64,000 nucleotides of DNA from Tribonema minus (lineage: Eukaryota; Sar; Xanthophyceae; Tribonematales; Tribonemataceae). The translations under genes were made by a program, and so were the position numbers. The notes beneath the pieces were generated by a model. The model was given only the letters and a program-made list of their open reading frames with translations. It had not been told where the DNA came from and ran no database searches. Below are positions 1-64,000 of the stretch, in pieces. Location of the stretch: the NCBI GenBank assembly GCA_017506865.1, contig JAFCMP010000008.1, positions 1 through 64,000 of the forward strand, read 5' to 3'. Position 1 is the first letter of the stretch, and every line of letters starts with the position of its first letter.

Positions 1-749
1 GCTTTCGTGCTGTCGCCTACACTGCCTGCGTCGCTGCCTCTGGTCCTGTAACGCGTCCTTGTCAGATCATTGGCGACGCCAATGGTCCGGCGCCGGCGTC
101 GCTGCCTGCACCATACGTGTGTCTGATTCATCACCTCCATTCCTACACTGCCTTCGCCGCTGCCGCTGTTCCCGTTACTTGCATGTACACCCGCAAATGC
201 TGCGTCTGACTCCTTACCTCACTTTCCACTGCGCCGCCTGCGTTGCCAACACTACCTCTGCTGCTGCCACCGGCACAACTGCTGTTGCGTCCGTGTCAGA
301 TCATTGGCAACTCCGATGGCCCAACGATGGCGGCGTCACTGCATGCACCCGTACATGTGTCTGATTCATTACCGCGCTTTCATGCTGCCGCCCACACTGC
401 CTCCGCCGCTGCCTCTGGTCCTGCTACTGGTACTTGTAAGTACACCCGGCGGTATCACTGCATACACCCATATCTGTGTCTGATTGGCTACCTCGCTTTC
501 GTGCTGCCGCCCGCACTGCCTCCGCCGCTGCCGCTGGTCCTGCTACTGGTGTGTACTGCGCCGCTGACACCGCCTCCGCTGCTGCCGCCGGCACCACTAC
601 TGTCGCGTGCTTGTCAGATCATTGGCGACTCCGATGGTGCCACAACGGCATCGCTGCATGCACCTGCACCTGTGTCTGATTCATTACCTCGCTTTCATGC
701 TGCCGCCCACACTCCCTCCGCCGCTGCCTCTGGTCCTGCTACTGGTCAG
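1..749 (+). repeat. acceptor-side echo array upstream of a terminal exon
   Basis: Degenerate same-orientation copies of one segment that ends in a splice acceptor followed by the first bases of the next exon. The core gtcagatcattggcgactc recurs at about 61, 295, 613 and 745. Between cores, blocks rich in cctccgccgctgcctctggt and in gtgtctgattcattacc repeat irregularly. The last copy is continuous with an open reading frame ending at 938, so the earlier ones look like non-coding echoes of that exon's 5' boundary. Long open frames here come from the repeats and are not taken as genes. Confidence 0.6.
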
Positions 750-938
750 ATCATTGGCGACTCCGATGATTCGGCGGCGGCGGCGCTGCCGGCGCACCTG
801 CGCTCAAAGAGCCGCAGCGGGTCCGGGCACAGCTGGCACGCGCGCAGCAGCAGCGGCGCACGCTCGCACAGCGGCTCCGTCGACGACGAGGACGGCATTG
901 AGTTGCCAGAGGCAACCGCTCTGAGAAGCAGTGCCTGA
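750..938 (+). CDS. 3'-terminal exon of an unidentified protein
   Basis: After a CAG acceptor at 747-749 an open frame runs to TGA at 936-938 and encodes about 62 residues: an acidic start (DSDDS), an alanine run, then a Ser/Arg/Gly/His-rich tail (SKSRSGSG, HSGSVDDEDG). It looks like a flexible C-terminal tail; no domain is recognisable. Upstream exons lie outside the window. The choice of frame rests on composition and on the repeated acceptor upstream, so the boundary is an inference. A TGTAAATAAA stretch about 30 bases after the stop may serve as the polyadenylation signal. Confidence 0.4.
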   Translation: MIGDSDDSAAAALPAHLRSKSRSGSGHSWHARSSSGARSHSGSVDDEDGIELPEATALRSSA

Positions 939-2352
939 TCTGAGTCACCACAATGTGCTGTATGTTGTAAATAAATCAAGCACAAGCGACCGCTCTGAGA
1001 GACAGTGCCTGACCTTGTCAGCGCGATCTGCTATACAGCACCTACGTTGTAAATGAATGAGACACAAGAGAGTGAAACTGGGCTGCAATTCTGGCACCTG
1101 CTGGTTTTGTCGACCTGACCAGAGCACATGCAGGGATAATGTTTGGAATGCCGTCAACATGGGGCCACAAGCGGCATGCCTGTGTCATTGTACAGGAACT
1201 GTTCATTGACAACAACTGCATGTAATTGCCAGGGGTTGCAGTTTTGCCTATTCTGGTAGATGAATAGGAGCATCCAGAGTTCAGGCATGCATGTCGTGAG
1301 AAATCCAACGACAGTTCTTGCTGTGTGAATGGAGCAGCAGCGTCAGCTTGCACAACGACCCTGGGACAGTTCAAGTGACAGTTACTCTGTGTGCCCTTCA
1401 TTGGACGAGGTACTGACAGAAGCAGCATTGCTGAATCATTGCATGTAAATGTTGCGCACATGCAGGCAGCCAAGTCGCTATAGCAACAGCTGCAAGTGGG
1501 GATTCACCAGAGAACATCAGCTGTGCATCGGCGACAGATAAGCAATCAATTTGTGCATTGCATGAATCGTCGATTGCATACTTGTGTTGCAGGGCCATGC
1601 AGCATGTTTACGGATGAGCTTGGCATTATATGCGTTGTCAAACTTCAAAGTGTCTGGTTCTCAGACACAGGGCCCAATGACCAGCTGATATTGGCAACAT
1701 CATATTGCGCACTGCCAAATGCGATTTGTACAACAACACGGGTCGCATATGCCAGCAGGCCAACTCCTCCCAGACTCTACCACACTGCGCAGCGGTCAAC
1801 TGCCAGCAGGTGATTCAGATGTATCCTTCGCCGCTGGTTTGCAGTATGACCTGCTTTGTGCAGCAAGCACGAAGCTCGCACGGGTCCGCAATATTCGCAT
1901 GACTGAGCTGACTGCGTCCTTGCACAAATTTGAACTGGCAATCAAACAAGGTGTGTGTGTGTCCACTGCAGTAGTAGCGACACATGCAGTCGTGATGGAC
2001 GATAGATCGCCCATAGACTGCATGCATGCACCATGAGCATCCATACGTGGTGCAACTTCACCTCAAGTGGACAACTTTGCATTGCAAGTGTGGCCAATGT
2101 TGGGCGTGTCATGCTGATGCATGACACCAGCACGCACCGAAAACGCGCATACTTCCAAATATTCGTAAAAATTGTGGATGTCACAATCGACAAGTGTGGC
2201 ATGCAAATCTGCATTTGATCGCTGACATCGCGTGCTTGGCAAGCAGAGCATTGAGATCAGTCTTGCACAGAACCAGCACCCCTCACATGCGGCAGTGAGA
2301 GAGGCGTTCCATGGGGTACATGCTGCAAAATTATGTACATTCATAACTGGAT
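939..2352. other. intergenic region between convergent genes, with a duplicated 3' end
   Basis: The first 130 bases hold a decayed tandem duplicate of the end of the preceding gene: about 911-985 and 986-1068 share the gaccgctctgaga block, the stop context and a TGTAAAT(A/G)AAT block. Several overlapping open frames follow (for example 1496-1813 and 1719-2036 on +), but none has recognisable content, splice logic or conserved composition, so none is called. A small GTGTGTGTGT run lies near 1950. The - strand gene that ends at 2353 runs toward this region, so the two genes are convergent. Confidence 0.5.
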
Positions 2353-4922
2353 TTATTTGGAGGGCTTCTTGGTTTCTTCGCGCTGATCCAGCTTGTCCAG
2401 CTTCTCCTTAGCGGCCAGCAGCTGCAATTGAGCCAATCGCAAACAAGCACACAGCGCTGGCGGTCAGTACACCACTGAAGAAACACCTTGACACCTTGAA
2501 GAGTACTATGAATGCATCCCTGCAGTGCACGACAGGTATAGTAATATGATTGCGTCCCTGCGGTGCACGACAGGCGTGGTACAATGATTCAAACATGGCA
2601 GAGTTTTGATGAATGAATGACATGATGGAAAATAGTGCTGTAACACACAACCGCGCTGCACTGATATTGACCGCGTGCGCCGAACATGCCGACTATGCTG
2701 TGAATCAATGCTGCTTCTTTCAGTTCCAGGCACGCCCCATCAAGCGCGGAAAGAACAATTTCATTCAAAAGCGTCGACGCACATTGCAGTGTGAGGGCGT
2801 TGAGGGGTAGCTGCGCAGAGGTCCAGACCTGATGTCCTTTTTTTCCGACGTGCATAATCAAACAGGCCTGTCTCCTCCTAACCTTACCCTGACTTAACCC
2901 CTGTGGGCGCATGTGCGTGTGTGTGTGTGTACGTGTGTGTGTGTACAGCGGCTACAGTAATACCCGCTACATTGATGGCAGCCTAGCAGTACTTTACGTT
3001 CAGGACGCAACAAAGCCCAGATGATTGGTGTCGAGCCTGCCATCGGAATCTACCCATTTCTTGCGACAAGGTCCAAGTGTCTCATTGCGCACTGATGACC
3101 ACTTGTAGACGACCAAAATATCAGCTTCGCCCCCTCGTCCATCCGTCTAGCAGTGCACATGTGTGCACCCCCGCCCCGCTTGCCGCAATCCCTGATCCCC
3201 CTTCCCCTTTTCTGGAGTTAGGGTTAGGGTTAGGGTTAGGGTAACGCCCGCGCAACCGCATTTGCGGGCCTCAGCTCCGCGCCGTTCCGGTTTCCTTAGG
3301 GTCATAATCAATGGTGACCCCCCACGCTTACGGCATGTGATATGTGCACGTGAGTAAAAAAAAGAATGTTGTCGCTGCGAAACACAGCTTTTCAGCGAGA
3401 GCGCCACCTCCACCGCCCCCGCGTGCAGCACATGACAGCGTGCGGTCTTGCAGCGTGCGGTTCTGCAAAAACACATAGGCACTTTTTTGTTGTCATTGCG
3501 CGCCTGTCGCCTGTTCTGCGCGTGAGCGCCGCCCTGTCTTCGCAGTTGAGACCAGTAAAGACGTGCGGGCATGTAACTTGTATACATATATTTTGTCGCC
3601 TGTTCTTCCATGCAAGACTTCATGCACGTGAGCACCTGCCCAGCCACCACGCTTGCAGCCGATCAACATTTTTGTGTACTTAATGTGTCCTATGAATGTC
3701 ACCTTTTCCTCGATGCGTGACTTTTTGCGCGTGAGCGCCGCGCCGTCTTTGCACCGAAGACCAGTACAAGCATGCGTGAATGAAACTTCTTCAAAGTATG
3801 TTTTGTCACCTTTTCCTCGATGCGCGACTTTTTGCGCGTGAGAGCGTCCCTGCGCATCTCCTTCACCAGAGCCTTGCCGCTCCCCCTTATGTCCCCCAGC
3901 TCCATCTTCTCCTGATTTGATATAGCCTTCGCGGCCGTCTGCGTTATCAACTGAGCGCGGCAATGGCAGCGAGTGTGAAGGGGCGTGGCGTGAGATTTGA
4001 AAACAGCGCATTTGAAGTTCATGCTCCATGACAATGCTGCGTATGCAGCTTGTTGATGCACCACCTTTTTCTGCTACCTAGTAGTCTTGCATTGATATGT
4101 TATGCTACAGCGTACATTATGGGCTTGAGCTGTGGGGACGGTACAAAAGCTGCAAAGCGGCAGTGCTTTCCGGTGCTCAAACCTTTTTCAAAACAAAATT
4201 GATGTTGGAGCGAGAGTGTGAGAGAGACAGCAATCACTGTCATGCACGCTGCGCTATGTTTGGTTACTGATACAATCATCATCTCAATCCCTGGCATCTC
4301 CTAGGTGTAACATAACTGCGCTGTCCTCGACTGCTGATCCCATGTGCACAACAAAGAGGGGAGCCCATCACTGGGCGGGTCCCCGACAGCGCAAGCCTGC
4401 AAGAGCGTAACATCAACATGAGCACTGCAATGTTTCCCGGTTGCAAAATGAGGGACTCCATGTGAGATGGTGTAGCCGGCAATAACACAACAGAACGTGC
4501 TGATGGAGAGAACTTGCATCAAGCAGTTCGCTTCTGGTGTCTCACTGACACCGGAGGCCGTGTGCACGCGTCTCAGTACCGAAAACACTCGGTTCCAGAT
4601 ATGCAACCGCTGAGGCTGACGAACATGAACTCAAGACACAAGCAGCATAGAGTTTGACCGCGTGTGTCACATCTCCGAAAACTCGCTTGCTTGCCTGTTT
4701 GTGAATTTGTTTGGTGACTTCTTTCTCCTTCTTGTAAGCCTGCAGAGCATCTGGCTTGCGTGGCGCTACGTTGAACTTTCCCTTTTTCATCCCTGCTTTG
4801 CCGCCCACCCTCCCTAGACCAGCGCTTGCCTTCGTCGCCGCCACATGCTTGCCGCCCTTCTTTATTTGTGGCTTGCCTGCTTTGCCTTTCAAGCCTGTTG
4901 ATTTGAACGTGCCCTGCGCCAT
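2353..4922 (-). CDS. UPF0390/DUF2462-like small basic protein, three exons
   Basis: Exons on the minus strand: 4922-4695, 3950-3810 and 2421-2353, together 438 nt and 145 aa, all junctions phase 0. The protein starts MAQGTFKS and is Lys/Gly-rich (KGGKHVAATK, KKGKFNVAPRKPD), then has a basic helical middle (KEVTKQIHKQ, ALVKEMRRDALTRKKSR) and a charged C-terminus ending KKPSK. The MAQG start, basic glycine-rich first half and helical Lys/Arg second half resemble the UPF0390 (DUF2462, LYDG10/C19orf53) family of small, probably nuclear/nucleolar proteins; that match is by eye. The first intron uses a GC donor (CAG|GCAAGC). An acceptor sits directly before the ATG, implying an intron in the 5' leader. 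Echoes of exon 2's 3' end fill the intron at 3390-3800. Confidence 0.65.
2990..3115 (-). repeat. diverged copy of dispersed repeat family B
   Basis: The block around gcccagatgattggtg, the ggaatctac block and the aagtgtctca block occur in the same order as in the copy at 26824-26950 and, inverted, at 63074-63205. It lies in the last intron of the UPF0390-like gene and is the most decayed of the three copies. Confidence 0.5.
3218..3241 (+). repeat. interstitial telomere-type (TTAGGG)4 array
   Basis: Four perfect TTAGGG units inside the second intron of the UPF0390-like gene. Similar short arrays occur in introns elsewhere: 14616-14815, 22794-22812, 24418-24465, 27920-27970, 31876-31935, 46300-46318, 48728-48762, 56925-56950 and 57897-57912. 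Confidence 0.9.
3390..3809 (-). repeat. donor-side echoes of exon 2 of the UPF0390-like gene
   Basis: Read on the minus strand, the end of exon 2 (cgctcacgcgcaaaaagtcg, cgaggaaaag, then a gtgaca donor) reappears at about 3840-3705 and, more decayed, near 3620-3500. Each copy keeps the donor-like GT after the exon end. Confidence 0.7.
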
Positions 4923-5107
4923 CTGGAAAGAAGTAATAGACCTGTGGCCGCCCGCTAGATGAAAACCAAGGCAGTTGTGTGTGTGTGTCTTTCTCTCCTC
5001 AATCAACTTCAAAGTGCACTTGAAGTGTGATGTAACGTCTGCGTGTGTGCTGCTTACCTACCAAGGCGACTTGTTTCAGCGTCATTGATTTCGTTCTTGC
5101 TGCAACC
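4923..5107. promoter_or_regulatory. divergent promoter region
   Basis: The 185 bases between two head-to-head start codons (4922 on -, 5108 on +). It contains a short GT/CA run (4979-4990) and, for the minus gene, a likely leader acceptor directly before the ATG. No TATA box stands out. It must hold both promoters unless an upstream leader exon overlaps the neighbour. Confidence 0.5.
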
Positions 5108-5794
5108 ATGGCGACAGCATGCGTTTATCGAGGAGCAATACCTCCGCCTCCGCCGACGTATCACCTGCGTCGGACCAGGAGACGTTTGCCTATAGAGAAG
5201 AATCCGTACAGATGTGAAATTGGTTTGGCAGACGTGCCAGGGGTGAAAAGACACCTGGCCAGAGCTAAGGCCGCAATAGAGGGTCGCAGCGATGGCGTGG
5301 CGTATCCACTAAGTGCGCTGGCGGATTGTGAGGTCAGTCCGATGCTTGTCATGTGGCTGCACTGCTGGCCTAGCACGCACATCACGGCAAAGAACACCGT
5401 ATCACACTACATGACACTGGCCTGTGTGTAGTTCGTAAAGGCTGACTTTGTTGACGCTCGCGTAACCAAAGTTGAGGGCTGGTATCTCTGCAGCTATTGT
5501 GAAGCTGATAGCTACCATCATAATTTTTTTGCATTTGGGTGTTCTCAAAACGACGTGCTACACGAATGCTGTCACCGAAACTGGATCAACGATGTACAAG
5601 CTGTTGCATGCTCTGGGCACAAGGCTGCAACGTGGGTTCTGTCCGTCTATCGCCTTGCATGCTCCAACCCTCTCCTGCTAGCTGGTGCTGCTCCCGCTTG
5701 GCAGCAGGCAATCATTGCATGCCAAATACGGAGGCAAGAGATACCAGACATAGACGTCAAACATGTCCTCTCAGATGCTGAGATAAATTTTTGA
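5108..5794 (+). CDS. Cys/His-rich protein of unknown function, two exons
   Basis: Exon 1 is 5108-5332 and exon 2 is 5432-5794; the intron is GT-AG and phase 0, giving 195 aa. The start ACCATGG fits the eukaryotic consensus. Residues 11-16 are a proline run followed by a basic stretch (RRTRRRLP). The second half holds a tight Cys/His cluster: a W-Y-L-C-S-Y-C pair, then HH, then C, CC, H and two more C within about 45 residues, which suggests metal binding; no named zinc-finger class fits by eye. The C-terminus is acidic (DIDVKHVLSDAEINF). The gene is divergent from the UPF0390-like gene, 185 bp away. Function is not assigned. Confidence 0.6.
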
Positions 5795-5963
5795 GGCTGG
5801 CGATGTTGACTCATCGGATAAATGCACTGCGACTCAATGCTTGGGAAGCAGTACACTGGTCATCGATACAGCTGGCTCGATGTTGCTCTACTGCCATGCT
5901 GCCGCCATCAGCGTCTGCGTAGTGGTGCCCACCCCTTCATGGTGCGCAATTGCGCACACCTTT

Positions 5964-5989
5964 GTGGCGCGGGAACGTGGCGCGGGAAC
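5964..5989 (+). promoter_or_regulatory. tandem E2F-like sites (GTGGCGCGGGAAC x2)
   Basis: Two perfect adjacent copies of GTGGCGCGGGAAC, ending two bases before an ATG at 5991. The core GGCGCGGGAA matches the E2F/DP binding consensus. Position right before a potential start codon makes a cell-cycle promoter element plausible; this is inference from the motif alone. Confidence 0.35.
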
Positions 5990-6170
5990 AATGAGTCCAG
6001 CAGTACTCCGTGCTTGGCGGGCTGACCGCAGCTGCCACACGCACGCGCGCAGCAGACACCTTGTGTGGCTGACGCACTGCGCCATCCCAAACTGAGAAGC
6101 AGTGACTCAAGTCAGATCGAAGCACGTGCACTCAGTGCTCATCGCCGCAAGCTCGCGACTGACATGTGTC

Positions 6171-6198
6171 ACCTGCTGCTGCTGCCGCTGCCGCTGCC

Positions 6199-6250
<52 letters not shown>

Positions 6251-6280
6251 CCGCTGCTGCCGCTGCTGCTGCCGCGGCGC
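6171..6280 (+). repeat. CTG/CCG trinucleotide microsatellite
   Basis: About 110 bases of (CTG)n interrupted by CCG units, ending in GCGCGCAG, the acceptor of the next exon. It acts as an extended polypyrimidine/CTG tract before the splice site. Read through, it would code poly-Cys, poly-Leu or poly-Ala depending on frame. Confidence 0.9.
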
Positions 6281-6284
6281 GCAG

Positions 6285-6710
6285 ACGAACGGGCGCGCCG
6301 CCGACTACCCCGTCGTCCTGAGCGCTGCGCACCACCTGCGCGGCGCCGACACCTACATCCTCACGGAAATGACATCCAAGCCGGCGCTGCGCAGCGACTT
6401 CCGCACGTGCGTGCGCGTGAGCAGTACTCCAAGTCGCGCTGACGTGGCGCCGCCGCTGGAAGACTTCAACTTCAAATCCACCAACTTCAACCTGTACCTG
6501 AGGCAGCACGCGCGCACCGCGGAGCAGCGGCAGCAGCAGCGGCGGCAGCAGCGGCCGTGGGCGGCGGCGGCGGTGGCGGAGGCGCCTGCGTCGCCGCGCG
6601 AGGCGCGGTTGCGAGAGGCGGAAGCGCGCGAGGATGCAGCGCTGCTCAGGCGCGGTGGGGAGAGCTTCAGCTACGCGTCGCTGCGGTCGAAACCGCAAGT
6701 CATCGCGTAG
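6285..6710 (+). CDS. 3'-terminal exon of an unidentified Gln/Ala-rich protein
   Basis: The frame is open from a CAG acceptor at 6282-6284 to the stop TAG (6708-6710), 141 residues. It begins with a globular-looking stretch (DYPVVLSAAHHL, YILTEMTSKPALRSDF), then a helix rich in Q/R (RTAEQRQQQRRQQ), an alanine/glutamate region (REARLREAEAREDAA) and ends SLRSKPQVIA. The Q/A/R/E composition suggests coiled coil in the second half. No family recognised. A small intron inside (a gtgagc lies near 6415) cannot be excluded. The start of the gene is not resolved; it may lie near 5991. Confidence 0.5.
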   Translation, partial: TNGRAADYPVVLSAAHHLRGADTYILTEMTSKPALRSDFRTCVRVSSTPSRADVAPPLEDFNFKSTNFNLYLRQHARTAEQRQQQRRQQRPWAAAAVAEAPASPREARLREAEAREDAALLRRGGESFSYASLRSKPQVIA

Positions 6711-7501
6711 CGCAAAAGTTGTGGTGGGTCAGATGGCAGTGTCCGGTGGTGCCGTGGCGCACACCGGGCATTACGCTGGTAATTATACGGGTGTGCGAGA
6801 GGACAGAGTCGGCGAGGAAACCAGCTTCGCTATGCTGATGCATAGTCACAGAGAGAATGCGGCCGTGCCCTGGTGTAAATGAGTTTTTACGTGTGTGCCA
6901 GCAGCAAAGGGGAGTATGTAAATACCAGCATCAATTACTACATGGCGATGGCAGCTTGCTAGTGCTCACCTTTTACGGACTCCTGAATGCCGCGGGGCCA
7001 CAGTGTCAAAGCAGCAGTGCAGGCAAGACCATGTCAGCGAGCGCGGACATGACATGATCAAATGGATGCGTGCAATATGTTAACAAGTAACTTCGGGCCT
7101 GGACATACTCGAAGTAGTCTTTTTGCAAACGTCTGGACTTTCCTACTTCGAAGTACAGCGTACGTGTCTACCCACAAATGCAGCGTCTGCGGTTGCACCC
7201 GCCTGGTTGCTTCTGAATGCATCAATGCAAATGCAAATGCAGTCCGCGAGTACGATGCTCCACCAAGCTGCCAAAGACATCCAGTTGAGCAATGAACTCT
7301 TCAAACATTGCCCTCAGCAGTGTGCAAGCATGGGCGAAGAATCCAGTCCGTGCATCATGTAACCTCATGGCGGTGCCCTTGCAAACGGCAACGCGTGCCG
7401 GCGATCAGCTTTATGCAGACAGAGACATACAAGTATTTAATAATATAAATTTACTTCACTTTCATAAATGTACGCTGCACAAGTTTCAATTACTTGAGGA
7501 G
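6711..7501. other. intergenic region, possible short terminal exon
   Basis: Mostly without recognisable content. On + a stretch after a CAG at about 7240 reads to a TAA at 7360-7362 and could be a terminal exon (LHQAAKDIQLSNELFKHC), but nothing else supports it. Two ACTTCGAAGT-type palindromes lie near 7110 and 7150. Confidence 0.3.
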
Positions 7502-8909
7502 TTATGCGGCGAAGCCACGGGCGCGCAGCCACCGCAGCACATCATCCTGCGCCTTCTCTCCTCCTTTATTCGGGCTCCCTCCTTTATTCGGGGTTCGCCT
7601 CCTCTATTCGGGGCCGCCGTTGGCGCGCAGCCACTGCAGCACCTCAGCCCGCGCCCTTTCTCCTCCTCTATTCGGGGCAGCCGTTGGCGCGCAGCCACCG
7701 CACCACCTCGTCCCCCCCCTTCTCCTCCGCCGCGTGGCACGCGCTCGCGTCCCACGGGCAGCCGCTCGCGCGCAGCCACCGCAGCACGCTCATCCGCGCC
7801 GCCCCCGCCGCCGCCGCGCACGCGCGCTCGCTCCACGGGCAGCCGGCAGCGCGCGCCCACTGCAGCACCGCGAGGTGCCCCCCCCTCGCCGCCTCCGAGC
7901 ACGTGCGCTCATCCCAAAGGCAGCCGGCGGCGCGCGCCCACCGCAGCAGCGCGAGGTGGCCGCTCTCGGCCGCCTCCGCGCACGTGCGCGCGTCCCAGGG
8001 GCAGCCGTTCGCGCGCAGCCACCGCAGCGTCGCCAGGTGCCCGCTCCACGCCGCCAGCGCGCACGCCTGCTTGTCCCAGGGGCAGCCGGCGGCGCGCGCC
8101 CACTGCAGCGCCTCGAGGTGCCCGTTCATCGCCGCGGCGGCGCACGTGCACACGTCCCACGGGCAGCCGCTGGCGCGTGCCCACTGAAGCACGCCGAGGT
8201 GACCGTGCTCCGCCGCGGAAGCGCACGCGCGCTCGTCCCAGGGGCAGCCGTTCGCGCACAGCAACTGGAGCACCGCGAGGTGCCCGTTCTCCGCTGCGGC
8301 TGCGCATCAGCGCTCGCTCCACGGGCAGCCGTTGGCGCGCGCCCACTGCAGCATCTCGAGCCGCCAGTTCAAGAGCTGTGCTCTCGTCCCAGGGGCAGCC
8401 GTTGTCGCGCGCCCACCGGAGCACCTCGAGGTGGCCGGCCTTGCCCGCGTTGTAGCACGTCTGCGAGTCCCAGGGCGCGCCGCTGGCGCGCAGCCACCGC
8501 AGCACCGCGAGGTGCCCGCCGCGCGCCACGAAGCTGCACGCCAGCGCGCCCCAGGGGGCGCCGTTCGCGCGCGCCCACTGCAGCACCTCGAGGTGCCCGC
8601 CCCCCGCCGCTGCGCGGCATGTGCTCACGCTCCACAGTAAGCCGCTGCGGCGCAGCCACTGCAGCGCCGCGAGGCACCCGCCGCGCGCCGCCGCCTCGCA
8701 CACCGCCCAGTGCAAGAAGAAGCCGTCGCGCGCCAGGCACTCGAGCACGGGCACGTGGCCTGCGGCCGCCGCCAGGGACATGGTGTAGTGCTTCCTGGGG
8801 AGGGCCGCGCCGGGGGGTGGAGGCGCAGCACCTCGGCAAGCACGCCCAGCCTCGCGCCACGCACGCACGAGTTGAGCGCTGCTGTCGGGCTCAGGCCGCC
8901 GCTCCGCAT
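7502..8909 (-). pseudogene. ankyrin-repeat gene, apparently broken
   Basis: From an ATG at 8909-8907 the minus strand encodes about 14 ankyrin-type units of 26-27 residues with the pattern GHLxVLQWARANGCPWDExTC, the class abundant in brown/yellow-green algae and large viruses, used for protein binding. Three lesions interrupt it: a one-base shift at the homopolymer at 8812-8817, a deletion/frameshift around 8352-8378 in the middle of a unit, and an in-frame TGA at 8309-8307 where the repeat register continues unchanged beyond. After the last full unit, three decayed copies of the final half-repeat each end in a stop (about 7718, 7660 and 7502). Either a pseudogene, or a gene carrying sequence errors in its C and G runs. 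Very GC-rich compared with its neighbours. Confidence 0.75.
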
Positions 8910-8978
8910 CGCCAACCTGAGGAGTGGCCAGTGCCGAGTTGCAACATCCGCTGCGGTCTCCTCTTTTGCTGCGGTCTG

Positions 8979-9004
8979 GTGTGTGTGTGTGTGTGTGTGT
9001 GTGT
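8979..9004 (+). repeat. (TG)n microsatellite
   Basis: About 13 uninterrupted TG dinucleotides just upstream of the ankyrin gene start. Confidence 0.95.
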
Positions 9005-9091
9005 GCACATGTTCAGCCTCGACAGTCGCCACTCGGCGACGGGGGCACCATGGCCAGCGCCCGCGAGGCCACTGTGGCCGTTGTTTCGACA

Positions 9092-9125
9092 AACCGCTGT
9101 CGCAAGACAGCTTGCGACAGCGGTT
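9092..9125. other. perfect 15-bp hairpin with 4-base loop
   Basis: Arms 9092-9106 and 9111-9125 are exact reverse complements (core CCGCTGTCGCAAG) around the loop ACAG. It lies within the open frame that starts at 9051. It could be an RNA structure or a recombination scar; no poly-T follows, so it is not a terminator. Confidence 0.8.
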
Positions 9126-9756
9126 GCGTGATGAACGCGGCGCCTGCATAGCGATCACTGACTCTGCAGCTGCATGCAGGTCGACCGTTCAGGTCAACGG
9201 TCATCGTTGCGAAGGCAGCATCGGCGCCGCTCCCCGCGTGCGCTTCCGCGCGCAGCAGTTCGCACTGCCCGACAGTGTCGCCGATCACAGTTTGCGCGCT
9301 GCAGCAGTAGGTAGGCAGCGGCGGGCGCGCCTTTGGCTGCGCCCCTGTGCTGATACAGTGGCACCGCCGCCCGCTGCTGTCACTTCAGTCTGCGCGACAG
9401 CGCCGCTGCCGCTGCTGCAGTCCTCAAGCGCTCCTCAAGGTGCAGCACGCGATTCCCCCGCAGCAGTCGGCGAAGAAAACTTGTTGCTGGCGTGCCTGCA
9501 TCGCAACTGCCAACACCAGCGCTCACAGACAGTGCGCCAACGCGGACAGAGCACGCGGATGCTGCCTCTGCTGTGGCTGCATGCGTCGCTGTGGCGGCCT
9601 CATACGCAGCTGCCTCGCGTCCGTCCGGCGCTGCTGCTGTCGTCATTTTTCCTGGTGCAACACTTGAGTTGCTCTCTGATGACTCTTGAGTCAACGAGCA
9701 GCGGCCGAGCACTGCTGCCCACGCACACTTAGAGCACCACTCCAAACGTGCACAGG

Positions 9757-9944
9757 TGCCAAGCACGCGCGAGAGCAAAGTGCAACATGAACACACAGGA
9801 GCAATGCCCTGTGACGTGCCAAGTGTGTTGTACTTCAAGTAGAAGTATACATTTCACAAGCGCCAAGCACGCATGGCAAGATAGTGCATGGACACGGGCA
9901 TCAATTGCCCTGTGACGCGCCAAGTGTACTTCAAGTATACATTT
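9757..9944 (+). repeat. two-copy tandem repeat of about 100 bp
   Basis: Copies at about 9757-9855 and 9861-9944 share gcgccaagcacgc, a caat-tgccctgtgac block, gccaagtgt and the palindrome tacttcaagta followed by gtatacatt. No coding role visible. Confidence 0.75.
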
Positions 9945-10050
9945 ACTGAGCGTTGCTGCTGCTGCTGCTGCTGAGGCATGTCACAACTGCGGCGCCTTCT
10001 TGATCACCTCCAGCAGCCTGAAGTGCTTGTGCCGGGAGAGACGCCGACAG

Positions 10051-10460
10051 GGCACTATCACCACCTGCCAACGCGTGGCAGCGAGCAACACACACAGCAG
10101 TTACGCCTCGAAGCATTCATGCACAAGGCATCGAGCGTGTTGAAGTACAGGGGGCGACATGCAACCTTGAGGTGCGCCGCGTGGGCACTATCACCACCTG
10201 CCGACGCGTGGCAGCGAGCAACGCACGCAGCAGTTACGCCTCGAAGAATTCATGCACAAGGCATCGAGCGTGTTGAAGTACAGGGGGCGACATGCAAACT
10301 TGAGGTGCGCCGCGTGGGCACTATCACCACCTGCCGACACGTGGCAGCGAGCAACACACGCAGCAGTCATGACCACCTGGCGACGCGTGGCAGCGAGCAA
10401 CACGCACAGCAGACACGCCATCAGATAAACCACGCGGACAGCGCCAGAGCATTTGACGTA
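10051..10460 (+). repeat. 133-bp tandem array: acceptor-side echoes of the 10464 exon
   Basis: Units begin at about 10051, 10184 and 10317 (ggcactatcaccacctgcc). Each of the first two ends with a tacag|ggggcgacatgcaa block that is the same acceptor and first bases as the real exon at 10464. The copies are 85-95 percent alike, so recent. The third unit is partial and rearranged. Confidence 0.8.
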
Positions 10461-10463
10461 CAG

Positions 10464-10649
10464 GGGGCGACATGCGAACTTGAGGACAACAGCTGGAGCC
10501 TGGCGACCAGTACCAGGAAGCAGGCCGGAACCGTCAGGGAAGCCATGCGAAGTGGTGTGCTGCAGCCGACGCGCTTCATGTATGTACGGGGGAGAAAATG
10601 CAAACAGCAGCCGATCCCAGACGGCCCGCTTCCTCGTCTTGGAAGCTGA
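10464..10649 (+). CDS. 3'-terminal exon of an unidentified protein
   Basis: Starts after the TACAG acceptor (10459-10463) and runs 61 codons to TGA at 10647-10649. The product is basic and hydrophilic (GATCELEDNSWSLATSTRKQ, AMRSGVLQPTRFMYVRGRKC). The same acceptor and first codons are repeated twice upstream in the 133-bp array, as for other exons of this window, which supports the boundary. The reading frame continues open to 9978, so a longer exon is possible. Family unknown. It ends 26 bp before the minus-strand uS17 gene. Confidence 0.4.
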   Translation, partial: GATCELEDNSWSLATSTRKQAGTVREAMRSGVLQPTRFMYVRGRKCKQQPIPDGPLPRLGS

Positions 10650-10674
10650 GCTTGATGCTGGAGTTTGTTGCCAT

Positions 10675-11918
10675 TCAATGGGGAGCGCGCAAGACTTCAT
10701 CGTGCAACACCTTTGGATCAGCAGAGTTGGGCACCACGCGGTGTTGGCTGCGTCGTGATCGACCCCCAACACTATGTAATGTACGTACAATATGTGTGCA
10801 TATTCACAAGTATATATCGCAAGCATGCACGCTCGCTAGACGTCATTGTGCAGCACCATTGGGGCGACAGAGTTGGGTGCCACGCGGTGTTGGCTGCGTC
10901 GTGACCGACTCTCGATCCTGATACGTGTCGAACATATGTGTGCGTACTACGTACATGCATGTATGTTTGCATGCATGTCGGGCTGCGTGTAGAATATGTG
11001 TAAGCTTGCACACAGAAGTCTTTTTGACTACTGTGGATATGGTGGTACTATTTGACTCGTGGCCAATTGCTGCAGCAGCGGCGACCACGGTTATTGGTGG
11101 AAGGCACTTGCGGCTGACCATCCCTTGTCACCTAGAGCTCTACGACCTCTTGATTCAATTCCATGTGTACATTACATACATGCACGTATGTTGACATGCA
11201 CGTGTGGCTCACCCGGTCGCCGTCGTTGCAGATCTCGTGCTCGTCGTGCGCAAAGAACTTGCGGTGCATGATCCTCCTGTTGCCGTACTTTGGGACCACC
11301 TGCAGCAGAACGCACGCGCACGCAGACGACGTCAAGCGCTGGTGGGTACCGTGTTCAGGCCGCCCCTACGCTGCAAATATACCACGAGCGGTGGGATGAT
11401 TCCCCTGTTGTATGATCAAGAACAGTGCTGAGACCTAGGCTGGGGGTATGTGGGATGATTCCCCGACCATACATACATACCGCAGGCAGTGGGCCACACC
11501 TGCAACCGCCACTACGCACTGACGCTGACCACTCTGTTGCCGCCGTGAGCGGCCTGCATACAGACAGGTAAACGTGTTCAGCCATGCTGCATGTGTTACA
11601 CAACGCAAGTATACCGGCAACTTCAAGTTGAGGTAACGGTCATGTGCCAGCACCACCTTCGGCTTGCCGCTGCTTGCGTGGCACACTGGCACAGCGACCA
11701 ATGGATACACGAAGGTGACACTCACACCATACCTGCACGCGCTGGACTGATGAGCATCGCCATGCAATCGTCGCGTCGTCTCATGCATCAATGCGATCGT
11801 GTGCATGGTGGAAATGGCCTATCGCGGAGCATCACCACCCTCGACTGCGCCATACCTGCACGCGCTGGACTGATACGTTGATGGTCTTGGCCATCTTGGT
11901 GCTGACGACGACGCCGAT
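10675..11918 (-). CDS. bacterial-type ribosomal protein uS17 (organellar), partial model
   Basis: Two exons are clear. 11918-11856 encodes 21 residues (IGVVVSTKMAKTINVSVQRV), the N-terminal strand of uS17, where the family reads G-x-V-V-S-x-K-M-x-K-T. 11299-11213 encodes 29 residues (PKYGNRRIMHRKFFAHDE, then EICNDGD), matching the family's KYGK-x-x-R-x-x-K-x-x-AHDE-x-N-x-x-x-GD. Both are phase 0. uS17 binds 16S-type rRNA early in small-subunit assembly. The remaining C-terminal part is probably in one of two near-identical blocks at 10915-10838 and 10765-10675 (SRSRRSQHRV...), but the phase does not close cleanly. The start codon exon was not found upstream of 11918. Ochrophyte plastids usually encode their own rps17, so a mitochondrial role is likelier. 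Echo of the first exon's donor side lies at 11757-11715. Confidence 0.7.
10698..10915 (-). repeat. duplicated terminal block of the uS17 gene
   Basis: Copies at about 10698-10765 and 10842-10915, 145 bp apart, read on minus as cacgacgcagccaacaccgc followed by related codons. Differences between copies are mostly synonymous or conservative in the frame SRSRRSQHRV, suggesting that this frame was coding. Confidence 0.7.
11013..11165 (+). repeat. dispersed repeat family A, copy 1
   Basis: About 150 bp with the blocks ctgtggatatggtgg, actcgtggccaat, accacggttattgg and ccttgtcacctagagctcta. Other copies: 45140-45296 (inverted), 53930-54060 (inverted) and a fragment at 46848-46890. All lie in or next to introns. 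No tRNA-like boxes or protein domain are evident. Confidence 0.85.
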
Positions 11919-11929
11919 CTGCGCGGGGA

Positions 11930-12439
11930 AGGAGGAGCGTCACAGCAGATGTTCAGACTTGAGGTTGTGTCATCCAGCAAAGCACACAGCGCCAGATGCA
12001 GTCGCACCAGCAACAGTGGAGGACGTCGCGGGGCAGTCTGACTGCGGAGAGCGGTAGTGAGCGCACGAGCTAGCAGCAGCAAATCAGAGAAAAGAAAAGA
12101 AAAGAAGGAGACTTTGTCCAACTTCTTTTGTTGCGTTCCTGTCAAGCAAGAAGCAAAAGCAAAACCACAGTACCGGTGTCAGGAGCGTAAGTTTGCGGCC
12201 TGCAGCACTACAGACGCCGCCACTCCCACTGTCTCTAGACAAATTTACGGTTCGCATGCTTCAGATCATGTGAGGTAAGTCTAGGACAAAAGTCGTTGGA
12301 CGATACCCACGCTTGCAAGGGCGCCCGCACCTTTGGCAACACTGAACGTTGATCCAGAAGCTGTCTACACATCAAGGTTGCATCTTGAGGCCAGACATAA
12401 TCTCCAAGCTCCGCTGCAATCGCACATGTGCCTATTCTG
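11930..12439. other. 5' region of uS17 and unassigned sequence
   Basis: Should contain the first exon of uS17 on minus; none is convincing. A polypurine run (gaaaagaaaagaaaag) lies at 12088-12110. A strong donor GAG|GTAAGT at about 12271-12279 on + could belong to the + gene whose last exon may start at 12817. Confidence 0.3.
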
Positions 12440-12805
12440 AAAGGTAGCAGCCGTTTAGTGTGTGTGCTGAGGCACAGTCGCCCAGTGCGTGGTGTAAGCC
12501 TCGCCAAACGGCGCTGCCGACCGACGGCGCGAAGGACCGGTAGGCTACCGACCAACTGCTGTACTCGAGTGAAGCCGGCGTCGTCTAATGTGAAGCCACT
12601 GAGCTCAAGAGCACTCAATACTGGACATGCCTTGCAGCAAGGCCATTGTCGTTACGCATCCGACCAGGCAGTGTGGTGTGAGCCTCGCCGATGGTGCTGA
12701 CGCCCCCAGCGCGAAGGACCAGAACCTGGCCACTTTTGTACCCGGTTGAGTGGAAGCGGTGCCGTCAAGCCAACTCACTGAGCTCAAGAGCACTTAATGG
12801 TGAAC
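12440..12805 (-). pseudogene. duplicated leucine-rich-repeat remnant
   Basis: Two copies of about 190 bp read on minus. The left copy encodes LSALELSGFTLDDAGF followed by a leucine-spaced stretch ending LVGSLPVL, an RNI-type leucine-rich repeat; the right copy has the same start (LSALELS) but then a stop and frame changes. Probably a decayed LRR gene or an echo of one LRR exon. The same DNA on + contains a repeated TTGCAG|CAAGGCC acceptor belonging to the next entry, so the assignment to minus is tentative. Confidence 0.4.
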
Positions 12806-12816
12806 GCGTTTTGCAG

Positions 12817-12954
12817 CAAGGCCGCCTCGCTGCTCGTCAGACAGGGCAGCGCTACGCCCGCAAGGCGCTGTCCGCAGAGTGCGTCATGATCGACAACAGC
12901 ACCCACATCCAGCACTTTCCCACTCTGTCAGTGCCAGAAGGATTAATTGATTAA
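12817..12954 (+). CDS. candidate 3'-terminal exon, unidentified
   Basis: After a TTTTGCAG acceptor (ends 12816) a frame of 45 codons runs to TAA at 12952-12954 (RYARKALSAECVMIDNST, ending PEGLID). An acceptor with the same first bases is repeated at about 12630, as is usual for true exons here. Upstream exons are not identified and the family is unknown. Confidence 0.35.
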   Translation, partial: QGRLAARQTGQRYARKALSAECVMIDNSTHIQHFPTLSVPEGLID

Positions 12955-13225
12955 TCAAGTGCACCCTCCGTCCCCCCTGGACCTGAAAGTCGTGGAAGCC
13001 CCTGGACTTGAGAGTACACAAAATGACACTGATCCTTGCTCTTCATCACGAACTGATGAACACGGCAGCATGTAGAGCATGTACCCATGTACACGTGATT
13101 ATGGCCGCAATCGTCACAAAGCTTCAACTGTTGCAGGGCACTCACTAACGCTTGAGTTCAGGAAGTGTGCTTTGAAGGTAGACTCGAGAGCGAAACAGAG
13201 CCGAAAACACTGCTCTTGGTGGTGA

Positions 13226-13588
13226 TCACGATGTGGCAGTAATCCGAAGGCCTCCACTTGCCTTCATGCCATGTATTCGCTTCGGTAGCCACTTTTCGTC
13301 ATCCGAATCGTCTTCCAGAATTGGGTGTACGACACCGCGCCTGGGCTTTGGTTGCTCCTCCTGCTGCGACGTGGCCCCTGCGCCTGTGTCTCCCACTGCT
13401 TCGCTAGGGCTTTGGTGCTGCTCCTGCTGCTGCGATGCAACCCCTACGCCCGTGTCTACTGCCGGGGGTGCGCTGCAGCTCCTGGCGCTAATGCTGATGT
13501 GCCTCAGGCCAGCCACTGCAAGGCCGGTTGCACTGTGTGTGTAGGTGCATGAAGGCGGCAGTAAACGCCTCGCAGCGATCCTGAACAT
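13226..13588 (-). CDS. small protein with mitochondrial-like presequence, unknown function
   Basis: Single exon, 120 aa, from ATG at 13588. Residues 1-45 are Arg/Ser/Ala-rich without acids (MFRIAARRLLPPS, then LRHISISARSC), typical of a mitochondrial targeting peptide. The middle contains an internal near-duplication (DTGVGVASQQQEQ and DTGAGATSQQEEQ). The C-terminus (PRRGVVHPILEDDSDDEKWL, then PKRIHGMKASGGLRITATS) looks like the conserved part and may be a small matrix or ribosome-associated protein; I do not recognise the family. It is divergent from the NAD kinase, 146 bp away. Confidence 0.6.
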   Translation of the reverse strand: MFRIAARRLLPPSCTYTHSATGLAVAGLRHISISARSCSAPPAVDTGVGVASQQQEQHQSPSEAVGDTGAGATSQQEEQPKPRRGVVHPILEDDSDDEKWLPKRIHGMKASGGLRITATS

Positions 13589-13734
13589 TGAAGCAGCTGA
13601 AGTACCGCCGACGTGCACGCAAAAGGGGCCCTGCAAGCGCTTTCAAGCTAAAAAGTAGATGTAGGGACTTCAAGTGGTTGAAGTTGGTCGACTGTGAACT
13701 TTCAGTGGAAGTTTGCTGAGCCGATCACAGCGCG
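13589..13734. promoter_or_regulatory. divergent promoter, mitochondrial-type protein / NAD kinase
   Basis: 146 bp between the two ATGs. It contains an acttcaagtggttgaag block, one of the window's recurrent TTCAAGT elements. No TATA box seen. Confidence 0.5.
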
Positions 13735-16700
13735 ATGCCCCCAAGGGCTATGTCAGGACTACCCTGGCTGCGCTTCAGAAGCAGCGTAGCGGCATGTCTA
13801 GCCGTGGCAGCCGTCCTGCACCTGGCACTGCTCTCTGAACACACAGCTCTGGCCTTCGCAAATCCCAGTGCTGGAGTGCCTTCAGGGCTTTTGGACCACC
13901 AGGCGCACAGGCAACATCAGCAGACGCTGCACAGACGGAGAAGAGGATCGGCTACGCTTTTTGACGGCGACGCGGAGGGTGCTGTTGTGAGGGAGCCTGG
14001 CGGTGGGCGGGGGAGCAGCAGCGAAGCAGGTGAATTTGGTTGTCAAGTATGCATGCACAGGGAGCTTGCTAGGGGTAGCAGCTCAGGTCCATATTCATAA
14101 CCAGAAGATGAATTACATCTCATTATGTGGTATCATCGCTGGGTCTTAATGGAGGCATGTATCCTCACACCATCAGGTTACCATATCCGCTGGCGGTGCA
14201 TCGTGTTGCGCAGGGCCAAGTAGACGAGTAGAAAATACACCTGCTGTGTAGCTCGGCTTTGATCATCACGGCTCGCCGTAATTGTGCAGCACCTGCGGCA
14301 GCATGTCGCCATCAACCGTTCATGCCGATGCGTCGCAGTGTCACCAGAAGCCGCAGCGCGTCGTTGCACGTCCTGCAACTCTTGCCCGGTGGCAGCGCAG
14401 CGGCAGCCGTTGCAGTGCCAGCAGCAGAATGGCGCCAGCACCGCAGCAGCAGCGCCGCACACTGCTGGCAGGTGCCCTGTCGGCGGTTCTGCTTTTTTTA
14501 GACGGCTCGATTGCACGCGCCAGACCCCCCTGAAATGTGAGCGCACTGTCTGCAGTTGGCGCGCAGAGGGCTGCAGGCGCTTACGTGCATCAGCCGTCTT
14601 GCGCTTCGGGTTAGGTTTAGGGTTGAGGTTAGGTTAAGGTTAGGGTTAGGAGTTAGGTCCGCCGTGAGAGTAGATCCTGAGGCTGAGGGCTAGAATGAGG
14701 GTTAGGGTTAGGTCAGGCACTTGAGTGCATCAGGCGGTATCTTTCATGTCAGCCATGAGAGTAGATCCTGAGGCTGAGGCTTAAGGCTGGGGCTAGGGTT
14801 AGGGTCAGGTTTAGATCATCAGGGCCTGCTCCACACTTCACATGTACTTTGCACTGAGTACATGCCTGCCATCGAACAGCTCCCAGTCAGGAGAAACTGT
14901 TGAGTCGCCGCTGCCCTGTCTCATGGCCTACATGAGCCATGATGACTGTCTGTGAGCAGGTCAACCAGCCTCTAAAAACTTCAAGTTGAAGTTGATGCAG
15001 CGGCATCAACAGGCTGTGGCTCAGGGAGCTAGGTACTGTTCTCACCGTCAGACAACCATGACACACGCTCCATGGCTAGTTTTTCTCTAGTCTCGTCGAC
15101 TTTCTCACAGGCTGCACGCTGAAGGTTCGTAGAAAGCGGAGGTGGCAGCTCAGCAGACGCGCAGGCGTGAATGTGAACAACTTCAATACTTTCAGTGCGA
15201 CTGTTGCTACTGTGGCCTGTTGTAGGTTGAGGGCATGTCACCATGCCAGTGATTTTTTTTCTATTGACTCCAGCAGCCTCGCAGCCTGCATGCACTGCCA
15301 TGGGCGGTTCGTGCTGGAAACGATGATCCTGCTTCTAAATTGAACTTTCCATACTTTCGCTTGAGGGGCGGAAACGCCTTCCAAATTGTACTGGCCTGCG
15401 CCAACAATAAGCGATGATCTGCTTCCTGATTATGCTGGCCAGGGACAATAATCAGCGGCGTTGCAAATGGCATGCATCGAACGCTCCGCGGCGCCCTCCA
15501 TCCAGTTTTTTTGTGTTCAGCGCGGATTGCCTGAACACGAAGAAGAAATGAAGAAAGTGGCGGTTTCCACTCAAGAATTGGGTGCGCGAACTTCATGTTT
15601 CTTGGGCGCCGCACCTCACTAATATCAACATCAATGCACACTTCAAGTCTTCAACAATATATCACATGCAGCTGCAAGCAGCAGCGAGCGGGCTGTGCAC
15701 GCACCTCGCCAACACCGTTTGAACTTCGCACTATGAGTCATACTCCAACAATAAACCACAGGCGCCGCCACATGCGGCAACGAACGGGCTTCAGCCTGCT
15801 GCGCATGGTCATGTTGGGCAGGTACTGATGTTGCGCAAACAGCGCTCCACAGCGCTTTCTCAAGCGCATCAGTCCTCATGCCTCAAATTACGTGCCTTTG
15901 TGTACTTCACCATTGAAGTTGCAGGCGCCGCCGCCGCCGCGACGCCGCGCAAGCGGCAGCGCGCGGGCTTCAGCCTGCTGCGTGGGTTGATGTTGAGCAG
16001 GTTGCCCCCACTGTGCATTGGCAGGCGCATCCCTCACGCATGCCACTCGCTGCCCCCATTTCATACTTCAACGTTGAAGTTACAGATGCCACCGTGACGC
16101 CGCGTAAGCGCCAGCGCGCGGGCTTCAGCCTGCTGCGCTGCGACGCGTACCACTGCGAGCGCGAGAGCGTGCGCGAGGGCAAGATCTCCTTCACAAATCC
16201 CGCGACGAACCAGGTCATGCTCGTCTGGGAGGAGCGTCCGCGGCGTGTTCTGGTACTTCTCAAGGTGACCCTCCTTCAGCCTAGCAGTAAAAAAAAAAGT
16301 GTGCTGGTACTTCTCAAGGTGACTCTCCTCAGGCTCAAAAACGCATGCTGGTACTTCTCAAGGTGACTGTCCTTCAGGCTTAGCAGTAAAATACGCATCG
16401 GTGCTTCTCAAGGTGACTTCCTTCAGGCTTAGCAGAACATATGCTGGTGCTTCTCAAGTTGACTCTTCCTCGGGCTGAGCAGCAAATACCTAATCACACA
16501 ACCTGTAGCTCTGGCGCCACATTGCTAAAGGCAACGCTCCGCTTGCATGCTGATGCTTGTGCAGGTCACGCCCTATCAGGTCGTACGGTGGAAGACTCCC
16601 TCGCCCATCACCCTCGCCCTCAACGCTGTTCCTGAGCTTGTCGATGTGACGCTCTACATGTGTCATTGCTCCGCGTGCGCGGGTGGGCACGCTCCTTCTG

Positions 16701-19700
16701 TGTCCGCCAGGCTTATGCTAACCCTAACCCCAACGACTGGCCCTAGCCGTAACGGCAGCGTGTCGCATGACCGTGCAAGCGCAGCCCCCGCACGCGATGT
16801 GAATCTGCATCCGCCACGTATGCACTGCTGTGTGGAGCGCTGCAGCCGCTTGTGGGATCTGCTGAGACCTGCTGTACGCTGAGACCACGCTTCGTGCCAC
16901 CGACTTTTTGCAACGAGAGATGAAGTTGGAAGTAGGAGGGGTACCGCTGACAGCAGCGAAAACGCACTGCTCACATACCCTGCTTGTTTTCATCCCTATA
17001 CCTACCCCGCCACAGCCTGAAGACGAGCTGCTGCTAACGGCGGCGCGCGCCATCGACTTCCTGCAACGAGAGATGAAGTTGGAAGTTGTAGTGGAGGAGG
17101 GATACCTGGCGCCGCTGACGGAGACGCTGGCGGCGCTGCGCGCGAGCTACCACGAGACGCCCGGGGCGTCAGCGGGCGCGCCGCAGCTGCCGCTGGAGGT
17201 CTTTGTACCGCCACATATGTCCAGGTAACATTGTGTTGGGGTTGCAGTTTACTTCATTGTTGAGGCAAAGTCTTGAAGTTCAGTGATGTAGACGCTCGCG
17301 GCGCTGTGCGCGAGCTACCACGAGACGCCGGGGGCGTCAGTGGGCGCGCCGCAGCTGCCGCTGGAGGTTTACGTGCCGCCGCACATGTGCAGGTGTGACA
17401 TCGTGGTTCCACTGTATCAGCGTATGACGTGCATTCAACCAAAAATTGTACTCTAGAAGTACTGGAGTTATGGGGTCAGGCCTTGAAGTTCAGTGATATA
17501 GACGCGTGCGAGACGCCCGGCGCATCCGCTGGCGCGCCGCAGCTGCCGCTGGAGGTCTTTGTAACACCACACATGTCCAGGTAACATTGTGTTGGGGTTG
17601 CAGTTTACTTCATTGTTGAGGCAAAGTCTTGAAGTTCAGTGATGTAGACGCTCGCGGCGCTGCGCGCGAGCTATCACGGGACGCCGGGCGCGTCAGCGGG
17701 GGCGCCGCAGCTGCCGCTGGAGGTCTTCGTGCCGCCGCACATGTCCAGGTGCGACATCGTTCTTCTACAGGAATAGGGCATGACGTAAATTAAGCCAAGG
17801 GGGTCACCTCATACCTCAAGTTTGAGGCTTGAAGTTCTGAGACGCTCGCGACGCTGCGCGCGAGCTACCACAAGACGCCGGGGGCGTCTGCGGGCGCGCT
17901 GCAGTTGCCGCTGGAGGTCTTTGTGCCGCCGCACATGTCCAGGTGCGATATCGTTCTTCTACAGGAATAGGGCATGACGATTCAATTCAACCTCTTGTCA
18001 CCTTTGTACTTCAATTTTGAAGGTAAAGTCTTGAAGTTCAGTTACGTAGACGCTCGCGAGACGCCAGGGGCGTCAGTGGTAGCGCCACAGCTGCCGCTGG
18101 AGGTCTTTGTGCCGCCGCACATGTCCAGGGAAAGTTATGGTTACGTTTGCATTTCACTTCAACTTTGAGGCTTTGAAGGTCAGTGGCGTAGACGCTCGCG
18201 GTGCTGTGCGCGAGCTATCACGAGACGCCAGGCGCGTCCGCGGGGCGCCGCAGCTGCTGCTGGAGGTCTTCGTTCCGCCGCATATGTCCAGGTGTGACAT
18301 CATTCCTCCAGTGGAGTATAGCATGGCGTAAATTCAGCCAGAAATTGCACAGTACTTCAATTTTTAGGTCAAGTCTTGAAGTTCAGTGACTTGGACGCTT
18401 GCGAGACGCCCGGGGCGTCAGCGGGTGCGCCGCAGCTGCCGCTGGAAGTCTTCGTTCCGCCGCACATGTCCAGGTGCGAGAAGTATTATCAATGCAGATG
18501 TGATGAGGTGTCTGCGCAGTCAGCATACTTCAAGTGTGCTGTTCAGTGCTACATCAGCGTTGACTGCGGCCACGGAGCAGGGGGGCGCAGGGGGCACGCC
18601 CGTGGTCCGGAGTTGAGTCGGCGTGGGCCAACAGGAAGTTGACGCCCTTGTGCGCTTGTTTGTGCACTCTCTACCTTACACAGATCGCAGTTCAGGCTAC
18701 TCCGACTTCAATATCAACCCAGAATTGCTTCAACTTCAAAAGGCAGCCACGGACCCGGCGCAAGGGGCACCCCCGTGGTCCGCAGCCGGCCAGCCGCGGA
18801 CCAAGGGGAAGTGGACGACAGTGTGGATCAGTCGTGACGCTCTCTACTGTACACATGCGCATTTCAAACTACCAAATCTTCAAACATTGCTTAAACTTGA
18901 ACTTACTCAATTTCAACTTCAACCGCAGCCACGGACCGGGCGCAGGGGGCACCCCCGTGGTGCGGAGCCGACCGGGCGCAGATGAAGGAGAGGTTGACGA
19001 CAGCGTTGATCTGGTGGTGACACTCGGCGGTGACGGCCTCATGATGCACTCGAGCACCCTGTTCCGGCAGGCCGTGCCCCCTCACCTGTGCTTCAACCTC
19101 GGCAGCATGGGGTTCCTGACGCCCTTCGACCTACAGAGCCTTAAGGATGACGTGAGTGACAACAATCAGTTTCTCGTGTGGTGGGTATGTATGTATTTTG
19201 TGACCTACAGAGCCTCAAGGATGACGTAAGTGACATGAGGTTTTTCCTCTCTTCGCCCTTTCACGTGGCATGTAGCTACCGTATTCACCCGTGGATAGTC
19301 CCCCCCCCCTGCGGTAATCACCGCTTGCTCCCGGGTTTCAGATGCAATATCGCGGGGGGGGGGGGGGCTATCAACAGGCGAGTACGGTATGTATGTATGT
19401 GTGTGTGACGGTGGCAGGGCGCGCTTCTGGCGAGCGCATCGGAGCCTGCGCTTGCTCAACCTGGGCAGTGTTATACTTCGAAGTACATGGGAGAATGTGG
19501 GCCATTCATAGGTATACCTCAGCAGTACGCATGCATATATGTATGCTTCAAAGCATAGGTAGATGCTGGTGCTGTGAACTTTGGAGCCTGGTGAGCTGTG
19601 AAAACAAAGCAGTCGTCCGTCTCGCAGTTTGCGCGCCGCAGTAGCTGCTCTGTGCCTGAAGTGCGCTCTTAGTAAGCCAGCGCAGTTGCGTTTGAAGGCG

Positions 19701-22700
19701 CTTTGCTCTGGTGGTGGACCTGTTGAAGCCCCAAATTCAACTGTAAGCTGCATCATGCAAGCGCCTCTCAGGAGCCCATGCAGCACCCCTACAACCATTA
19801 TGTATCTATGGCTTGAGCCCTGTATGGCTTGAGCCCTACAGCCTGCATCATCGACACACTGTGCCTGCTGCGCCTTTCAGATTCGGGGCGCGGTGGACGG
19901 CGCCGCGGTGAAGATCAGCCTGCGCATGCGCCTCAGCGCGAGGATCGTGCGAGCGGGCAAGGTGGGCATCTTCAAGTAGCAGCACTCAGCACCTGCATTC
20001 TCAGCACTTGCATCCTGTGTACCGGACAGAGGCCAGTCCCTTTCTGCCATGCACCCGTATTGGGCCATCACGTTCTTTTTAGAGCAGCACTGCTCAGGAG
20101 GTCAGCCTGCGCATGCCGCCGCGCGCGAGGAGCGTGCCAGCGGGCATGGCGAGCTCTCTCAGAGCAGCAGTGCTCAGAGCGGCGGCGCTCTGCTCTCGGT
20201 TGTAGATCATGTCTCAATATCTTGGTTTGGAGCAGCACTGCTCAGACACTCAGCATGCGCATGCCGGCAAGTGCTAGGCTCGTGCGAGCGGGCAATGCGA
20301 GTTCTCTCATAACAGCAGTGGTCAGGCCTGACAAGCGGCGGTTGCAGTGGCACAGCTCAGTCGCTTACGGCAGCACTGCTCAGTCATTTGCGGCACCAGT
20401 GCCACGTGCAGCGCGCCGCGTCCGTTTTAGAGCAGCAGTGATCAGCTCTCGGCTAGCGGCAGTTATGGCAGTTATAGAGGCGGTTGCAGAGGCAAGGCGC
20501 AGTCACTCACAGCAGCGGCGGTCGGCCACTCGCAGGGAGAACTGTGCCAGCAGCTTGTACAGTGGCAGCCCCTGCACTGGGCACTCCTCCGCTACTTCCG
20601 ACGACAGAGCCGTATGCAGTGCACTTTCTTGCAGAACAATACTGTCACAGCATGCAGTGTGATCACGCAATGCACCAGCTATAACACTCGCACGAAATCA
20701 TTTGATTTGTCAGCAAAACCACGAATCCCACCTGTGCTTTGTCTCCTCTCCTGTGCCCCCTTGCTTCAGCCGGGATGCACGTACCATGCGCTGAATGAGG
20801 TTGTGGTGGAAAGAGGGGGTAACCCCCACCTGTCCCTCATCGAGTGCTTCTGCGACGACCAGTTTCTTACAACCGTTCAGGTGAGCAGTCGGGGGGGAGG
20901 GGGGGGGCGTTTCTCACTGCCAAGCCAATCTCTCCCAGAAGTTTATGTGTGTGTGTGGGGGGGGGGGGTGCGTACTTCACTGCTCAGCCAATCTCTCCCC
21001 GATGTTCATGTGAGCAGCTCAGGGGGGGGGGGGAAGGGGGGGGTCTCACTGCCAGGCCAAATGGGGTGGCGGGCACCTTGGTAGCGCCGCTGCAATTCAG
21101 TGTGTGCTGCACATGAATTTTGTGGTTTGCTCACAATGTGGTTACAGAGTGCTCACACCACTGCACAATCTACACTGCAGTAGCACCGCTTTCCAACGTC
21201 CGCAATCGGCTTAGATGTTTCGCAGCTGCCAGTGCTCTCGGTACTGCCCTTGTGTTGAAGCCGGCGCCATGTTGGCAAGTCGAGCCAACAGCACCACGCA
21301 CACGCACCTTCTTAGTACGCATATATGCACGTTTGACCGCGCGCTTGCCTTGTTGCTGGTCACTGTCATCTCTGACGCAAGCAGACAATATGATGATACC
21401 CATGCACACTGTTACAATATGCGCATCACAACGGCATAAATATGCACATTTGTGGATATGAGCGTCTGCTGCTGATGAGATTCACCACCAGGGCAGGCGG
21501 AAGGTTTGATATTAACCACACACGCTGTCACCAACGCGCATATCACGACGTACTTGAATCAAGCAATTGAACGTGAACCTCCTGGCGCTAAACATCGTCA
21601 CCACCAGCGCAGACGGACGGTCTGATAATAGCCGCACCCACTGTTGCAACTTGCCACGCAATTCTTGCATCGGTTGATGTCAGCTCCTGCTGCTGATCGT
21701 CACCACCGCCAATGCAGGCGGGAGGTCTGATAACTATGATAGCCATGCCCCTTGTCACCCCTATTTCGGTGTGAACCCCTGCTGCCGATCATGCTCTCTG
21801 CCAATGCGGATGGTCCGATGATAGCCACACCCGCGCCCCTTGTCACCCCTATCTTCACTTAAACTCCTGCTGCTCACCGCCAACGCAGGCGGACGGTCTG
21901 ATAATAGCCACAACAATGATCATTGCCAGACATCTCGGGATTAATCTCCTGCTGTTGATTGTCATCACCGCCAACGCAGTCTGATGGGCTGATAATAGCC
22001 ACACCCACTGTTGATAGCCACACCCACGCTCCTTGTCACCCCTATTTTGACTTGAACTCCTGCTGCTTACCGCCAACGCAGGCTGACGGTTTGATAATAG
22101 CTACGCCCACTGGGTCTACTGCGTACAGCATGAGTGCCGGGGGGAGTATGGTACACCCTAGCGTGCCGGCGATCCTGTTTACGCCCATCTGTCCACACAG
22201 GTGATGCATACCTACATACCCATCTGTCTACAGTAGTGATACGTACACATGCCTGGCAGATACATGCATAATCTGTCCACACAGGTGATGCATGCATGCA
22301 CGGCGGCAGGTACATGTTCATATGTCAGCACAGGTAACGCATACATGCACCTGGTTAATCAATGCCCATCTGTCCACACAGGTGATGCATTCATACGCGT
22401 AACACGTACTTACCCATATGTCGACTTTAGGTGATGCATACGTACGAGCATATCGATGCCCATCTGTCCATGCCGGTGATGCGTACATGCGCGTAGCAGA
22501 TACGTACCCGTCTGTTCCGTGTACACACGCATTTGATAGACGCAAATGTCCATCTGTCTAAGTGGGGGGACGGCAAGTGTCAAGCCCGAAGCACGACGCA
22601 GTATGTGTCCCTCTTCGAGATCAAGCAGTGTTGTTTAACGGTGCCAATGAGAGAACTCAATCACCAAAGTACCCCCAATTGCATGTTTTCTGCACGTCAA

Positions 22701-25700
22701 TGCATGGATGTTGCTATTGGGCGAGATTTAAATCCCAACTCTAGATATTGCGTCACTGACGTGCGTCAAGTAGAGGCCAGCGTTCCATCCCAGGTTAGGG
22801 TAGGGGTTAGGGCACTGCTGCACAAGATCTGACTTCAGCCGGCAACATGGGCTTGCAGTCGTGTTGACGAGCATTGCCTTCTGCGCCTGCCCGCCGCGCG
22901 CGGTTTGACTTTCCGGCTGCTCATCTTCCCCAACAGCGCGTGATTCCTTATGGTCAGCATTAGCTGCCTCAGTCACGGTCAGCCTCAGACCGCTTGCACT
23001 GCGAGACAACACATCTGGCAGTCGTGCTGATGAGCACTGTCCCCTGCGCCCGCCGCGTGCGCGCAGCTTGAGTTTCCGGCCGCTCACCTTTCCTGTTGGC
23101 GTGGTTTTCCTTAGTGTTAGGGTTAGCTGCCTGAGTCTCATAGCGCGTGCACTGCTTCACAAAACATCGGCAGTATTGTTGCTGAGCACTGTCCCCTGTT
23201 CCCGCCCGCCGCGTGCGCGCAGCCTGAGTTTCCGGCCGCTCATCTTCCCCGACAGCGTGGTGTTCCGGTGCGACATACCGGAGGATGGCAGGGCGGAGGG
23301 CGTCGTCAGCTTTGACGGCAAGAACAGCCAGCCGTTGAAACATGGCGACGCGCTGGTGATAAAGGTGATGTGACGTTTTGCATCATCATCGTGCACATAA
23401 AATAGGATCTGCGCTGGTTACCAAGGTGATGTGAAATTTTTGAACATGATCATGCACAAGGAATTGAACCGCTGCTGTAACGGTACTGCGTGCTGTGTTC
23501 CATTCCCACTCTAAGAAGGTCTTTGACGGCAAGAACAGCCAGCCGTTGAAGCACGGCGACGCTCTGGTGATTAAGGTGATATAACGTTTACCATGATCAT
23601 GTACATAAGTAGGACCCGTTGCTGTAATACCCCTACCCCTAACCCCGACCCTTCCACGGCAAGAACAGCCAGCAGCTAGAACATGGCGGCGCACCTGTGA
23701 TCAAGGTAATGTGTTATGCAATACTATGTTATGAAACTGTTTGTTGCGCGCATTGTTCTCTTTGCGTCATGAGAATGGTGATGGCGGAAGGTAAGAGCGG
23801 CTGGAATCGTGCGCTTGGCAAGAACAGCCAGCCGCTGAAACATGGTGGCGTGCTGGTTATCAAGGTAATGTGACGTTACATGATCGTGCAACTTAATATG
23901 GCCCGCTGCTGTAACAGTACTGCGTGCTGTGTTCCGTTCCCATCCTGAGAAGGGCTTTGACGGCAAGAACAGCCAGTGAGTAAGGTGATGTGGCGTTTCT
24001 AAACATGATCATGCACATAATGTGATCCGCGCTGGTTAATAAGGTATGCTGTGACGTTTTCAAACATGATCATGTACATGAATATGCTCCGCTGCTGTTA
24101 TTACACTACCCCTAAATCTGACCCTTTCACGGCAAGAACAGCCAGCCGTTGAAGCATGGCGACGCGCTGGTGGTTAAGGTAATGAGTCATGCAATTTGTA
24201 TGTCATCAAACTCTTTACTGCGTGCGTTGTTCTCTTTCCGTGTCGAAAAGCGTGATGGTGGAAGGCACGAGCGGCTGGAATTGTGCTCTCGGCAAGAATA
24301 GCCAGCCGTTGAAACATGCGATGCGCTAACTACTACTGTGACGCGGCACTGAACATGGTCATAATCATGCACGTGAAGATGGCAAGCACAAAGCCAGCCG
24401 CTAATATATGTCAATAACCCTACCCTTAACCTAAACCTTACCCTACCGCTAACCCTAACCGATGCGCTGGTCATCAAGGTAATGTCGTGTGCGCCTCTCA
24501 GCAAGCATGCCGCCGGAAGTTCCGCTGAGTGTCGTGTTTTGTTTTGTTGCATCCTGGGATCGGTGATGGCGGAACGCAAGAGCGGCTGGAAGCGTGCGCT
24601 CGTGGTCACGGTGACATGACATACCACATCAATAAGCACGCTCCTGGGATATTACAATCAATGAAGGTACAGGAACAAGATCTGACTCAAGTGATGCGGG
24701 TCTGCAGAAGCAAGCTACTGGTGCCACGAGTTGTCAACGTACTGTGGCTCCGAGCCGCACAAAAACAAAACAACTGTAATTCCTTATGATGGCACCACGG
24801 CAATGTGTGACTGTCTATCAAGTGATTTTAAGCTTGGAGCGTTTCAGCGGTGCCCACATCATAAAGCACCTGAACCCTCAGTAACATCGAAGCACAATTT
24901 TCAACAACAACGTTTCAACAATCTAGCTCACTTCACAGGTAGCAAAAGGGTCAGTAGCTCAGTCATAGTGTCAGCAGCAGTTTCCACTGCAGTTGCGCAA
25001 GGGTGGCCTCGTAAACGGCATGCAGGGAGGCACTCTGCGCAAGGCTGTGTGTGCTGCTCGCAGCGAGATCACTGCACGGTAAGCTGGGCCCCAAGTGCGG
25101 TGCGCACGTCATTCACAGGCGCAAAAGGGCACGAGCAGTAGAAGTGGTACAGGCAGGGCCGATGGCTTGAGGCATGCCACAAAAGAAGCATACTACTGCG
25201 CACCGGCAACGACATTGCACTTCTCACCGAAGGCGAGCAAGCAGCTGCCGAACATGCCACAGTCGCGCGACCGAGCTTGTCGAAGAACCTAGGGTGACTG
25301 TGGCTAGCGCAGTGGTCAGACACGTTTTCTGCAACGGCGACACGCCGCCCTCCCTACACTGAGCAATAAAAGACAGCCGGCAGCGCCCCGCTGGTGACCT
25401 CGCGCTGACTGTCAAACTCAACGACGGACGCCCCGCCGGCTTGCGGACGCTGCACACGCAGATGTGCATTGTTATTTTGGGAGGTGCAACGGCTGTACAG
25501 GCGGCGGGGCGTCCGTCGCTGCATATGATGACTTGCGTAGCTCACCAGCAGGCGCTGCCGGTGCCGGTCGTCTTTCATTCCTCGGTGCGCGGAGGGGGCT
25601 GCGGCGGCGGCGCATTGCCGCTGCGGAACATACGCTCCGCCCGCTGCGCTAGCCACGCCAGCCCTGGGTTCTGCGACAAGCGCGTGTGGCATGTTGAGCG

Positions 25701-28377
25701 GCTGCATGCTCACTTTAGTGAGAAGAGCGATGGCGTGGCTGGCGCGCACGCGTGCGAACGACGTCCGCACCGCATTAGGGGTCCAGTTTGCTGTCGGGTG
25801 GTCTGGATGCGTGAAGCGCCGCTTTGCGCGGGGCTTGGCTCCCTAAATGCCGTTCACAAGGCCAACCATGCGCGGCTGCAGTGTTCACTGCTGCTGTCGC
25901 CATGGTTGCGCTACCGACCCTTTTTGCCTCTTTTTGAGTGACCTAGATTCAACACAAGTGTGCGCGCTGAGCCGCTCAGAGACATGGTACCGTATATGAT
26001 GGCAAGTAAGACCCCCGCATGGTTTAGGGTAGGGGGTGGTGATTAAGGGAGGGGTTAAAGGCCACATCATAGGCACTGGGCAGAAAACAAACGCCCAGAC
26101 GGGGGGTACATGGAATAAGACCCCCCCCCCCATGTGTAAACATGCACACAGTGCCCATCATGCCTCACTCAAACCGAGTGAGACGCCTGTAGACCATGTT
26201 TTGTGCGAAAACAAGCTGAGTCGCATTGTGTACCTACAGCCCAGGCACCTTGATGCACCCATATAATCTGGTCTGGTGTAACTCAACTCATCGAGGTTCT
26301 ACTTGACCGTTGAAGTTCATTGTCAGTTTTGTGCTGCGGTCTGTCAGAGAGAGGCATAGCGAGAGGCATCATGGCGGTGGCACCTGCTACTGCTCACGAT
26401 ATGCGCGGGCTTCTGGCACTGCATGTGTCACTGCTGTCCATCTGCTGCAGGCATTGCAGGATGGTACCGCATTAAGAATGAAGAGCAAACCACAGGAGCA
26501 CACTCATGCACCCCATGGGCGACAGCGTGCACAGACCGATCAGTTTTATCGTTTTTCTGACACAACTGACATGTAGCCATCGCCAGGCGTAAAGCTCGGT
26601 GCATTGCGTGTTTGGACCCGGCTTAATGCCCATGACCCAGCGCACTGAGACGCATCTCGTCGCGCCGGAGACGCTAAGCCGGGGGGTACATGGTATAAGA
26701 CGGGCTCCCCTAGCATTATGCGACGCATTCGGCCCCAAACGTGCTAGACGGGGGGGACTTAATCGCCATCATATACGGTACATCGTCAACATGTGGTACC
26801 AGTAGAGCTGGCGCTCTCTAGTGGCGTTAAAATTCTCGCTCAGGGCGCGAAAAAGCCCAGATGAATGGCATCTAACTTGAAGCCTGCTGTACGGAATCTA
26901 CACGTTGTGTGACAGTCTGAAAGTGTCTCAACGACAACCACTCAAACGCCGCCGGTACCTGTACATTACCTGCAGCCCGCTGTTCTGACTGTGGCAATTG
27001 GTGCTACTGTTTTCTGCCAGCTCGTTCTCGTGCGTACTACTTGCGATATGCCATGCATGTAGCAGGTACATGAAGGGTTTCTAGGGTCTCTGCCCCTCAA
27101 CGGGAGTACACAGATTGAATTCAGAGTGGTGCCAACTTCAATCAATACTCAAAACCAACACAGAAAATAAACCTGCTATTTTCATGGTGCCCCTGCAAGT
27201 GCCTTTGTGCGTCAGTTGGCCCATATCATCTCAAGCATAGCAACTGGTGCTGCTGTTGTTGCCGTCTCACAGATGAGCTCCTATCCCGTGCCTACTATCT
27301 GCAAGGACGACAGCACCGCAGACTGGTTTAGCAGCCTGGACAGTGCATTAGGGTGAGTTAAGCTTCATATTGTACTCAAGTACAACATTCAACAAACCTC
27401 ATCACTACAGATTTTGTTCCTTGCTCGACAGCTGCCTGCTTGCAATGTCCTAGGCGCTCAGTTGTACCAGATTTTACTGGTCCAGCAGCCTGGACAACGC
27501 ATGCGGGTTAGTGATGTCAGCTCAAGCACCACCAGAGGAATCAATTGACATATTGCTCACTGTGCCCGGATGCTGCCTGCATGCAACGTTCCAAGCGCTT
27601 GGTTCTGCCACAGTAGACTCTTTGACGGCTGTGGCTGCAACCAATTGCCATCTTTCATTCTAGGCCTGCAAGTGCATGTGCGCCTATGTCCATCGCTGCC
27701 GTAATCTTCACCTTTGCAAAAGCATGCCCAATGAACAGTAACTACGCCAGTAGCCGCTGCTGCAGCTGCTGCAGTAAAAGCAGTGCAAGTTCTATTTTGA
27801 GTCAAGATGTTCCATCACCGGTGCAGATCTCAGTGTCATGCCGAGCTTGGAGGGCATTCGAAATGCGCGTAAATACATACACTCGCAAGGGCCCTGTATT
27901 TGTCAGAGGCGCATGTGCACAACCTAACCCTAACCCTTACCCTAAGTGTAGGGTCAGGAGCAGGGTTAGGGCTGCTCTCGCAGCGACATCAGAACATTTG
28001 CAGCTGCAGCATGCACGTGTGTTGAGCAACTGGCGTGCTTCATGTGCAGTTTGTTGTGTGCCTGCGGCAATGAGCATCCACACAAAGAACATCTGTCACC
28101 ACCGCCAGTGATGACGAGAGCGGCTTGTGTGTTCATCTCCCGTTCATCCATTCGCTCTGCTCTCGTGTTTGCGCATCGGTACCTGGTTCTCGTCCTGCAA
28201 TTGTGTCTGATGATGCCCATCATGCGCTCAACACTTTCGCTGCGCAGCTTCAACGTGCGCGTGCGGCAAAAGGCGCCCAAGCCCAGCAGATACTTCAACA
28301 CCATCTTCAACGACCTCAACGGCAGCAGCAGCACGGGCAGCCACGCCGGCCCCCGGCAACCCCCTCCCCCTCAATAG
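13735..28377 (+). CDS. NADK: plastid-targeted NAD kinase, ten exons
   Basis: Phosphorylates NAD to NADP with ATP, supplying the acceptor for photosynthetic electron flow. Exons: 13735-14029, 16086-16264, 17016-17224, 18929-19151, 19881-19961, 20770-20880, 22082-22200, 23223-23364, 27273-27352 and 28248-28377; 1569 nt, 522 aa, all phases match. Residues 20-45 form a signal peptide with TALAFANP at its end, an ASAFAP-type tag, followed by a basic transit stretch, so plastid import is expected. Exon 2 carries the [15 protein letters not shown] start of the fold; exon 4 the nucleotide-binding VTLGGDG and [12 protein letters not shown]; exon 6 LNEVVVERG; exon 7 the [15 protein letters not shown] signature; exon 9 the family's C-terminal VPTICKDD and [10 protein letters not shown]. 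Intron 8 is 3.9 kb and holds two other elements. Nearly every junction is flanked by echoes. Start chosen for the signal peptide; ATG 13750 is an alternative. Confidence 0.92.
14429..14533 (+). other. short ORF resembling a twin-arginine thylakoid signal, inside NADK intron 1
   Basis: ATG at 14429 opens 34 codons: a [18 protein letters not shown] core with Arg-Arg, a hydrophobic stretch, and an SIARA end like a signal-peptidase site, then a stop two codons later next to a run of six C. If one C were absent the frame would continue to a GTGAGC donor. It could be an exon of a lumenal protein or chance. The kinase model skips it cleanly. Confidence 0.3.
14605..14830 (+). repeat. degenerate TTAGGG array with duplicated interspersed unit
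   Basis: Multiple ttaggg, ttaggttaagg and tttaggg units surround two copies of gagagtagatcctgaggctg (about 14667 and 14758) in NADK intron 1. Confidence 0.85.
15029..15641 (-). other. antisense open frames in NADK intron 1
   Basis: Two overlapping minus frames, 15641-15261 and 15301-15029. The first has protein-like composition ([20 protein letters not shown], then [13 protein letters not shown]); the second reads on after a frame change beside an eight-T run at 15250. They could be one nested gene with a shift, or noise. No homology recognised. Confidence 0.25.
15760..16060 (+). repeat. acceptor-side echoes of NADK exon 2
   Basis: Copies near 15765 and 15922 of the exon 2 start (gcgggcttcagcctgctgcg) with its upstream sequence, before the true exon at 16086. 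Confidence 0.85.
16296..16470 (+). repeat. donor-side echoes of NADK exon 2
   Basis: Four copies of the exon end plus donor (tggtacttctcaag|gtgac) at about 16305, 16348, 16395 and 16443, each followed by cct(t/c)cagg and an agcag block; spacing about 45 bp. Confidence 0.9.
17281..18480 (+). repeat. seven donor-side echoes of NADK exon 3
   Basis: The last 101 nt of exon 3 plus its donor recur at about 17292-17392, 17505-17580, 17648-17748, 17842-17942, 18050-18128, 18190-18290 and 18397-18474, each preceded by a (t)cttgaagttcagtga block. All keep the cacatgt(c/g)cag|gt donor; the copies at 17292, 17648 and 17842 also keep an open frame in the correct phase and an AG directly before the first codon. 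Confidence 0.95.
18555..18860 (+). repeat. two acceptor-side echoes of NADK exon 4
   Basis: The start of exon 4 (gccacggaccgggcgcaggg, gtggtgcgg) with its acceptor recurs near 18566 and 18752, followed by diverged copies of the next 60 bases, before the real exon at 18929. Confidence 0.9.
19199..19235 (+). repeat. donor-side echo of NADK exon 4
   Basis: gacctacagagcct(c)aaggatgac followed by gtaagtgac, 65 bp after the true donor at 19152. Confidence 0.9.
20075..20470 (+). repeat. echoes of NADK exon 5 with gcagtgctca motifs
   Basis: cagcctgcgcatgc and gcgagcgggcaa blocks of exon 5 recur near 20103 and 20248. The array is studded with gagcag(c/t)a(c/g)tgctcag, one of the window's recurrent palindromes. 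Confidence 0.75.
21488..22060 (+). repeat. acceptor-side echoes of NADK exon 7
   Basis: Six copies of (aacg)caggcggacggt(c)tgataatagcc near 21490, 21608, 21713, 21800, 21882 and 21970, with the preceding cttgtcacccctatttt and tcctgctgct blocks, before the true acceptor at 22081. Confidence 0.9.
22203..22570 (+). repeat. donor-side echoes of NADK exon 7
   Basis: At least six copies of the exon end and donor (cccatctgtccacacag|gtgatgcat) at about 22218, 22264, 22318, 22367, 22413, 22458 and a truncated one at 22507; spacing about 48 bp. All but two keep the AG|GT. Confidence 0.9.
22885..23120 (+). repeat. acceptor-side echoes of NADK exon 8
   Basis: Copies of the exon 8 start (tgagtttccggccgctcatc) with upstream sequence at about 22900 and 23065, before the true exon at 23223. 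Confidence 0.85.
23440..24490 (+). repeat. donor-side echoes of NADK exon 8
   Basis: ggcaagaacagccagccgtt plus the gcgctggtgat(t)aag|gt donor recur, complete or partial, near 23525, 23648, 23815, 23960, 24030, 24130, 24290 and 24465. A linked block gtgatggcggaa(g)g...agcggctgga also repeats (23775, 24250, 24563). Confidence 0.9.
25210..25745. repeat. large imperfect inverted repeat in NADK intron 8
   Basis: Left arm about 25210-25445, right arm about 25498-25745 inverted, spacer about 50 bp. The inner 17 bases (cgacggacgccccgccg and its complement) are perfect; further out cagcgcc..gctggtga, the ctgcgctagccac block, ttc(t/g)cgacaagc and gtggcatgtt match across the arms. Each arm is partly open in the outward sense. 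It could fold into a long hairpin RNA. Confidence 0.8.
25988..26782. mobile_element. MITE-like element with terminal inverted repeats
   Basis: The left end accgtatatgatggc(aa)gtaagaccccc and the right end ggggg(gg)acttaatcgccatcatatacggt are inverted copies of about 28 bp, about 795 bp apart. An inner pair, ggggggtacatggaataagac (26104) and ggggggtacatggtataagac (26680), repeats directly. No transposase frame is present, so it is probably non-autonomous. Target-site duplication was not identified. Confidence 0.6.
26824..26950 (-). repeat. dispersed repeat family B, copy 2
   Basis: Reverse complement closely matches 63074-63205: blocks ctcgctcagggcgcgaaaaa, gcccagatga, ggaatctac, gtctgaaagtgtc and gacaaccactcaaacgccgcc. 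It directly follows the MITE-like element. Confidence 0.85.
26990..27055 (+). repeat. acceptor-side echo of NADK exon 9
   Basis: tggtgctactg...tctgccag, then ctcgttctcgtgcgtactac(t)tgc, a decayed copy of the acceptor and start of exon 9 (27273). A matching donor-side echo of the exon end (agcagcctggacaacgcat|gcgggttagt) lies near 27483. Confidence 0.75.
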
Positions 28378-29357
28378 CGCCATTGTAACAACTTCACACT
28401 TGAAGTACGCGCTATGTCAGGTCCGCATGCAATGCACGTGCGACCATGGCGCTGGCGCGCAGTTGGTATAGAGTGCAGCAGTTTTGTGGGGGCGTATACA
28501 GAGGTTTTGCTCGTGTGCCGTGCCGTGGCGTAAATGACATGTCGCGTGATAGAGAAAGAGTTCGCTGCAGCGGCTGTCTCCTGCTGGATGCTGTGTACAC
28601 AACATGCATGCTTGTCTCGGCATTATCTCGCACATAAAACTGCAATTATTTGGTACGTGCAGCTGTACCTATGTCTTTGTGCTGAGCGATCGAGTTGCCG
28701 CACCTGGCTGCGATTGCTTGGCGAAATAGCATAGCATAGCATCCTTCGCATCATGATGATTACTGCAGTCGAGTAATGCCATGAACAAGGACAGGCGAGC
28801 ACTTGACACAAAGCGGGTCAACATGTGACAAGAATGAATCACCACATACATACTAGCAGCGCGTCGGCAGCGCTCAACAGAGGCACACTTGTGTGCCACA
28901 AACTCCACACTCCAGTACCACCATATACAACGCAACGCACAGGCTGCCCTTGCCACGTGGCGCCCCGCCCCCCCTCCCGGCATCTTAGGCCACTCATTCA
29001 CGCCAGTAATGCTCTTGCAACAACGTAGAGTCAACGAATCATATATGCAGTGCCCATTAGCTTGCGACAGGCGCCATTCGTCCATGGGTGCCCCCTGTTG
29101 GCACCCCCCCCCCCCCACACACACACGGTGCGCACTGCTGCGCAAGAGCGTCTCCAACCCTGAGCAGAGAGCATGCGAAGTTTGCTTGCCACGCGGGAGG
29201 GAGAGCAGCGACTAGAGTCGAGCTCAAGTTTGAACTTCTGTCACTGTGCGTACACCCACACAATGCTTTGGGGCGCCCTCAGTAATAACATGTCCAACTT
29301 GGCATGGCTGCGTGCCAACGTGTTTGCAATCACATTAGCCTCTAGTGTCGCCTGAAA
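28378..29357. other. intergenic region between convergent genes
   Basis: About 980 bp between the NAD kinase stop and the end of the minus-strand plastid protein. An ACCATGG start at 28446 opens 63 codons on + (MALARSWYRVQQFCGGVYRG...), which could be a small gene but has no other support. A 13-C run is at 29105-29116. Nothing else recognised. Confidence 0.4.
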
Positions 29358-32300
29358 TCAGTCTTCAGCATCTTCAAGAGGTTGGTCGCTTGTGTCTTCG
29401 TCGGCCTCTGGAGTAACTGCCAGGCTCTGCTCCAGCAGCTTGCGCATCAGTGCGCTGTGGTCCTCGGGGATTTCCTGGCGGCAGAGGGGCATAGAACACA
29501 GCATCGATCGTTGTGCTGTATGTAACATGATTTAGGTGTAAAGTTTCATCTACCTGCCGTTGGCCCTCATGTGCACACAAACTGTCAATGGCGAGCGCTG
29601 CTGCCTCTGCGAGTCATGAAGAAACTGATACTGCTGACGACGTCAAGACGTGCAGCGTCTCATCAGGCTCTGGGCAAGCAGCGCCCGATTCCACATCCGT
29701 GACGTACTTCAAAGCGTCCCAGCATTAAGCAGAGTGCAACTGCAGTGGCAGATGCTTCCTGACCTCGAGAAAGCGCGCTAATTTGCTCTCCACGCGTATC
29801 AGGTGTCGACAGTGCCGCTCGTTGGCAGATTCTGGACATAAATAGGGCCACTTCAAATATTTCGAAATGCTTGGGTGTCACAGTAGAAGCAGTTGGGCAT
29901 CAAAGAAGGCCCACCGCCAAGGGCATGCCGCCTCCATACCTCGAGAATGTCAATGAGGAGCGCTGCTGCTTCCAAGCGCGCCTGCATCACCGCCGCGCTG
30001 ACCATGTCCGGCTCCACGAGCCGCGGAGTCCTGATCGTCGGCGGGGCAGAAGAGAGTCACTGTTGAGGTATCAGCAGAGTAGAGTTTCCTTGCACCGATT
30101 TTGCAGACACTGGCATCCATTGAGTACATTGCGTCTCTGGCCAACGGGTGCACAACTCTCGTCTCCTCTCCTCAATCCCCAAAGGTATATGTTGATCTGA
30201 GAGTGTGTCGCAGTACACTTTACCGCAGAATTCTAGAGTTGTATGCGATGTGTTTGCGTGGCTCCAATTGGGTGCATGCATTGTCATTCAGCATGAATTG
30301 CAAGGAAATGCGTTGTGACTGTGGCTCTGACGACACTGGGCATGATGCACAAGCACCGTCAGCCGGGCTGCTGCCTACCTTGAAGTACGATGCCCTCCTG
30401 CAGCAGTTGGCTTGGCGGTTGTGACCGTTTCATAGTGTAGGGAGCGCATGTGTTAAACGTTTGACACTGCATATGTGTACACGAGTGGCATATTATTTGT
30501 TTTTCATAGGGGGGTTTCCGCCCCTCGAGCGGAAGTAAATAAGGTACAATGCGTGCGCATGAACCAGACGCCATCACAAGGCCAAGGTCATGGTGGCAGA
30601 GGTCGTGTTGCCTGCGTAATGCACTCATATTGCTACAGTGTCATAAATGGGGGGTGGCATGCTGCACAATGCACATATTTTGCTACAGTGTCATAATGGG
30701 GGGTAAAACGCAAAGCAAGTGCCGAAACATACGGCAATTTGCAAGACTTGTCACCGACACGTGGCAGCTTCGCCATGAAATAAATCACGAAAAACACAAT
30801 GCCACAACAATACTGTCTCTCCCGTGCCTTGCATGCTGCACGGTTCCAGCAAGTACGTGCTGGCAGTGACGGCAGTTACGTGCTGGCAGTTACGGCAGTT
30901 ACCGGTGATTGCAAGTAGTACACTCGCTTGTGGCAGCGAAACACAGGGCATTGGTCTTCTGTTGCAGGCAAAGGCCTTGATGTCTACCTTGCATGGTTGA
31001 CAGCAACAGATGCATGGACAACAACTACATTGTCACAGCGCGAAACCGTCGTTTGACCTCAACAGGTCGCCTCGCAAATGAGATGAACATTAGAGTGCAA
31101 CAAGTGTGCTTGGTGGCGTTCCTGCAAGAAAAATCTCTGACCGATAGGCACGGAACTGCCGCTTCGGCAAACCACATTGCCAAGCGCCGTGGTATAACTT
31201 CATCAGTACCCTGTCTCCACCTGTAAGCAATTGTTCTCGCTGACTGACAATGGGGGGTGCCTGGTCAAGTCTGCGCACTCACCCCTTGCTGCCCTTGACA
31301 ATGACAGGCGCGTCGTTCAACATTAGCCTGTCTCCAACTGTACGCATTGTCCTCATTGACTGACAATGGGGGTTGCCATGTGTCGAGTCTGCGCACTCAC
31401 CCCTTGCTGCCCTTGACAATGACAGGCGGCGCCTCCATGAGCGCTGCCACCAGCGCATTCCCCCTCAGCTTCCCCCCCTCCACCGCCAGCTCCCCCGCCT
31501 CTGCGCCAAACCCCCCGTCCAGGGGCCCCTCCTGCTCCGGGTGCCTTGGTGGGGATGTACCCCCCTTGCGGACCCCCTGCTGAGAGCCAGCACCCCCCCC
31601 GTCTGCCCCCTTGGCTGTCTCCAGCTGCTGCTCGAGCCACGAGAGCGTAGTGAGGTCGCCACGCACGCGCAGCGCATCCTGCATGCGTGGCGGCAGCGGC
31701 GGCGGCGGCGGCACGTGGAAGGGCTCATGCTGAGCGCTGCCCCAGAGAGTTGAAGTTGAGGAGGCGAGGACTTTGGTTACTTCAAACGCAGACAACAGGG
31801 GTGCGTGCGCTGCCCCGCAGCGCGTGCCACATGCGCGGTGTGCATCGAGGCACTGCCGCCGCGCGGCACCTGCACTCACCCTAACCCTAACGGGCGCAGC
31901 TTGTCGGCTACCCCTAACCCTAATCCCAAACCCTAGCCCCTGATCCCAACCGCGGCAGTGACCTAGCGGCGACAGGGTAGGCGAAGGCACAAGGAGCACA
32001 ACCCCGGTGGCGCTTGCCGCATTTGCTGACGTTGAGCTGGCGCTTGCATGCTCACTGCTGTTACAACTGGCAGGTACGGCTGTTGCAGCCACTGACGGTG
32101 CATATCAACAAGCTAGTGAGCGAGAATACAATACCTACGTACCTGCACGCGCAGCACGCCCAGCTCCGCCACGAGCGCGAACAGCTCCCATCATGACATG
32201 TTGAGCACTGCTGCCTGAGCGGGTGCCACATGAATACCTACATACCTGCACGCGCAGCACGCCCAGCTCCGTCACGAGCGCGACAAGCTCCCGGTAGTTC

Positions 32301-35300
32301 TCCTCACGCAGAGCACTGCTGCTGTCGTCCTGCCCCACCCTCATGGGCCTGCTCAGTCTCCTGGCTTCTTCAATGTCAGTTCTGACACCTGCCACAGGCA
32401 CCGTGCAGTGATCGGGATGAGGATAATAGGGGGGGGGGGGGGGGTTAAAGGGCGTTTGTGGCAATCCCGGGGGACACAAAGAGAATTACTTGAAGTATCA
32501 GAGAGTAATATGGAGTGTTACGCTGCTGCTTGCTGACTTATGAGTGTGGCTCAAATGCATGCTTTGGAAGAGTACATCATTGAAAGGCCTCAAACCACAG
32601 TTGCTGTATAGATGGCTGCCTGCAGATGGTCGACACCAAAATACTTAATCAGTGCCGCAAGGCGGGGTAGAATGCACGTTCCGAGGTGGAAAGGATGAGA
32701 CATCAACTTTGAAGTCAAGCCCTCCATGCATGTATGCAAGGCGGGGTAGAAGGCACGTTCCAATAAGAACAGAATGAGATGTCAACTTCAAAGTCAAGCC
32801 CGCCGTGCACACAAGAGGCAACCCTTTGCCAGAAAACATAAATGGAGAGGCGAGTGCACTCAGGTGCAGACCGGCTCGCACACTCTCTTACAATGTCCTC
32901 TGTCAATGGTAGGACATTAGCACATGGCACTCCTATGAGGCAGCGTTCAACAAGTAACTGAGTCACTCACTGAATGCGACTCATAACCTGTACTTCTACA
33001 AGTCATGCATACATTCACTGAGTCACTCGTTGAGGTTGCATGCTGGTTTGTGAGAGCAGCAGTCTCTCACTCAGGAGACAGCAAGGATCGCACTGGCTCA
33101 ACAAGTCACCCACTGAATCCGAGTGACTCACTCACTGACTCTCACACTCGCCTGCATCATGCGTCAGGCCACTGCATGCGCCACTGCATGGGAAACGTGC
33201 AGCAAGCAGTCCACTTGACTCAACAAGTCACTCACTGAATCCGAGTGACTCACTCACTGACTCTCTCACTTGCCTGCGTCATGCGTCCGCAGCAGCTCCT
33301 CATTCTCCGCCTCCATGTGCCCCAGGTCGCTGATCTGCAGGCAGACGCACACAACAAAATCTTCAAGTACAAGTATACTTCCGATTGAGATAATTTATGA
33401 ACTATCAGGATATGCAGCTCTTGTGCTTGTGTACTGCGTTTGCTCACAGTGCATATGTGAGCTCAGCGGAAAGCGAGACCTCAGCCATGCCAGCAACAGA
33501 TGTTTCACGCATGAACTCTGCCAGGGAGACAACACTGTAAGTGCGTGCAGTAACTTCAAGTGGCGACTTGCACATTTTCATTGTCTCGACGTCACATGTG
33601 CTTCACGCACTAATGTACACGCACGTACTAGTAGGTGTGCACGCCGCATAGGCTCTGCAGTTGAGGCAGCAGGGCTGGAAATGCAAGCAGGACATTTACT
33701 TTCTGCATTGCTGAGTTCTCAGAATGAGTCATCTTAGGGCTGCAGCGTTTAGAGCACACTTGTTGACAACTCTGGCCGCACCCCCTGCTTCCGAAGTTAG
33801 GGGTTGATTTGCCAACTTCGTGATTATGGTCAAATAACTGCCTCATCGTCAGTGTGTGAATCACCATTCCACATATGTTGATCGTTGGCATGGTGTTTCT
33901 TGAAGGAACTTGTTTGGGTACAAGCGATCTTCCTGTGAGGTTCACTGGTGCATTGACATTGGCAGCAGTAAAGCGCTTACCCATTCCTTCGCCAGCTGCT
34001 CCCTGACCGTCATGACGCGCCGCGCAACCGTCTGGGGCTCGATCACCTGCCTCGTGCAAACGCAAGGACACACATAATCAGTAGCATATGCGTAAACGTA
34101 AAAATGAGCATGTACATGACTCACGCTTCAAGTCTGAGCGATGATCATACACTACTGACGCGTGGATGCCATGAGCACAACTGTCCGTGAAGCGTCCGTG
34201 CAATGCCGCCTGATGTTTTTATGGAGCAAGTTAACATATGGTGCTTTTACTCGAAATCCATGACGACAGCGCGCATTGCAACAAAATGCCTCGACCCCAT
34301 AATAGGCGGACACAGCAACTTCCGCGCTGCCAGCTCATCATCGTCAGTGTCCGGATCGCGACGACAATGAATGAATTTCACGGTACTACATCATGGCGCG
34401 CAGTGCTGCCCTGTAGCAAATGGAGCTTTGGTACTTCAACTTCAACTGGCACGACATATGAGTGACACGGTTTCAGTGGCGCATTGCACCTCAATAAGCT
34501 CCACTGTCTCCATCAACGGTGGGTACTGCAGCTCCACCGCCGGCAGCGCATTCCGGAGTGCGACGCTCTCAAATGAGGGCGTCACAGCATCACCTGGCGC
34601 TGCAAGCAGTTTTTCAACTTCAAATTCAACTGGAGCACATGAGCGATGATGCTGAAAGCGCGCACCTCAACAATCTCCACCGTCTCCATGAGCGGCGGGT
34701 ACTGCAGCTCCACCGCCGCTAGCGCATGCTCGTCAGCGCCTAAAGGCGTCGCCGCAACAGGGCACAGTTTTCCAAAGTATTCCAACTTCAACTTGAACTT
34801 CAACTGGAGCATTGAGCTGACGTAAAGCACGCACCTCAACGAGCTCCACCGTCTCCATGATCGGAGGGTACTGCAGCTCCACCGCCGCCAGTGCGTCCTC
34901 ATCAGCGTCCCAGTCGCTCGCCAGATCGTCCAGTATCGCGCGCATCGGGTCCTGCGTCAGCGGCCGCGCCGTCGCCGCCTGTCGTCAAACATCAAGTTCA
35001 ACGAGCAAGTTCATCAGAGGAGTCCATCGTGGCACGCTCACTACAAGTCGAGTATATGAGTAGGGTATGTTGAGTCCAGTGGGTCCTGCGTCAGCGGCCG
35101 CGCCGTCGCTGCCTGTTGTTGACGATTAGGGTTGGCAACACCGTATTCCGTAGATACACCGTATATCCGTATATACGCCGTATCTACGCCGTATGTCAAT
35201 TTCTGGCGCGCCAAAATTCGTATTTTGCCGTATTTCCTTCTTTCAAGTCACACAGAGCAGTGCAGCATGGCGGATGCCGCCGATCCTGGCCCCGACCTGG

Positions 35301-38300
35301 CCAAGCAGGCCAGAGCATTGTATCAAAAGCGTTGTGATCAAAAGCGCCAAGGTCAGGCGGGCTGGTGGGGGTCATTCAGTGTCGAGCTGGACTCAGTGAA
35401 GCACGAGGTGCGGCTTGTTTGCCTTCGTTGTTCAGCCAAGCTAGGTGCCAGCAACCCTTCGCGCGCAGCAAACGACCATCTTAAGAGCAAGGCATGCCTC
35501 AGAGCGACTGCTGCCAGTGCAGCAGCTGTTGCTGCTGCCGAAGCAGCAGCCGCTGCTGCTGCTGCTGCTGGCGATGGCGAGGAGGAAGTAGAGGTGACTG
35601 GCACTAAACGCCACCGCGGTGCTGCTGGCATCACACCTTACATGGCTACATCAGGCCAGATAACTTAAGCACGGAACAGCCTTGCCCGCTTCTTCTACAA
35701 GTCCGGGGTGGCGTTCCACCTGATTGAGCAGGAGGACTTGGTTGCAGCATTCGCTGCCCTTGGCGCCGACCTGCCTAACCGCAAAGCCTTGGCCGGGACA
35801 ATGCTGAACAAGGAGCACGACCGCGTCAGCCGCGACGTCTGGGAAGCGATCGATGCCTTGCACCTCGTCCAGCTTGCCAGCGATGGGTGGAGGCGCAAGC
35901 ATTGCGGAGACGGCACTCCGCTGGTTAACCTTTGCGCACTGTTGCCAAAGGGCGGTTCCTACTTCGTGACAACGGAGCCAGCGCGAGGCGTTTGCAAGAA
36001 TGCGGAGTGGATCGAGGAGCTGCACATGCGGTGGGCGAAGAAGGTCACCAGGGGGAACCTGGACAGGCTGCTGGGAATGGTCATGGACAATACCAAGGTA
36101 CGTGCTGCTGTAGAAGCTGCTACGGTGTGTGAAAGTTTTTTGCCAGTGCGTCATTTGCATGCAATGACAGCAATATATGCTACAATAAGTCCAGCAGTGC
36201 ATGCAATGCAGCATATCATTGTAATAAATTGAATGGAAGCAAGTCAACCAGCTCCCCACGCTTGCGCGCTTATCCAGATGCTCCCTTTCTTCGCTTGACA
36301 CGTGGTTAGTAGCACAGCTCACACAGGAATTGATAGTATGCTGGCAAATGCACATGTTGTGGCCATAAAAACTGGAGCAAATCTTGGTACATGCCTGCAG
36401 TGCCTCATGATGTTTTCCATCACCTGCAATAACTTTGCAGGCAAATCGTAAGGCGCTGGACCTGATGAAGCAGAAGCACCCGACTTGGCTGCTTCTGGGG
36501 TGCCAGGCTCACGCACTGGCCCTTCTCATCAAGGATCTACACGGCGAGAAGAATGCGCGATGCGACTGGTCCAGGAAAGCGTACGGCAAAGCGCTGATGA
36601 TGTCCAACACCATCAACGGCTCAGAGACCATACACAGCGCCCTGCGTGAGCAGCAGAAGTTCAAGTACGGCAAAGTCAAGGCCGTCCGCTCTCACTGCCC
36701 CACGCGCTTCGCCATCCTGCACTTCATCTGCTCCGACTTGCTCGACTCCGAGGAGGCCATCAAGCTGATGGTTGGCGACCGCAGCTGGGGTAAAGTGTCT
36801 GAGGGCACCACACATGCGGCAGCGTTTACGACTGCAGCCACAGTAGAGCCAGCACGGGGGCGGGCGGCAGCATACTACTTTTTCGATGAGGCAGCAGCGC
36901 TGAAGAAGCTAGTGCAGCCTGTGTCTGATGCCATTCACCAGGTTGAGAGCGACAAGCCGCTGTTGAGTCAGATGCTGCCGATCTGGAAGCAGCTGTTGCA
37001 GCATGCGGCAGACTTCGATGACCACATTGACAATGTCGAGCGCTCCCCTGTGCTGCCACTATTTGAGCGGCGCTACAACACTCACTTCGACAAGTCGTGG
37101 CCTGCAGCATATGTGCTTGACCCTGTCTACGCCTATAAGGTTGATGGGGAGTGGTTTCTGCCTTTCAGTAAACTCAGCAGGCTAGAGAGCAAGGGTGCGC
37201 AAGAGTGCTTTCTGGAGCTGGGGGGAGGGGAGCATGCAGAGGCTGTTGAGGCTGAGCTTGTCAAGTTGCAGCTTGCACCCCTTCCCGAGCCCATGTGGGC
37301 TGCGTTGCCTACGTTGACCAAGCGTACATCGCTGCCTAAGGGCAAGGTTGAGCTCGCTGACAGCAGCATGCGCCGCGGCTGGTGGCAGACCTATGGTCGC
37401 GAGCATTTTCCTCATTTGTCGCGGGTGGCAGTGCGCCTGCTGTCGTTCCACGTGACTGCATGTGCAACCGAGCGCAACTGGTCCCTGTGGGGCAATGTGT
37501 ACCCTAAGTGCCGCAGCAGGCTTGCACTTGAGCGTGGTGAGAAGCTAGTGTTCATTAAAGGCAATGATAAGGCTGCTGAGCGCAAGACAGATGAGGAAGT
37601 CATGCTTACAGTGATGGAGGCGGCGGAGGAAGAGGTTGTCAACATGTAACATGCAGATGGGGGGATGAAGGACTAGGGCAATATCTACACTAGGCTAATT
37701 ACGCACATACATGATGTTATTTTCAAGTGTGTTTGCTTGTATTTATGTTTTACAAGTGTCTGGTTTAGCTGCTTCACTTTTGAAGTTGAAGTTGAAGTTT
37801 AAACGCCTGTACTGGTGATATGCGTTTGTCAGATACGGTTTAGAAATACGTATATACGGAAAATACGGCAAAATACGGTATTTTATCAGTATATGGTTTT
37901 CAGAAATACGGATTTTGCCAACCCTATGTCAATGACGATCGACTTAAACAACCACAAGTTCAACAGAGGAGACGATGTGCACGCTCAAAACACAAGTCAA
38001 GTACGTTGAGCCGAGTGGGTTCTGCATCAGCGTCCGTACTGGCGCTGCCTGTCGTTTGAAGTTGATGAGCAAGTTCAACAGAGGAGGGGGGTTGGAACTT
38101 CCAACCTGGAAGTGCTGCTGATCTGCACGGTCAACGCGTGCTGAGTACGTGAGTAGAGTACATGCGGCGAGTATGCGAGTCAAGTATGTGATCGAGTTGA
38201 CGAGTGCAGTGCAGCTCGCATCAGTGGCCACGCCGCCACCTCTTCATGAAGCAACTTCGGCATAGGAGTGACAAGCGGTGTTTGAACTTCAGTTTAGAAT

Positions 38301-39918
38301 GGAGAACACAGGATCCTGCGGCACAAGCTGCGTCGATGCTGACTGTGCAGCGAGTTGAGGTTTGGCATTGCCAGAGCGATCATTGACTTGAGTCGCACAG
38401 CTTTGCTCAATTCCAAATTTTCATTCTCAACTGCATAAACTGTACCATCTTTGCGGACGCCACTTGCGGGCTGGCCTTCAGCACCGTCTTACTGAGCGCT
38501 GCCTCCGTGCGCGGCATCGAGGCACCGCAGTGCATTTCATCCGTTCCGTCCGTACCACTCAGAAAGCGCCCCCTGCCGACACGCACCTTCTTTGCGGACG
38601 CCACCTGCGGGCCGTCTTACTGAGCACTGCCGCAGTGCGCGGTGGCAAGGCACGGCAGTGCGTTGCATCCATTCTCCGTCCGTAACACTCAGACAGTGGC
38701 CGCCACACATACCTTTGCATCCATTTTCCGTCCGCAACACTCAGAAAGCAGCCGCCGCCAAACGTACCTTTTTTGCGGACGCCACCTGCGGGCTGTTCTT
38801 CCGCACCATCTTGCTGAGCACTGCCTCCGTGCGCGGCATGGATGCACGGCAGTGCACTGCTCCATTTTCCGTGCATAACAAAGCGGCTGCCGCCAGACAT
38901 ACCTTTTTTGCGGACGCCACCTGCGGGCTGTCCTTGAACACCGTCTTGCTGAGCACTGCCTCCGTGCGCGGCGCGCGCAGCATGGCCCACAGGTAGCGCG
39001 CCCACCCGTCCTTGTGCGCCCCCGCGCTGCCACGCGCGTCGTGGAACTTGTCGAGCCACTCCGCGTAAATGTCGCCTGAGCGCGTGCGCCGCAGCCGCAC
39101 ATGGGGCATTGTGAGACGAAAGCAGGTGGGCGTGGCTAGAGTGTTGCAGGCGACAAAGTAGGGCAGTAGGGCATTGGGTAAGCAAATTGCATGCGTCTTT
39201 GTGCGCCCCGGTGGTGCCCTGCACGTCATGGAAGTTGTCGAGCCACTTTGCATAGATGTCGCCTGAGCACGCGCCACAGCGGCAGCAGCCGCAGCCGCGC
39301 ATGATGCAGTCAACGCACTGTTTGAATTAAAGCACAGGTAGGTAAGTCTAGGGTACTGCAGGTGGCAAAGTAGGGCAGTAGGGCATTGAGAAAGCAAATA
39401 AAAGTTATACTTCAACAATATGGCGTTGCAGACGGTCTGACCTCAACAAATGCTTCGCGGTATGATCTGCTGATGGCACATGCAATGAAATGACCCACTG
39501 CCCGCAGTCACGCTATGCTAGGTAAGTAGCACTACAATTCTGTGCAAGGCCGAACGTTTCGCACAAGTCAGATTGCGAGAATAGCAGACATGCTGCAATG
39601 TCTCATTCGCGCGTTTCAACGTGCCACGCAATTTTGATCAATATCCTGCTCACCTCTCATGGCCTTCCAGTAGCAGCGCACGGTGGCAATCGCCTGATCG
39701 GTCAGCAGATCCTTGACTCTGGATTCCGCCCTCTTGCTAGAAGACATCGAGACAACTCCAGATCGCCGGCACACATGCCGCCTAGTACAAGCATACCATT
39801 GCGGTGCTGATGTGCACGCCGCCGCGACTGGCGGTCGACAAGCAAGGCGTGAGGTTGGCCAGAACCCTTCTGCCAGATCTAGGATCCACAAGGCATGGAT
39901 AGCTGCCAAAGCTCGCAT
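29358..39918 (-). CDS. plastid-targeted protein of unknown function, nine exons
   Basis: Exons on minus: 39918-39654, 39075-38903, 34978-34835, 34046-33981, 33334-33274, 32388-32246, 31729-31401, 30397-30379 and 29474-29358; 1317 nt, 438 aa, all phases fit. Residues 2-16 form a signal peptide (LAAIHALWILDLAEGF) followed by an acid-poor transit region, so plastid import is likely. The core reads RVKDLLTDQAIATVRCYW, EWLDKFHDARG, LTQDPMRAILDDLA, EPQTVARRVMTVREQLAKEW and MEAENEELL, largely helical and possibly coiled coil; a Gly/Pro-rich linker and an acidic tail (TPEADEDTSD) follow. Exon 8 is only 19 nt. The exon 5 donor is GC (GCAG|GCAAGT). Intron 2 carries a hAT transposon. It is divergent from the GNAT gene. 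The family is not recognised; the conserved-looking core suggests a chloroplast protein shared by algae and plants, which is inference. Confidence 0.8.
31256..31330 (-). repeat. donor-side echo of exon 7, unknown plastid gene
   Basis: On minus, cctgtcattgtcaagggcag, caagg and the ggtgagtgc donor of exon 7 recur 100-130 bp downstream with flanking tgtcagtcag(c)gaga sequence. Confidence 0.9.
32160..32220 (-). repeat. donor-side echo of exon 6, unknown plastid gene
   Basis: On minus, gctcgtggcggagctgggcg, tgctgcgcgtgcag|gta repeats the end of exon 6 about 85 bp downstream. Confidence 0.9.
33000..33265. repeat. tandem repeats with tgactcactcactgac units and exon 5 donor echo
   Basis: ctcaacaagtcac(c/t)cactgaatc and gagtgactcactcactgact recur twice (about 33098 and 33218), each followed by an echo of the exon 5 end (minus: gcatgatgcag|gcgagtg). 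Confidence 0.8.
34490..34775 (-). repeat. donor-side echoes of exon 3, unknown plastid gene
   Basis: Two copies of the exon 3 end and its donor, read on minus as gcggtggagctgcagtaccc...atggagacggtgga followed by gag|gtgc, at about 34750-34660 and 34560-34490. Confidence 0.9.
35083..35116 (-). repeat. acceptor-side echo of exon 3, left of the hAT element
   Basis: A copy of the exon 3 start (gcggcgacggcgcggccgct region on minus) ending ten bases before the hAT insertion at 35127. More copies are at about 38013-38055 and 38200-38240 on the other side of the element. Confidence 0.8.
35127..37926 (+). mobile_element. hAT-family DNA transposon
   Basis: Terminal inverted repeats tagggttggcaa at 35127-35138 and ttgccaaccctA at 37915-37926. 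Subterminal regions are packed with CCGTAT on the left and ATACGG on the right, as expected for transposase binding sites. TGACGAT lies directly left (35120-35126) and again at 37933-37939, six bases beyond the right end, so the target duplication is imperfect. It encodes one transposase and sits in intron 2 of the plastid-protein gene, opposite in sense. Confidence 0.9.
35267..37649 (+). pseudogene. hAT transposase with one intron and an in-frame stop
   Basis: Exon 1 is 35267-36097 and exon 2 is 36441-37649 (GT-AG, phase 0), about 679 codons. The N-terminus has a BED-type zinc finger (CLRCSAKLG, then HLKSKAC) and an alanine run. The centre has WEAIDALHLVQLASDGW and the conserved GCQAHALALLIKDL. 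The C-terminus shows the hAT dimerisation region (FHVTACATERNWSLWGNVYP). The frame is open except for TAA at 35666-35668, just after the BED domain, with the same frame continuing on both sides, so a point mutation (for example CAA to TAA) has probably silenced it. Otherwise it looks recent. Confidence 0.88.
38440..38840 (-). repeat. three donor-side echoes of exon 2, unknown plastid gene
   Basis: On minus, cggaggcagtgctcagcaag, then cccgcaggtggcgtccgcaa and a GT donor recur at about 38838-38765, 38650-38580 and 38525-38440. The copies decay with distance. Confidence 0.9.
39170..39290 (-). repeat. acceptor-side echo of exon 2, unknown plastid gene
   Basis: On minus the exon 2 start (gcgacat(c)tatgc...tggctcgacaa) and the following 60 bases recur about 180 bp upstream of the true exon; the gtagggcagtagggcattg block to its side is also duplicated (39158 and 39372). 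Confidence 0.9.
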
Positions 39919-40712
39919 CTCGAGTCGAGGACTGAGTCACGGCAGCAGCTCCACCGCCGCTGCTGACCTCCACTGCGGCACGCGGCCTCTGCGTGTCCCT
40001 GCGCTTGAGTCACACCTGGGAGTCGTATTTCGGATTTTTTGACACACTTCAAGTCTAACTTCAAGTCGAACTCGAAGAACGAAATAGTATCAAACTGCCC
40101 CCGGCATGCAGCCACTCGATGCTCGCAGGATACTTGGCTAAGATCGTTATTGCCCACTGTCTGGTCGGTGCAGTGTCTGATGCAGCAGCTTTCAGCTTCA
40201 GTGCCAACGTATCAGGGTTCTATCTTTGCTGCCTAGGTGGGCAGCACTGTCCAGGTATGATAAATTATAATAATGATCTGTCTCAAAAGTAAACCGAAGC
40301 CCACCGTAATTCAAGCGGCTTGCATTTTGTTTACAATTTTGATCGTGAGGGCACTACATATGGTTGTGGCCACCTATTTATTTGGCACGATTTCAGCATG
40401 CACATACATGTGCAAATCATATCCCACAGAGCATCGGCGGTCGCACTCAAGTTCTCAAAAAGGCAATGTAAGGCAGCGTGACCTGAAAGCTCATGGCTCA
40501 AGTACAATGAGCACCCTTGGTGGCCGCTGGCTGCCAGTCGCTGGCGATCAACATCACACCATGCACATCATGAATGCCGCCGCTGTCGACCTGCACTGAT
40601 CGCGCTTCAAATGCCCCCTGTGCTCAGCCCCCAAGCTCAGCCCGCACCGCCACCCCCACCCCCCCCCCCCCGCCCCCTTTCCACAGCGCTCAAAAACTTG
40701 AAGCATCACACT
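39919..40712. promoter_or_regulatory. divergent intergenic/promoter region
   Basis: About 790 bp between head-to-head starts. It includes a run of TTCAAGT-type elements (40047-40075, cttcaagtctaacttcaagt) and a C-rich tract at 40648-40675 just before the GNAT start. Confidence 0.4.
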
Positions 40713-41480
40713 ATGGTCAGCGATGCCGAACTCGCACGCCGCTCTCTCAAGAACTGGGGCGAACTGCTGGCCGCCGTGGGGCGCTACGCGGTGGGCCCGC
40801 ACGCCGAGCTGCGCCGACCCGACGCGCTGGGGTCTCGCATCGACTCCGCAGGCGACAGCCCCTGGTTCAACGCGGCGGTGGTACCTGTCGGCGCCACCCC
40901 CCCGCAAGCCGACGACGCCAGTCTGCCGTACTGTCTCTGGACGGCCGACGCCGCCGCGGGCGCCGCGGGCCGGTCGGAGAACGCCGCCATCGCGACGCCG
41001 CTCATGGGGCTCGACCTTCGAGACGCGTCGCTGAAGTTGGACGACAGCAGCGCCTCTGCAGATGAGGAATTTCAAATCGGAGAGCCCCCCTTGGAGACGG
41101 TTGGCGACATTAACGGTCGCGCGTACGGGCAGACCGGCGCGGCGTTCGCGGCGCTCGTGCGCGGCCTCGCCGCCAACGGCCGCGTACGTACCTACGGCGT
41201 GCGCGACGCTGCGACCGGCGGCTACGTCTGCGTGGCCATGGCGCTGAGCGTTGATGACGACGTCGGCGTCCACTACGTCGCCACCGAGGCATGCCACCGG
41301 CGTGCGGGGCTCGCGACGCGCGTCGTGACGGCGCTGCTGCGCGACGCGCGCGCGCGCGGCGCGAGCACTGCCACGCTGCAGGCGACGCCGGACGGCGCGT
41401 CCGTGTACGAGCGGATCGGCTTCAGGCGCGTGGGCACCATGCACGCGTTCGTGCGCGGCGGCGGCGCGGCGAGCGCGTGA
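40713..41480 (+). CDS. GNAT-family N-acetyltransferase
   Basis: Transfers acetyl from acetyl-CoA to an amine; the substrate is unknown. Single exon, 255 aa from ATG 40713 (MVSDAELARRSLKNWGELLA). The N-terminal 130 residues form a divergent domain beginning with a W-x-E-like helix, as in several two-lobed GNATs. The C-terminal lobe has the GNAT core: a beta strand VGVHYVATE, then the acetyl-CoA pyrophosphate loop CHRRAGLATRVVTALL (R-x-x-G-x-A form), and TATLQATPDGASVYERIGF with the usual end GFRRVGTMHAFV. An upstream in-frame ATG at 40611 would add a poly-proline leader from a C-rich tract; I prefer 40713. GC content is much higher than in the surrounding introns. Confidence 0.85.
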   Translation: MVSDAELARRSLKNWGELLAAVGRYAVGPHAELRRPDALGSRIDSAGDSPWFNAAVVPVGATPPQADDASLPYCLWTADAAAGAAGRSENAAIATPLMGLDLRDASLKLDDSSASADEEFQIGEPPLETVGDINGRAYGQTGAAFAALVRGLAANGRVRTYGVRDAATGGYVCVAMALSVDDDVGVHYVATEACHRRAGLATRVVTALLRDARARGASTATLQATPDGASVYERIGFRRVGTMHAFVRGGGAASA

Positions 41481-43038
41481 TGCGCTCTGCCTGCTCTGGG
41501 CAAGGGTTTTACCTGGTGGCGTTTCCTGTTTGCTGTGTGTGAGTCTTTTCTTACTGAGAGATTTGACGCACGATCTGAGGGTGCCGGTGAGCACTGCAGT
41601 TTGGGCGCTGTACGAAGCGTCAGCGCACTGACGACACGGGCTCCGATGTACAGACACATGGACACGCATACGTGCGATGAAGCAGGTCAGGCACGCCCGT
41701 CCGTTCTTTGGGTTGGAGCCTCTTACAAGCTCGGGTACAAGTTGATTTGAACTGATGCTCAGCATAAAAAACGCTGACGCTATGCACACATGCATGATAC
41801 AGTCCAGTCACATACATTAATGCACGACCTGCGATCACGCATGACTGTTCTAAGCTTTTATGATTTGAGTTTGTGTTCTGTTGCGCACGTCGTGATCTCC
41901 AATTGCCAGTTGCAGTGATCATGTGAACGCCATTTTCCCAGAAGGTGCTATTGCAGTGCTGGCCAATGGTAAAAGTTCAACTGGTGTCAATGGTCGTGCA
42001 CCAGGGTAATATACAGCGCGCTTTGACAATCAACGCCCTGCAGCATGGCCACGCAGTAATTTCACAAGGACTCCAGTCAGACCGTAGTAGCGCAGGTGTT
42101 GACGGCAAGCTTGCAAATCATGCAAGGCCTCAGCTGAAGCTCTCGGAGGTTCGACACATGTACACAGTTGAATGAAGGCGGTTCAGGGATCAATCCATCC
42201 ATGAGCCTGTGGTGGCAGTGTATGAGTCCAAGAGGTTGGAAATCTTAAACCTTTGCGTTCAATGCACATACGCTGAAAATCGGTTTTGGCTCCGGGACAT
42301 GGTGCTGTGATGACAATGCCCATTACATATTGTGGAAGGGTATGTGCTGCTGTAAGCTATACATGCGCTGTCGGCCTGCTATGATGCATTCACATGGTGA
42401 CACTTGTCAACTGTGTAAGCACTTGAAGGCCATTTGATGGCAACAGCTGATGCTTAGCCAGTGTAATCAGTGTGCATGATGAGCAGGACTGGCTGCCTGT
42501 GCTCCTTCTGGCGTTACTTTAGGCAGCAGCGGATGCACAATATTGCAACGGCATGCATCAATGAATGCCAAGTGCTTTGGAGGCAATGGCAGCGCCAACA
42601 ATTTAACAAAAAACTACAGTATTCACAATGCATGGATTAATTTGTCTGTATGATGCATACATTCAGTCTTGTTGTCCATCAGCAGCACGTACATCGCCTT
42701 CATCTGCAGCGTGTGATGTGTGTCACCATGCACTGACGTGAAATGTATGTCCCCAATGACCGAGAATCTGCATATTTTGATGTTGCATATGAGGCCTGCA
42801 TCCTGGCATGTGGAATGTCAAATACGCGCATGGGCAAGATATGCATGGATGGGGCAGCTTCTAGCTTCCTCACTGTTGCTCCTTGTTTTTTGACAAAATG
42901 CCTGGTGCTCTACAAGCGCATGTCCGCCCAGCTCACCATCACACTCGCGAACCTAGTTTGGCTGGGTGGAAACCATGACATCCTGCTTCACAGGCGCAGC
43001 TCATCAGTGCACAGCGTCCCGCTACTGCGTTGACTCAC
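41481..43038. other. intergenic region, nothing firmly recognised
   Basis: Several short frames (for example 41945-42175 on +, which begins MLLQCWPMVKVQLVSMVVHQ, and 42743-43033 on +) but no splice logic, domain or echo arrays. The absence of echoes here fits a non-genic stretch. Confidence 0.4.
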
Positions 43039-43345
43039 GCAGCGGCCCTGACTTGTTCCAAAGACCTGGAAACAGTGACGAGCTCGGAGCGCAAAGAGGG
43101 AACTTTTGGGACAAGCGTGCAGCGGTCGACTGCATGACGATGTTTGCGGCCTCGAGGAAAGGCTTCATGCTTTTCTCGATCTCGTGTTGAGGTGTACTGC
43201 ACGGCGTCTGGGAGGGGGCAGCGCGGAGGCTCACCGCGGTGACGGGCACGGGCATGGGCTTAGGCGCAGACGGGCTTGACAGCACCGCATCACTAGCGAG
43301 CATCGCTACGACTGAGCAGGCTGCCATCAGGTCATGGATATACAT
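43039..43345 (-). CDS. candidate first exon, unidentified
   Basis: From ATG 43345 a frame stays open 102 codons to a consensus donor (CTGC|GTGAGT at 43038-43033). It has a hydrophobic start (MAACSVVAMLASDAVLSSPS), a proline/valine stretch (KPMPVPVTAV) and a helical-looking part (HEIEKSMKPFLEAANIVMQS). It could be a secreted or organelle-targeted protein's first exon, but no downstream exon was found and an internal acceptor and donor exist as alternatives. Confidence 0.3.
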
Positions 43346-43351
43346 CAGCCG

Positions 43352-44829
43352 CAAGCGGTTGCACACAGCACGCAGAAAAACACAGTCATTGGCGCGTCAC
43401 ATCTCAGGGCGCGTCACACCCCACTGCCCCAGTAGCCTGTGGGGCCAGCCACGAGCAATCTATGGAAGACAAAACAAGACGTAGGCAAGCGAAGAAGGGT
43501 CAGACTTGTCACAAGTTACATGTAGATGTAGATTCTGGTGGGTGATGATCATCATCATAGCTTACTCTATGATATCTACAATTTTCTGCATGGGCTGAAG
43601 GTGCCACACGGTTTAATCATCAAATAGTGTTTGTGCATTACATGGATACGGCATCCCCTGTTGCAGTGAAAGGTGTACCTGCCACCTAACTGCTATAGAG
43701 TACAAAAGAAACCAAACATTTTGCAAAAAGGCGGCTGACATCTGACTGCGGCACAATTGACTAGGTGAAAGCATTTTTTAGCGGTGTGGTCATACACAAG
43801 AAGGCAACTGCCTATTGATGTGTGTGCTTGGAACTAGTGCTGTTGCTTCACATATTCACGTGTAAGGAATCTTATCATATAGGTACTTGACTGCAAAACA
43901 CTAGTAGGCACCGGGTGTGTTTTTTGGACCTTAGAGCAATCAAATCTGTTGGTTTGTGTTTTGTCAGGCAGCAGCGGAACATCTTCCTTTGAAACACATC
44001 CATTGTGCACCCTGACAGCAACCAACAATCATGTTCATGAAGATCATTTGGAATTCAATCGCTGTTGGAGAGGCCCACTCCTGCACAACTACTTGAATCA
44101 TGTAGTGCACTGTGTGCATGCAGAGTGATGAAAATGTTGCATGTGCTTCGGTTCCTGCATGTGCACTGCCGCATCAGACTCACGCGTGCGCACGATGAAA
44201 CCATGATGCAGCATCATCACCACCACCACACCGCAAGGCATCACACATCACTTGAGTACACATCACACTGCAGGCAAGCCGGAGCTTCAAATGTGATATT
44301 GAGTAAGACAGCGATGCCCCATGTCGGAGCAGTGCTGCATGCAAGGTGCTGTGATGATGTTGACAGGGGCAGCCAACACGCACCACTAAGACTACGCGTG
44401 TGAAAAACCGAAACCTCTTGAAGTAGGTGCCCCCCCCCCCCCCAATCCACCGTCACCACCTCTCTATGCTCATGTATTTACTTGGAGGCAGCGTCCATGC
44501 AATTGTCAAATCAGCGCTGGTTGAGCATTGAGGGGCAATACCCCCTGTGCTGAGCAATGTTGACCTCCACCGGGCACTTCAAGTGCAGGGCGCAGGCGCA
44601 AACCCCAGCCCTAACTGCCGAGCGTCTCTGTGCAAGCGCCGCACCCGCACGCTACTGAGCCCTGCCCCCCCCCCCCCCCCCCCCCGATTGAGCGATACGT
44701 TCGCAGTGTGTGATGCTGCGCGCAGCGATACTTCGACGAGTGTATGAAGAAGAAACTCGTTGTGACGCTAGCGCCGTTTGCTGCGCCGAGAGAGCGCAGC
44801 ATGGCTCAAGGCCCGAGCTGAGCGCTGCG
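43352..44829. other. intergenic region with poly-C tracts
   Basis: No gene recognised. Poly-C runs at about 44429-44443 and 44666-44685. A CAT/CAC-rich microsatellite is near 44214-44232. Confidence 0.5.
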
Positions 44830-47800
44830 TTACAAGTCCATGAGCTCCGGGAAGTCCTCGAGGACGGCCTGCCGGTCCAGGGACTCCCAGGGCTCCTCGG
44901 GGGTCCACAGGAGCTCCACGCCGAGAACGTTCTCGCCGTCGTCCGTGGTCGCGTCGCCCGCAACCTGCGAGCGCGTGCAGATATGTTGGTGTCAGTTGAT
45001 GATCTGCATGCAATGGTGTCAGTTGATGACCTGCATGCAATGACACGGTAAGCGCTCTACACAAGGCTTTCTTCGTTTGGGCGCGTCACCCGCCACCTGT
45101 GAGCGCATGCGAAGTACGCTGGCGTCAGTTGTTGATGGAAACGAATCAAAAGATCGCAGAGCTCTAGGTGACAAGGAGCGGTGAGCCGCAAGTGCCTTCC
45201 ACCAATAACCGTGGTCGCCGCTGTTGCAGTCATTGACCACGAGTCAACCAGTGCCATCATATCCACAGTGGTCAAAAGACTTCTGTGTTGATGTGCGCAA
45301 GTGGTCATCGCCCTCTACGCTGCAAAAAGTCTTTGCCGGTCGTTCATGGTGGATGAGTCTTACGGTGCTCGTGCCCATACTATACCATGAAGCAGCAGAC
45401 AAGCAGCACGGGAGCAAAATGACATCTGTGCAGCAGACTAGCGCCAGAGGAGCAGATGGCTTCTGCGCAGTGTCGCACAGTGAGTTCACCTGTATCAGCA
45501 CGTTGCGCTGCGCAGTATTGAACTACATCTAAGGACAGTATAATACACGGTGGAGTTGACAACATTCCACTTCAGCAGTTTCAGGAGCATCAGCTGAGTG
45601 AGAACAGTACTGGACTAGCTCTAGGGACAGTATAATGCGCAGTGCACTGGGCCGCATCTGCCTAGGCTGTTTCGGCAGTTTCACAAGCGTCACCTGAGTG
45701 AGCACGTTGCGCAGCGCGCTGGCGCTGTTGATGCTGCGCTCCAGCTGGAAGCGCTTGAGCGACTCGCCCTTCAGCGCCAGGACGATGGTGACAACTGCCT
45801 GTAACGACACGCAGCATGTCATGCGACGCACAAGCAGCGCAATGTCAGCACGAGCAAGGCAGTGACACCCTCCTAGAGCAGCGCTTGACATATCATGCAG
45901 TGCGGCAATGCACGTCAACAAAAGTAGGTTACATAAAACAACTGTGTTGGCGCAATTCAAGGAGTTTCAAAAAAAGATTCAAGTTTGCTGGTTAAGATTT
46001 TCAAGGCGACGGCCAGCACAATGGTGACGACCGCATGTAACGACACTCAGCATGTCATGCGACACACAGGCAGCGCAATGTCAGCAGAACTGGTCACCAC
46101 CGCCTGCTGCAGCGCTCGGCCTGTCAAAGCAAAGACCTGACATATGACAAGGTCCGCATATGTCAGCGAATGCAAGGCAGTGTGACAACCGCCTGTAACG
46201 ACACGCGGCATGTCGGCAACACAGAGGGGGGGTGGGGGGCATGTCAGTACGAGCAAGGCAGCGAGCTCTTGCAGCAACGATCTTCCAGTCATAACTTTAA
46301 CCCTTACCCTAACCCTAAACGCACATCGACAGCAGAGCAACGGCCATGCCTGTGATGATGCTTTTAAGGTCATATGGCGTGGGCAGTGAGGTTAGACAAG
46401 TCGAGTGCTGACGTCATGCGTGACTGCACTTCCATCAACAGAATCCATTGCTAGCGACACTGCAACAGCTCAAAGACGACCGGCAATTGCAACTACGACA
46501 AAGGCCCGCAATGCATGAATTGATGCAAAATGAAATCGGCGCAGAGTTTGCATCACGTTTCAACAGAGTCAGATCACGTCTAGGTCAGCAGGGCACTACA
46601 GCGACAGCTGCTACAGTGACACCTACAGACTGTTAAAAGTCACTAAGCCTTTTGACAAAACAGTGGCCTGCGCAGCAGCACCTGCAAATCATATACTTCC
46701 GAAGTACAATAATGATAAACGCCAGGCCTTCATATATGCCACTTGTTGAAAGTGGCCTGCATACAAGCACCTGCGTAATCGTACATGTAATTTTGAAGTA
46801 TCATAATGAAAGAAAAGGAAAAATGAATAATGAGCAGCTGCAGCTAACCACTCCTTGTCACCTAGAGCTCTACGATCTTTTGATTGATTTTTATGATAAT
46901 AATGAATTAGGCCTGCATGTATGCACCTGCGTCGGCTTGCCCAGGTCCTCAGGCCGCACGCCGTCGCTCCTGCGTGAGTCAGAGAGATCTTCTCCGCCAA
47001 ACCGCGAAACCGTCTCTCGCTCCACCTGACGAAAGAAAGAAAAAGGCGGCAGCGCGTAAGTTGAGCAGACTGAATTGAAGTTATTTGAAGCCACCGAGAG
47101 CATGCACTGTGTATTGCTATTGTATAGCCCTTGAAGAGTATTGCGACCGGCATGTCGCACACAAAACCCCGTTTTGTCTCACGCTCCACCTGCTTTGAGG
47201 TAAAGTAGCACGCAAGAGGCTGCACGACATACTGCGCAACCAACAGAGTGGTGAAACACGCATGCCACATGACGTTGCCGTGAGATGCGCCCATCACACG
47301 CTACATGATGCGCAGATATCAATAAAATAGAGTTGTTGGAGCCGCTGGCAGCGCATTGCATGTTACAGCCGTGGTCAGCTCAAGTAACGTAGGTTACGCT
47401 TTGCCACATTGGACTGTGCTCGGGGAGTGCTCCCCCCAACATCTTTAGCGTTCGGATTCTTCTACCTGATGCTGCGGTGTCTGTGGCATGCTGGTGCTTC
47501 ATGACATTTGACTGTGACAAGTTGAACTTGCCTTGGTGCGCTCCGCAATCTGCAGAACATGCAGATCGCATATGCGCAACTAGCAGTGTTGAGGTGCGCC
47601 TGTCACACGCCATGCCACGCGCGCATGTATGCATCAAACAGACTGGCTGGAGCCGCAGGCAACGCGTTGCACGTCGCGCACGACGCCGAAGTGAAAAGTT
47701 GAACTTGCCTTTGTTCGCTCCGCAATCGCATAGGTTGTGAACACTGCCTCCCACGTCACGCACAACGCTGAAAAGTGAAAACTTGAATTTGCTCACTGAA

Positions 47801-50800
47801 AATTGAACTTGCCTTGGTGCGCTCCGCAATCGCATAGGTGTTGAACACTGCCTCCGCGCGCTCCGCGGACCGCGGCGCAAAGTACTCATACTGGCTGGCG
47901 GATGCAATCCAATCCGGCTGCCGACGCACCAGCGCCAGGCATACCTACATGATGCAAGGGGCGGAAGAAGGGCAACGGCGAGAGGTGACGCACCATCCAT
48001 GAGCATAGTACAAGTATGACGCACCAGCACCAGGCACACCTGCACGATGCAAGGCGGAAGCAGGTCAACGGCAAGAGGCGACGCACCATTCATGAGCATA
48101 GTACAAGAATGACGCACCAGCGCCAGGCACACCTGCATGATGCAAGACGGAAGCAGGGCAATGGCAAATGGTGACGCATATTTCATGCGCGTAGCAAACG
48201 TATGGCGTGCGAGAGAGAGTGCATGCAGCAGTTGAGCCGCTGTATTGTGGCTGCAGCCAGGCAAATACTAACCTGACCATCAAGTACTGTGTTTTCTGCG
48301 CCTACATTCTGTGGCATGCCATGTAACACGCTATGGGCGAGTGCGTCACTGAACACGCTATGGGCGAGTGCGTCACTGATGCCTGGCTCCTCCGCCTATC
48401 ATGATGAATTGCCAAAGCCCAAATGATGTGGCAGTGCCCTGCGGCGTGCCACCTTGCTGTAGTTATCGTACTCCCGCGGTCCTTCGTGCACTGCAGATGC
48501 GCCTTGTGTGCGGAGACGCGATGCAGTCATTCCTTGCGGCGTGTCAGAGTCGCTTCTTCAACAGGCGCGTCACCTGCTGCTGTTGCATGAGCCGCCGCGT
48601 TGGGTTCAAGTTGGGTTGGTGGCAGCGCTCACCTCGCTGACGGCAGTGCTCAGCCCTCCCATAGAGGTTGCCACAGACCATGTATGTAGGCGTAGCGGTT
48701 TGTTGAGCCTCCGGGTAGGTTTGAGGTACGTTTAGGTTTAGGTGGGGTTAGGGTAGGGTTAGCAGCAGTGCTCACCTCGCTGACAGCAGTGCTCAGCCCG
48801 CCCCTGGAGGACGTCTCCGCGCGCTCCGCGATGGACTTGAGCTGCGCCAGAATGCCCCTGCTGGACCTGTCCGACGCATTTAGTGCCACCTGAGAACAGT
48901 GCGAATCAACAAGGAGGACGTTAATAGCGTGCAATGGATGTTGCCAGTTGCACCATGAACGAGCTGGGACGGCAGGAGCTGTCTGGCAGGAGCTAACGGG
49001 TGTGCACTGAACAGGCATCAAACGCTGCCATGAGTGCCACCTGAAAACGGTGCAATTCAACAACGAGGAGGTGAAAAGCGTGCAAAGCTTGTTGCGCCAT
49101 GAATAAGCTGAGGTGCGCACTGCGCGTTGAGTGCCACCTGAAAACGGTGTGAATTTCAACAAGGAGGAGGTGAAGAGGGTGCATGATTACAGCAAATTGC
49201 ATCATCTGAGCTGGGACAGCACAGCGTTGACCTGAGCACGGCATTGATAAACAAGGACGAAGTGATGAGCATACTGATGTGATTGCAAATCTGTATTGGT
49301 GGGGGAAGGGTGTTCATCAAGCACACCGAGCCTCCTCCCCAGTGGCCCTGGCAGTGGCCCTGGGAGGGCTGCTTTCTCGTTGGCAGATGCAGGTAAAAGT
49401 CTGGAACTTTTGGTGACTGCTGCCAGCAAAAGAAAAATCTATCTGGTGTGACATGAATGAGCTGGGCGACAGAACTGATCGGGTATGCATCAAACCGATT
49501 TATCGGGCACGAAAAGCTGCAAATCTGCCAGTTGACACAGCCACGCGACTGGAAAAGTAAACAAGCGCACCCTTTTTTATGGCTTGCATGCTAAACAAGG
49601 GTGTCGGGGAAGGACGTGTTGAGCACACAAGTTTGTCACAACGCGCTGCATTGGTCAAGCTGAAGCAGCAGACCGTGGTGTCCAGGCATGAAGCTGCAAA
49701 GTGATATTGGGTGCAGCTGCAGAGGTAGTGCGCGCAGTAATAATAACAACACAGCTTTCACTCATACCAAACATGCGCTGTGAGCGAACAGTGCTTTGAC
49801 ATTGAGCAACGACACATCACACCTTCAAACTTGAACTGCATGCGCAGGCCAACTTCTTCTCCTGCCTCCAGGATCACCTTCTTTAACAGCTGCTAAAAAA
49901 CTTAATGCCTGGAGGTGAAATTCGTACTAGCGCAGAAGAAGACTGGGATAAACATTTGGTAAGTCTTCTGAATCCCAGCTCCCGCACTATTGACCACTGC
50001 ATCGAAGCTACATCACGGGCTGTGTGCGGCTGACACGCCATAGATTTCTGGTACTCAAACACATTCATGTTATCAGCTGCTTGGCGTGAAGAGCAAACGA
50101 GTATTATCGTCAGCTGCATGAACTAATGGCACAATTGAGCCGCTGCACATCGTATGACCATCCAACTCAACTACCAAGCCTTACACCCCAGAGCCACAGC
50201 CAACCTCCAACTACAACTTCACCACGCGACGCCCCTTCTGACCTGCAACTTCACCACGCCGACGCCCCTTCCCATGCCACGCTAACAGCTGCTTGGTGTT
50301 AGAAGCAGAGTACTGTAGTACTAGTGTCAACTGAACTAATGACACACACGAGGCACAGCGAATCAGTAGACCACTCAGCCCAGCTGCCCAGCTGTACACT
50401 GCGGAGCCCAACAGCCAACCTCTAACTACAACTTCACCACGCGACGCCCCACTGACCTGCAACTTCACCACGCCGACGCCCCTCCCGAGAGAGGCCATGG
50501 CAACTTACAACGTCACCACGTGACGCCCCACTGACCTGCAACTTCACCACGCCGACGCCCCTCCCGAGGCTCCCGCCCTCCACGTCCACGCTGCTCCACC
50601 CGCCACTCGACACCTGCGTCCGGAGCAGCTGCGACGCCGTTAGCACGACGCCTCCCACTAGCAGCAGATTCACCAAGCTGCCGCCGCCGCCGTAGCCGCC
50701 CCCGTAGTACACCGAGCCGCCATAGCCGAAGGGGCTGAACATGGGCATGGGCATGGGCATCGGGATGATGGTGGTGGAGGAGCGGTAGGGGACGATGGTG

Positions 50801-52264
50801 GTGGCGCCGCCGCTGCGTGCAGGGAGAAAAGGAGAACACGGTCGGATGCCAGCAATGAGATGTTTAGGGTGTATGGCGTGCAAAGTATATATTCATCTAT
50901 CTCGCGTGAAAAAATGGCACTGCTTGAAGTATGCTGTTTTGGCTACATAGCTTGCAGACTGATGGTGGTGGAGGAGCGGTAGGGGACGATGGTGGTGGCG
51001 CCGCCGCTGTTCGCAGAGAAAGAAAGGAAGGACAAGGTCGAATGACAACTCAGTAAGATGTTTTGGTTGCATGGCTTGAGAAGTGCATGAAGGAGCAATA
51101 GCGGACGACGGTCGTGGCGCCGCCGCTGCGTGCGGGAGGGAGACAGGAAGGACAGGGTCGAACAACAGCTGTGAGGTGTTTGGGTTGCATGGCGTGCAGG
51201 GTACACGCAGGAAGAGAAGAAGAATGTGGTCGGACGACAGCTATGAGGTATTGGGTTGCAGGGCTTGCGACTTTCGCGGAGACCTGTGCCACTGCTTGCA
51301 GGAAGGAAAGAAGAACATGGTCAAATGACAGCTATGAGATTTTGTGGGTAAATGACAGGCTGAGTACATGCAGATCTAATTTTCAAATAAAAAAATGGCA
51401 CCACTTGAACTAGGCTGTTTTGACTACAAAGCTTGCACACTGCAGGCTGCACTATCCAGAGTGGCTTGTGATCGACAACACTCCTGCAGAGTCGAGGTGG
51501 CAATGACGACGGGAGCGAGCAGAGACATGCGGAATCGCCAAACGCCTACAACAGAGTAACAGCTGCCTTGAGGCGCACATGCGAGAGCACGCAACAATGA
51601 CGCCAGTCCCATCAAATACTTGAACCACGTGAAACATGACACGATGTTGTCGCGTAGCTGCACGGACACGTGGCAAGCACGACTGCGTTTGTGCCACGAA
51701 CGAAGCTGCTCTGCGCCCACGACATAAGGCAGAATTGAACTAGTACAGAAAATTGTTTGAAAATCAAACCAGATAAACTACACCTGGCTGAGTCATCGGC
51801 AACATGATCACCGTGCTTGGCTTTATTCCGGAAAGATCGCCGAAGCAGCACACCTCAGCTGCGCACCAACAGCGAAACTGCGCAGTTACGGAAAAACGTG
51901 AACACGCAGTAAGGCTGTACACTCACCCGTATGAGCCTCCATATGAAGGTGCACTGTAAGATCGGCTGGGAGCGCTGTACGACCGTGTCGGCGCCGGGCT
52001 GCTGAAAGACCTTCCTCCGACGCGCCCTCCGCTGCGCGCCGCCTCCGCATCGTGCGGGCTACCCGCAAGGATGGCCATGGCTGCCGTAAAGGTCGCCAGA
52101 GCCTTGGTGAAGGAAGCAATCTGGGAGTTCTCAGCTTTCATCGAGAGTGCAGGCCGCAGCGACGATCTGGCATGAGCCTGTCTGGGTGTGAGTGCGCTGC
52201 TGGGTGCGAAGGCCTGCGCTGCCGCCATCAGCGCCAGGACGCATGCCACAGGCAGTAGCTTCAT
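44830..52264 (-). CDS. DUF1517-family plastid protein, seven exons
   Basis: Exons on minus: 52264-51927, 50812-50536, 48889-48776, 47944-47813, 47025-46927, 45798-45694 and 44964-44830; 1200 nt, 399 aa, phases all fit. DUF1517 proteins occur in cyanobacteria and plastids; their role is unclear, and they are thought to be thylakoid- or envelope-associated. The protein starts with a signal peptide whose end reads AQAFAPSS, a perfect ASAFAP-type tag. The family pattern follows in order: GGRVGGRSFSS and Ser/Tyr repeats; a Gly/Tyr-rich stretch and one membrane helix (LVNLLLVGGVVLTASQLL); VVKLQVALNAS; ERAETSSRGGL; ALVRRQPDWIASASQYEYF; ERTKVERETVSRF; AVVTIVLALKG; VLGVELLWTPEEPWESL. The exon 4 donor is GC (AAG|GCAAGT). 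It is divergent from the cyclophilin. Confidence 0.88.
44991..45120 (-). repeat. tandem duplicate and acceptor echoes at the last exon of the DUF1517 gene
   Basis: gtcagttgatga(t/c)ctgcatgcaatg is repeated twice at 44991-45043, and the acceptor region (gcgtc(g/a)cccgc(a)acctg(c/t)gagcgc) recurs at about 45090-45115. Confidence 0.8.
45140..45296 (-). repeat. dispersed repeat family A, copy 2
   Basis: Inverted relative to 11013-11165 and about 85 percent alike by eye; it lies in the last intron of the DUF1517 gene. Confidence 0.85.
46005..46215 (-). repeat. acceptor-side echoes of DUF1517 exon 6
   Basis: Copies of the exon 6 start with acceptor (plus-strand form acaatggtgac(g)accgc(a/c)tgtaacgacac) near 46020, 46090 and 46185. 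A donor-side echo of the exon's end lies near 45575-45600. Confidence 0.85.
46848..46890 (+). repeat. dispersed repeat family A, fragment
   Basis: ccactccttgtcacctagagctctacgatc... matches the end of the family A repeat. Confidence 0.8.
47500..47740 (-). repeat. donor-side echoes of DUF1517 exon 4, GC donor conserved
   Basis: On minus, the end of exon 4 (gcgattgcggagcgcaccaa g|gcaagttc) recurs near 47725-47700 and 47560-47520. Both copies keep the unusual GCAAGT donor. Confidence 0.9.
47945..48160 (-). repeat. acceptor-side echoes of DUF1517 exon 4, about 85-bp tandem
   Basis: gacgcaccagc(g/a)ccaggca(c/t)acctgca(c/t)gatgcaag repeats at about 47925, 48018 and 48110 with linked ggcgacgcaccat(t/c)catgagcatagtac blocks. 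Confidence 0.9.
48329..48382 (+). repeat. perfect 27-bp tandem pair
   Basis: aacacgctatgggcgagtgc plus gtcactg occurs twice in a row in intron 3 of the DUF1517 gene. Confidence 0.9.
49020..49165 (-). repeat. acceptor-side echoes of DUF1517 exon 3
   Basis: gagtgccacctgaaaacggtg followed by aattcaacaa(c/g)gaggagg recurs near 49030 and 49130 (true acceptor 48890). A donor-side echo of the exon 3 end (gctcacctcgctgacggcag) is at about 48630. Confidence 0.9.
50207..50500 (-). repeat. donor-side echoes of DUF1517 exon 2
   Basis: cactgacctgcaacttcacc, acgccgacgcccct recurs at about 50450-50490 and 50240-50275, with shorter pieces at 50207 and 50430, beyond the true donor at 50535. Confidence 0.9.
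50975..51130 (-). repeat. acceptor-side echoes of DUF1517 exon 2
   Basis: ggggacgatggtggtggcgc plus cgccgctg(c)g recurs near 50983-51015 and 51098-51128, upstream (in gene sense) of the real exon. Confidence 0.9.
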
Positions 52265-52523
52265 GGTGCTCGCTGTATCGTAGCTTGTGCTTTGCTGTGC
52301 CCCAACTCAGTCACATTTTTGAGTTCAAGTGCCGCGTCACTTGAAGTGGTCCCGTTCTTCTGACACAGGAGAAGAGCCTCCCGTGCGTAAGATCGCGTTT
52401 ACCGATCCAGGCACGTCGCAGCTAGTCACTTGTCTGACAATAGTACATGCCATAGGTCAGGCCGCACGACTGGTAAACGACGCGCAACAAGTCGATTCTT
52501 TGTTTCGTCGACACACGTCAGTC
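52265..52523. promoter_or_regulatory. divergent promoter, DUF1517 / cyclophilin
   Basis: 259 bp between the two start codons of two plastid-targeted, probably thylakoid-associated proteins. It includes gtcacttgaagtgg, a TTCAAGT-type palindrome. Shared control of both genes is plausible. Confidence 0.55.
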
Positions 52524-55500
52524 ATGGCAATAGCGAACTGCCTACTGGTCGCCGTTGCCTGCTGCCTGGCGGGTGGCACGCACGGCTTTGTCTCCGCGCC
52601 AGCGGCTGCGCGAATCGCTCAAGTGGCGAGACCTGCTGTTGGCGAGCGATGCGACGGCAGCGAGGCGCCCGCGGGACTGATGCTGCAGACCAAGGGCGCA
52701 ATATGCTCCATTTTGGCTGCTGCAGCGCTGACGCTGTCACCGCTGGCCAGTTTTGCTTTGCCTCAAAAGCCTCCCGAGAGCAATGCACAGGTGCGCAAAT
52801 GCTCAAGAAATTTTCCGTTCTTACTTCACAAGTTCAACTTTTCCAAGGCTGCATTATCTGGTGTGCGATTAGCGGCAGTTGACAAAGTGTGTGGCTTGCA
52901 CACAATTATGATCCTACTCATGACTGCAACAGCTCATCAACGGCATCTCTTGCTCTTACTGCAGATCATGCAATACAGGCACTTTTTGCCATGTCGATCT
53001 GTCATGCGCCTCCCCTTTAGCTGTTGCTAGTCATGCATGCTGTTGTTGTTGCAGCGTTTGCGCCCACTGCAATGCCGCAGCACTGCTGTGGCTAGCACTG
53101 CCCTGGTGATAGCTTTCAGCTTCATATAAGTAGCCTATGATACAGCCAGTTTGCGTCGTCGCATGACAGTTTTTCGTGACCCCTGTCTGTCAGGTGATTC
53201 TGCTGGAGGCATTGCCGCAGTCTCAAACGGCTGCAATCCAGGCGCTGGGGGCAGAGCTGGGCAAGATGACATCAGAGGGCTCCGGCAACAGTGAGTTGTG
53301 GGCTGTCGCTGCAGCGTGCACTGCGCTTTGCATGGCAACTTCAACTTGCAAGCCTGATTACAGGTGGTTCCGGCTTTCGCATTTGAGGCAAAAAGCTTGT
53401 GCATACTGGGCAGAGTAGCCGCCCTTGTCTGAGTGCTAGAACACTACATGATTTTCATTGTTGGACTTGTGCAGATCAGACCATCAGGTCCCTTAAGTGG
53501 TGCACTTTTTGCGCGTAAATCGCACCAATGGGCACTGCTGGTCAGCTTTCAGCGTTGACAAATGTCAGCTTTCAATTCGCTTAGGAGCACTTGCTCGCAA
53601 GCCACGACACCACCTGCTGTCTTGCGCAGCTTGTCCTGTTCTCTGAGGCTAGCAGTTGAATACTGCAGCTACTGCAAGTCCCACTTGCCGGTTGCGCCAG
53701 TATAAATTTGGCTCATGCAATGCCACTCGGACTTCCCTATTCAACCAGCATCCCAACTCACTGGCATTCCTCGTGTCTGCATTGTGCACTCTGTGCGCTT
53801 TCATCGCGCCATCGCAACGGCAGTCCGGTCCGTGGATGCCAAGGGATTCAAGGGGGTGCGCAGCTGGGACACAGTGCTCAAACAGGTGCAGTGCACACAG
53901 ATGCAATCATGACATGGACATGCTCCAAAAGATTGTAGAGCTCTAGGTGACAAGGGGTGGTTAGCCGCCATCAATAACCGTGGCCGCCGCTGCGGCAGTC
54001 ATTGGCCACGAGTCACACAGTGCCACCATATCCACAGAAGTCGTAGATACTTATGTGTGCAAGCTTTTAGCGTTCGAGGCATGGGTGATCTGTATGGAAA
54101 GGTCTCACGTGTTTGGTAGGCCAGCTCCAGGCGGCAGCCCAACACAGGAGGTGCAGCAGCTGATGGTATGTCGTATGTAGTAATGCTTGCCATGACGGTA
54201 GATGAATACGGTTGTCGTGCGAATCAAGGGGTGTGCAGATCTTGGACAAGAAGCAGGCGCAGTATTCGGTCACTAGTTCAACAAGATACGGCATGCTGTT
54301 TTGTTTACCAGTGCGCCACTGAGTGCGGTATAATCTTTGTGCATGCATGAGCACTGCTCACGTTGCAACACACTCGTGGCCACCAGGCAGTGCTCAGCTG
54401 TGTGTTGAGCATCCTGCAGGAACGAGTTGTAGCTTGCCTACCGCACACCAATGGCACCCGCACCCATCTTGGCAAACATACATACTGGTCTCCCTGGAGG
54501 CCCTTATGATTAGTTACGACTACCTAGTTCAACTTCATGAACACTTTTCAAATAAACTCTCAATTTTCATTTCTGCTCTTTTGAAGGAACGGGCAGTGGA
54601 TGGTCTGCTGGGCACAAAGGAGGGGGAGATCCTGGCGAGCGCGGGGGCGGGTTAGAGTTTGGCACAAAGACTGGTCGCCTGGCCCCCCTTGCGGCCTTTA
54701 CTGCTACAAGTCCACGAGTGCAGCCTCAATACCATCAAGAAAATAATCAAAGCTGTGTTTTGATTTGCTCTTTCTGCAGGAACGGGCAGTGGATGGTCTG
54801 CTGGGCATGAAGGAGGGGGAGATCCTGGCGAGCGTGGGGGCGGGGAACCAGGCACAGGCAAAGAAGCTGCTGGAGGGCATCAGGGCAGACATTGCTGCCA
54901 TTGATGCGGCAGCGAAGAAGGAGAGTCGCCCGGCCGTGGTGGAGGCGCAGGTTGCAGCCTTGAGCAAGGTGAGACAACTCACAACCTACTCTACATGAAG
55001 TTAATACTTGAAGTTGACCTTTCCACTTGAATGTATGACGGAGAGTCGCCCAGCTGTGGTGGGGGCGCAGGAGCAGCGCTCAGCAAGGTGATATGAATCA
55101 CTCACACTTCTTGAAGTTCACTTCTGGTACTTTTATACTTCAAGTAGTGTAAATAGTTGGAGTACAGAGGCAATATTTGTGGCGCTGCAGCCGGCGAGCG
55201 CGCTGTGCTCCTGGGCAAACGCTCGACGCAACAGGGTGTGAGGGCAGATTACTTACTTTAAATTGAAGTTAAGTAGATCCTCACAGGCGCGACAGGGTGG
55301 CGGCAGTGCTCGCCAGGCACGGGGACAATCAAAGACAAGGCGATTCATCATCGCTATGCTTCAGAGAACCGTACCTTGCTTGAATGTTCCGGCAGCCTGG
55401 TAATGTATCTAAATACCCCGTTTCTTCGCAGAACACACAGACAAGCGCTTGATGCCATTCTCTGAGCAGGAGAGTGGGCCTGACCCAATCCTAACCATAT

Positions 55501-58500
55501 TCTGCTATGAAGAGCAGCGCTCAACACCAGGCGGCAGTGCTCAACAACACCAAGGTGACAGCACTCTCAGTGGGAGTGGTGGGGCAAGGCAGCTGCCGCC
55601 TGCGCCCAAATCTTGCGCACCTGTGTTAGGCATGATGATCCTGTGTGTAAGGGTGTTTATGTAGTAGAAGTATACTTGGAAGTATATACATACCTGCCGT
55701 GATGCAAGGAAGTCTATGCGACGTGCACACAGTGGCCTATGACGATGGGATGGAAGCAACAGCGTCGATTCTCGCAATGCTCGTTCTGGGACCTTGCGCT
55801 CCGCGCGTTCACTGTATGCGTGCATGGTGAAGGGGGCAGTGATCTGATCTCTATTTGGCCTTTGCAAACGTGCCTTCTTACCCACGTCATTGGTAGTTTC
55901 AGCAAGTCAATCGCGCTGCGGTGGCTGCATCTGGCGCTGCTCGATCGTGCGGGTGGAGCAGCTAGGGTCAGGGTTGTGAACCACAGTCAGCCAATGTCCA
56001 ATCCTTCTACAGTCGTTGCAAATGCGGTTCATCACCCTACACCATTGGTAGTTCAATCACTTCACAGGAAAGTCAATGTTGGCTGATGTGTGCTGCGCGG
56101 CGGTGGCTGCATCTGGCGTCAGGTTGGCGCTGCTTAGACGTGCGGGCGGGCCGGCTAGCGTGTGGGTCAGCATCGTCTGATGTTTGTTGAGACTAAGCCT
56201 GTGCACTTGCGGGTTGTGAGCCATGCCATTGGCAGTTCGACCGCTTCACAAGCATGTCCATTTTGGCGGCTATTGCGTGCGGCGTGGCGGTGCAGGTGGA
56301 CCGCCTGGGGGTGATGATGCTCAGAGGCAAGGCGCCATTGGTAATTCGACAACTTCACAAGCATGAATACGGTGGCTGATGTGTGCTGTTCCGGCAGTGC
56401 AGGTGGACCGTCTGGGGGTGATGATGCTCAAAGGCAAGGCGCCATTAGTAAATCGACAACTTTACCACAAGCATGAATTTTTTGATTGATGTGTGCTCTG
56501 TGGCGGTGCAGGTGGACCGCCTGGGGGTGATGATGCTCAAAGGCAAGGCGCCGTTTGCGGTCCCCGAAGACGAGGCCCCGGGGGTACCCAGGCTGTACGG
56601 GAGGGGGTACGCAGAGATTACCGTCAAGGTGCGCTCATTCTCCTTTGCTGAAACATTATTTAGCAAGCGAGTTGTGCGCTGCTTGACGCATGGTGTCATA
56701 GATATATAATGGGGTACAGGTTTGTGCTTGATAGAATACTACAGTAGCTACCAGAAATCACCGTCAAGGTGCGCACAGTTCGATCTGCTGGCGCATTGTT
56801 GTCGCCAGGGAGCACGTGAGCACCGTAGAAGCGATGCCGAACAGTGTGAACACCCCCGTCGGCATTTCAATTGCGCTTCAACTCTTCCGACGTGGCCCGG
56901 CTTATGAAGTTGCACGACGGTGAGGGTTTGGGTCAGGGTTAGGGTTAGGATGGCGACGCCACGAATGCAGCATGTATACATGAGTTCTCTCTTGGCCACC
57001 CACGTTATGTGATGTTCAGAGTCTGGGCAGATAACTCCTCACCCAGCGACAAAATGATAAGTCATCTTCATTCACTGTTCAGGCGGCACAGGGTAGCGTA
57101 TGCTCAGTCTAGCCCCCAAGTGGAGAGCCAGCTCCCATTGACATTTGCTGACATCCTCACTTGGCAACATCATCACGTGATGTTGCACCTCCGGGCGGCA
57201 AAAGGCGGCACGCCAGCATCATGAAGGCTACGCTCAACAGCGCAAACACTGCCATCGGCATTTGGGTCATACCTACCGTAACTCTGCAGACCAGGCCCAA
57301 AGTCACCCGCGGCTGTCATGGCAAATCACGCCAGATGCATGCACGCTCACTTACATCCCTTGGCACTGTAATGTACTACGTGATGTCGAATCTCAGGCGG
57401 CCAAAGGCGGGCGTGTGGGTATCATGAAGGCTACATTGGATGGCGTTAACGCACCAGTCAGCGTCGGGAACTTTGCGGATCTCGCAAAGCGCGGTTTCTA
57501 CGATGGCACGCCAGTCAGCTTCTCGGATGAGAGCACGGTCATGATGGGGTTGCCCGCGGGCAAGGCGGTGAGTCACTGTTTGAAGGTTGTTTCCGAATGT
57601 TGTTTTCAAGCTTCACGGAAGAGAGCACGGTCATGATGGGGGTGCCCGCGGGCAAGACGGTGAGTCACCGCTTGCAGTTTGCTTGCGAACTTCAGTACTG
57701 GATGCAATGCAGTTGGACGCACCGCTGGCACTGTGCAGTGCTAATTATGAGCCAAGTCAGTGCTGCTGACGATGGGCATATTTTGGTGCCTGCGCACAAG
57801 TTCACTTCGATGGCTTCCGGACAGCTCGTGTCATTTCTGATGTGTGCACGCCATTCGTTATTAACCAGCAGAGCGTCGCAATTTGGAGCTGGGATGGGGG
57901 TCAGGGTTAGGGCTAGTGTAAGTCTGGGTTTCCAGAGCGTTGCTGTATACTGTCAGAGTTAGACGCAAAGGAGACCGAAGCACAGAAGGCTGATACCCGA
58001 TCGCGCATTGGGAAAAGTCTACCGGCAGGTGTGTGCAACTGCCGTGACTGTCAGCATGCAACGGCAAATGAGCACTTGAGTGCCATCACGCTTCAACAGA
58101 ATTTCCGCGACGTTGCGCAGAGCGCAGCACTGACAACGGTACTGCAATGACGGCAATGCGCATGTGGCTGCCACCGGTACTGCAATGACGGCAATGCGCA
58201 TGTGGCTGCCACCGTGCTTCGACAAAGAGCGATGGCGTCATTCCTACTGACCCTTGATATTGCGTCAACCGGCGCTGCCTGTGCCGTAGGGGTTCGAGGC
58301 AAACGGCGCCGTGCGGCGCGTGCCTCTGGAGATCCGCGCAGAGGGCGACAGCGACATCTCCTATGAGGAGTCGCTGGAGGAGCAGGGGCGCTTCAAGGCC
58401 AAGCCCGTGCTGCCATTCAGGTGCGTCACTTCTTGAACAATTGCTTGTTTTCACGTTCACGTAGTGATACTGTACTTTCTGAATGGCCCAATGTGTGGGG

Positions 58501-61093
58501 GCGCTTCAAGGCCAAGCCCGTGCTGCCATTCAGGTGCGTCACCTCTTCAACAAGCGTTTATTCTTCTTGAGCAAGAGTTCATCTTCACCGAGAGGTGCTA
58601 GAATCTGAATGACCTAATGTGTACGGGGGGGCTGAACGCCAAGGTGGCGCGCATGGTTCGGAATGGCGCCATGTACAGGGGTGCTACAAGGCCAAGCCCG
58701 TGCTGCCCTTCAGGTGCGTCACTTCTTGTAGGTGCGCTTCAAGGCCAAGTACGTGCTGCCCTTCAGGTGCGTCACGTGTTGAACAATTGCGCATCTTGGC
58801 TGTGCTGGGTTCTGAATGACCTAATGGCAGGAAGAGGTCAAAGGCCAAGCCTGTGCTGCCCTTCAGGTGCGTTGCCTGTTGAATCAGTGCTCATCTTTAT
58901 GGAGTTCTAGGTTGCGAGTGGCACCATTGATGAGCAGGGAGCTCCAACGCCGAGTCAATGCTGCATCACTTAGGTGCTCATCAAAATGGAATGCTAGGTT
59001 CTGAAGGACTCCATGTGCAGGCACGCTTCTAAGGTCAAGTCCTTCTGTCCCTTGAGCTGTGTGCCTTGCTCAGCCTCGTGTGACATGTGCTGCGCTCAGG
59101 AGCGTTTTGCATCTGCTGCTTGACTCGCTTCGTTGTGATTTTGGCGCATGTACTTAAACTGCCTCCAAATCAGTTTTCTTACATCAAGCTTTCAAGAGGT
59201 GAATGGCTACACAAGCGGCCCAATCCATGACGTGAAGTCTGTGCTGCCTTCAGCCAAAAACTTTGATCATGCATGCATATGCTTCTTGCAATCGGGCCTT
59301 GGCCTAGGCAAACCCTGATACTAACCTCATCGATTGACCACCAGCCACCGGCAGGCAGGCTGTCCCAACGTCAACCCTTGATGCCATTCAGATAGCTGCA
59401 CAATGCTGCTGCTTGTGTACGCTAAATCACTGGCCTCCTTAAGAATTTAAGAGAGAGGAACGCACCCTGGTGAAGACTACGTATTTAGAGTCATACCCAG
59501 ATACCGCAATACGTACCGCAATGAGGTGTACGCACTTCCATGAGGGAGACATAGTCTGATGTGGAGTATGTACCCAGTTTCAACGAGGGTATGCCCCACC
59601 TCGGTGAGGCTTACGGACCCTGATATCATGTTATGCGACGGTTTGCATTCAAAAAAGCATGATGCAGCTGCGATCCACCACGATCTTCCATGCTGCAATG
59701 CAAGAAGAGGCCTTGAGGCTCGACGTGCTGTAACTGCTCTGTAACTGCTCTGTAACTGCTCACCGCCTCCAGCCATACCAGAACCGACTGTCTCGGCGCA
59801 ACACGACACGATGCGACACTGTTGATAAGCGTCACTATACTTTGTGTGACAGCAATACGGCTGTAAAGAGCCCGAGTTGCCAGCTCCTCAACCAGAAAGC
59901 TCAGCATTTCTGACCTTGAGCTTTTCCTGCTGTCAGCTCCATTCTCAATGCATCGACCCCTACTCCATCAACTTCAACTCCAGTTTCCTGCAGCACAACA
60001 TTTTTTTCCATGACGTGAGTGCACAAACGCAGCACCCGCTAATTATTTTTGTTATGATTTCTGTGCCATCGCAGCGCCTATGGTACCCTGGCCTACAACC
60101 ACCCCCCTGACAACAGCAACGGCGCCAGCAGCCAGGTAATAGCCTGCCTTCGTGTTCAACAGCATCCCTGTGGGGTAATTCGTGAAAAACGCGAATGTGT
60201 GACACACTGCTTGATGGATGATGCACTGCGAGCATTGAAGAAAATATTACTCCAGAAGTATACCTTTACCTTGATTATCCAGGGGCACCTGCGAGGCTTG
60301 AAGTGGACGCAACGCTCGCTCACTGGCAGAGTGTGTGATACCGTCGCACCAATGGCACTCAAGCATGACAGCGGCCACAAGCCCTTCACCCTATACCCTT
60401 GTATTGTAGCTAGCACTGCTTTGTGCGCAAAACCGGTTGCGGCGAATCAGGGACTGGTATTTCCAGCCATGCTTGATGCACAACTCCTCAATTTTTGTTT
60501 GACCTGCCACCAAAGGTCACCCACCCTGTTTTGCAACAGCAACTATGCAACATCTGCGTGTCATTTACAGCACTTGTGCACGGTCACCTCACTCAAAGGC
60601 AGCACTCGTGTGCTCCTGCTATAGTGTACTTCAAGAAGTACTACTAACATGCTTTATACTTTTGCACCAAACGCCGCCATCTGGTACTGACCGAGACGCC
60701 GAGGACAGTCTTCAAGTGCATGCTGCTGTTGCCTAGGGATAGGGCTGTACCCTATACAGTAGGTTATAACCCTAACCTTAACACGAACTGACCACCCACA
60801 CAAAACATACTCACACGCGGCGTCCAGTGGCCTGCACTTGGTTGCCCAAGTGTACTTCACTCACTGCGCCCCCCCCCCCGCCCCCCGCCCACCCCCCCTC
60901 ATATTTGCACGCGCCGCAGTTCTGGGCGCTCAAGTTCGACCCCAGCTACACGCCCGCAGGGCTCAACACCTTAGACGGCGCCTACACCGTCTTTGGTTAC
61001 GTAATTGAGGGGGCAGATCTGCTTGATGACTTGGACGTTGGGGATCAGATCGTCAGCGTCAAGATTGTTGATTCGCTTGAGCTGAAGCCCTGA
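52524..61093 (+). CDS. CYP38: CYP38/TLP40-like thylakoid-lumen cyclophilin, nine exons
   Basis: Exons: 52524-52790, 53194-53290, 53824-53885, 54780-54968, 56512-56628, 57397-57567, 58290-58420, 60075-60135 and 60920-61093; 1269 nt, 422 aa, all phases fit. The N-terminus has a signal peptide (LLVAVACCLAGGTHGF), then a transit stretch, then a second hydrophobic segment ending SPLASFALP, as for lumenal proteins. Residues 90-200 form a helical N-terminal domain (DGLLGMKEGEILASV, KKLLEGIRADIAAID); then LKGKAPFAVPEDEAPGVPRL; then the cyclophilin barrel (KATLDGVNAPVSVGNFADL, RGFYDGTPV, LPFSAYGTLAYN, NGASSQFWAL, DGAYTVFGYVIEGADLLDDL). As in plant CYP38, the usual catalytic Arg and QGGD-type residues are missing, so it is probably a photosystem II assembly factor, not an active isomerase. 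Confidence 0.92.
53930..54060 (-). repeat. dispersed repeat family A, copy 3
   Basis: agagctctaggtgacaagg, aataaccgtggccgccgct, gtcattggccacgagtc and ccaccatatccacag match the 11 kb and 45 kb copies; it lies in cyclophilin intron 3. Confidence 0.85.
54580..54655 (+). repeat. acceptor-side echo of cyclophilin exon 4
   Basis: gaacgggcagtggatggtct and the next 50 bases repeat the exon 4 start about 195 bp upstream. A donor-side echo (gagagtcgcccagctgtggt to cagcaag|gtga) lies at 55037-55090. Confidence 0.9.
56275..56460 (+). repeat. acceptor-side echoes of cyclophilin exon 5
   Basis: gtgcaggtggaccg(c/t)ctggg, ggtgatgatgctca(a/g)a(g)gcaaggcgcc recurs at about 56290 and 56398, about 110 bp apart, before the true exon at 56512. 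A donor echo (aaatcaccgtcaag|gtgcgc) is at 56755. Confidence 0.95.
57180..57260 (+). repeat. acceptor-side echo of cyclophilin exon 6
   Basis: gggcggcaaaaggcggc, atcatgaaggctac and following bases mirror the exon 6 start (57397). A donor-side echo of the exon end (gagagcacggtcatgatggg to gcaagacg|gtgag) is at 57612-57662. Confidence 0.9.
58138..58213 (+). repeat. perfect 38-bp tandem pair
   Basis: Two identical 38-bp units (ggtactgcaatgacggcaat...) in cyclophilin intron 6, probably recent. Confidence 0.95.
58495..59060 (+). repeat. donor-side echoes of cyclophilin exon 7
   Basis: cttcaaggccaagcccgtgc, tgcc(a/c)ttcag|gtgcgtcac recurs at about 58505, 58685, 58738 and 58838, then decays (58945, 59030). 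The donor consensus is intact in four copies. Confidence 0.95.
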
Positions 61094-61905
61094 GACAGTG
61101 ATGAGACCCCCCCCCCTCCCCCAGCTGCCAGATGCGAGCCCTAACGGGTGGACACGAACTGCCCACTCCTTGATACATGGCGCTTGTCAACGGGTAATGG
61201 TAATGCAGGTCTTGTCACGACCAAGTGTGATTATGGCAGGGCATGGTTGAGGTTGTGACAGGCTCTTTGTGGAGTGGCCGCAGTGCTATGATAGCGCCAG
61301 ATGACGGGGTCACAAGCCAGATGTACTTGGAAGTATGGTAATTCAGGTTCCGATGCATACCTACCTGATGGTTACTTGAAGTACGCGACAGTGGGCCAAG
61401 GCCAGCACAGCCGCGTGTGTCTGCTGTCACACAGCAGCACGGCAAAGGGGCACGGTGACATCAGCCAATCTATTTGAGGGGTTCCAAGCACACGTTCGGC
61501 TGTCACATGAGAGCAGCTGTTGCAGTCGATAGACATTATGTCATTGTACACTTTACGGTGTTTTCCTTAGAATAAAGCACAGCAACACCAGACTGAAACA
61601 CAAATAAATGCCATGGCTACCTCATCTTTGTGTGCTTGTCGACATGCCCTGTGGTGATCATTGGAGGCCATTGCTACGGTCTCCTAAAAAGCCGCCCATG
61701 AGACAACTGCTCTTTTTCTTTGCAAGTCCAGCCAACGCGGATCATACATGTTTGTTTCAACAGAGGTGCCATCACTGTTCATTCCCTTCAAGTTGCGGTG
61801 GTGCACATTGTCAAGCTTGCACTGCAGTGGCTGTCGAATCAGGCATGGTCATGACTGCTTGGCCTATCGGTCGCAACAGCATCACGACGTTGCATATTTT
61901 GGCAG

Positions 61906-61981
61906 CATAGTCTATGCTGCATAGAGCAAAACAGAAATGGCATCATAGTCTATGCTGCATAGAGCAAAACAGAAATGGCAT
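61906..61981 (+). repeat. perfect 38-bp tandem pair with internal palindrome
   Basis: Two identical units catagtctatgctgcatag... ; each contains gcatag-t-ctatgc. Same unit length as the pair at 58138 but unrelated sequence. Confidence 0.95.
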
Positions 61982-62889
61982 CATGCGTTAAACAGACAAG
62001 CATCACACAAAACCCCTAAAATTGTACCACATAGAGTCGTAACCACTTGTTTATTGTCAGTGTTGTGGTATGTGTGCCAAAACCCGACTGGCGGCTTCAC
62101 TCTGATGTAAAGAACTTGTTATGTCAAGCAAAGCGCTACCAAGCAAGTTCTCTACCAGTAGCTGGCACAACACCTTAAACAACTGACGCGCGCGCATGAG
62201 CAACTTGACCAGACGGGCTTGTGACCAGCTAATGGTGGCTGACTCCAATGCTGGCAAGGCAGCGGCAGCAGCAGTACCAGCAGCAGCTTGGCAGACATGC
62301 AGAGCATAATATGAACTAGTCTACGCCGTCACTATGAGCATCAGCTCAATGACAACTTGAAGGTGGCAGTACATGCTTACGATTGCACGCCTGTTTTCTA
62401 TGCCATTGGAATACTTGGGGCTCTCTTGTGGTTAGTTGAGGGCAACATGTGCGCTTGCCATCGTTGTGGAATACCTGGCCATGGTGCCTGATCGCCACAC
62501 ATCTTGGTCATACAGGTTGCGAGCTGTACAATGGCAGGCTGATGCAGTCGATATCAAATCACAACTGAATGCAAACAAGTGCTTGCACCTGCACGCGATA
62601 ATTCGCAGTACTTTTTCTTAGTTCTCAGTGCATGACCTGACAAAGGTGGCATTATGATAGATCAGGCTGTACATGTACATATGGACGTGTCAGCATGGTC
62701 CTCAGTTCTGGGCGCTGTCAAAGGCGACCCAGGCCTGCATAAATCTTGTTCAAGACGGGACAAGTGTGCCTCACGGCTGGGCAACCCTAAGTAGGGTTTG
62801 GTTGTGGGGTGTTGGTGGTAGTGTGAAGAGGGGGAAGCCTGTTTGCGTTTGAGTCTCTCTTCGGAGAAGGAATGTTGCATTGAGTGCAC

Positions 62890-63215
62890 ATCCAAAGAGA
62901 GGGCTTTTCGCGCCCCTTGCGAAGCGAAATTAATAAAAGTACACACGTTTCGGCACTGTCGGCAGCGCTCCACATGGCGTACTCTGGCCGTGTCATGACA
63001 CACATGGCAGAATCCAGGGGGGGGGTTGCACATGGAGGAGGACGTAGGGGAGGACCCCGAGATGCCATTTGGCGGCGGCGGCGTTTGAGTGGTTGTCGTT
63101 GCGACACTTTCAGACTGTCATACGACATGTAGATTCCTTACAGCTAGATGCCCATCATCTGGGCTTTTTCGCGCCCTGAGCGAGAATTAATACAAGTACA
63201 GTGTACACACGTTTT
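62890..63215 (+). repeat. dispersed repeat family B, copy 3 with a partial tandem copy
   Basis: gggctttttcgcgccctgag, cgagaattaata(c)aagtac(a) at about 63160-63200 and a variant at 62900-62945. The stretch 63074-63205 matches 26824-26950 inverted. Confidence 0.8.
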
Positions 63216-63494
63216 GCCCCCCCCGGGCCAGCTCGCCAACATTGAAAGGTGTGGCAGCGCCATGAAGTGGAGGGTGGGGGCTGCTTGTCTGGCGCGCCTA
63301 GCATGTTTCACCAGCCATGGTGCATCTGGCGCGCCGCAGCAGCACCTGCCACATTTCAGCCGCACATTTTGGAGCCCCTTATCACACAGCACCAGCAGGC
63401 CAGAGGAGCATTACGTTCGAGCTCGCGGCATCGGCAAGGACATGGAAAGCTTTGCAGTTCGCCTCTCAAGCAGCACGAGCAGCTACTTCCCTCC

Positions 63495-63960
63495 CCTCAC
63501 GCCACCCAAGGATACTATCTTCGGGCCTTTTGGCACCGTTGATTGTCATACCAATTGCTCTTCGAGCTGATCCGTGGCTGAAGCAGAAGGAGTGGGGCTC
63601 ATGCAGCTGTGCGCAGCTGCTGCAGACTACGCCTGCTCGGCCGTCGCCAGGGCTCGTGCCTTTTCCGCCATGTGCCGACCAACCTGCGCTTGAAGTTCGC
63701 CACCAAGGACACTATCCCGGGGCTTCACGGCACCCTGGATTGTTGACCCTACTCCTATGGAGTGTTGTTCGTGTGGCGGCAAACCGCAGCTTCTGCTGGC
63801 ACCTCTGGCCCCGACTGCTGCATCGGCGACTGTGGACATCGGACCTGCGCTGCCTCCACCAGCACTTGCCGCCGTACACCGCATTTGCTGCCCCAGCACC
63901 TCACATCTGGACACTATCTTGGGACCTAGCGGTACCCTTGATTGTTGTTACACACACTCT
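63495..63960 (+). repeat. three-unit tandem array of about 200 bp
   Basis: gga(c/t)actatc(t/c)(t/c)(c/g)ggg, then cggcaccct(t/g)gattgt(t/c) recurs near 63508, 63708 and 63911, with diverged sequence between. It is the pattern expected for echoes of an exon boundary of a gene beyond the right edge. Confidence 0.7.
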
Positions 63961-64000
63961 TTCAGAGTCTTGTCCGTGGGGAGGGTCAGCGATGCGGCGA

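Follow-up and report, generated by a model that had tools for sequence, protein, structure and literature searches.

In Tribonema minus (Xanthophyceae), exon edges, splice site included, have been repeatedly copied into the adjoining intron, and this was confirmed beyond the stretch in which it had been noticed. We scored a copy, or echo, where a 40-mer centred on a junction found at least 26/40 matches within 3 kb, a criterion that favours copies holding the junction itself. By this measure, 72/211 junctions in 15 genes (34%) had a junction-spanning copy, with 25/46 for the three genes modelled in the window, i.e., the whole 64-kb stretch analysed, which is the start of contig C8 in an assembly of 158 Mb and 554 contigs. 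Acceptors had an upstream copy at 31/105 junctions and a downstream copy at 0/105 (54 copies, all upstream), and donors had a downstream copy at 41/106 and an upstream copy at 0/106 (73 copies, all downstream), giving 127 copies in total. A first-pass annotation of this DNA had described the copies as same-strand, strictly polar, private to each exon and junction-spanning, and this proved right, with polarity ratios of 54:0 and 73:0 over 211 junctions. Its claim that nearly every junction is affected was overstated, as the share of junctions with echoes ran from 0/12 and 0/14 (SHMT2 and GAP4) up to 9/12 (DUF1517). Inverted copies were nearly absent (1/199 junctions), no copies were seen at 34 NADK and cyclophilin junctions in a distant control offset by 10–13 kb, and none of 243 in-gene copy pairs from 14 genes straddled an exon. 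Whole-exon copies numbered zero among 124 exon-linked pairs of at least 70% identity, with 11 weaker pairs unclassed.

These counts rest on gene models built with a purpose-written spliced protein-to-DNA aligner. Three genes were rebuilt in the window (NADK, 10 exons; cyclophilin, 9; DUF1517, 7), where the first-pass annotation had drawn on five. The cyclophilin and DUF1517 models were built on published T. minus proteins: the DUF1517 model is identical to NCBI JKP88DRAFT_230236 (P0241) at 399/399 residues, and the cyclophilin model contains all 370 residues of JKP88DRAFT_271193 (P0121). NADK was modelled on P0001, a protein from a transcript assembly that matches the window gene at 398/410 residues over exons 1–7; because P0001 deviates at exon 2 and ends after exon 7, exon 2 was given its start (16086) and exon 10 its end by hand. 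The end of P0001 (..TPICPHR) coincides with the read-through point into NADK intron 7 (window 22200), which suggests intron retention or an early end. Twelve further genes were chosen by name, not by echoes: the E. coli proteins SHMT, GAPDH and enolase served as queries against the genome, and all loci returned (4, 5 and 3 genes, respectively) were modelled in the same way. In the 14-gene set, 17/216 junctions with a doubtful model were removed before counting, which left 199, and DUF1517 added 12 to reach 211 junctions in 15 genes. Twelve of the 15 are housekeeping enzymes, and families within one gene are not independent. The window genes and their echoes, listed at 25/40 matches or better, are as follows.

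13735..28390, + strand: NADK gene, 10 exons (spliced alignment; Pfam NAD_kinase)
13735-14029, 16086-16264, 17016-17224, 18929-19151, 19881-19961, + strand: NADK exons 1–5
20770-20880, 22082-22200, 23223-23364, 27273-27352, 28248-28390, + strand: NADK exons 6–10
15905..15945, + strand: NADK exon 2 acceptor echo, junction-equivalent 15925 (26/40)
16299..16479, + strand: NADK exon 2 donor echoes, at 16319, 16363, 16413 and 16459
17362..18495, + strand: NADK exon 3 donor echoes, seven, all seven listed (BLAST)
18727..18767, + strand: NADK exon 4 acceptor echo at 18747 (28/40)
19206..19246, + strand: NADK exon 4 donor echo at 19226 (31/40)
20990..21030, + strand: possible NADK exon 6 donor echo, doubtful, in G-rich sequence (26/40)
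21477..22000, + strand: NADK exon 7 acceptor echoes, five (one at 25/40)
22265..22496, + strand: NADK exon 7 donor echoes, four
22884..23087, + strand: NADK exon 8 acceptor echoes, two, at 22904 and 23067 (30 and 39 of 40)
23406..24499, + strand: NADK exon 8 donor echoes, six (one at 25/40)
44833..52264, - strand: DUF1517 gene, 7 exons, exon 4 with a GC donor (399/399 residues as in JKP88DRAFT_230236)
52264-51927, 50812-50536, 48889-48776, 47944-47813, - strand: DUF1517 exons 1–4
47025-46927, 45798-45694, 44964-44833, - strand: DUF1517 exons 5–7
50986..51145, - strand: DUF1517 exon 2 acceptor echoes, two
50222..50476, - strand: DUF1517 exon 2 donor echoes, two (one 39/40)
49020..49157, - strand: DUF1517 exon 3 acceptor echoes, two
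48612..48652, - strand: DUF1517 exon 3 donor echo (35/40)
48019..48152, - strand: DUF1517 exon 4 acceptor echoes, two
47511..47728, - strand: DUF1517 exon 4 donor echoes, two, GC donor kept in both
46014..46212, - strand: DUF1517 exon 6 acceptor echoes, two
45573..45613, - strand: DUF1517 exon 6 donor echo (28/40)
45076..45116, - strand: DUF1517 exon 7 acceptor echo (29/40)
52524..61093 (stop included), + strand: plastid-type cyclophilin gene, 9 exons (spliced alignment; contains all of JKP88DRAFT_271193)
52524-52790, 53194-53290, 53824-53885, 54780-54968, 56512-56628, + strand: cyclophilin exons 1–5
57397-57567, 58290-58420, 60075-60135, 60920-61093, + strand: cyclophilin exons 6–9
54400..54607, + strand: cyclophilin exon 4 acceptor echoes, two (54420, weak, and 54587)
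56276..56423, + strand: cyclophilin exon 5 acceptor echoes, two (also detected as a tandem array)
56749..56789, + strand: cyclophilin exon 5 donor echo (28/40)
57174..57214, + strand: cyclophilin exon 6 acceptor echo, weak (26/40)
57640..57680, + strand: cyclophilin exon 6 donor echo (34/40)
58514..58887, + strand: cyclophilin exon 7 donor echoes, four

The seven downstream donor copies first noted at NADK exon 3, and the two at DUF1517 exon 4 that keep the GC donor, were all recovered, and the four echoes at cyclophilin exon 7 agree with the four to six proposed. At 25/40 or better, NADK exon 7 yielded five acceptor and four donor copies where six and six had been given, and NADK exon 8 six donor copies where eight had been. 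Likely GC-AG introns with GCAAGT donors occur in GAP3, ENO1, ENO2 and ENO3 (L008, L011-L015), as well as in DUF1517 (window 47812). As to the suggestion that echo arrays make up much of the intron length, exon-linked repeats covered 19.8% of 98.8 kb of intron and intron-only families 2.2%. Echo-bearing introns were longer, with a median of 983 bp (n=49) versus 629 bp (n=59) for introns without echoes. The suggestion that similarity falls with distance survived as a weak trend (rho -0.18, P=0.05), but the trend was negative in only 8/13 arrays; the nearest copy was the better one at 19/29 junctions, yet its mean identity was lower (0.80 versus 0.87).

Local repeats abound in this genome, where BLAST gave 360 direct and 14 inverted pairs over 314 kb, so the choice of null model matters. 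Uniform local tandem duplication across introns could leave an apparent excess at exon edges if copies there stay recognisable longer, the exon copy being frozen by selection, and both the abundance of direct repeats and an exon-side divergence about half that on the intron side (10% versus 18%, 77 copies with both sides aligned) are as this explanation expects. When uniform duplication was simulated with slow decay of the exon copy, 10–25% of families were exon-linked over nine settings, in a model that has no indels or turnover and counts events, not families. When overlapping pairs were linked into families, however, 73/91 touched an exon (80%) and 18 were intron-only, and without chained linking there were 71 exon edges versus 26 intron-only families (73% exon-linked). 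Junctions thus carried more copies than randomly placed intron positions, the comparison on which the first-pass annotation had staked its reading. Of the pairs with at least 90% identity and at least 40 bp, 24 lay at exon edges (21 different edges) and 2 involved no exon in the 98.8 kb of intron. Relaxing identity to 80% raised the pairs without an exon to 44, more than the 24 exon-edge pairs at 90%, which would favour a uniform process; only 8 of the 44 lay in intron-only families, however, and the other 36 joined echo to echo in exon-linked families, an argument that rests on the family linking. Most intronic copies were themselves exon-linked (86/108 pairs without an exon). An early reading of no junction targeting, prompted by the even spread of downstream copies through introns, was dropped after families had been grouped and the uniform simulation had failed. 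Together, these results show junction specificity, and with exon identity not tracked by the identity of the intron flank and a duplicated spacer often absent, uniform duplication is already disfavoured and in our judgement very unlikely. The preference for exon edges may arise because exons are break-prone, because splice sites are targeted or because splice-site copies are favoured. Exon GC was 62.5%, against a figure of about 53%.

We then turned to the shape of the copied block. In young pairs (at least 90% identity, n=31), the exon part had a median of 40 bp and the intron part a median of 8 nt, and a young block comprised about 25–60 bp of exon with about 8–16 nt of intron; 25/31 spanned the junction, and 6/31 lay inside the exon and ended before it. 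In the 127-copy set, the median intron part was about 10–16 nt regardless of exon identity. Beyond about +8, the intron flank was 0.70–0.73 identical versus 0.58–0.65 for shuffled sequence, with no rise with exon identity, and stood at 0.73 versus 0.65 where the exon part was at least 97% identical (n=15); that the flanks slightly exceed shuffled sequence indicates that some copies carry more intron. Only 3/72 nearest copies were contiguous, with at most 10 bp between them and their source. A permissive homology extension had put this figure at 24/63, but it hit chance similarity and was replaced by the stricter measures. Of 78 close pairs, 9 had a spacer below 20 bp, and the spacer of the other 69 was duplicated in 33 and not in 36. 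The 33 duplicated spacers imply that part of the arrays is ordinary array growth, and to that extent the first description of local tandem duplications stands; many copies nevertheless hold the edge without the neighbouring intron. With contiguity rare, 36/69 spacers unrepeated and flank identity independent of exon identity, plain tandem duplication as the sole process was dropped.

The sequence between copies was examined as well. The 34 spacers shared almost nothing with each other, and four of five echo fillers searched in the genome were single-copy in 158 Mb, so that no element sequence is common to many introns and the copies, as first proposed, are not introners. A mobile element or integrase aimed at exon edges, leaving a long target duplication of 30–90 bp with the fillers as its bodies, would nevertheless account for inserts flanked by direct repeats with one end near the splice site. 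Moreover, the fifth filler, at a GAPDH echo, holds a dispersed 58-bp repeat with at least 39 other genomic matches at 87–95% (at least 40 scored matches among 418 candidates), and the motif ACTTCAA/TTGAAGT, often near-palindromic and present 75 times in the window, reached 3.0 per kb in echo spans of 14 genes versus 1.0 in other intron and 0.3 in exons. Set against the unshared spacers and the four single-copy fillers, these points leave such an element improbable. The motif was also considered as a candidate breakpoint signature; it is denser in echo spans, but its distance to the copies is not fixed.

We also asked how echoes and exons have diverged. Raw mismatches numbered 262/1445 at third codon positions versus 95/1448 and 98/1445 at the others, an excess that looked like coding selection on functional copies; polarised counts assign most of it to the exon side, and functional coding copies were dropped. 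At 29 junctions with at least two copies, 25/27 changes assigned to the exon were at third positions, while changes private to one echo were 47/858, 53/851 and 74/852 at codon positions 1, 2 and 3, a milder third-position excess (odds ratio 1.5, P=0.01). Indels in the exon parts of echoes broke the frame in 14 of 17 cases and kept it in 3. Exon parts of echoes changed less than intron parts (174/2561, 6.8%, versus 187/1876, 10.0%), and this, with the third-position excess, means that neutrality is not strict. Echoes thus behave almost like neutral sequence, and exons like coding sequence. An origin as mutually exclusive or alternative exons was set aside on the lack of whole-exon copies and the near-even spread of private echo changes over codon positions. 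Given the 25/27 exon-assigned changes at third positions, echoes appear to hold ancestral exon states within the same gene, a built-in outgroup.

The same data bear on whether copying is low and uniform and splice-site copies are retained as spare or decoy sites that aid exon definition or splicing regulation. The splice dinucleotides were retained in copies at GT 60/68, GC 5/5 and AG 49/54, slightly above neighbouring positions, and the slightly slower change of echo exon parts points the same way. Conversely, echo changes are close to even over codon positions, frame-breaking indels predominate, 6/31 young copies lack the junction, and 2/15 genes have no echoes at all, and we consider retention as spare sites unlikely.

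Two loci offer snapshots of the process. At L006:1759-2122, a 190-bp piece that is 100% identical to contig C201 sits between two identical 87-bp copies, and the joins have 1–2 bp overlaps that are, by eye, possible signs of end-joining. Repair-mediated duplication by proximal capture calls for a donor within 5 kb as well as such signs; our copies were sought within 3 kb, and possible signs were noted at L006 alone. The L006 event is a captured-DNA insertion with a long flanking duplication; it lies outside the modelled genes, its position at an exon edge not being established. Inserts flanked by a direct target duplication, as expected of a staggered break, were thus found both here and in the young pairs. 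In SHMT4, it is an echo and not exon 2 that precedes the flank found after exon 2 in the paralogue SHMT3; from the sequences compared, this would fit either an insertion in SHMT4 or the loss of a unit in SHMT3 by exchange between copies. The exons of the two paralogues are near 90% identical, and in their introns hardly anything aligns beyond copies linked to exons and a 300-bp echo array present in both; with so little else aligning, introns seem to turn over fast.

That shared array also bears on assembly artefact. Repeats are hard to assemble, and we judged the arrays from the assembly itself. However, the units are short, with unique spacers on either side in many cases, one array is common to two diverged paralogues, and the start of exon 2 in P0001, an independent transcript protein, resembles over 12 residues the upstream window echo at 15925 and not the window exon (DATVTPRK) (by eye); an artefact is scarcely credible. 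The P0001 start itself fits an older exon state kept in the echo, or exchange between copies.

Our preferred explanation, which we hold with reserve as slightly more apt to be wrong than right, is that exon echoes are decaying edge copies from recurrent small break-repair insertions straddling the exon edge. A staggered break would place its cuts 25–60 nt into the exon and about 8–16 nt into the intron; fill-in and rejoining of both overhangs, often around captured filler, would leave an exon edge, then the filler, a second exon edge and the old intron. At donors, the working site would stay with the first copy, and all that follows would become intron, while at acceptors the working site would stay with the last copy. 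Polar copies would result whenever the duplicated segment runs across one exon-intron boundary, because in-exon insertions and whole-exon doublings would damage the protein and be removed by selection, leaving polarity absolute. Repetition of the event, with slippage or unequal exchange between copies, would then build arrays that decay. By analogy with known repair (PMC8355091, PMC4202315, PMC2671141), fill-in with captured filler would yield the right block length and form. Break repair alone does not account for exon edges being hit so much more often than intron interiors, however, and plain fill-in would not yield the 6/31 young blocks that end inside the exon.

Block limits that correspond on both sides to exon plus splice consensus could instead reflect RNA-templated repair, in which pre-mRNA fragments covered by the splicing machinery, each an exon edge with about 10 nt of intron, serve as templates at nearby breaks, and the nearly exclusive sense orientation of the copies agrees with this. 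Such templating would leave the absence of copies across the exon (0/243 pairs) unaccounted for and requires reverse transcription, of which there is no independent sign here; we regard it as quite improbable. A wider turnover of T. minus introns is a possible though doubtful reading, in which an exon-edge-directed process keeps adding sequence at the splice junction, the old copy is pushed outward and deletion clears the interior, as on a treadmill. If this were true, introns would be renewed from their ends, and each exon would be accompanied by a dated succession of its earlier sequences.

Searches of the open-access literature yielded no earlier description of exon-edge arrays. Several known systems are related. 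New introns in Daphnia (PMC4202315) are described as insertions flanked by direct repeats of exon ends and attributed to staggered double-strand breaks; 55/90 have internal repeats, and repeated bouts are thought to enlarge introns. The repeats reported there are 4–12 bp, whereas in T. minus the junction blocks are mostly 30–90 bp and form arrays with as many as seven copies. Break repair has likewise been invoked for short duplications that lie close together and contain filler (PMC2671141, 2009), although in that account they have a median of 147 bp, lie about 1.2 kb apart on average, are distributed fairly uniformly and include a copied exon in the opposite orientation, while those of T. 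minus are about 50 bp, mostly 100–300 bp apart, on the sense strand and at exon edges. Fill-in of staggered 3' overhangs of about 43–50 nt gives small duplications of similar length (Schimmel et al. 2021, PMC8355091), but these copies lie in tandem and arose where breaks had been induced in cells of mouse and human, and a preference for exon edges is absent from the description given. Introners (PMC9860276, where we met no mention of Tribonema) are insertions that also shape introns, some with 3–9 bp target duplications; as characterised in that source they share element sequence between genes, whereas the T. minus copies are private to each exon. Repeats at exon-intron borders have been taken as insertion scars (Rogers and Bendich 2025, PMC11782384), where, as presented, a pair of 4–30 bp joins the two borders of an intron, while in T. 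minus one border is copied inside the intron. Finally, in intron gain by tandem genomic duplication (PMC4974935, PMC2891723), duplicated exon sequence also becomes intronic, but as described a new intron is created, whereas in T. minus existing junctions are copied repeatedly.

Exon echoes may point to a little-known route of intron growth, and they bear on how introns lengthen and renew. About one in three of the junctions studied carries marked, datable scars of this growth, which makes its rates, its polarity and the reason for the edge preference measurable. With many intact competing donors and acceptors, T. minus also provides a natural test of how the spliceosome chooses its sites.

Several other features were noted in the window, in which Rfam gave no match at gathering scores. 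The dispersed repeat of about 58 bp occurs at 11113 (+), 45131 (-), 46843 (+) and 53910 (-). GGGTTA telomere-like repeats lie within NADK intron 1 (14608-14657). An ankyrin match in a reading frame at 7912-9012 (-) overlies an 81-bp tandem array, weak acetyltransferase (GNAT) matches fall in a reading frame at 40482-41477 (+), and a hAT-family transposase C-terminal domain (Dimer_Tnp_hAT, E 4e-10) lies at 36411-37646 (+).
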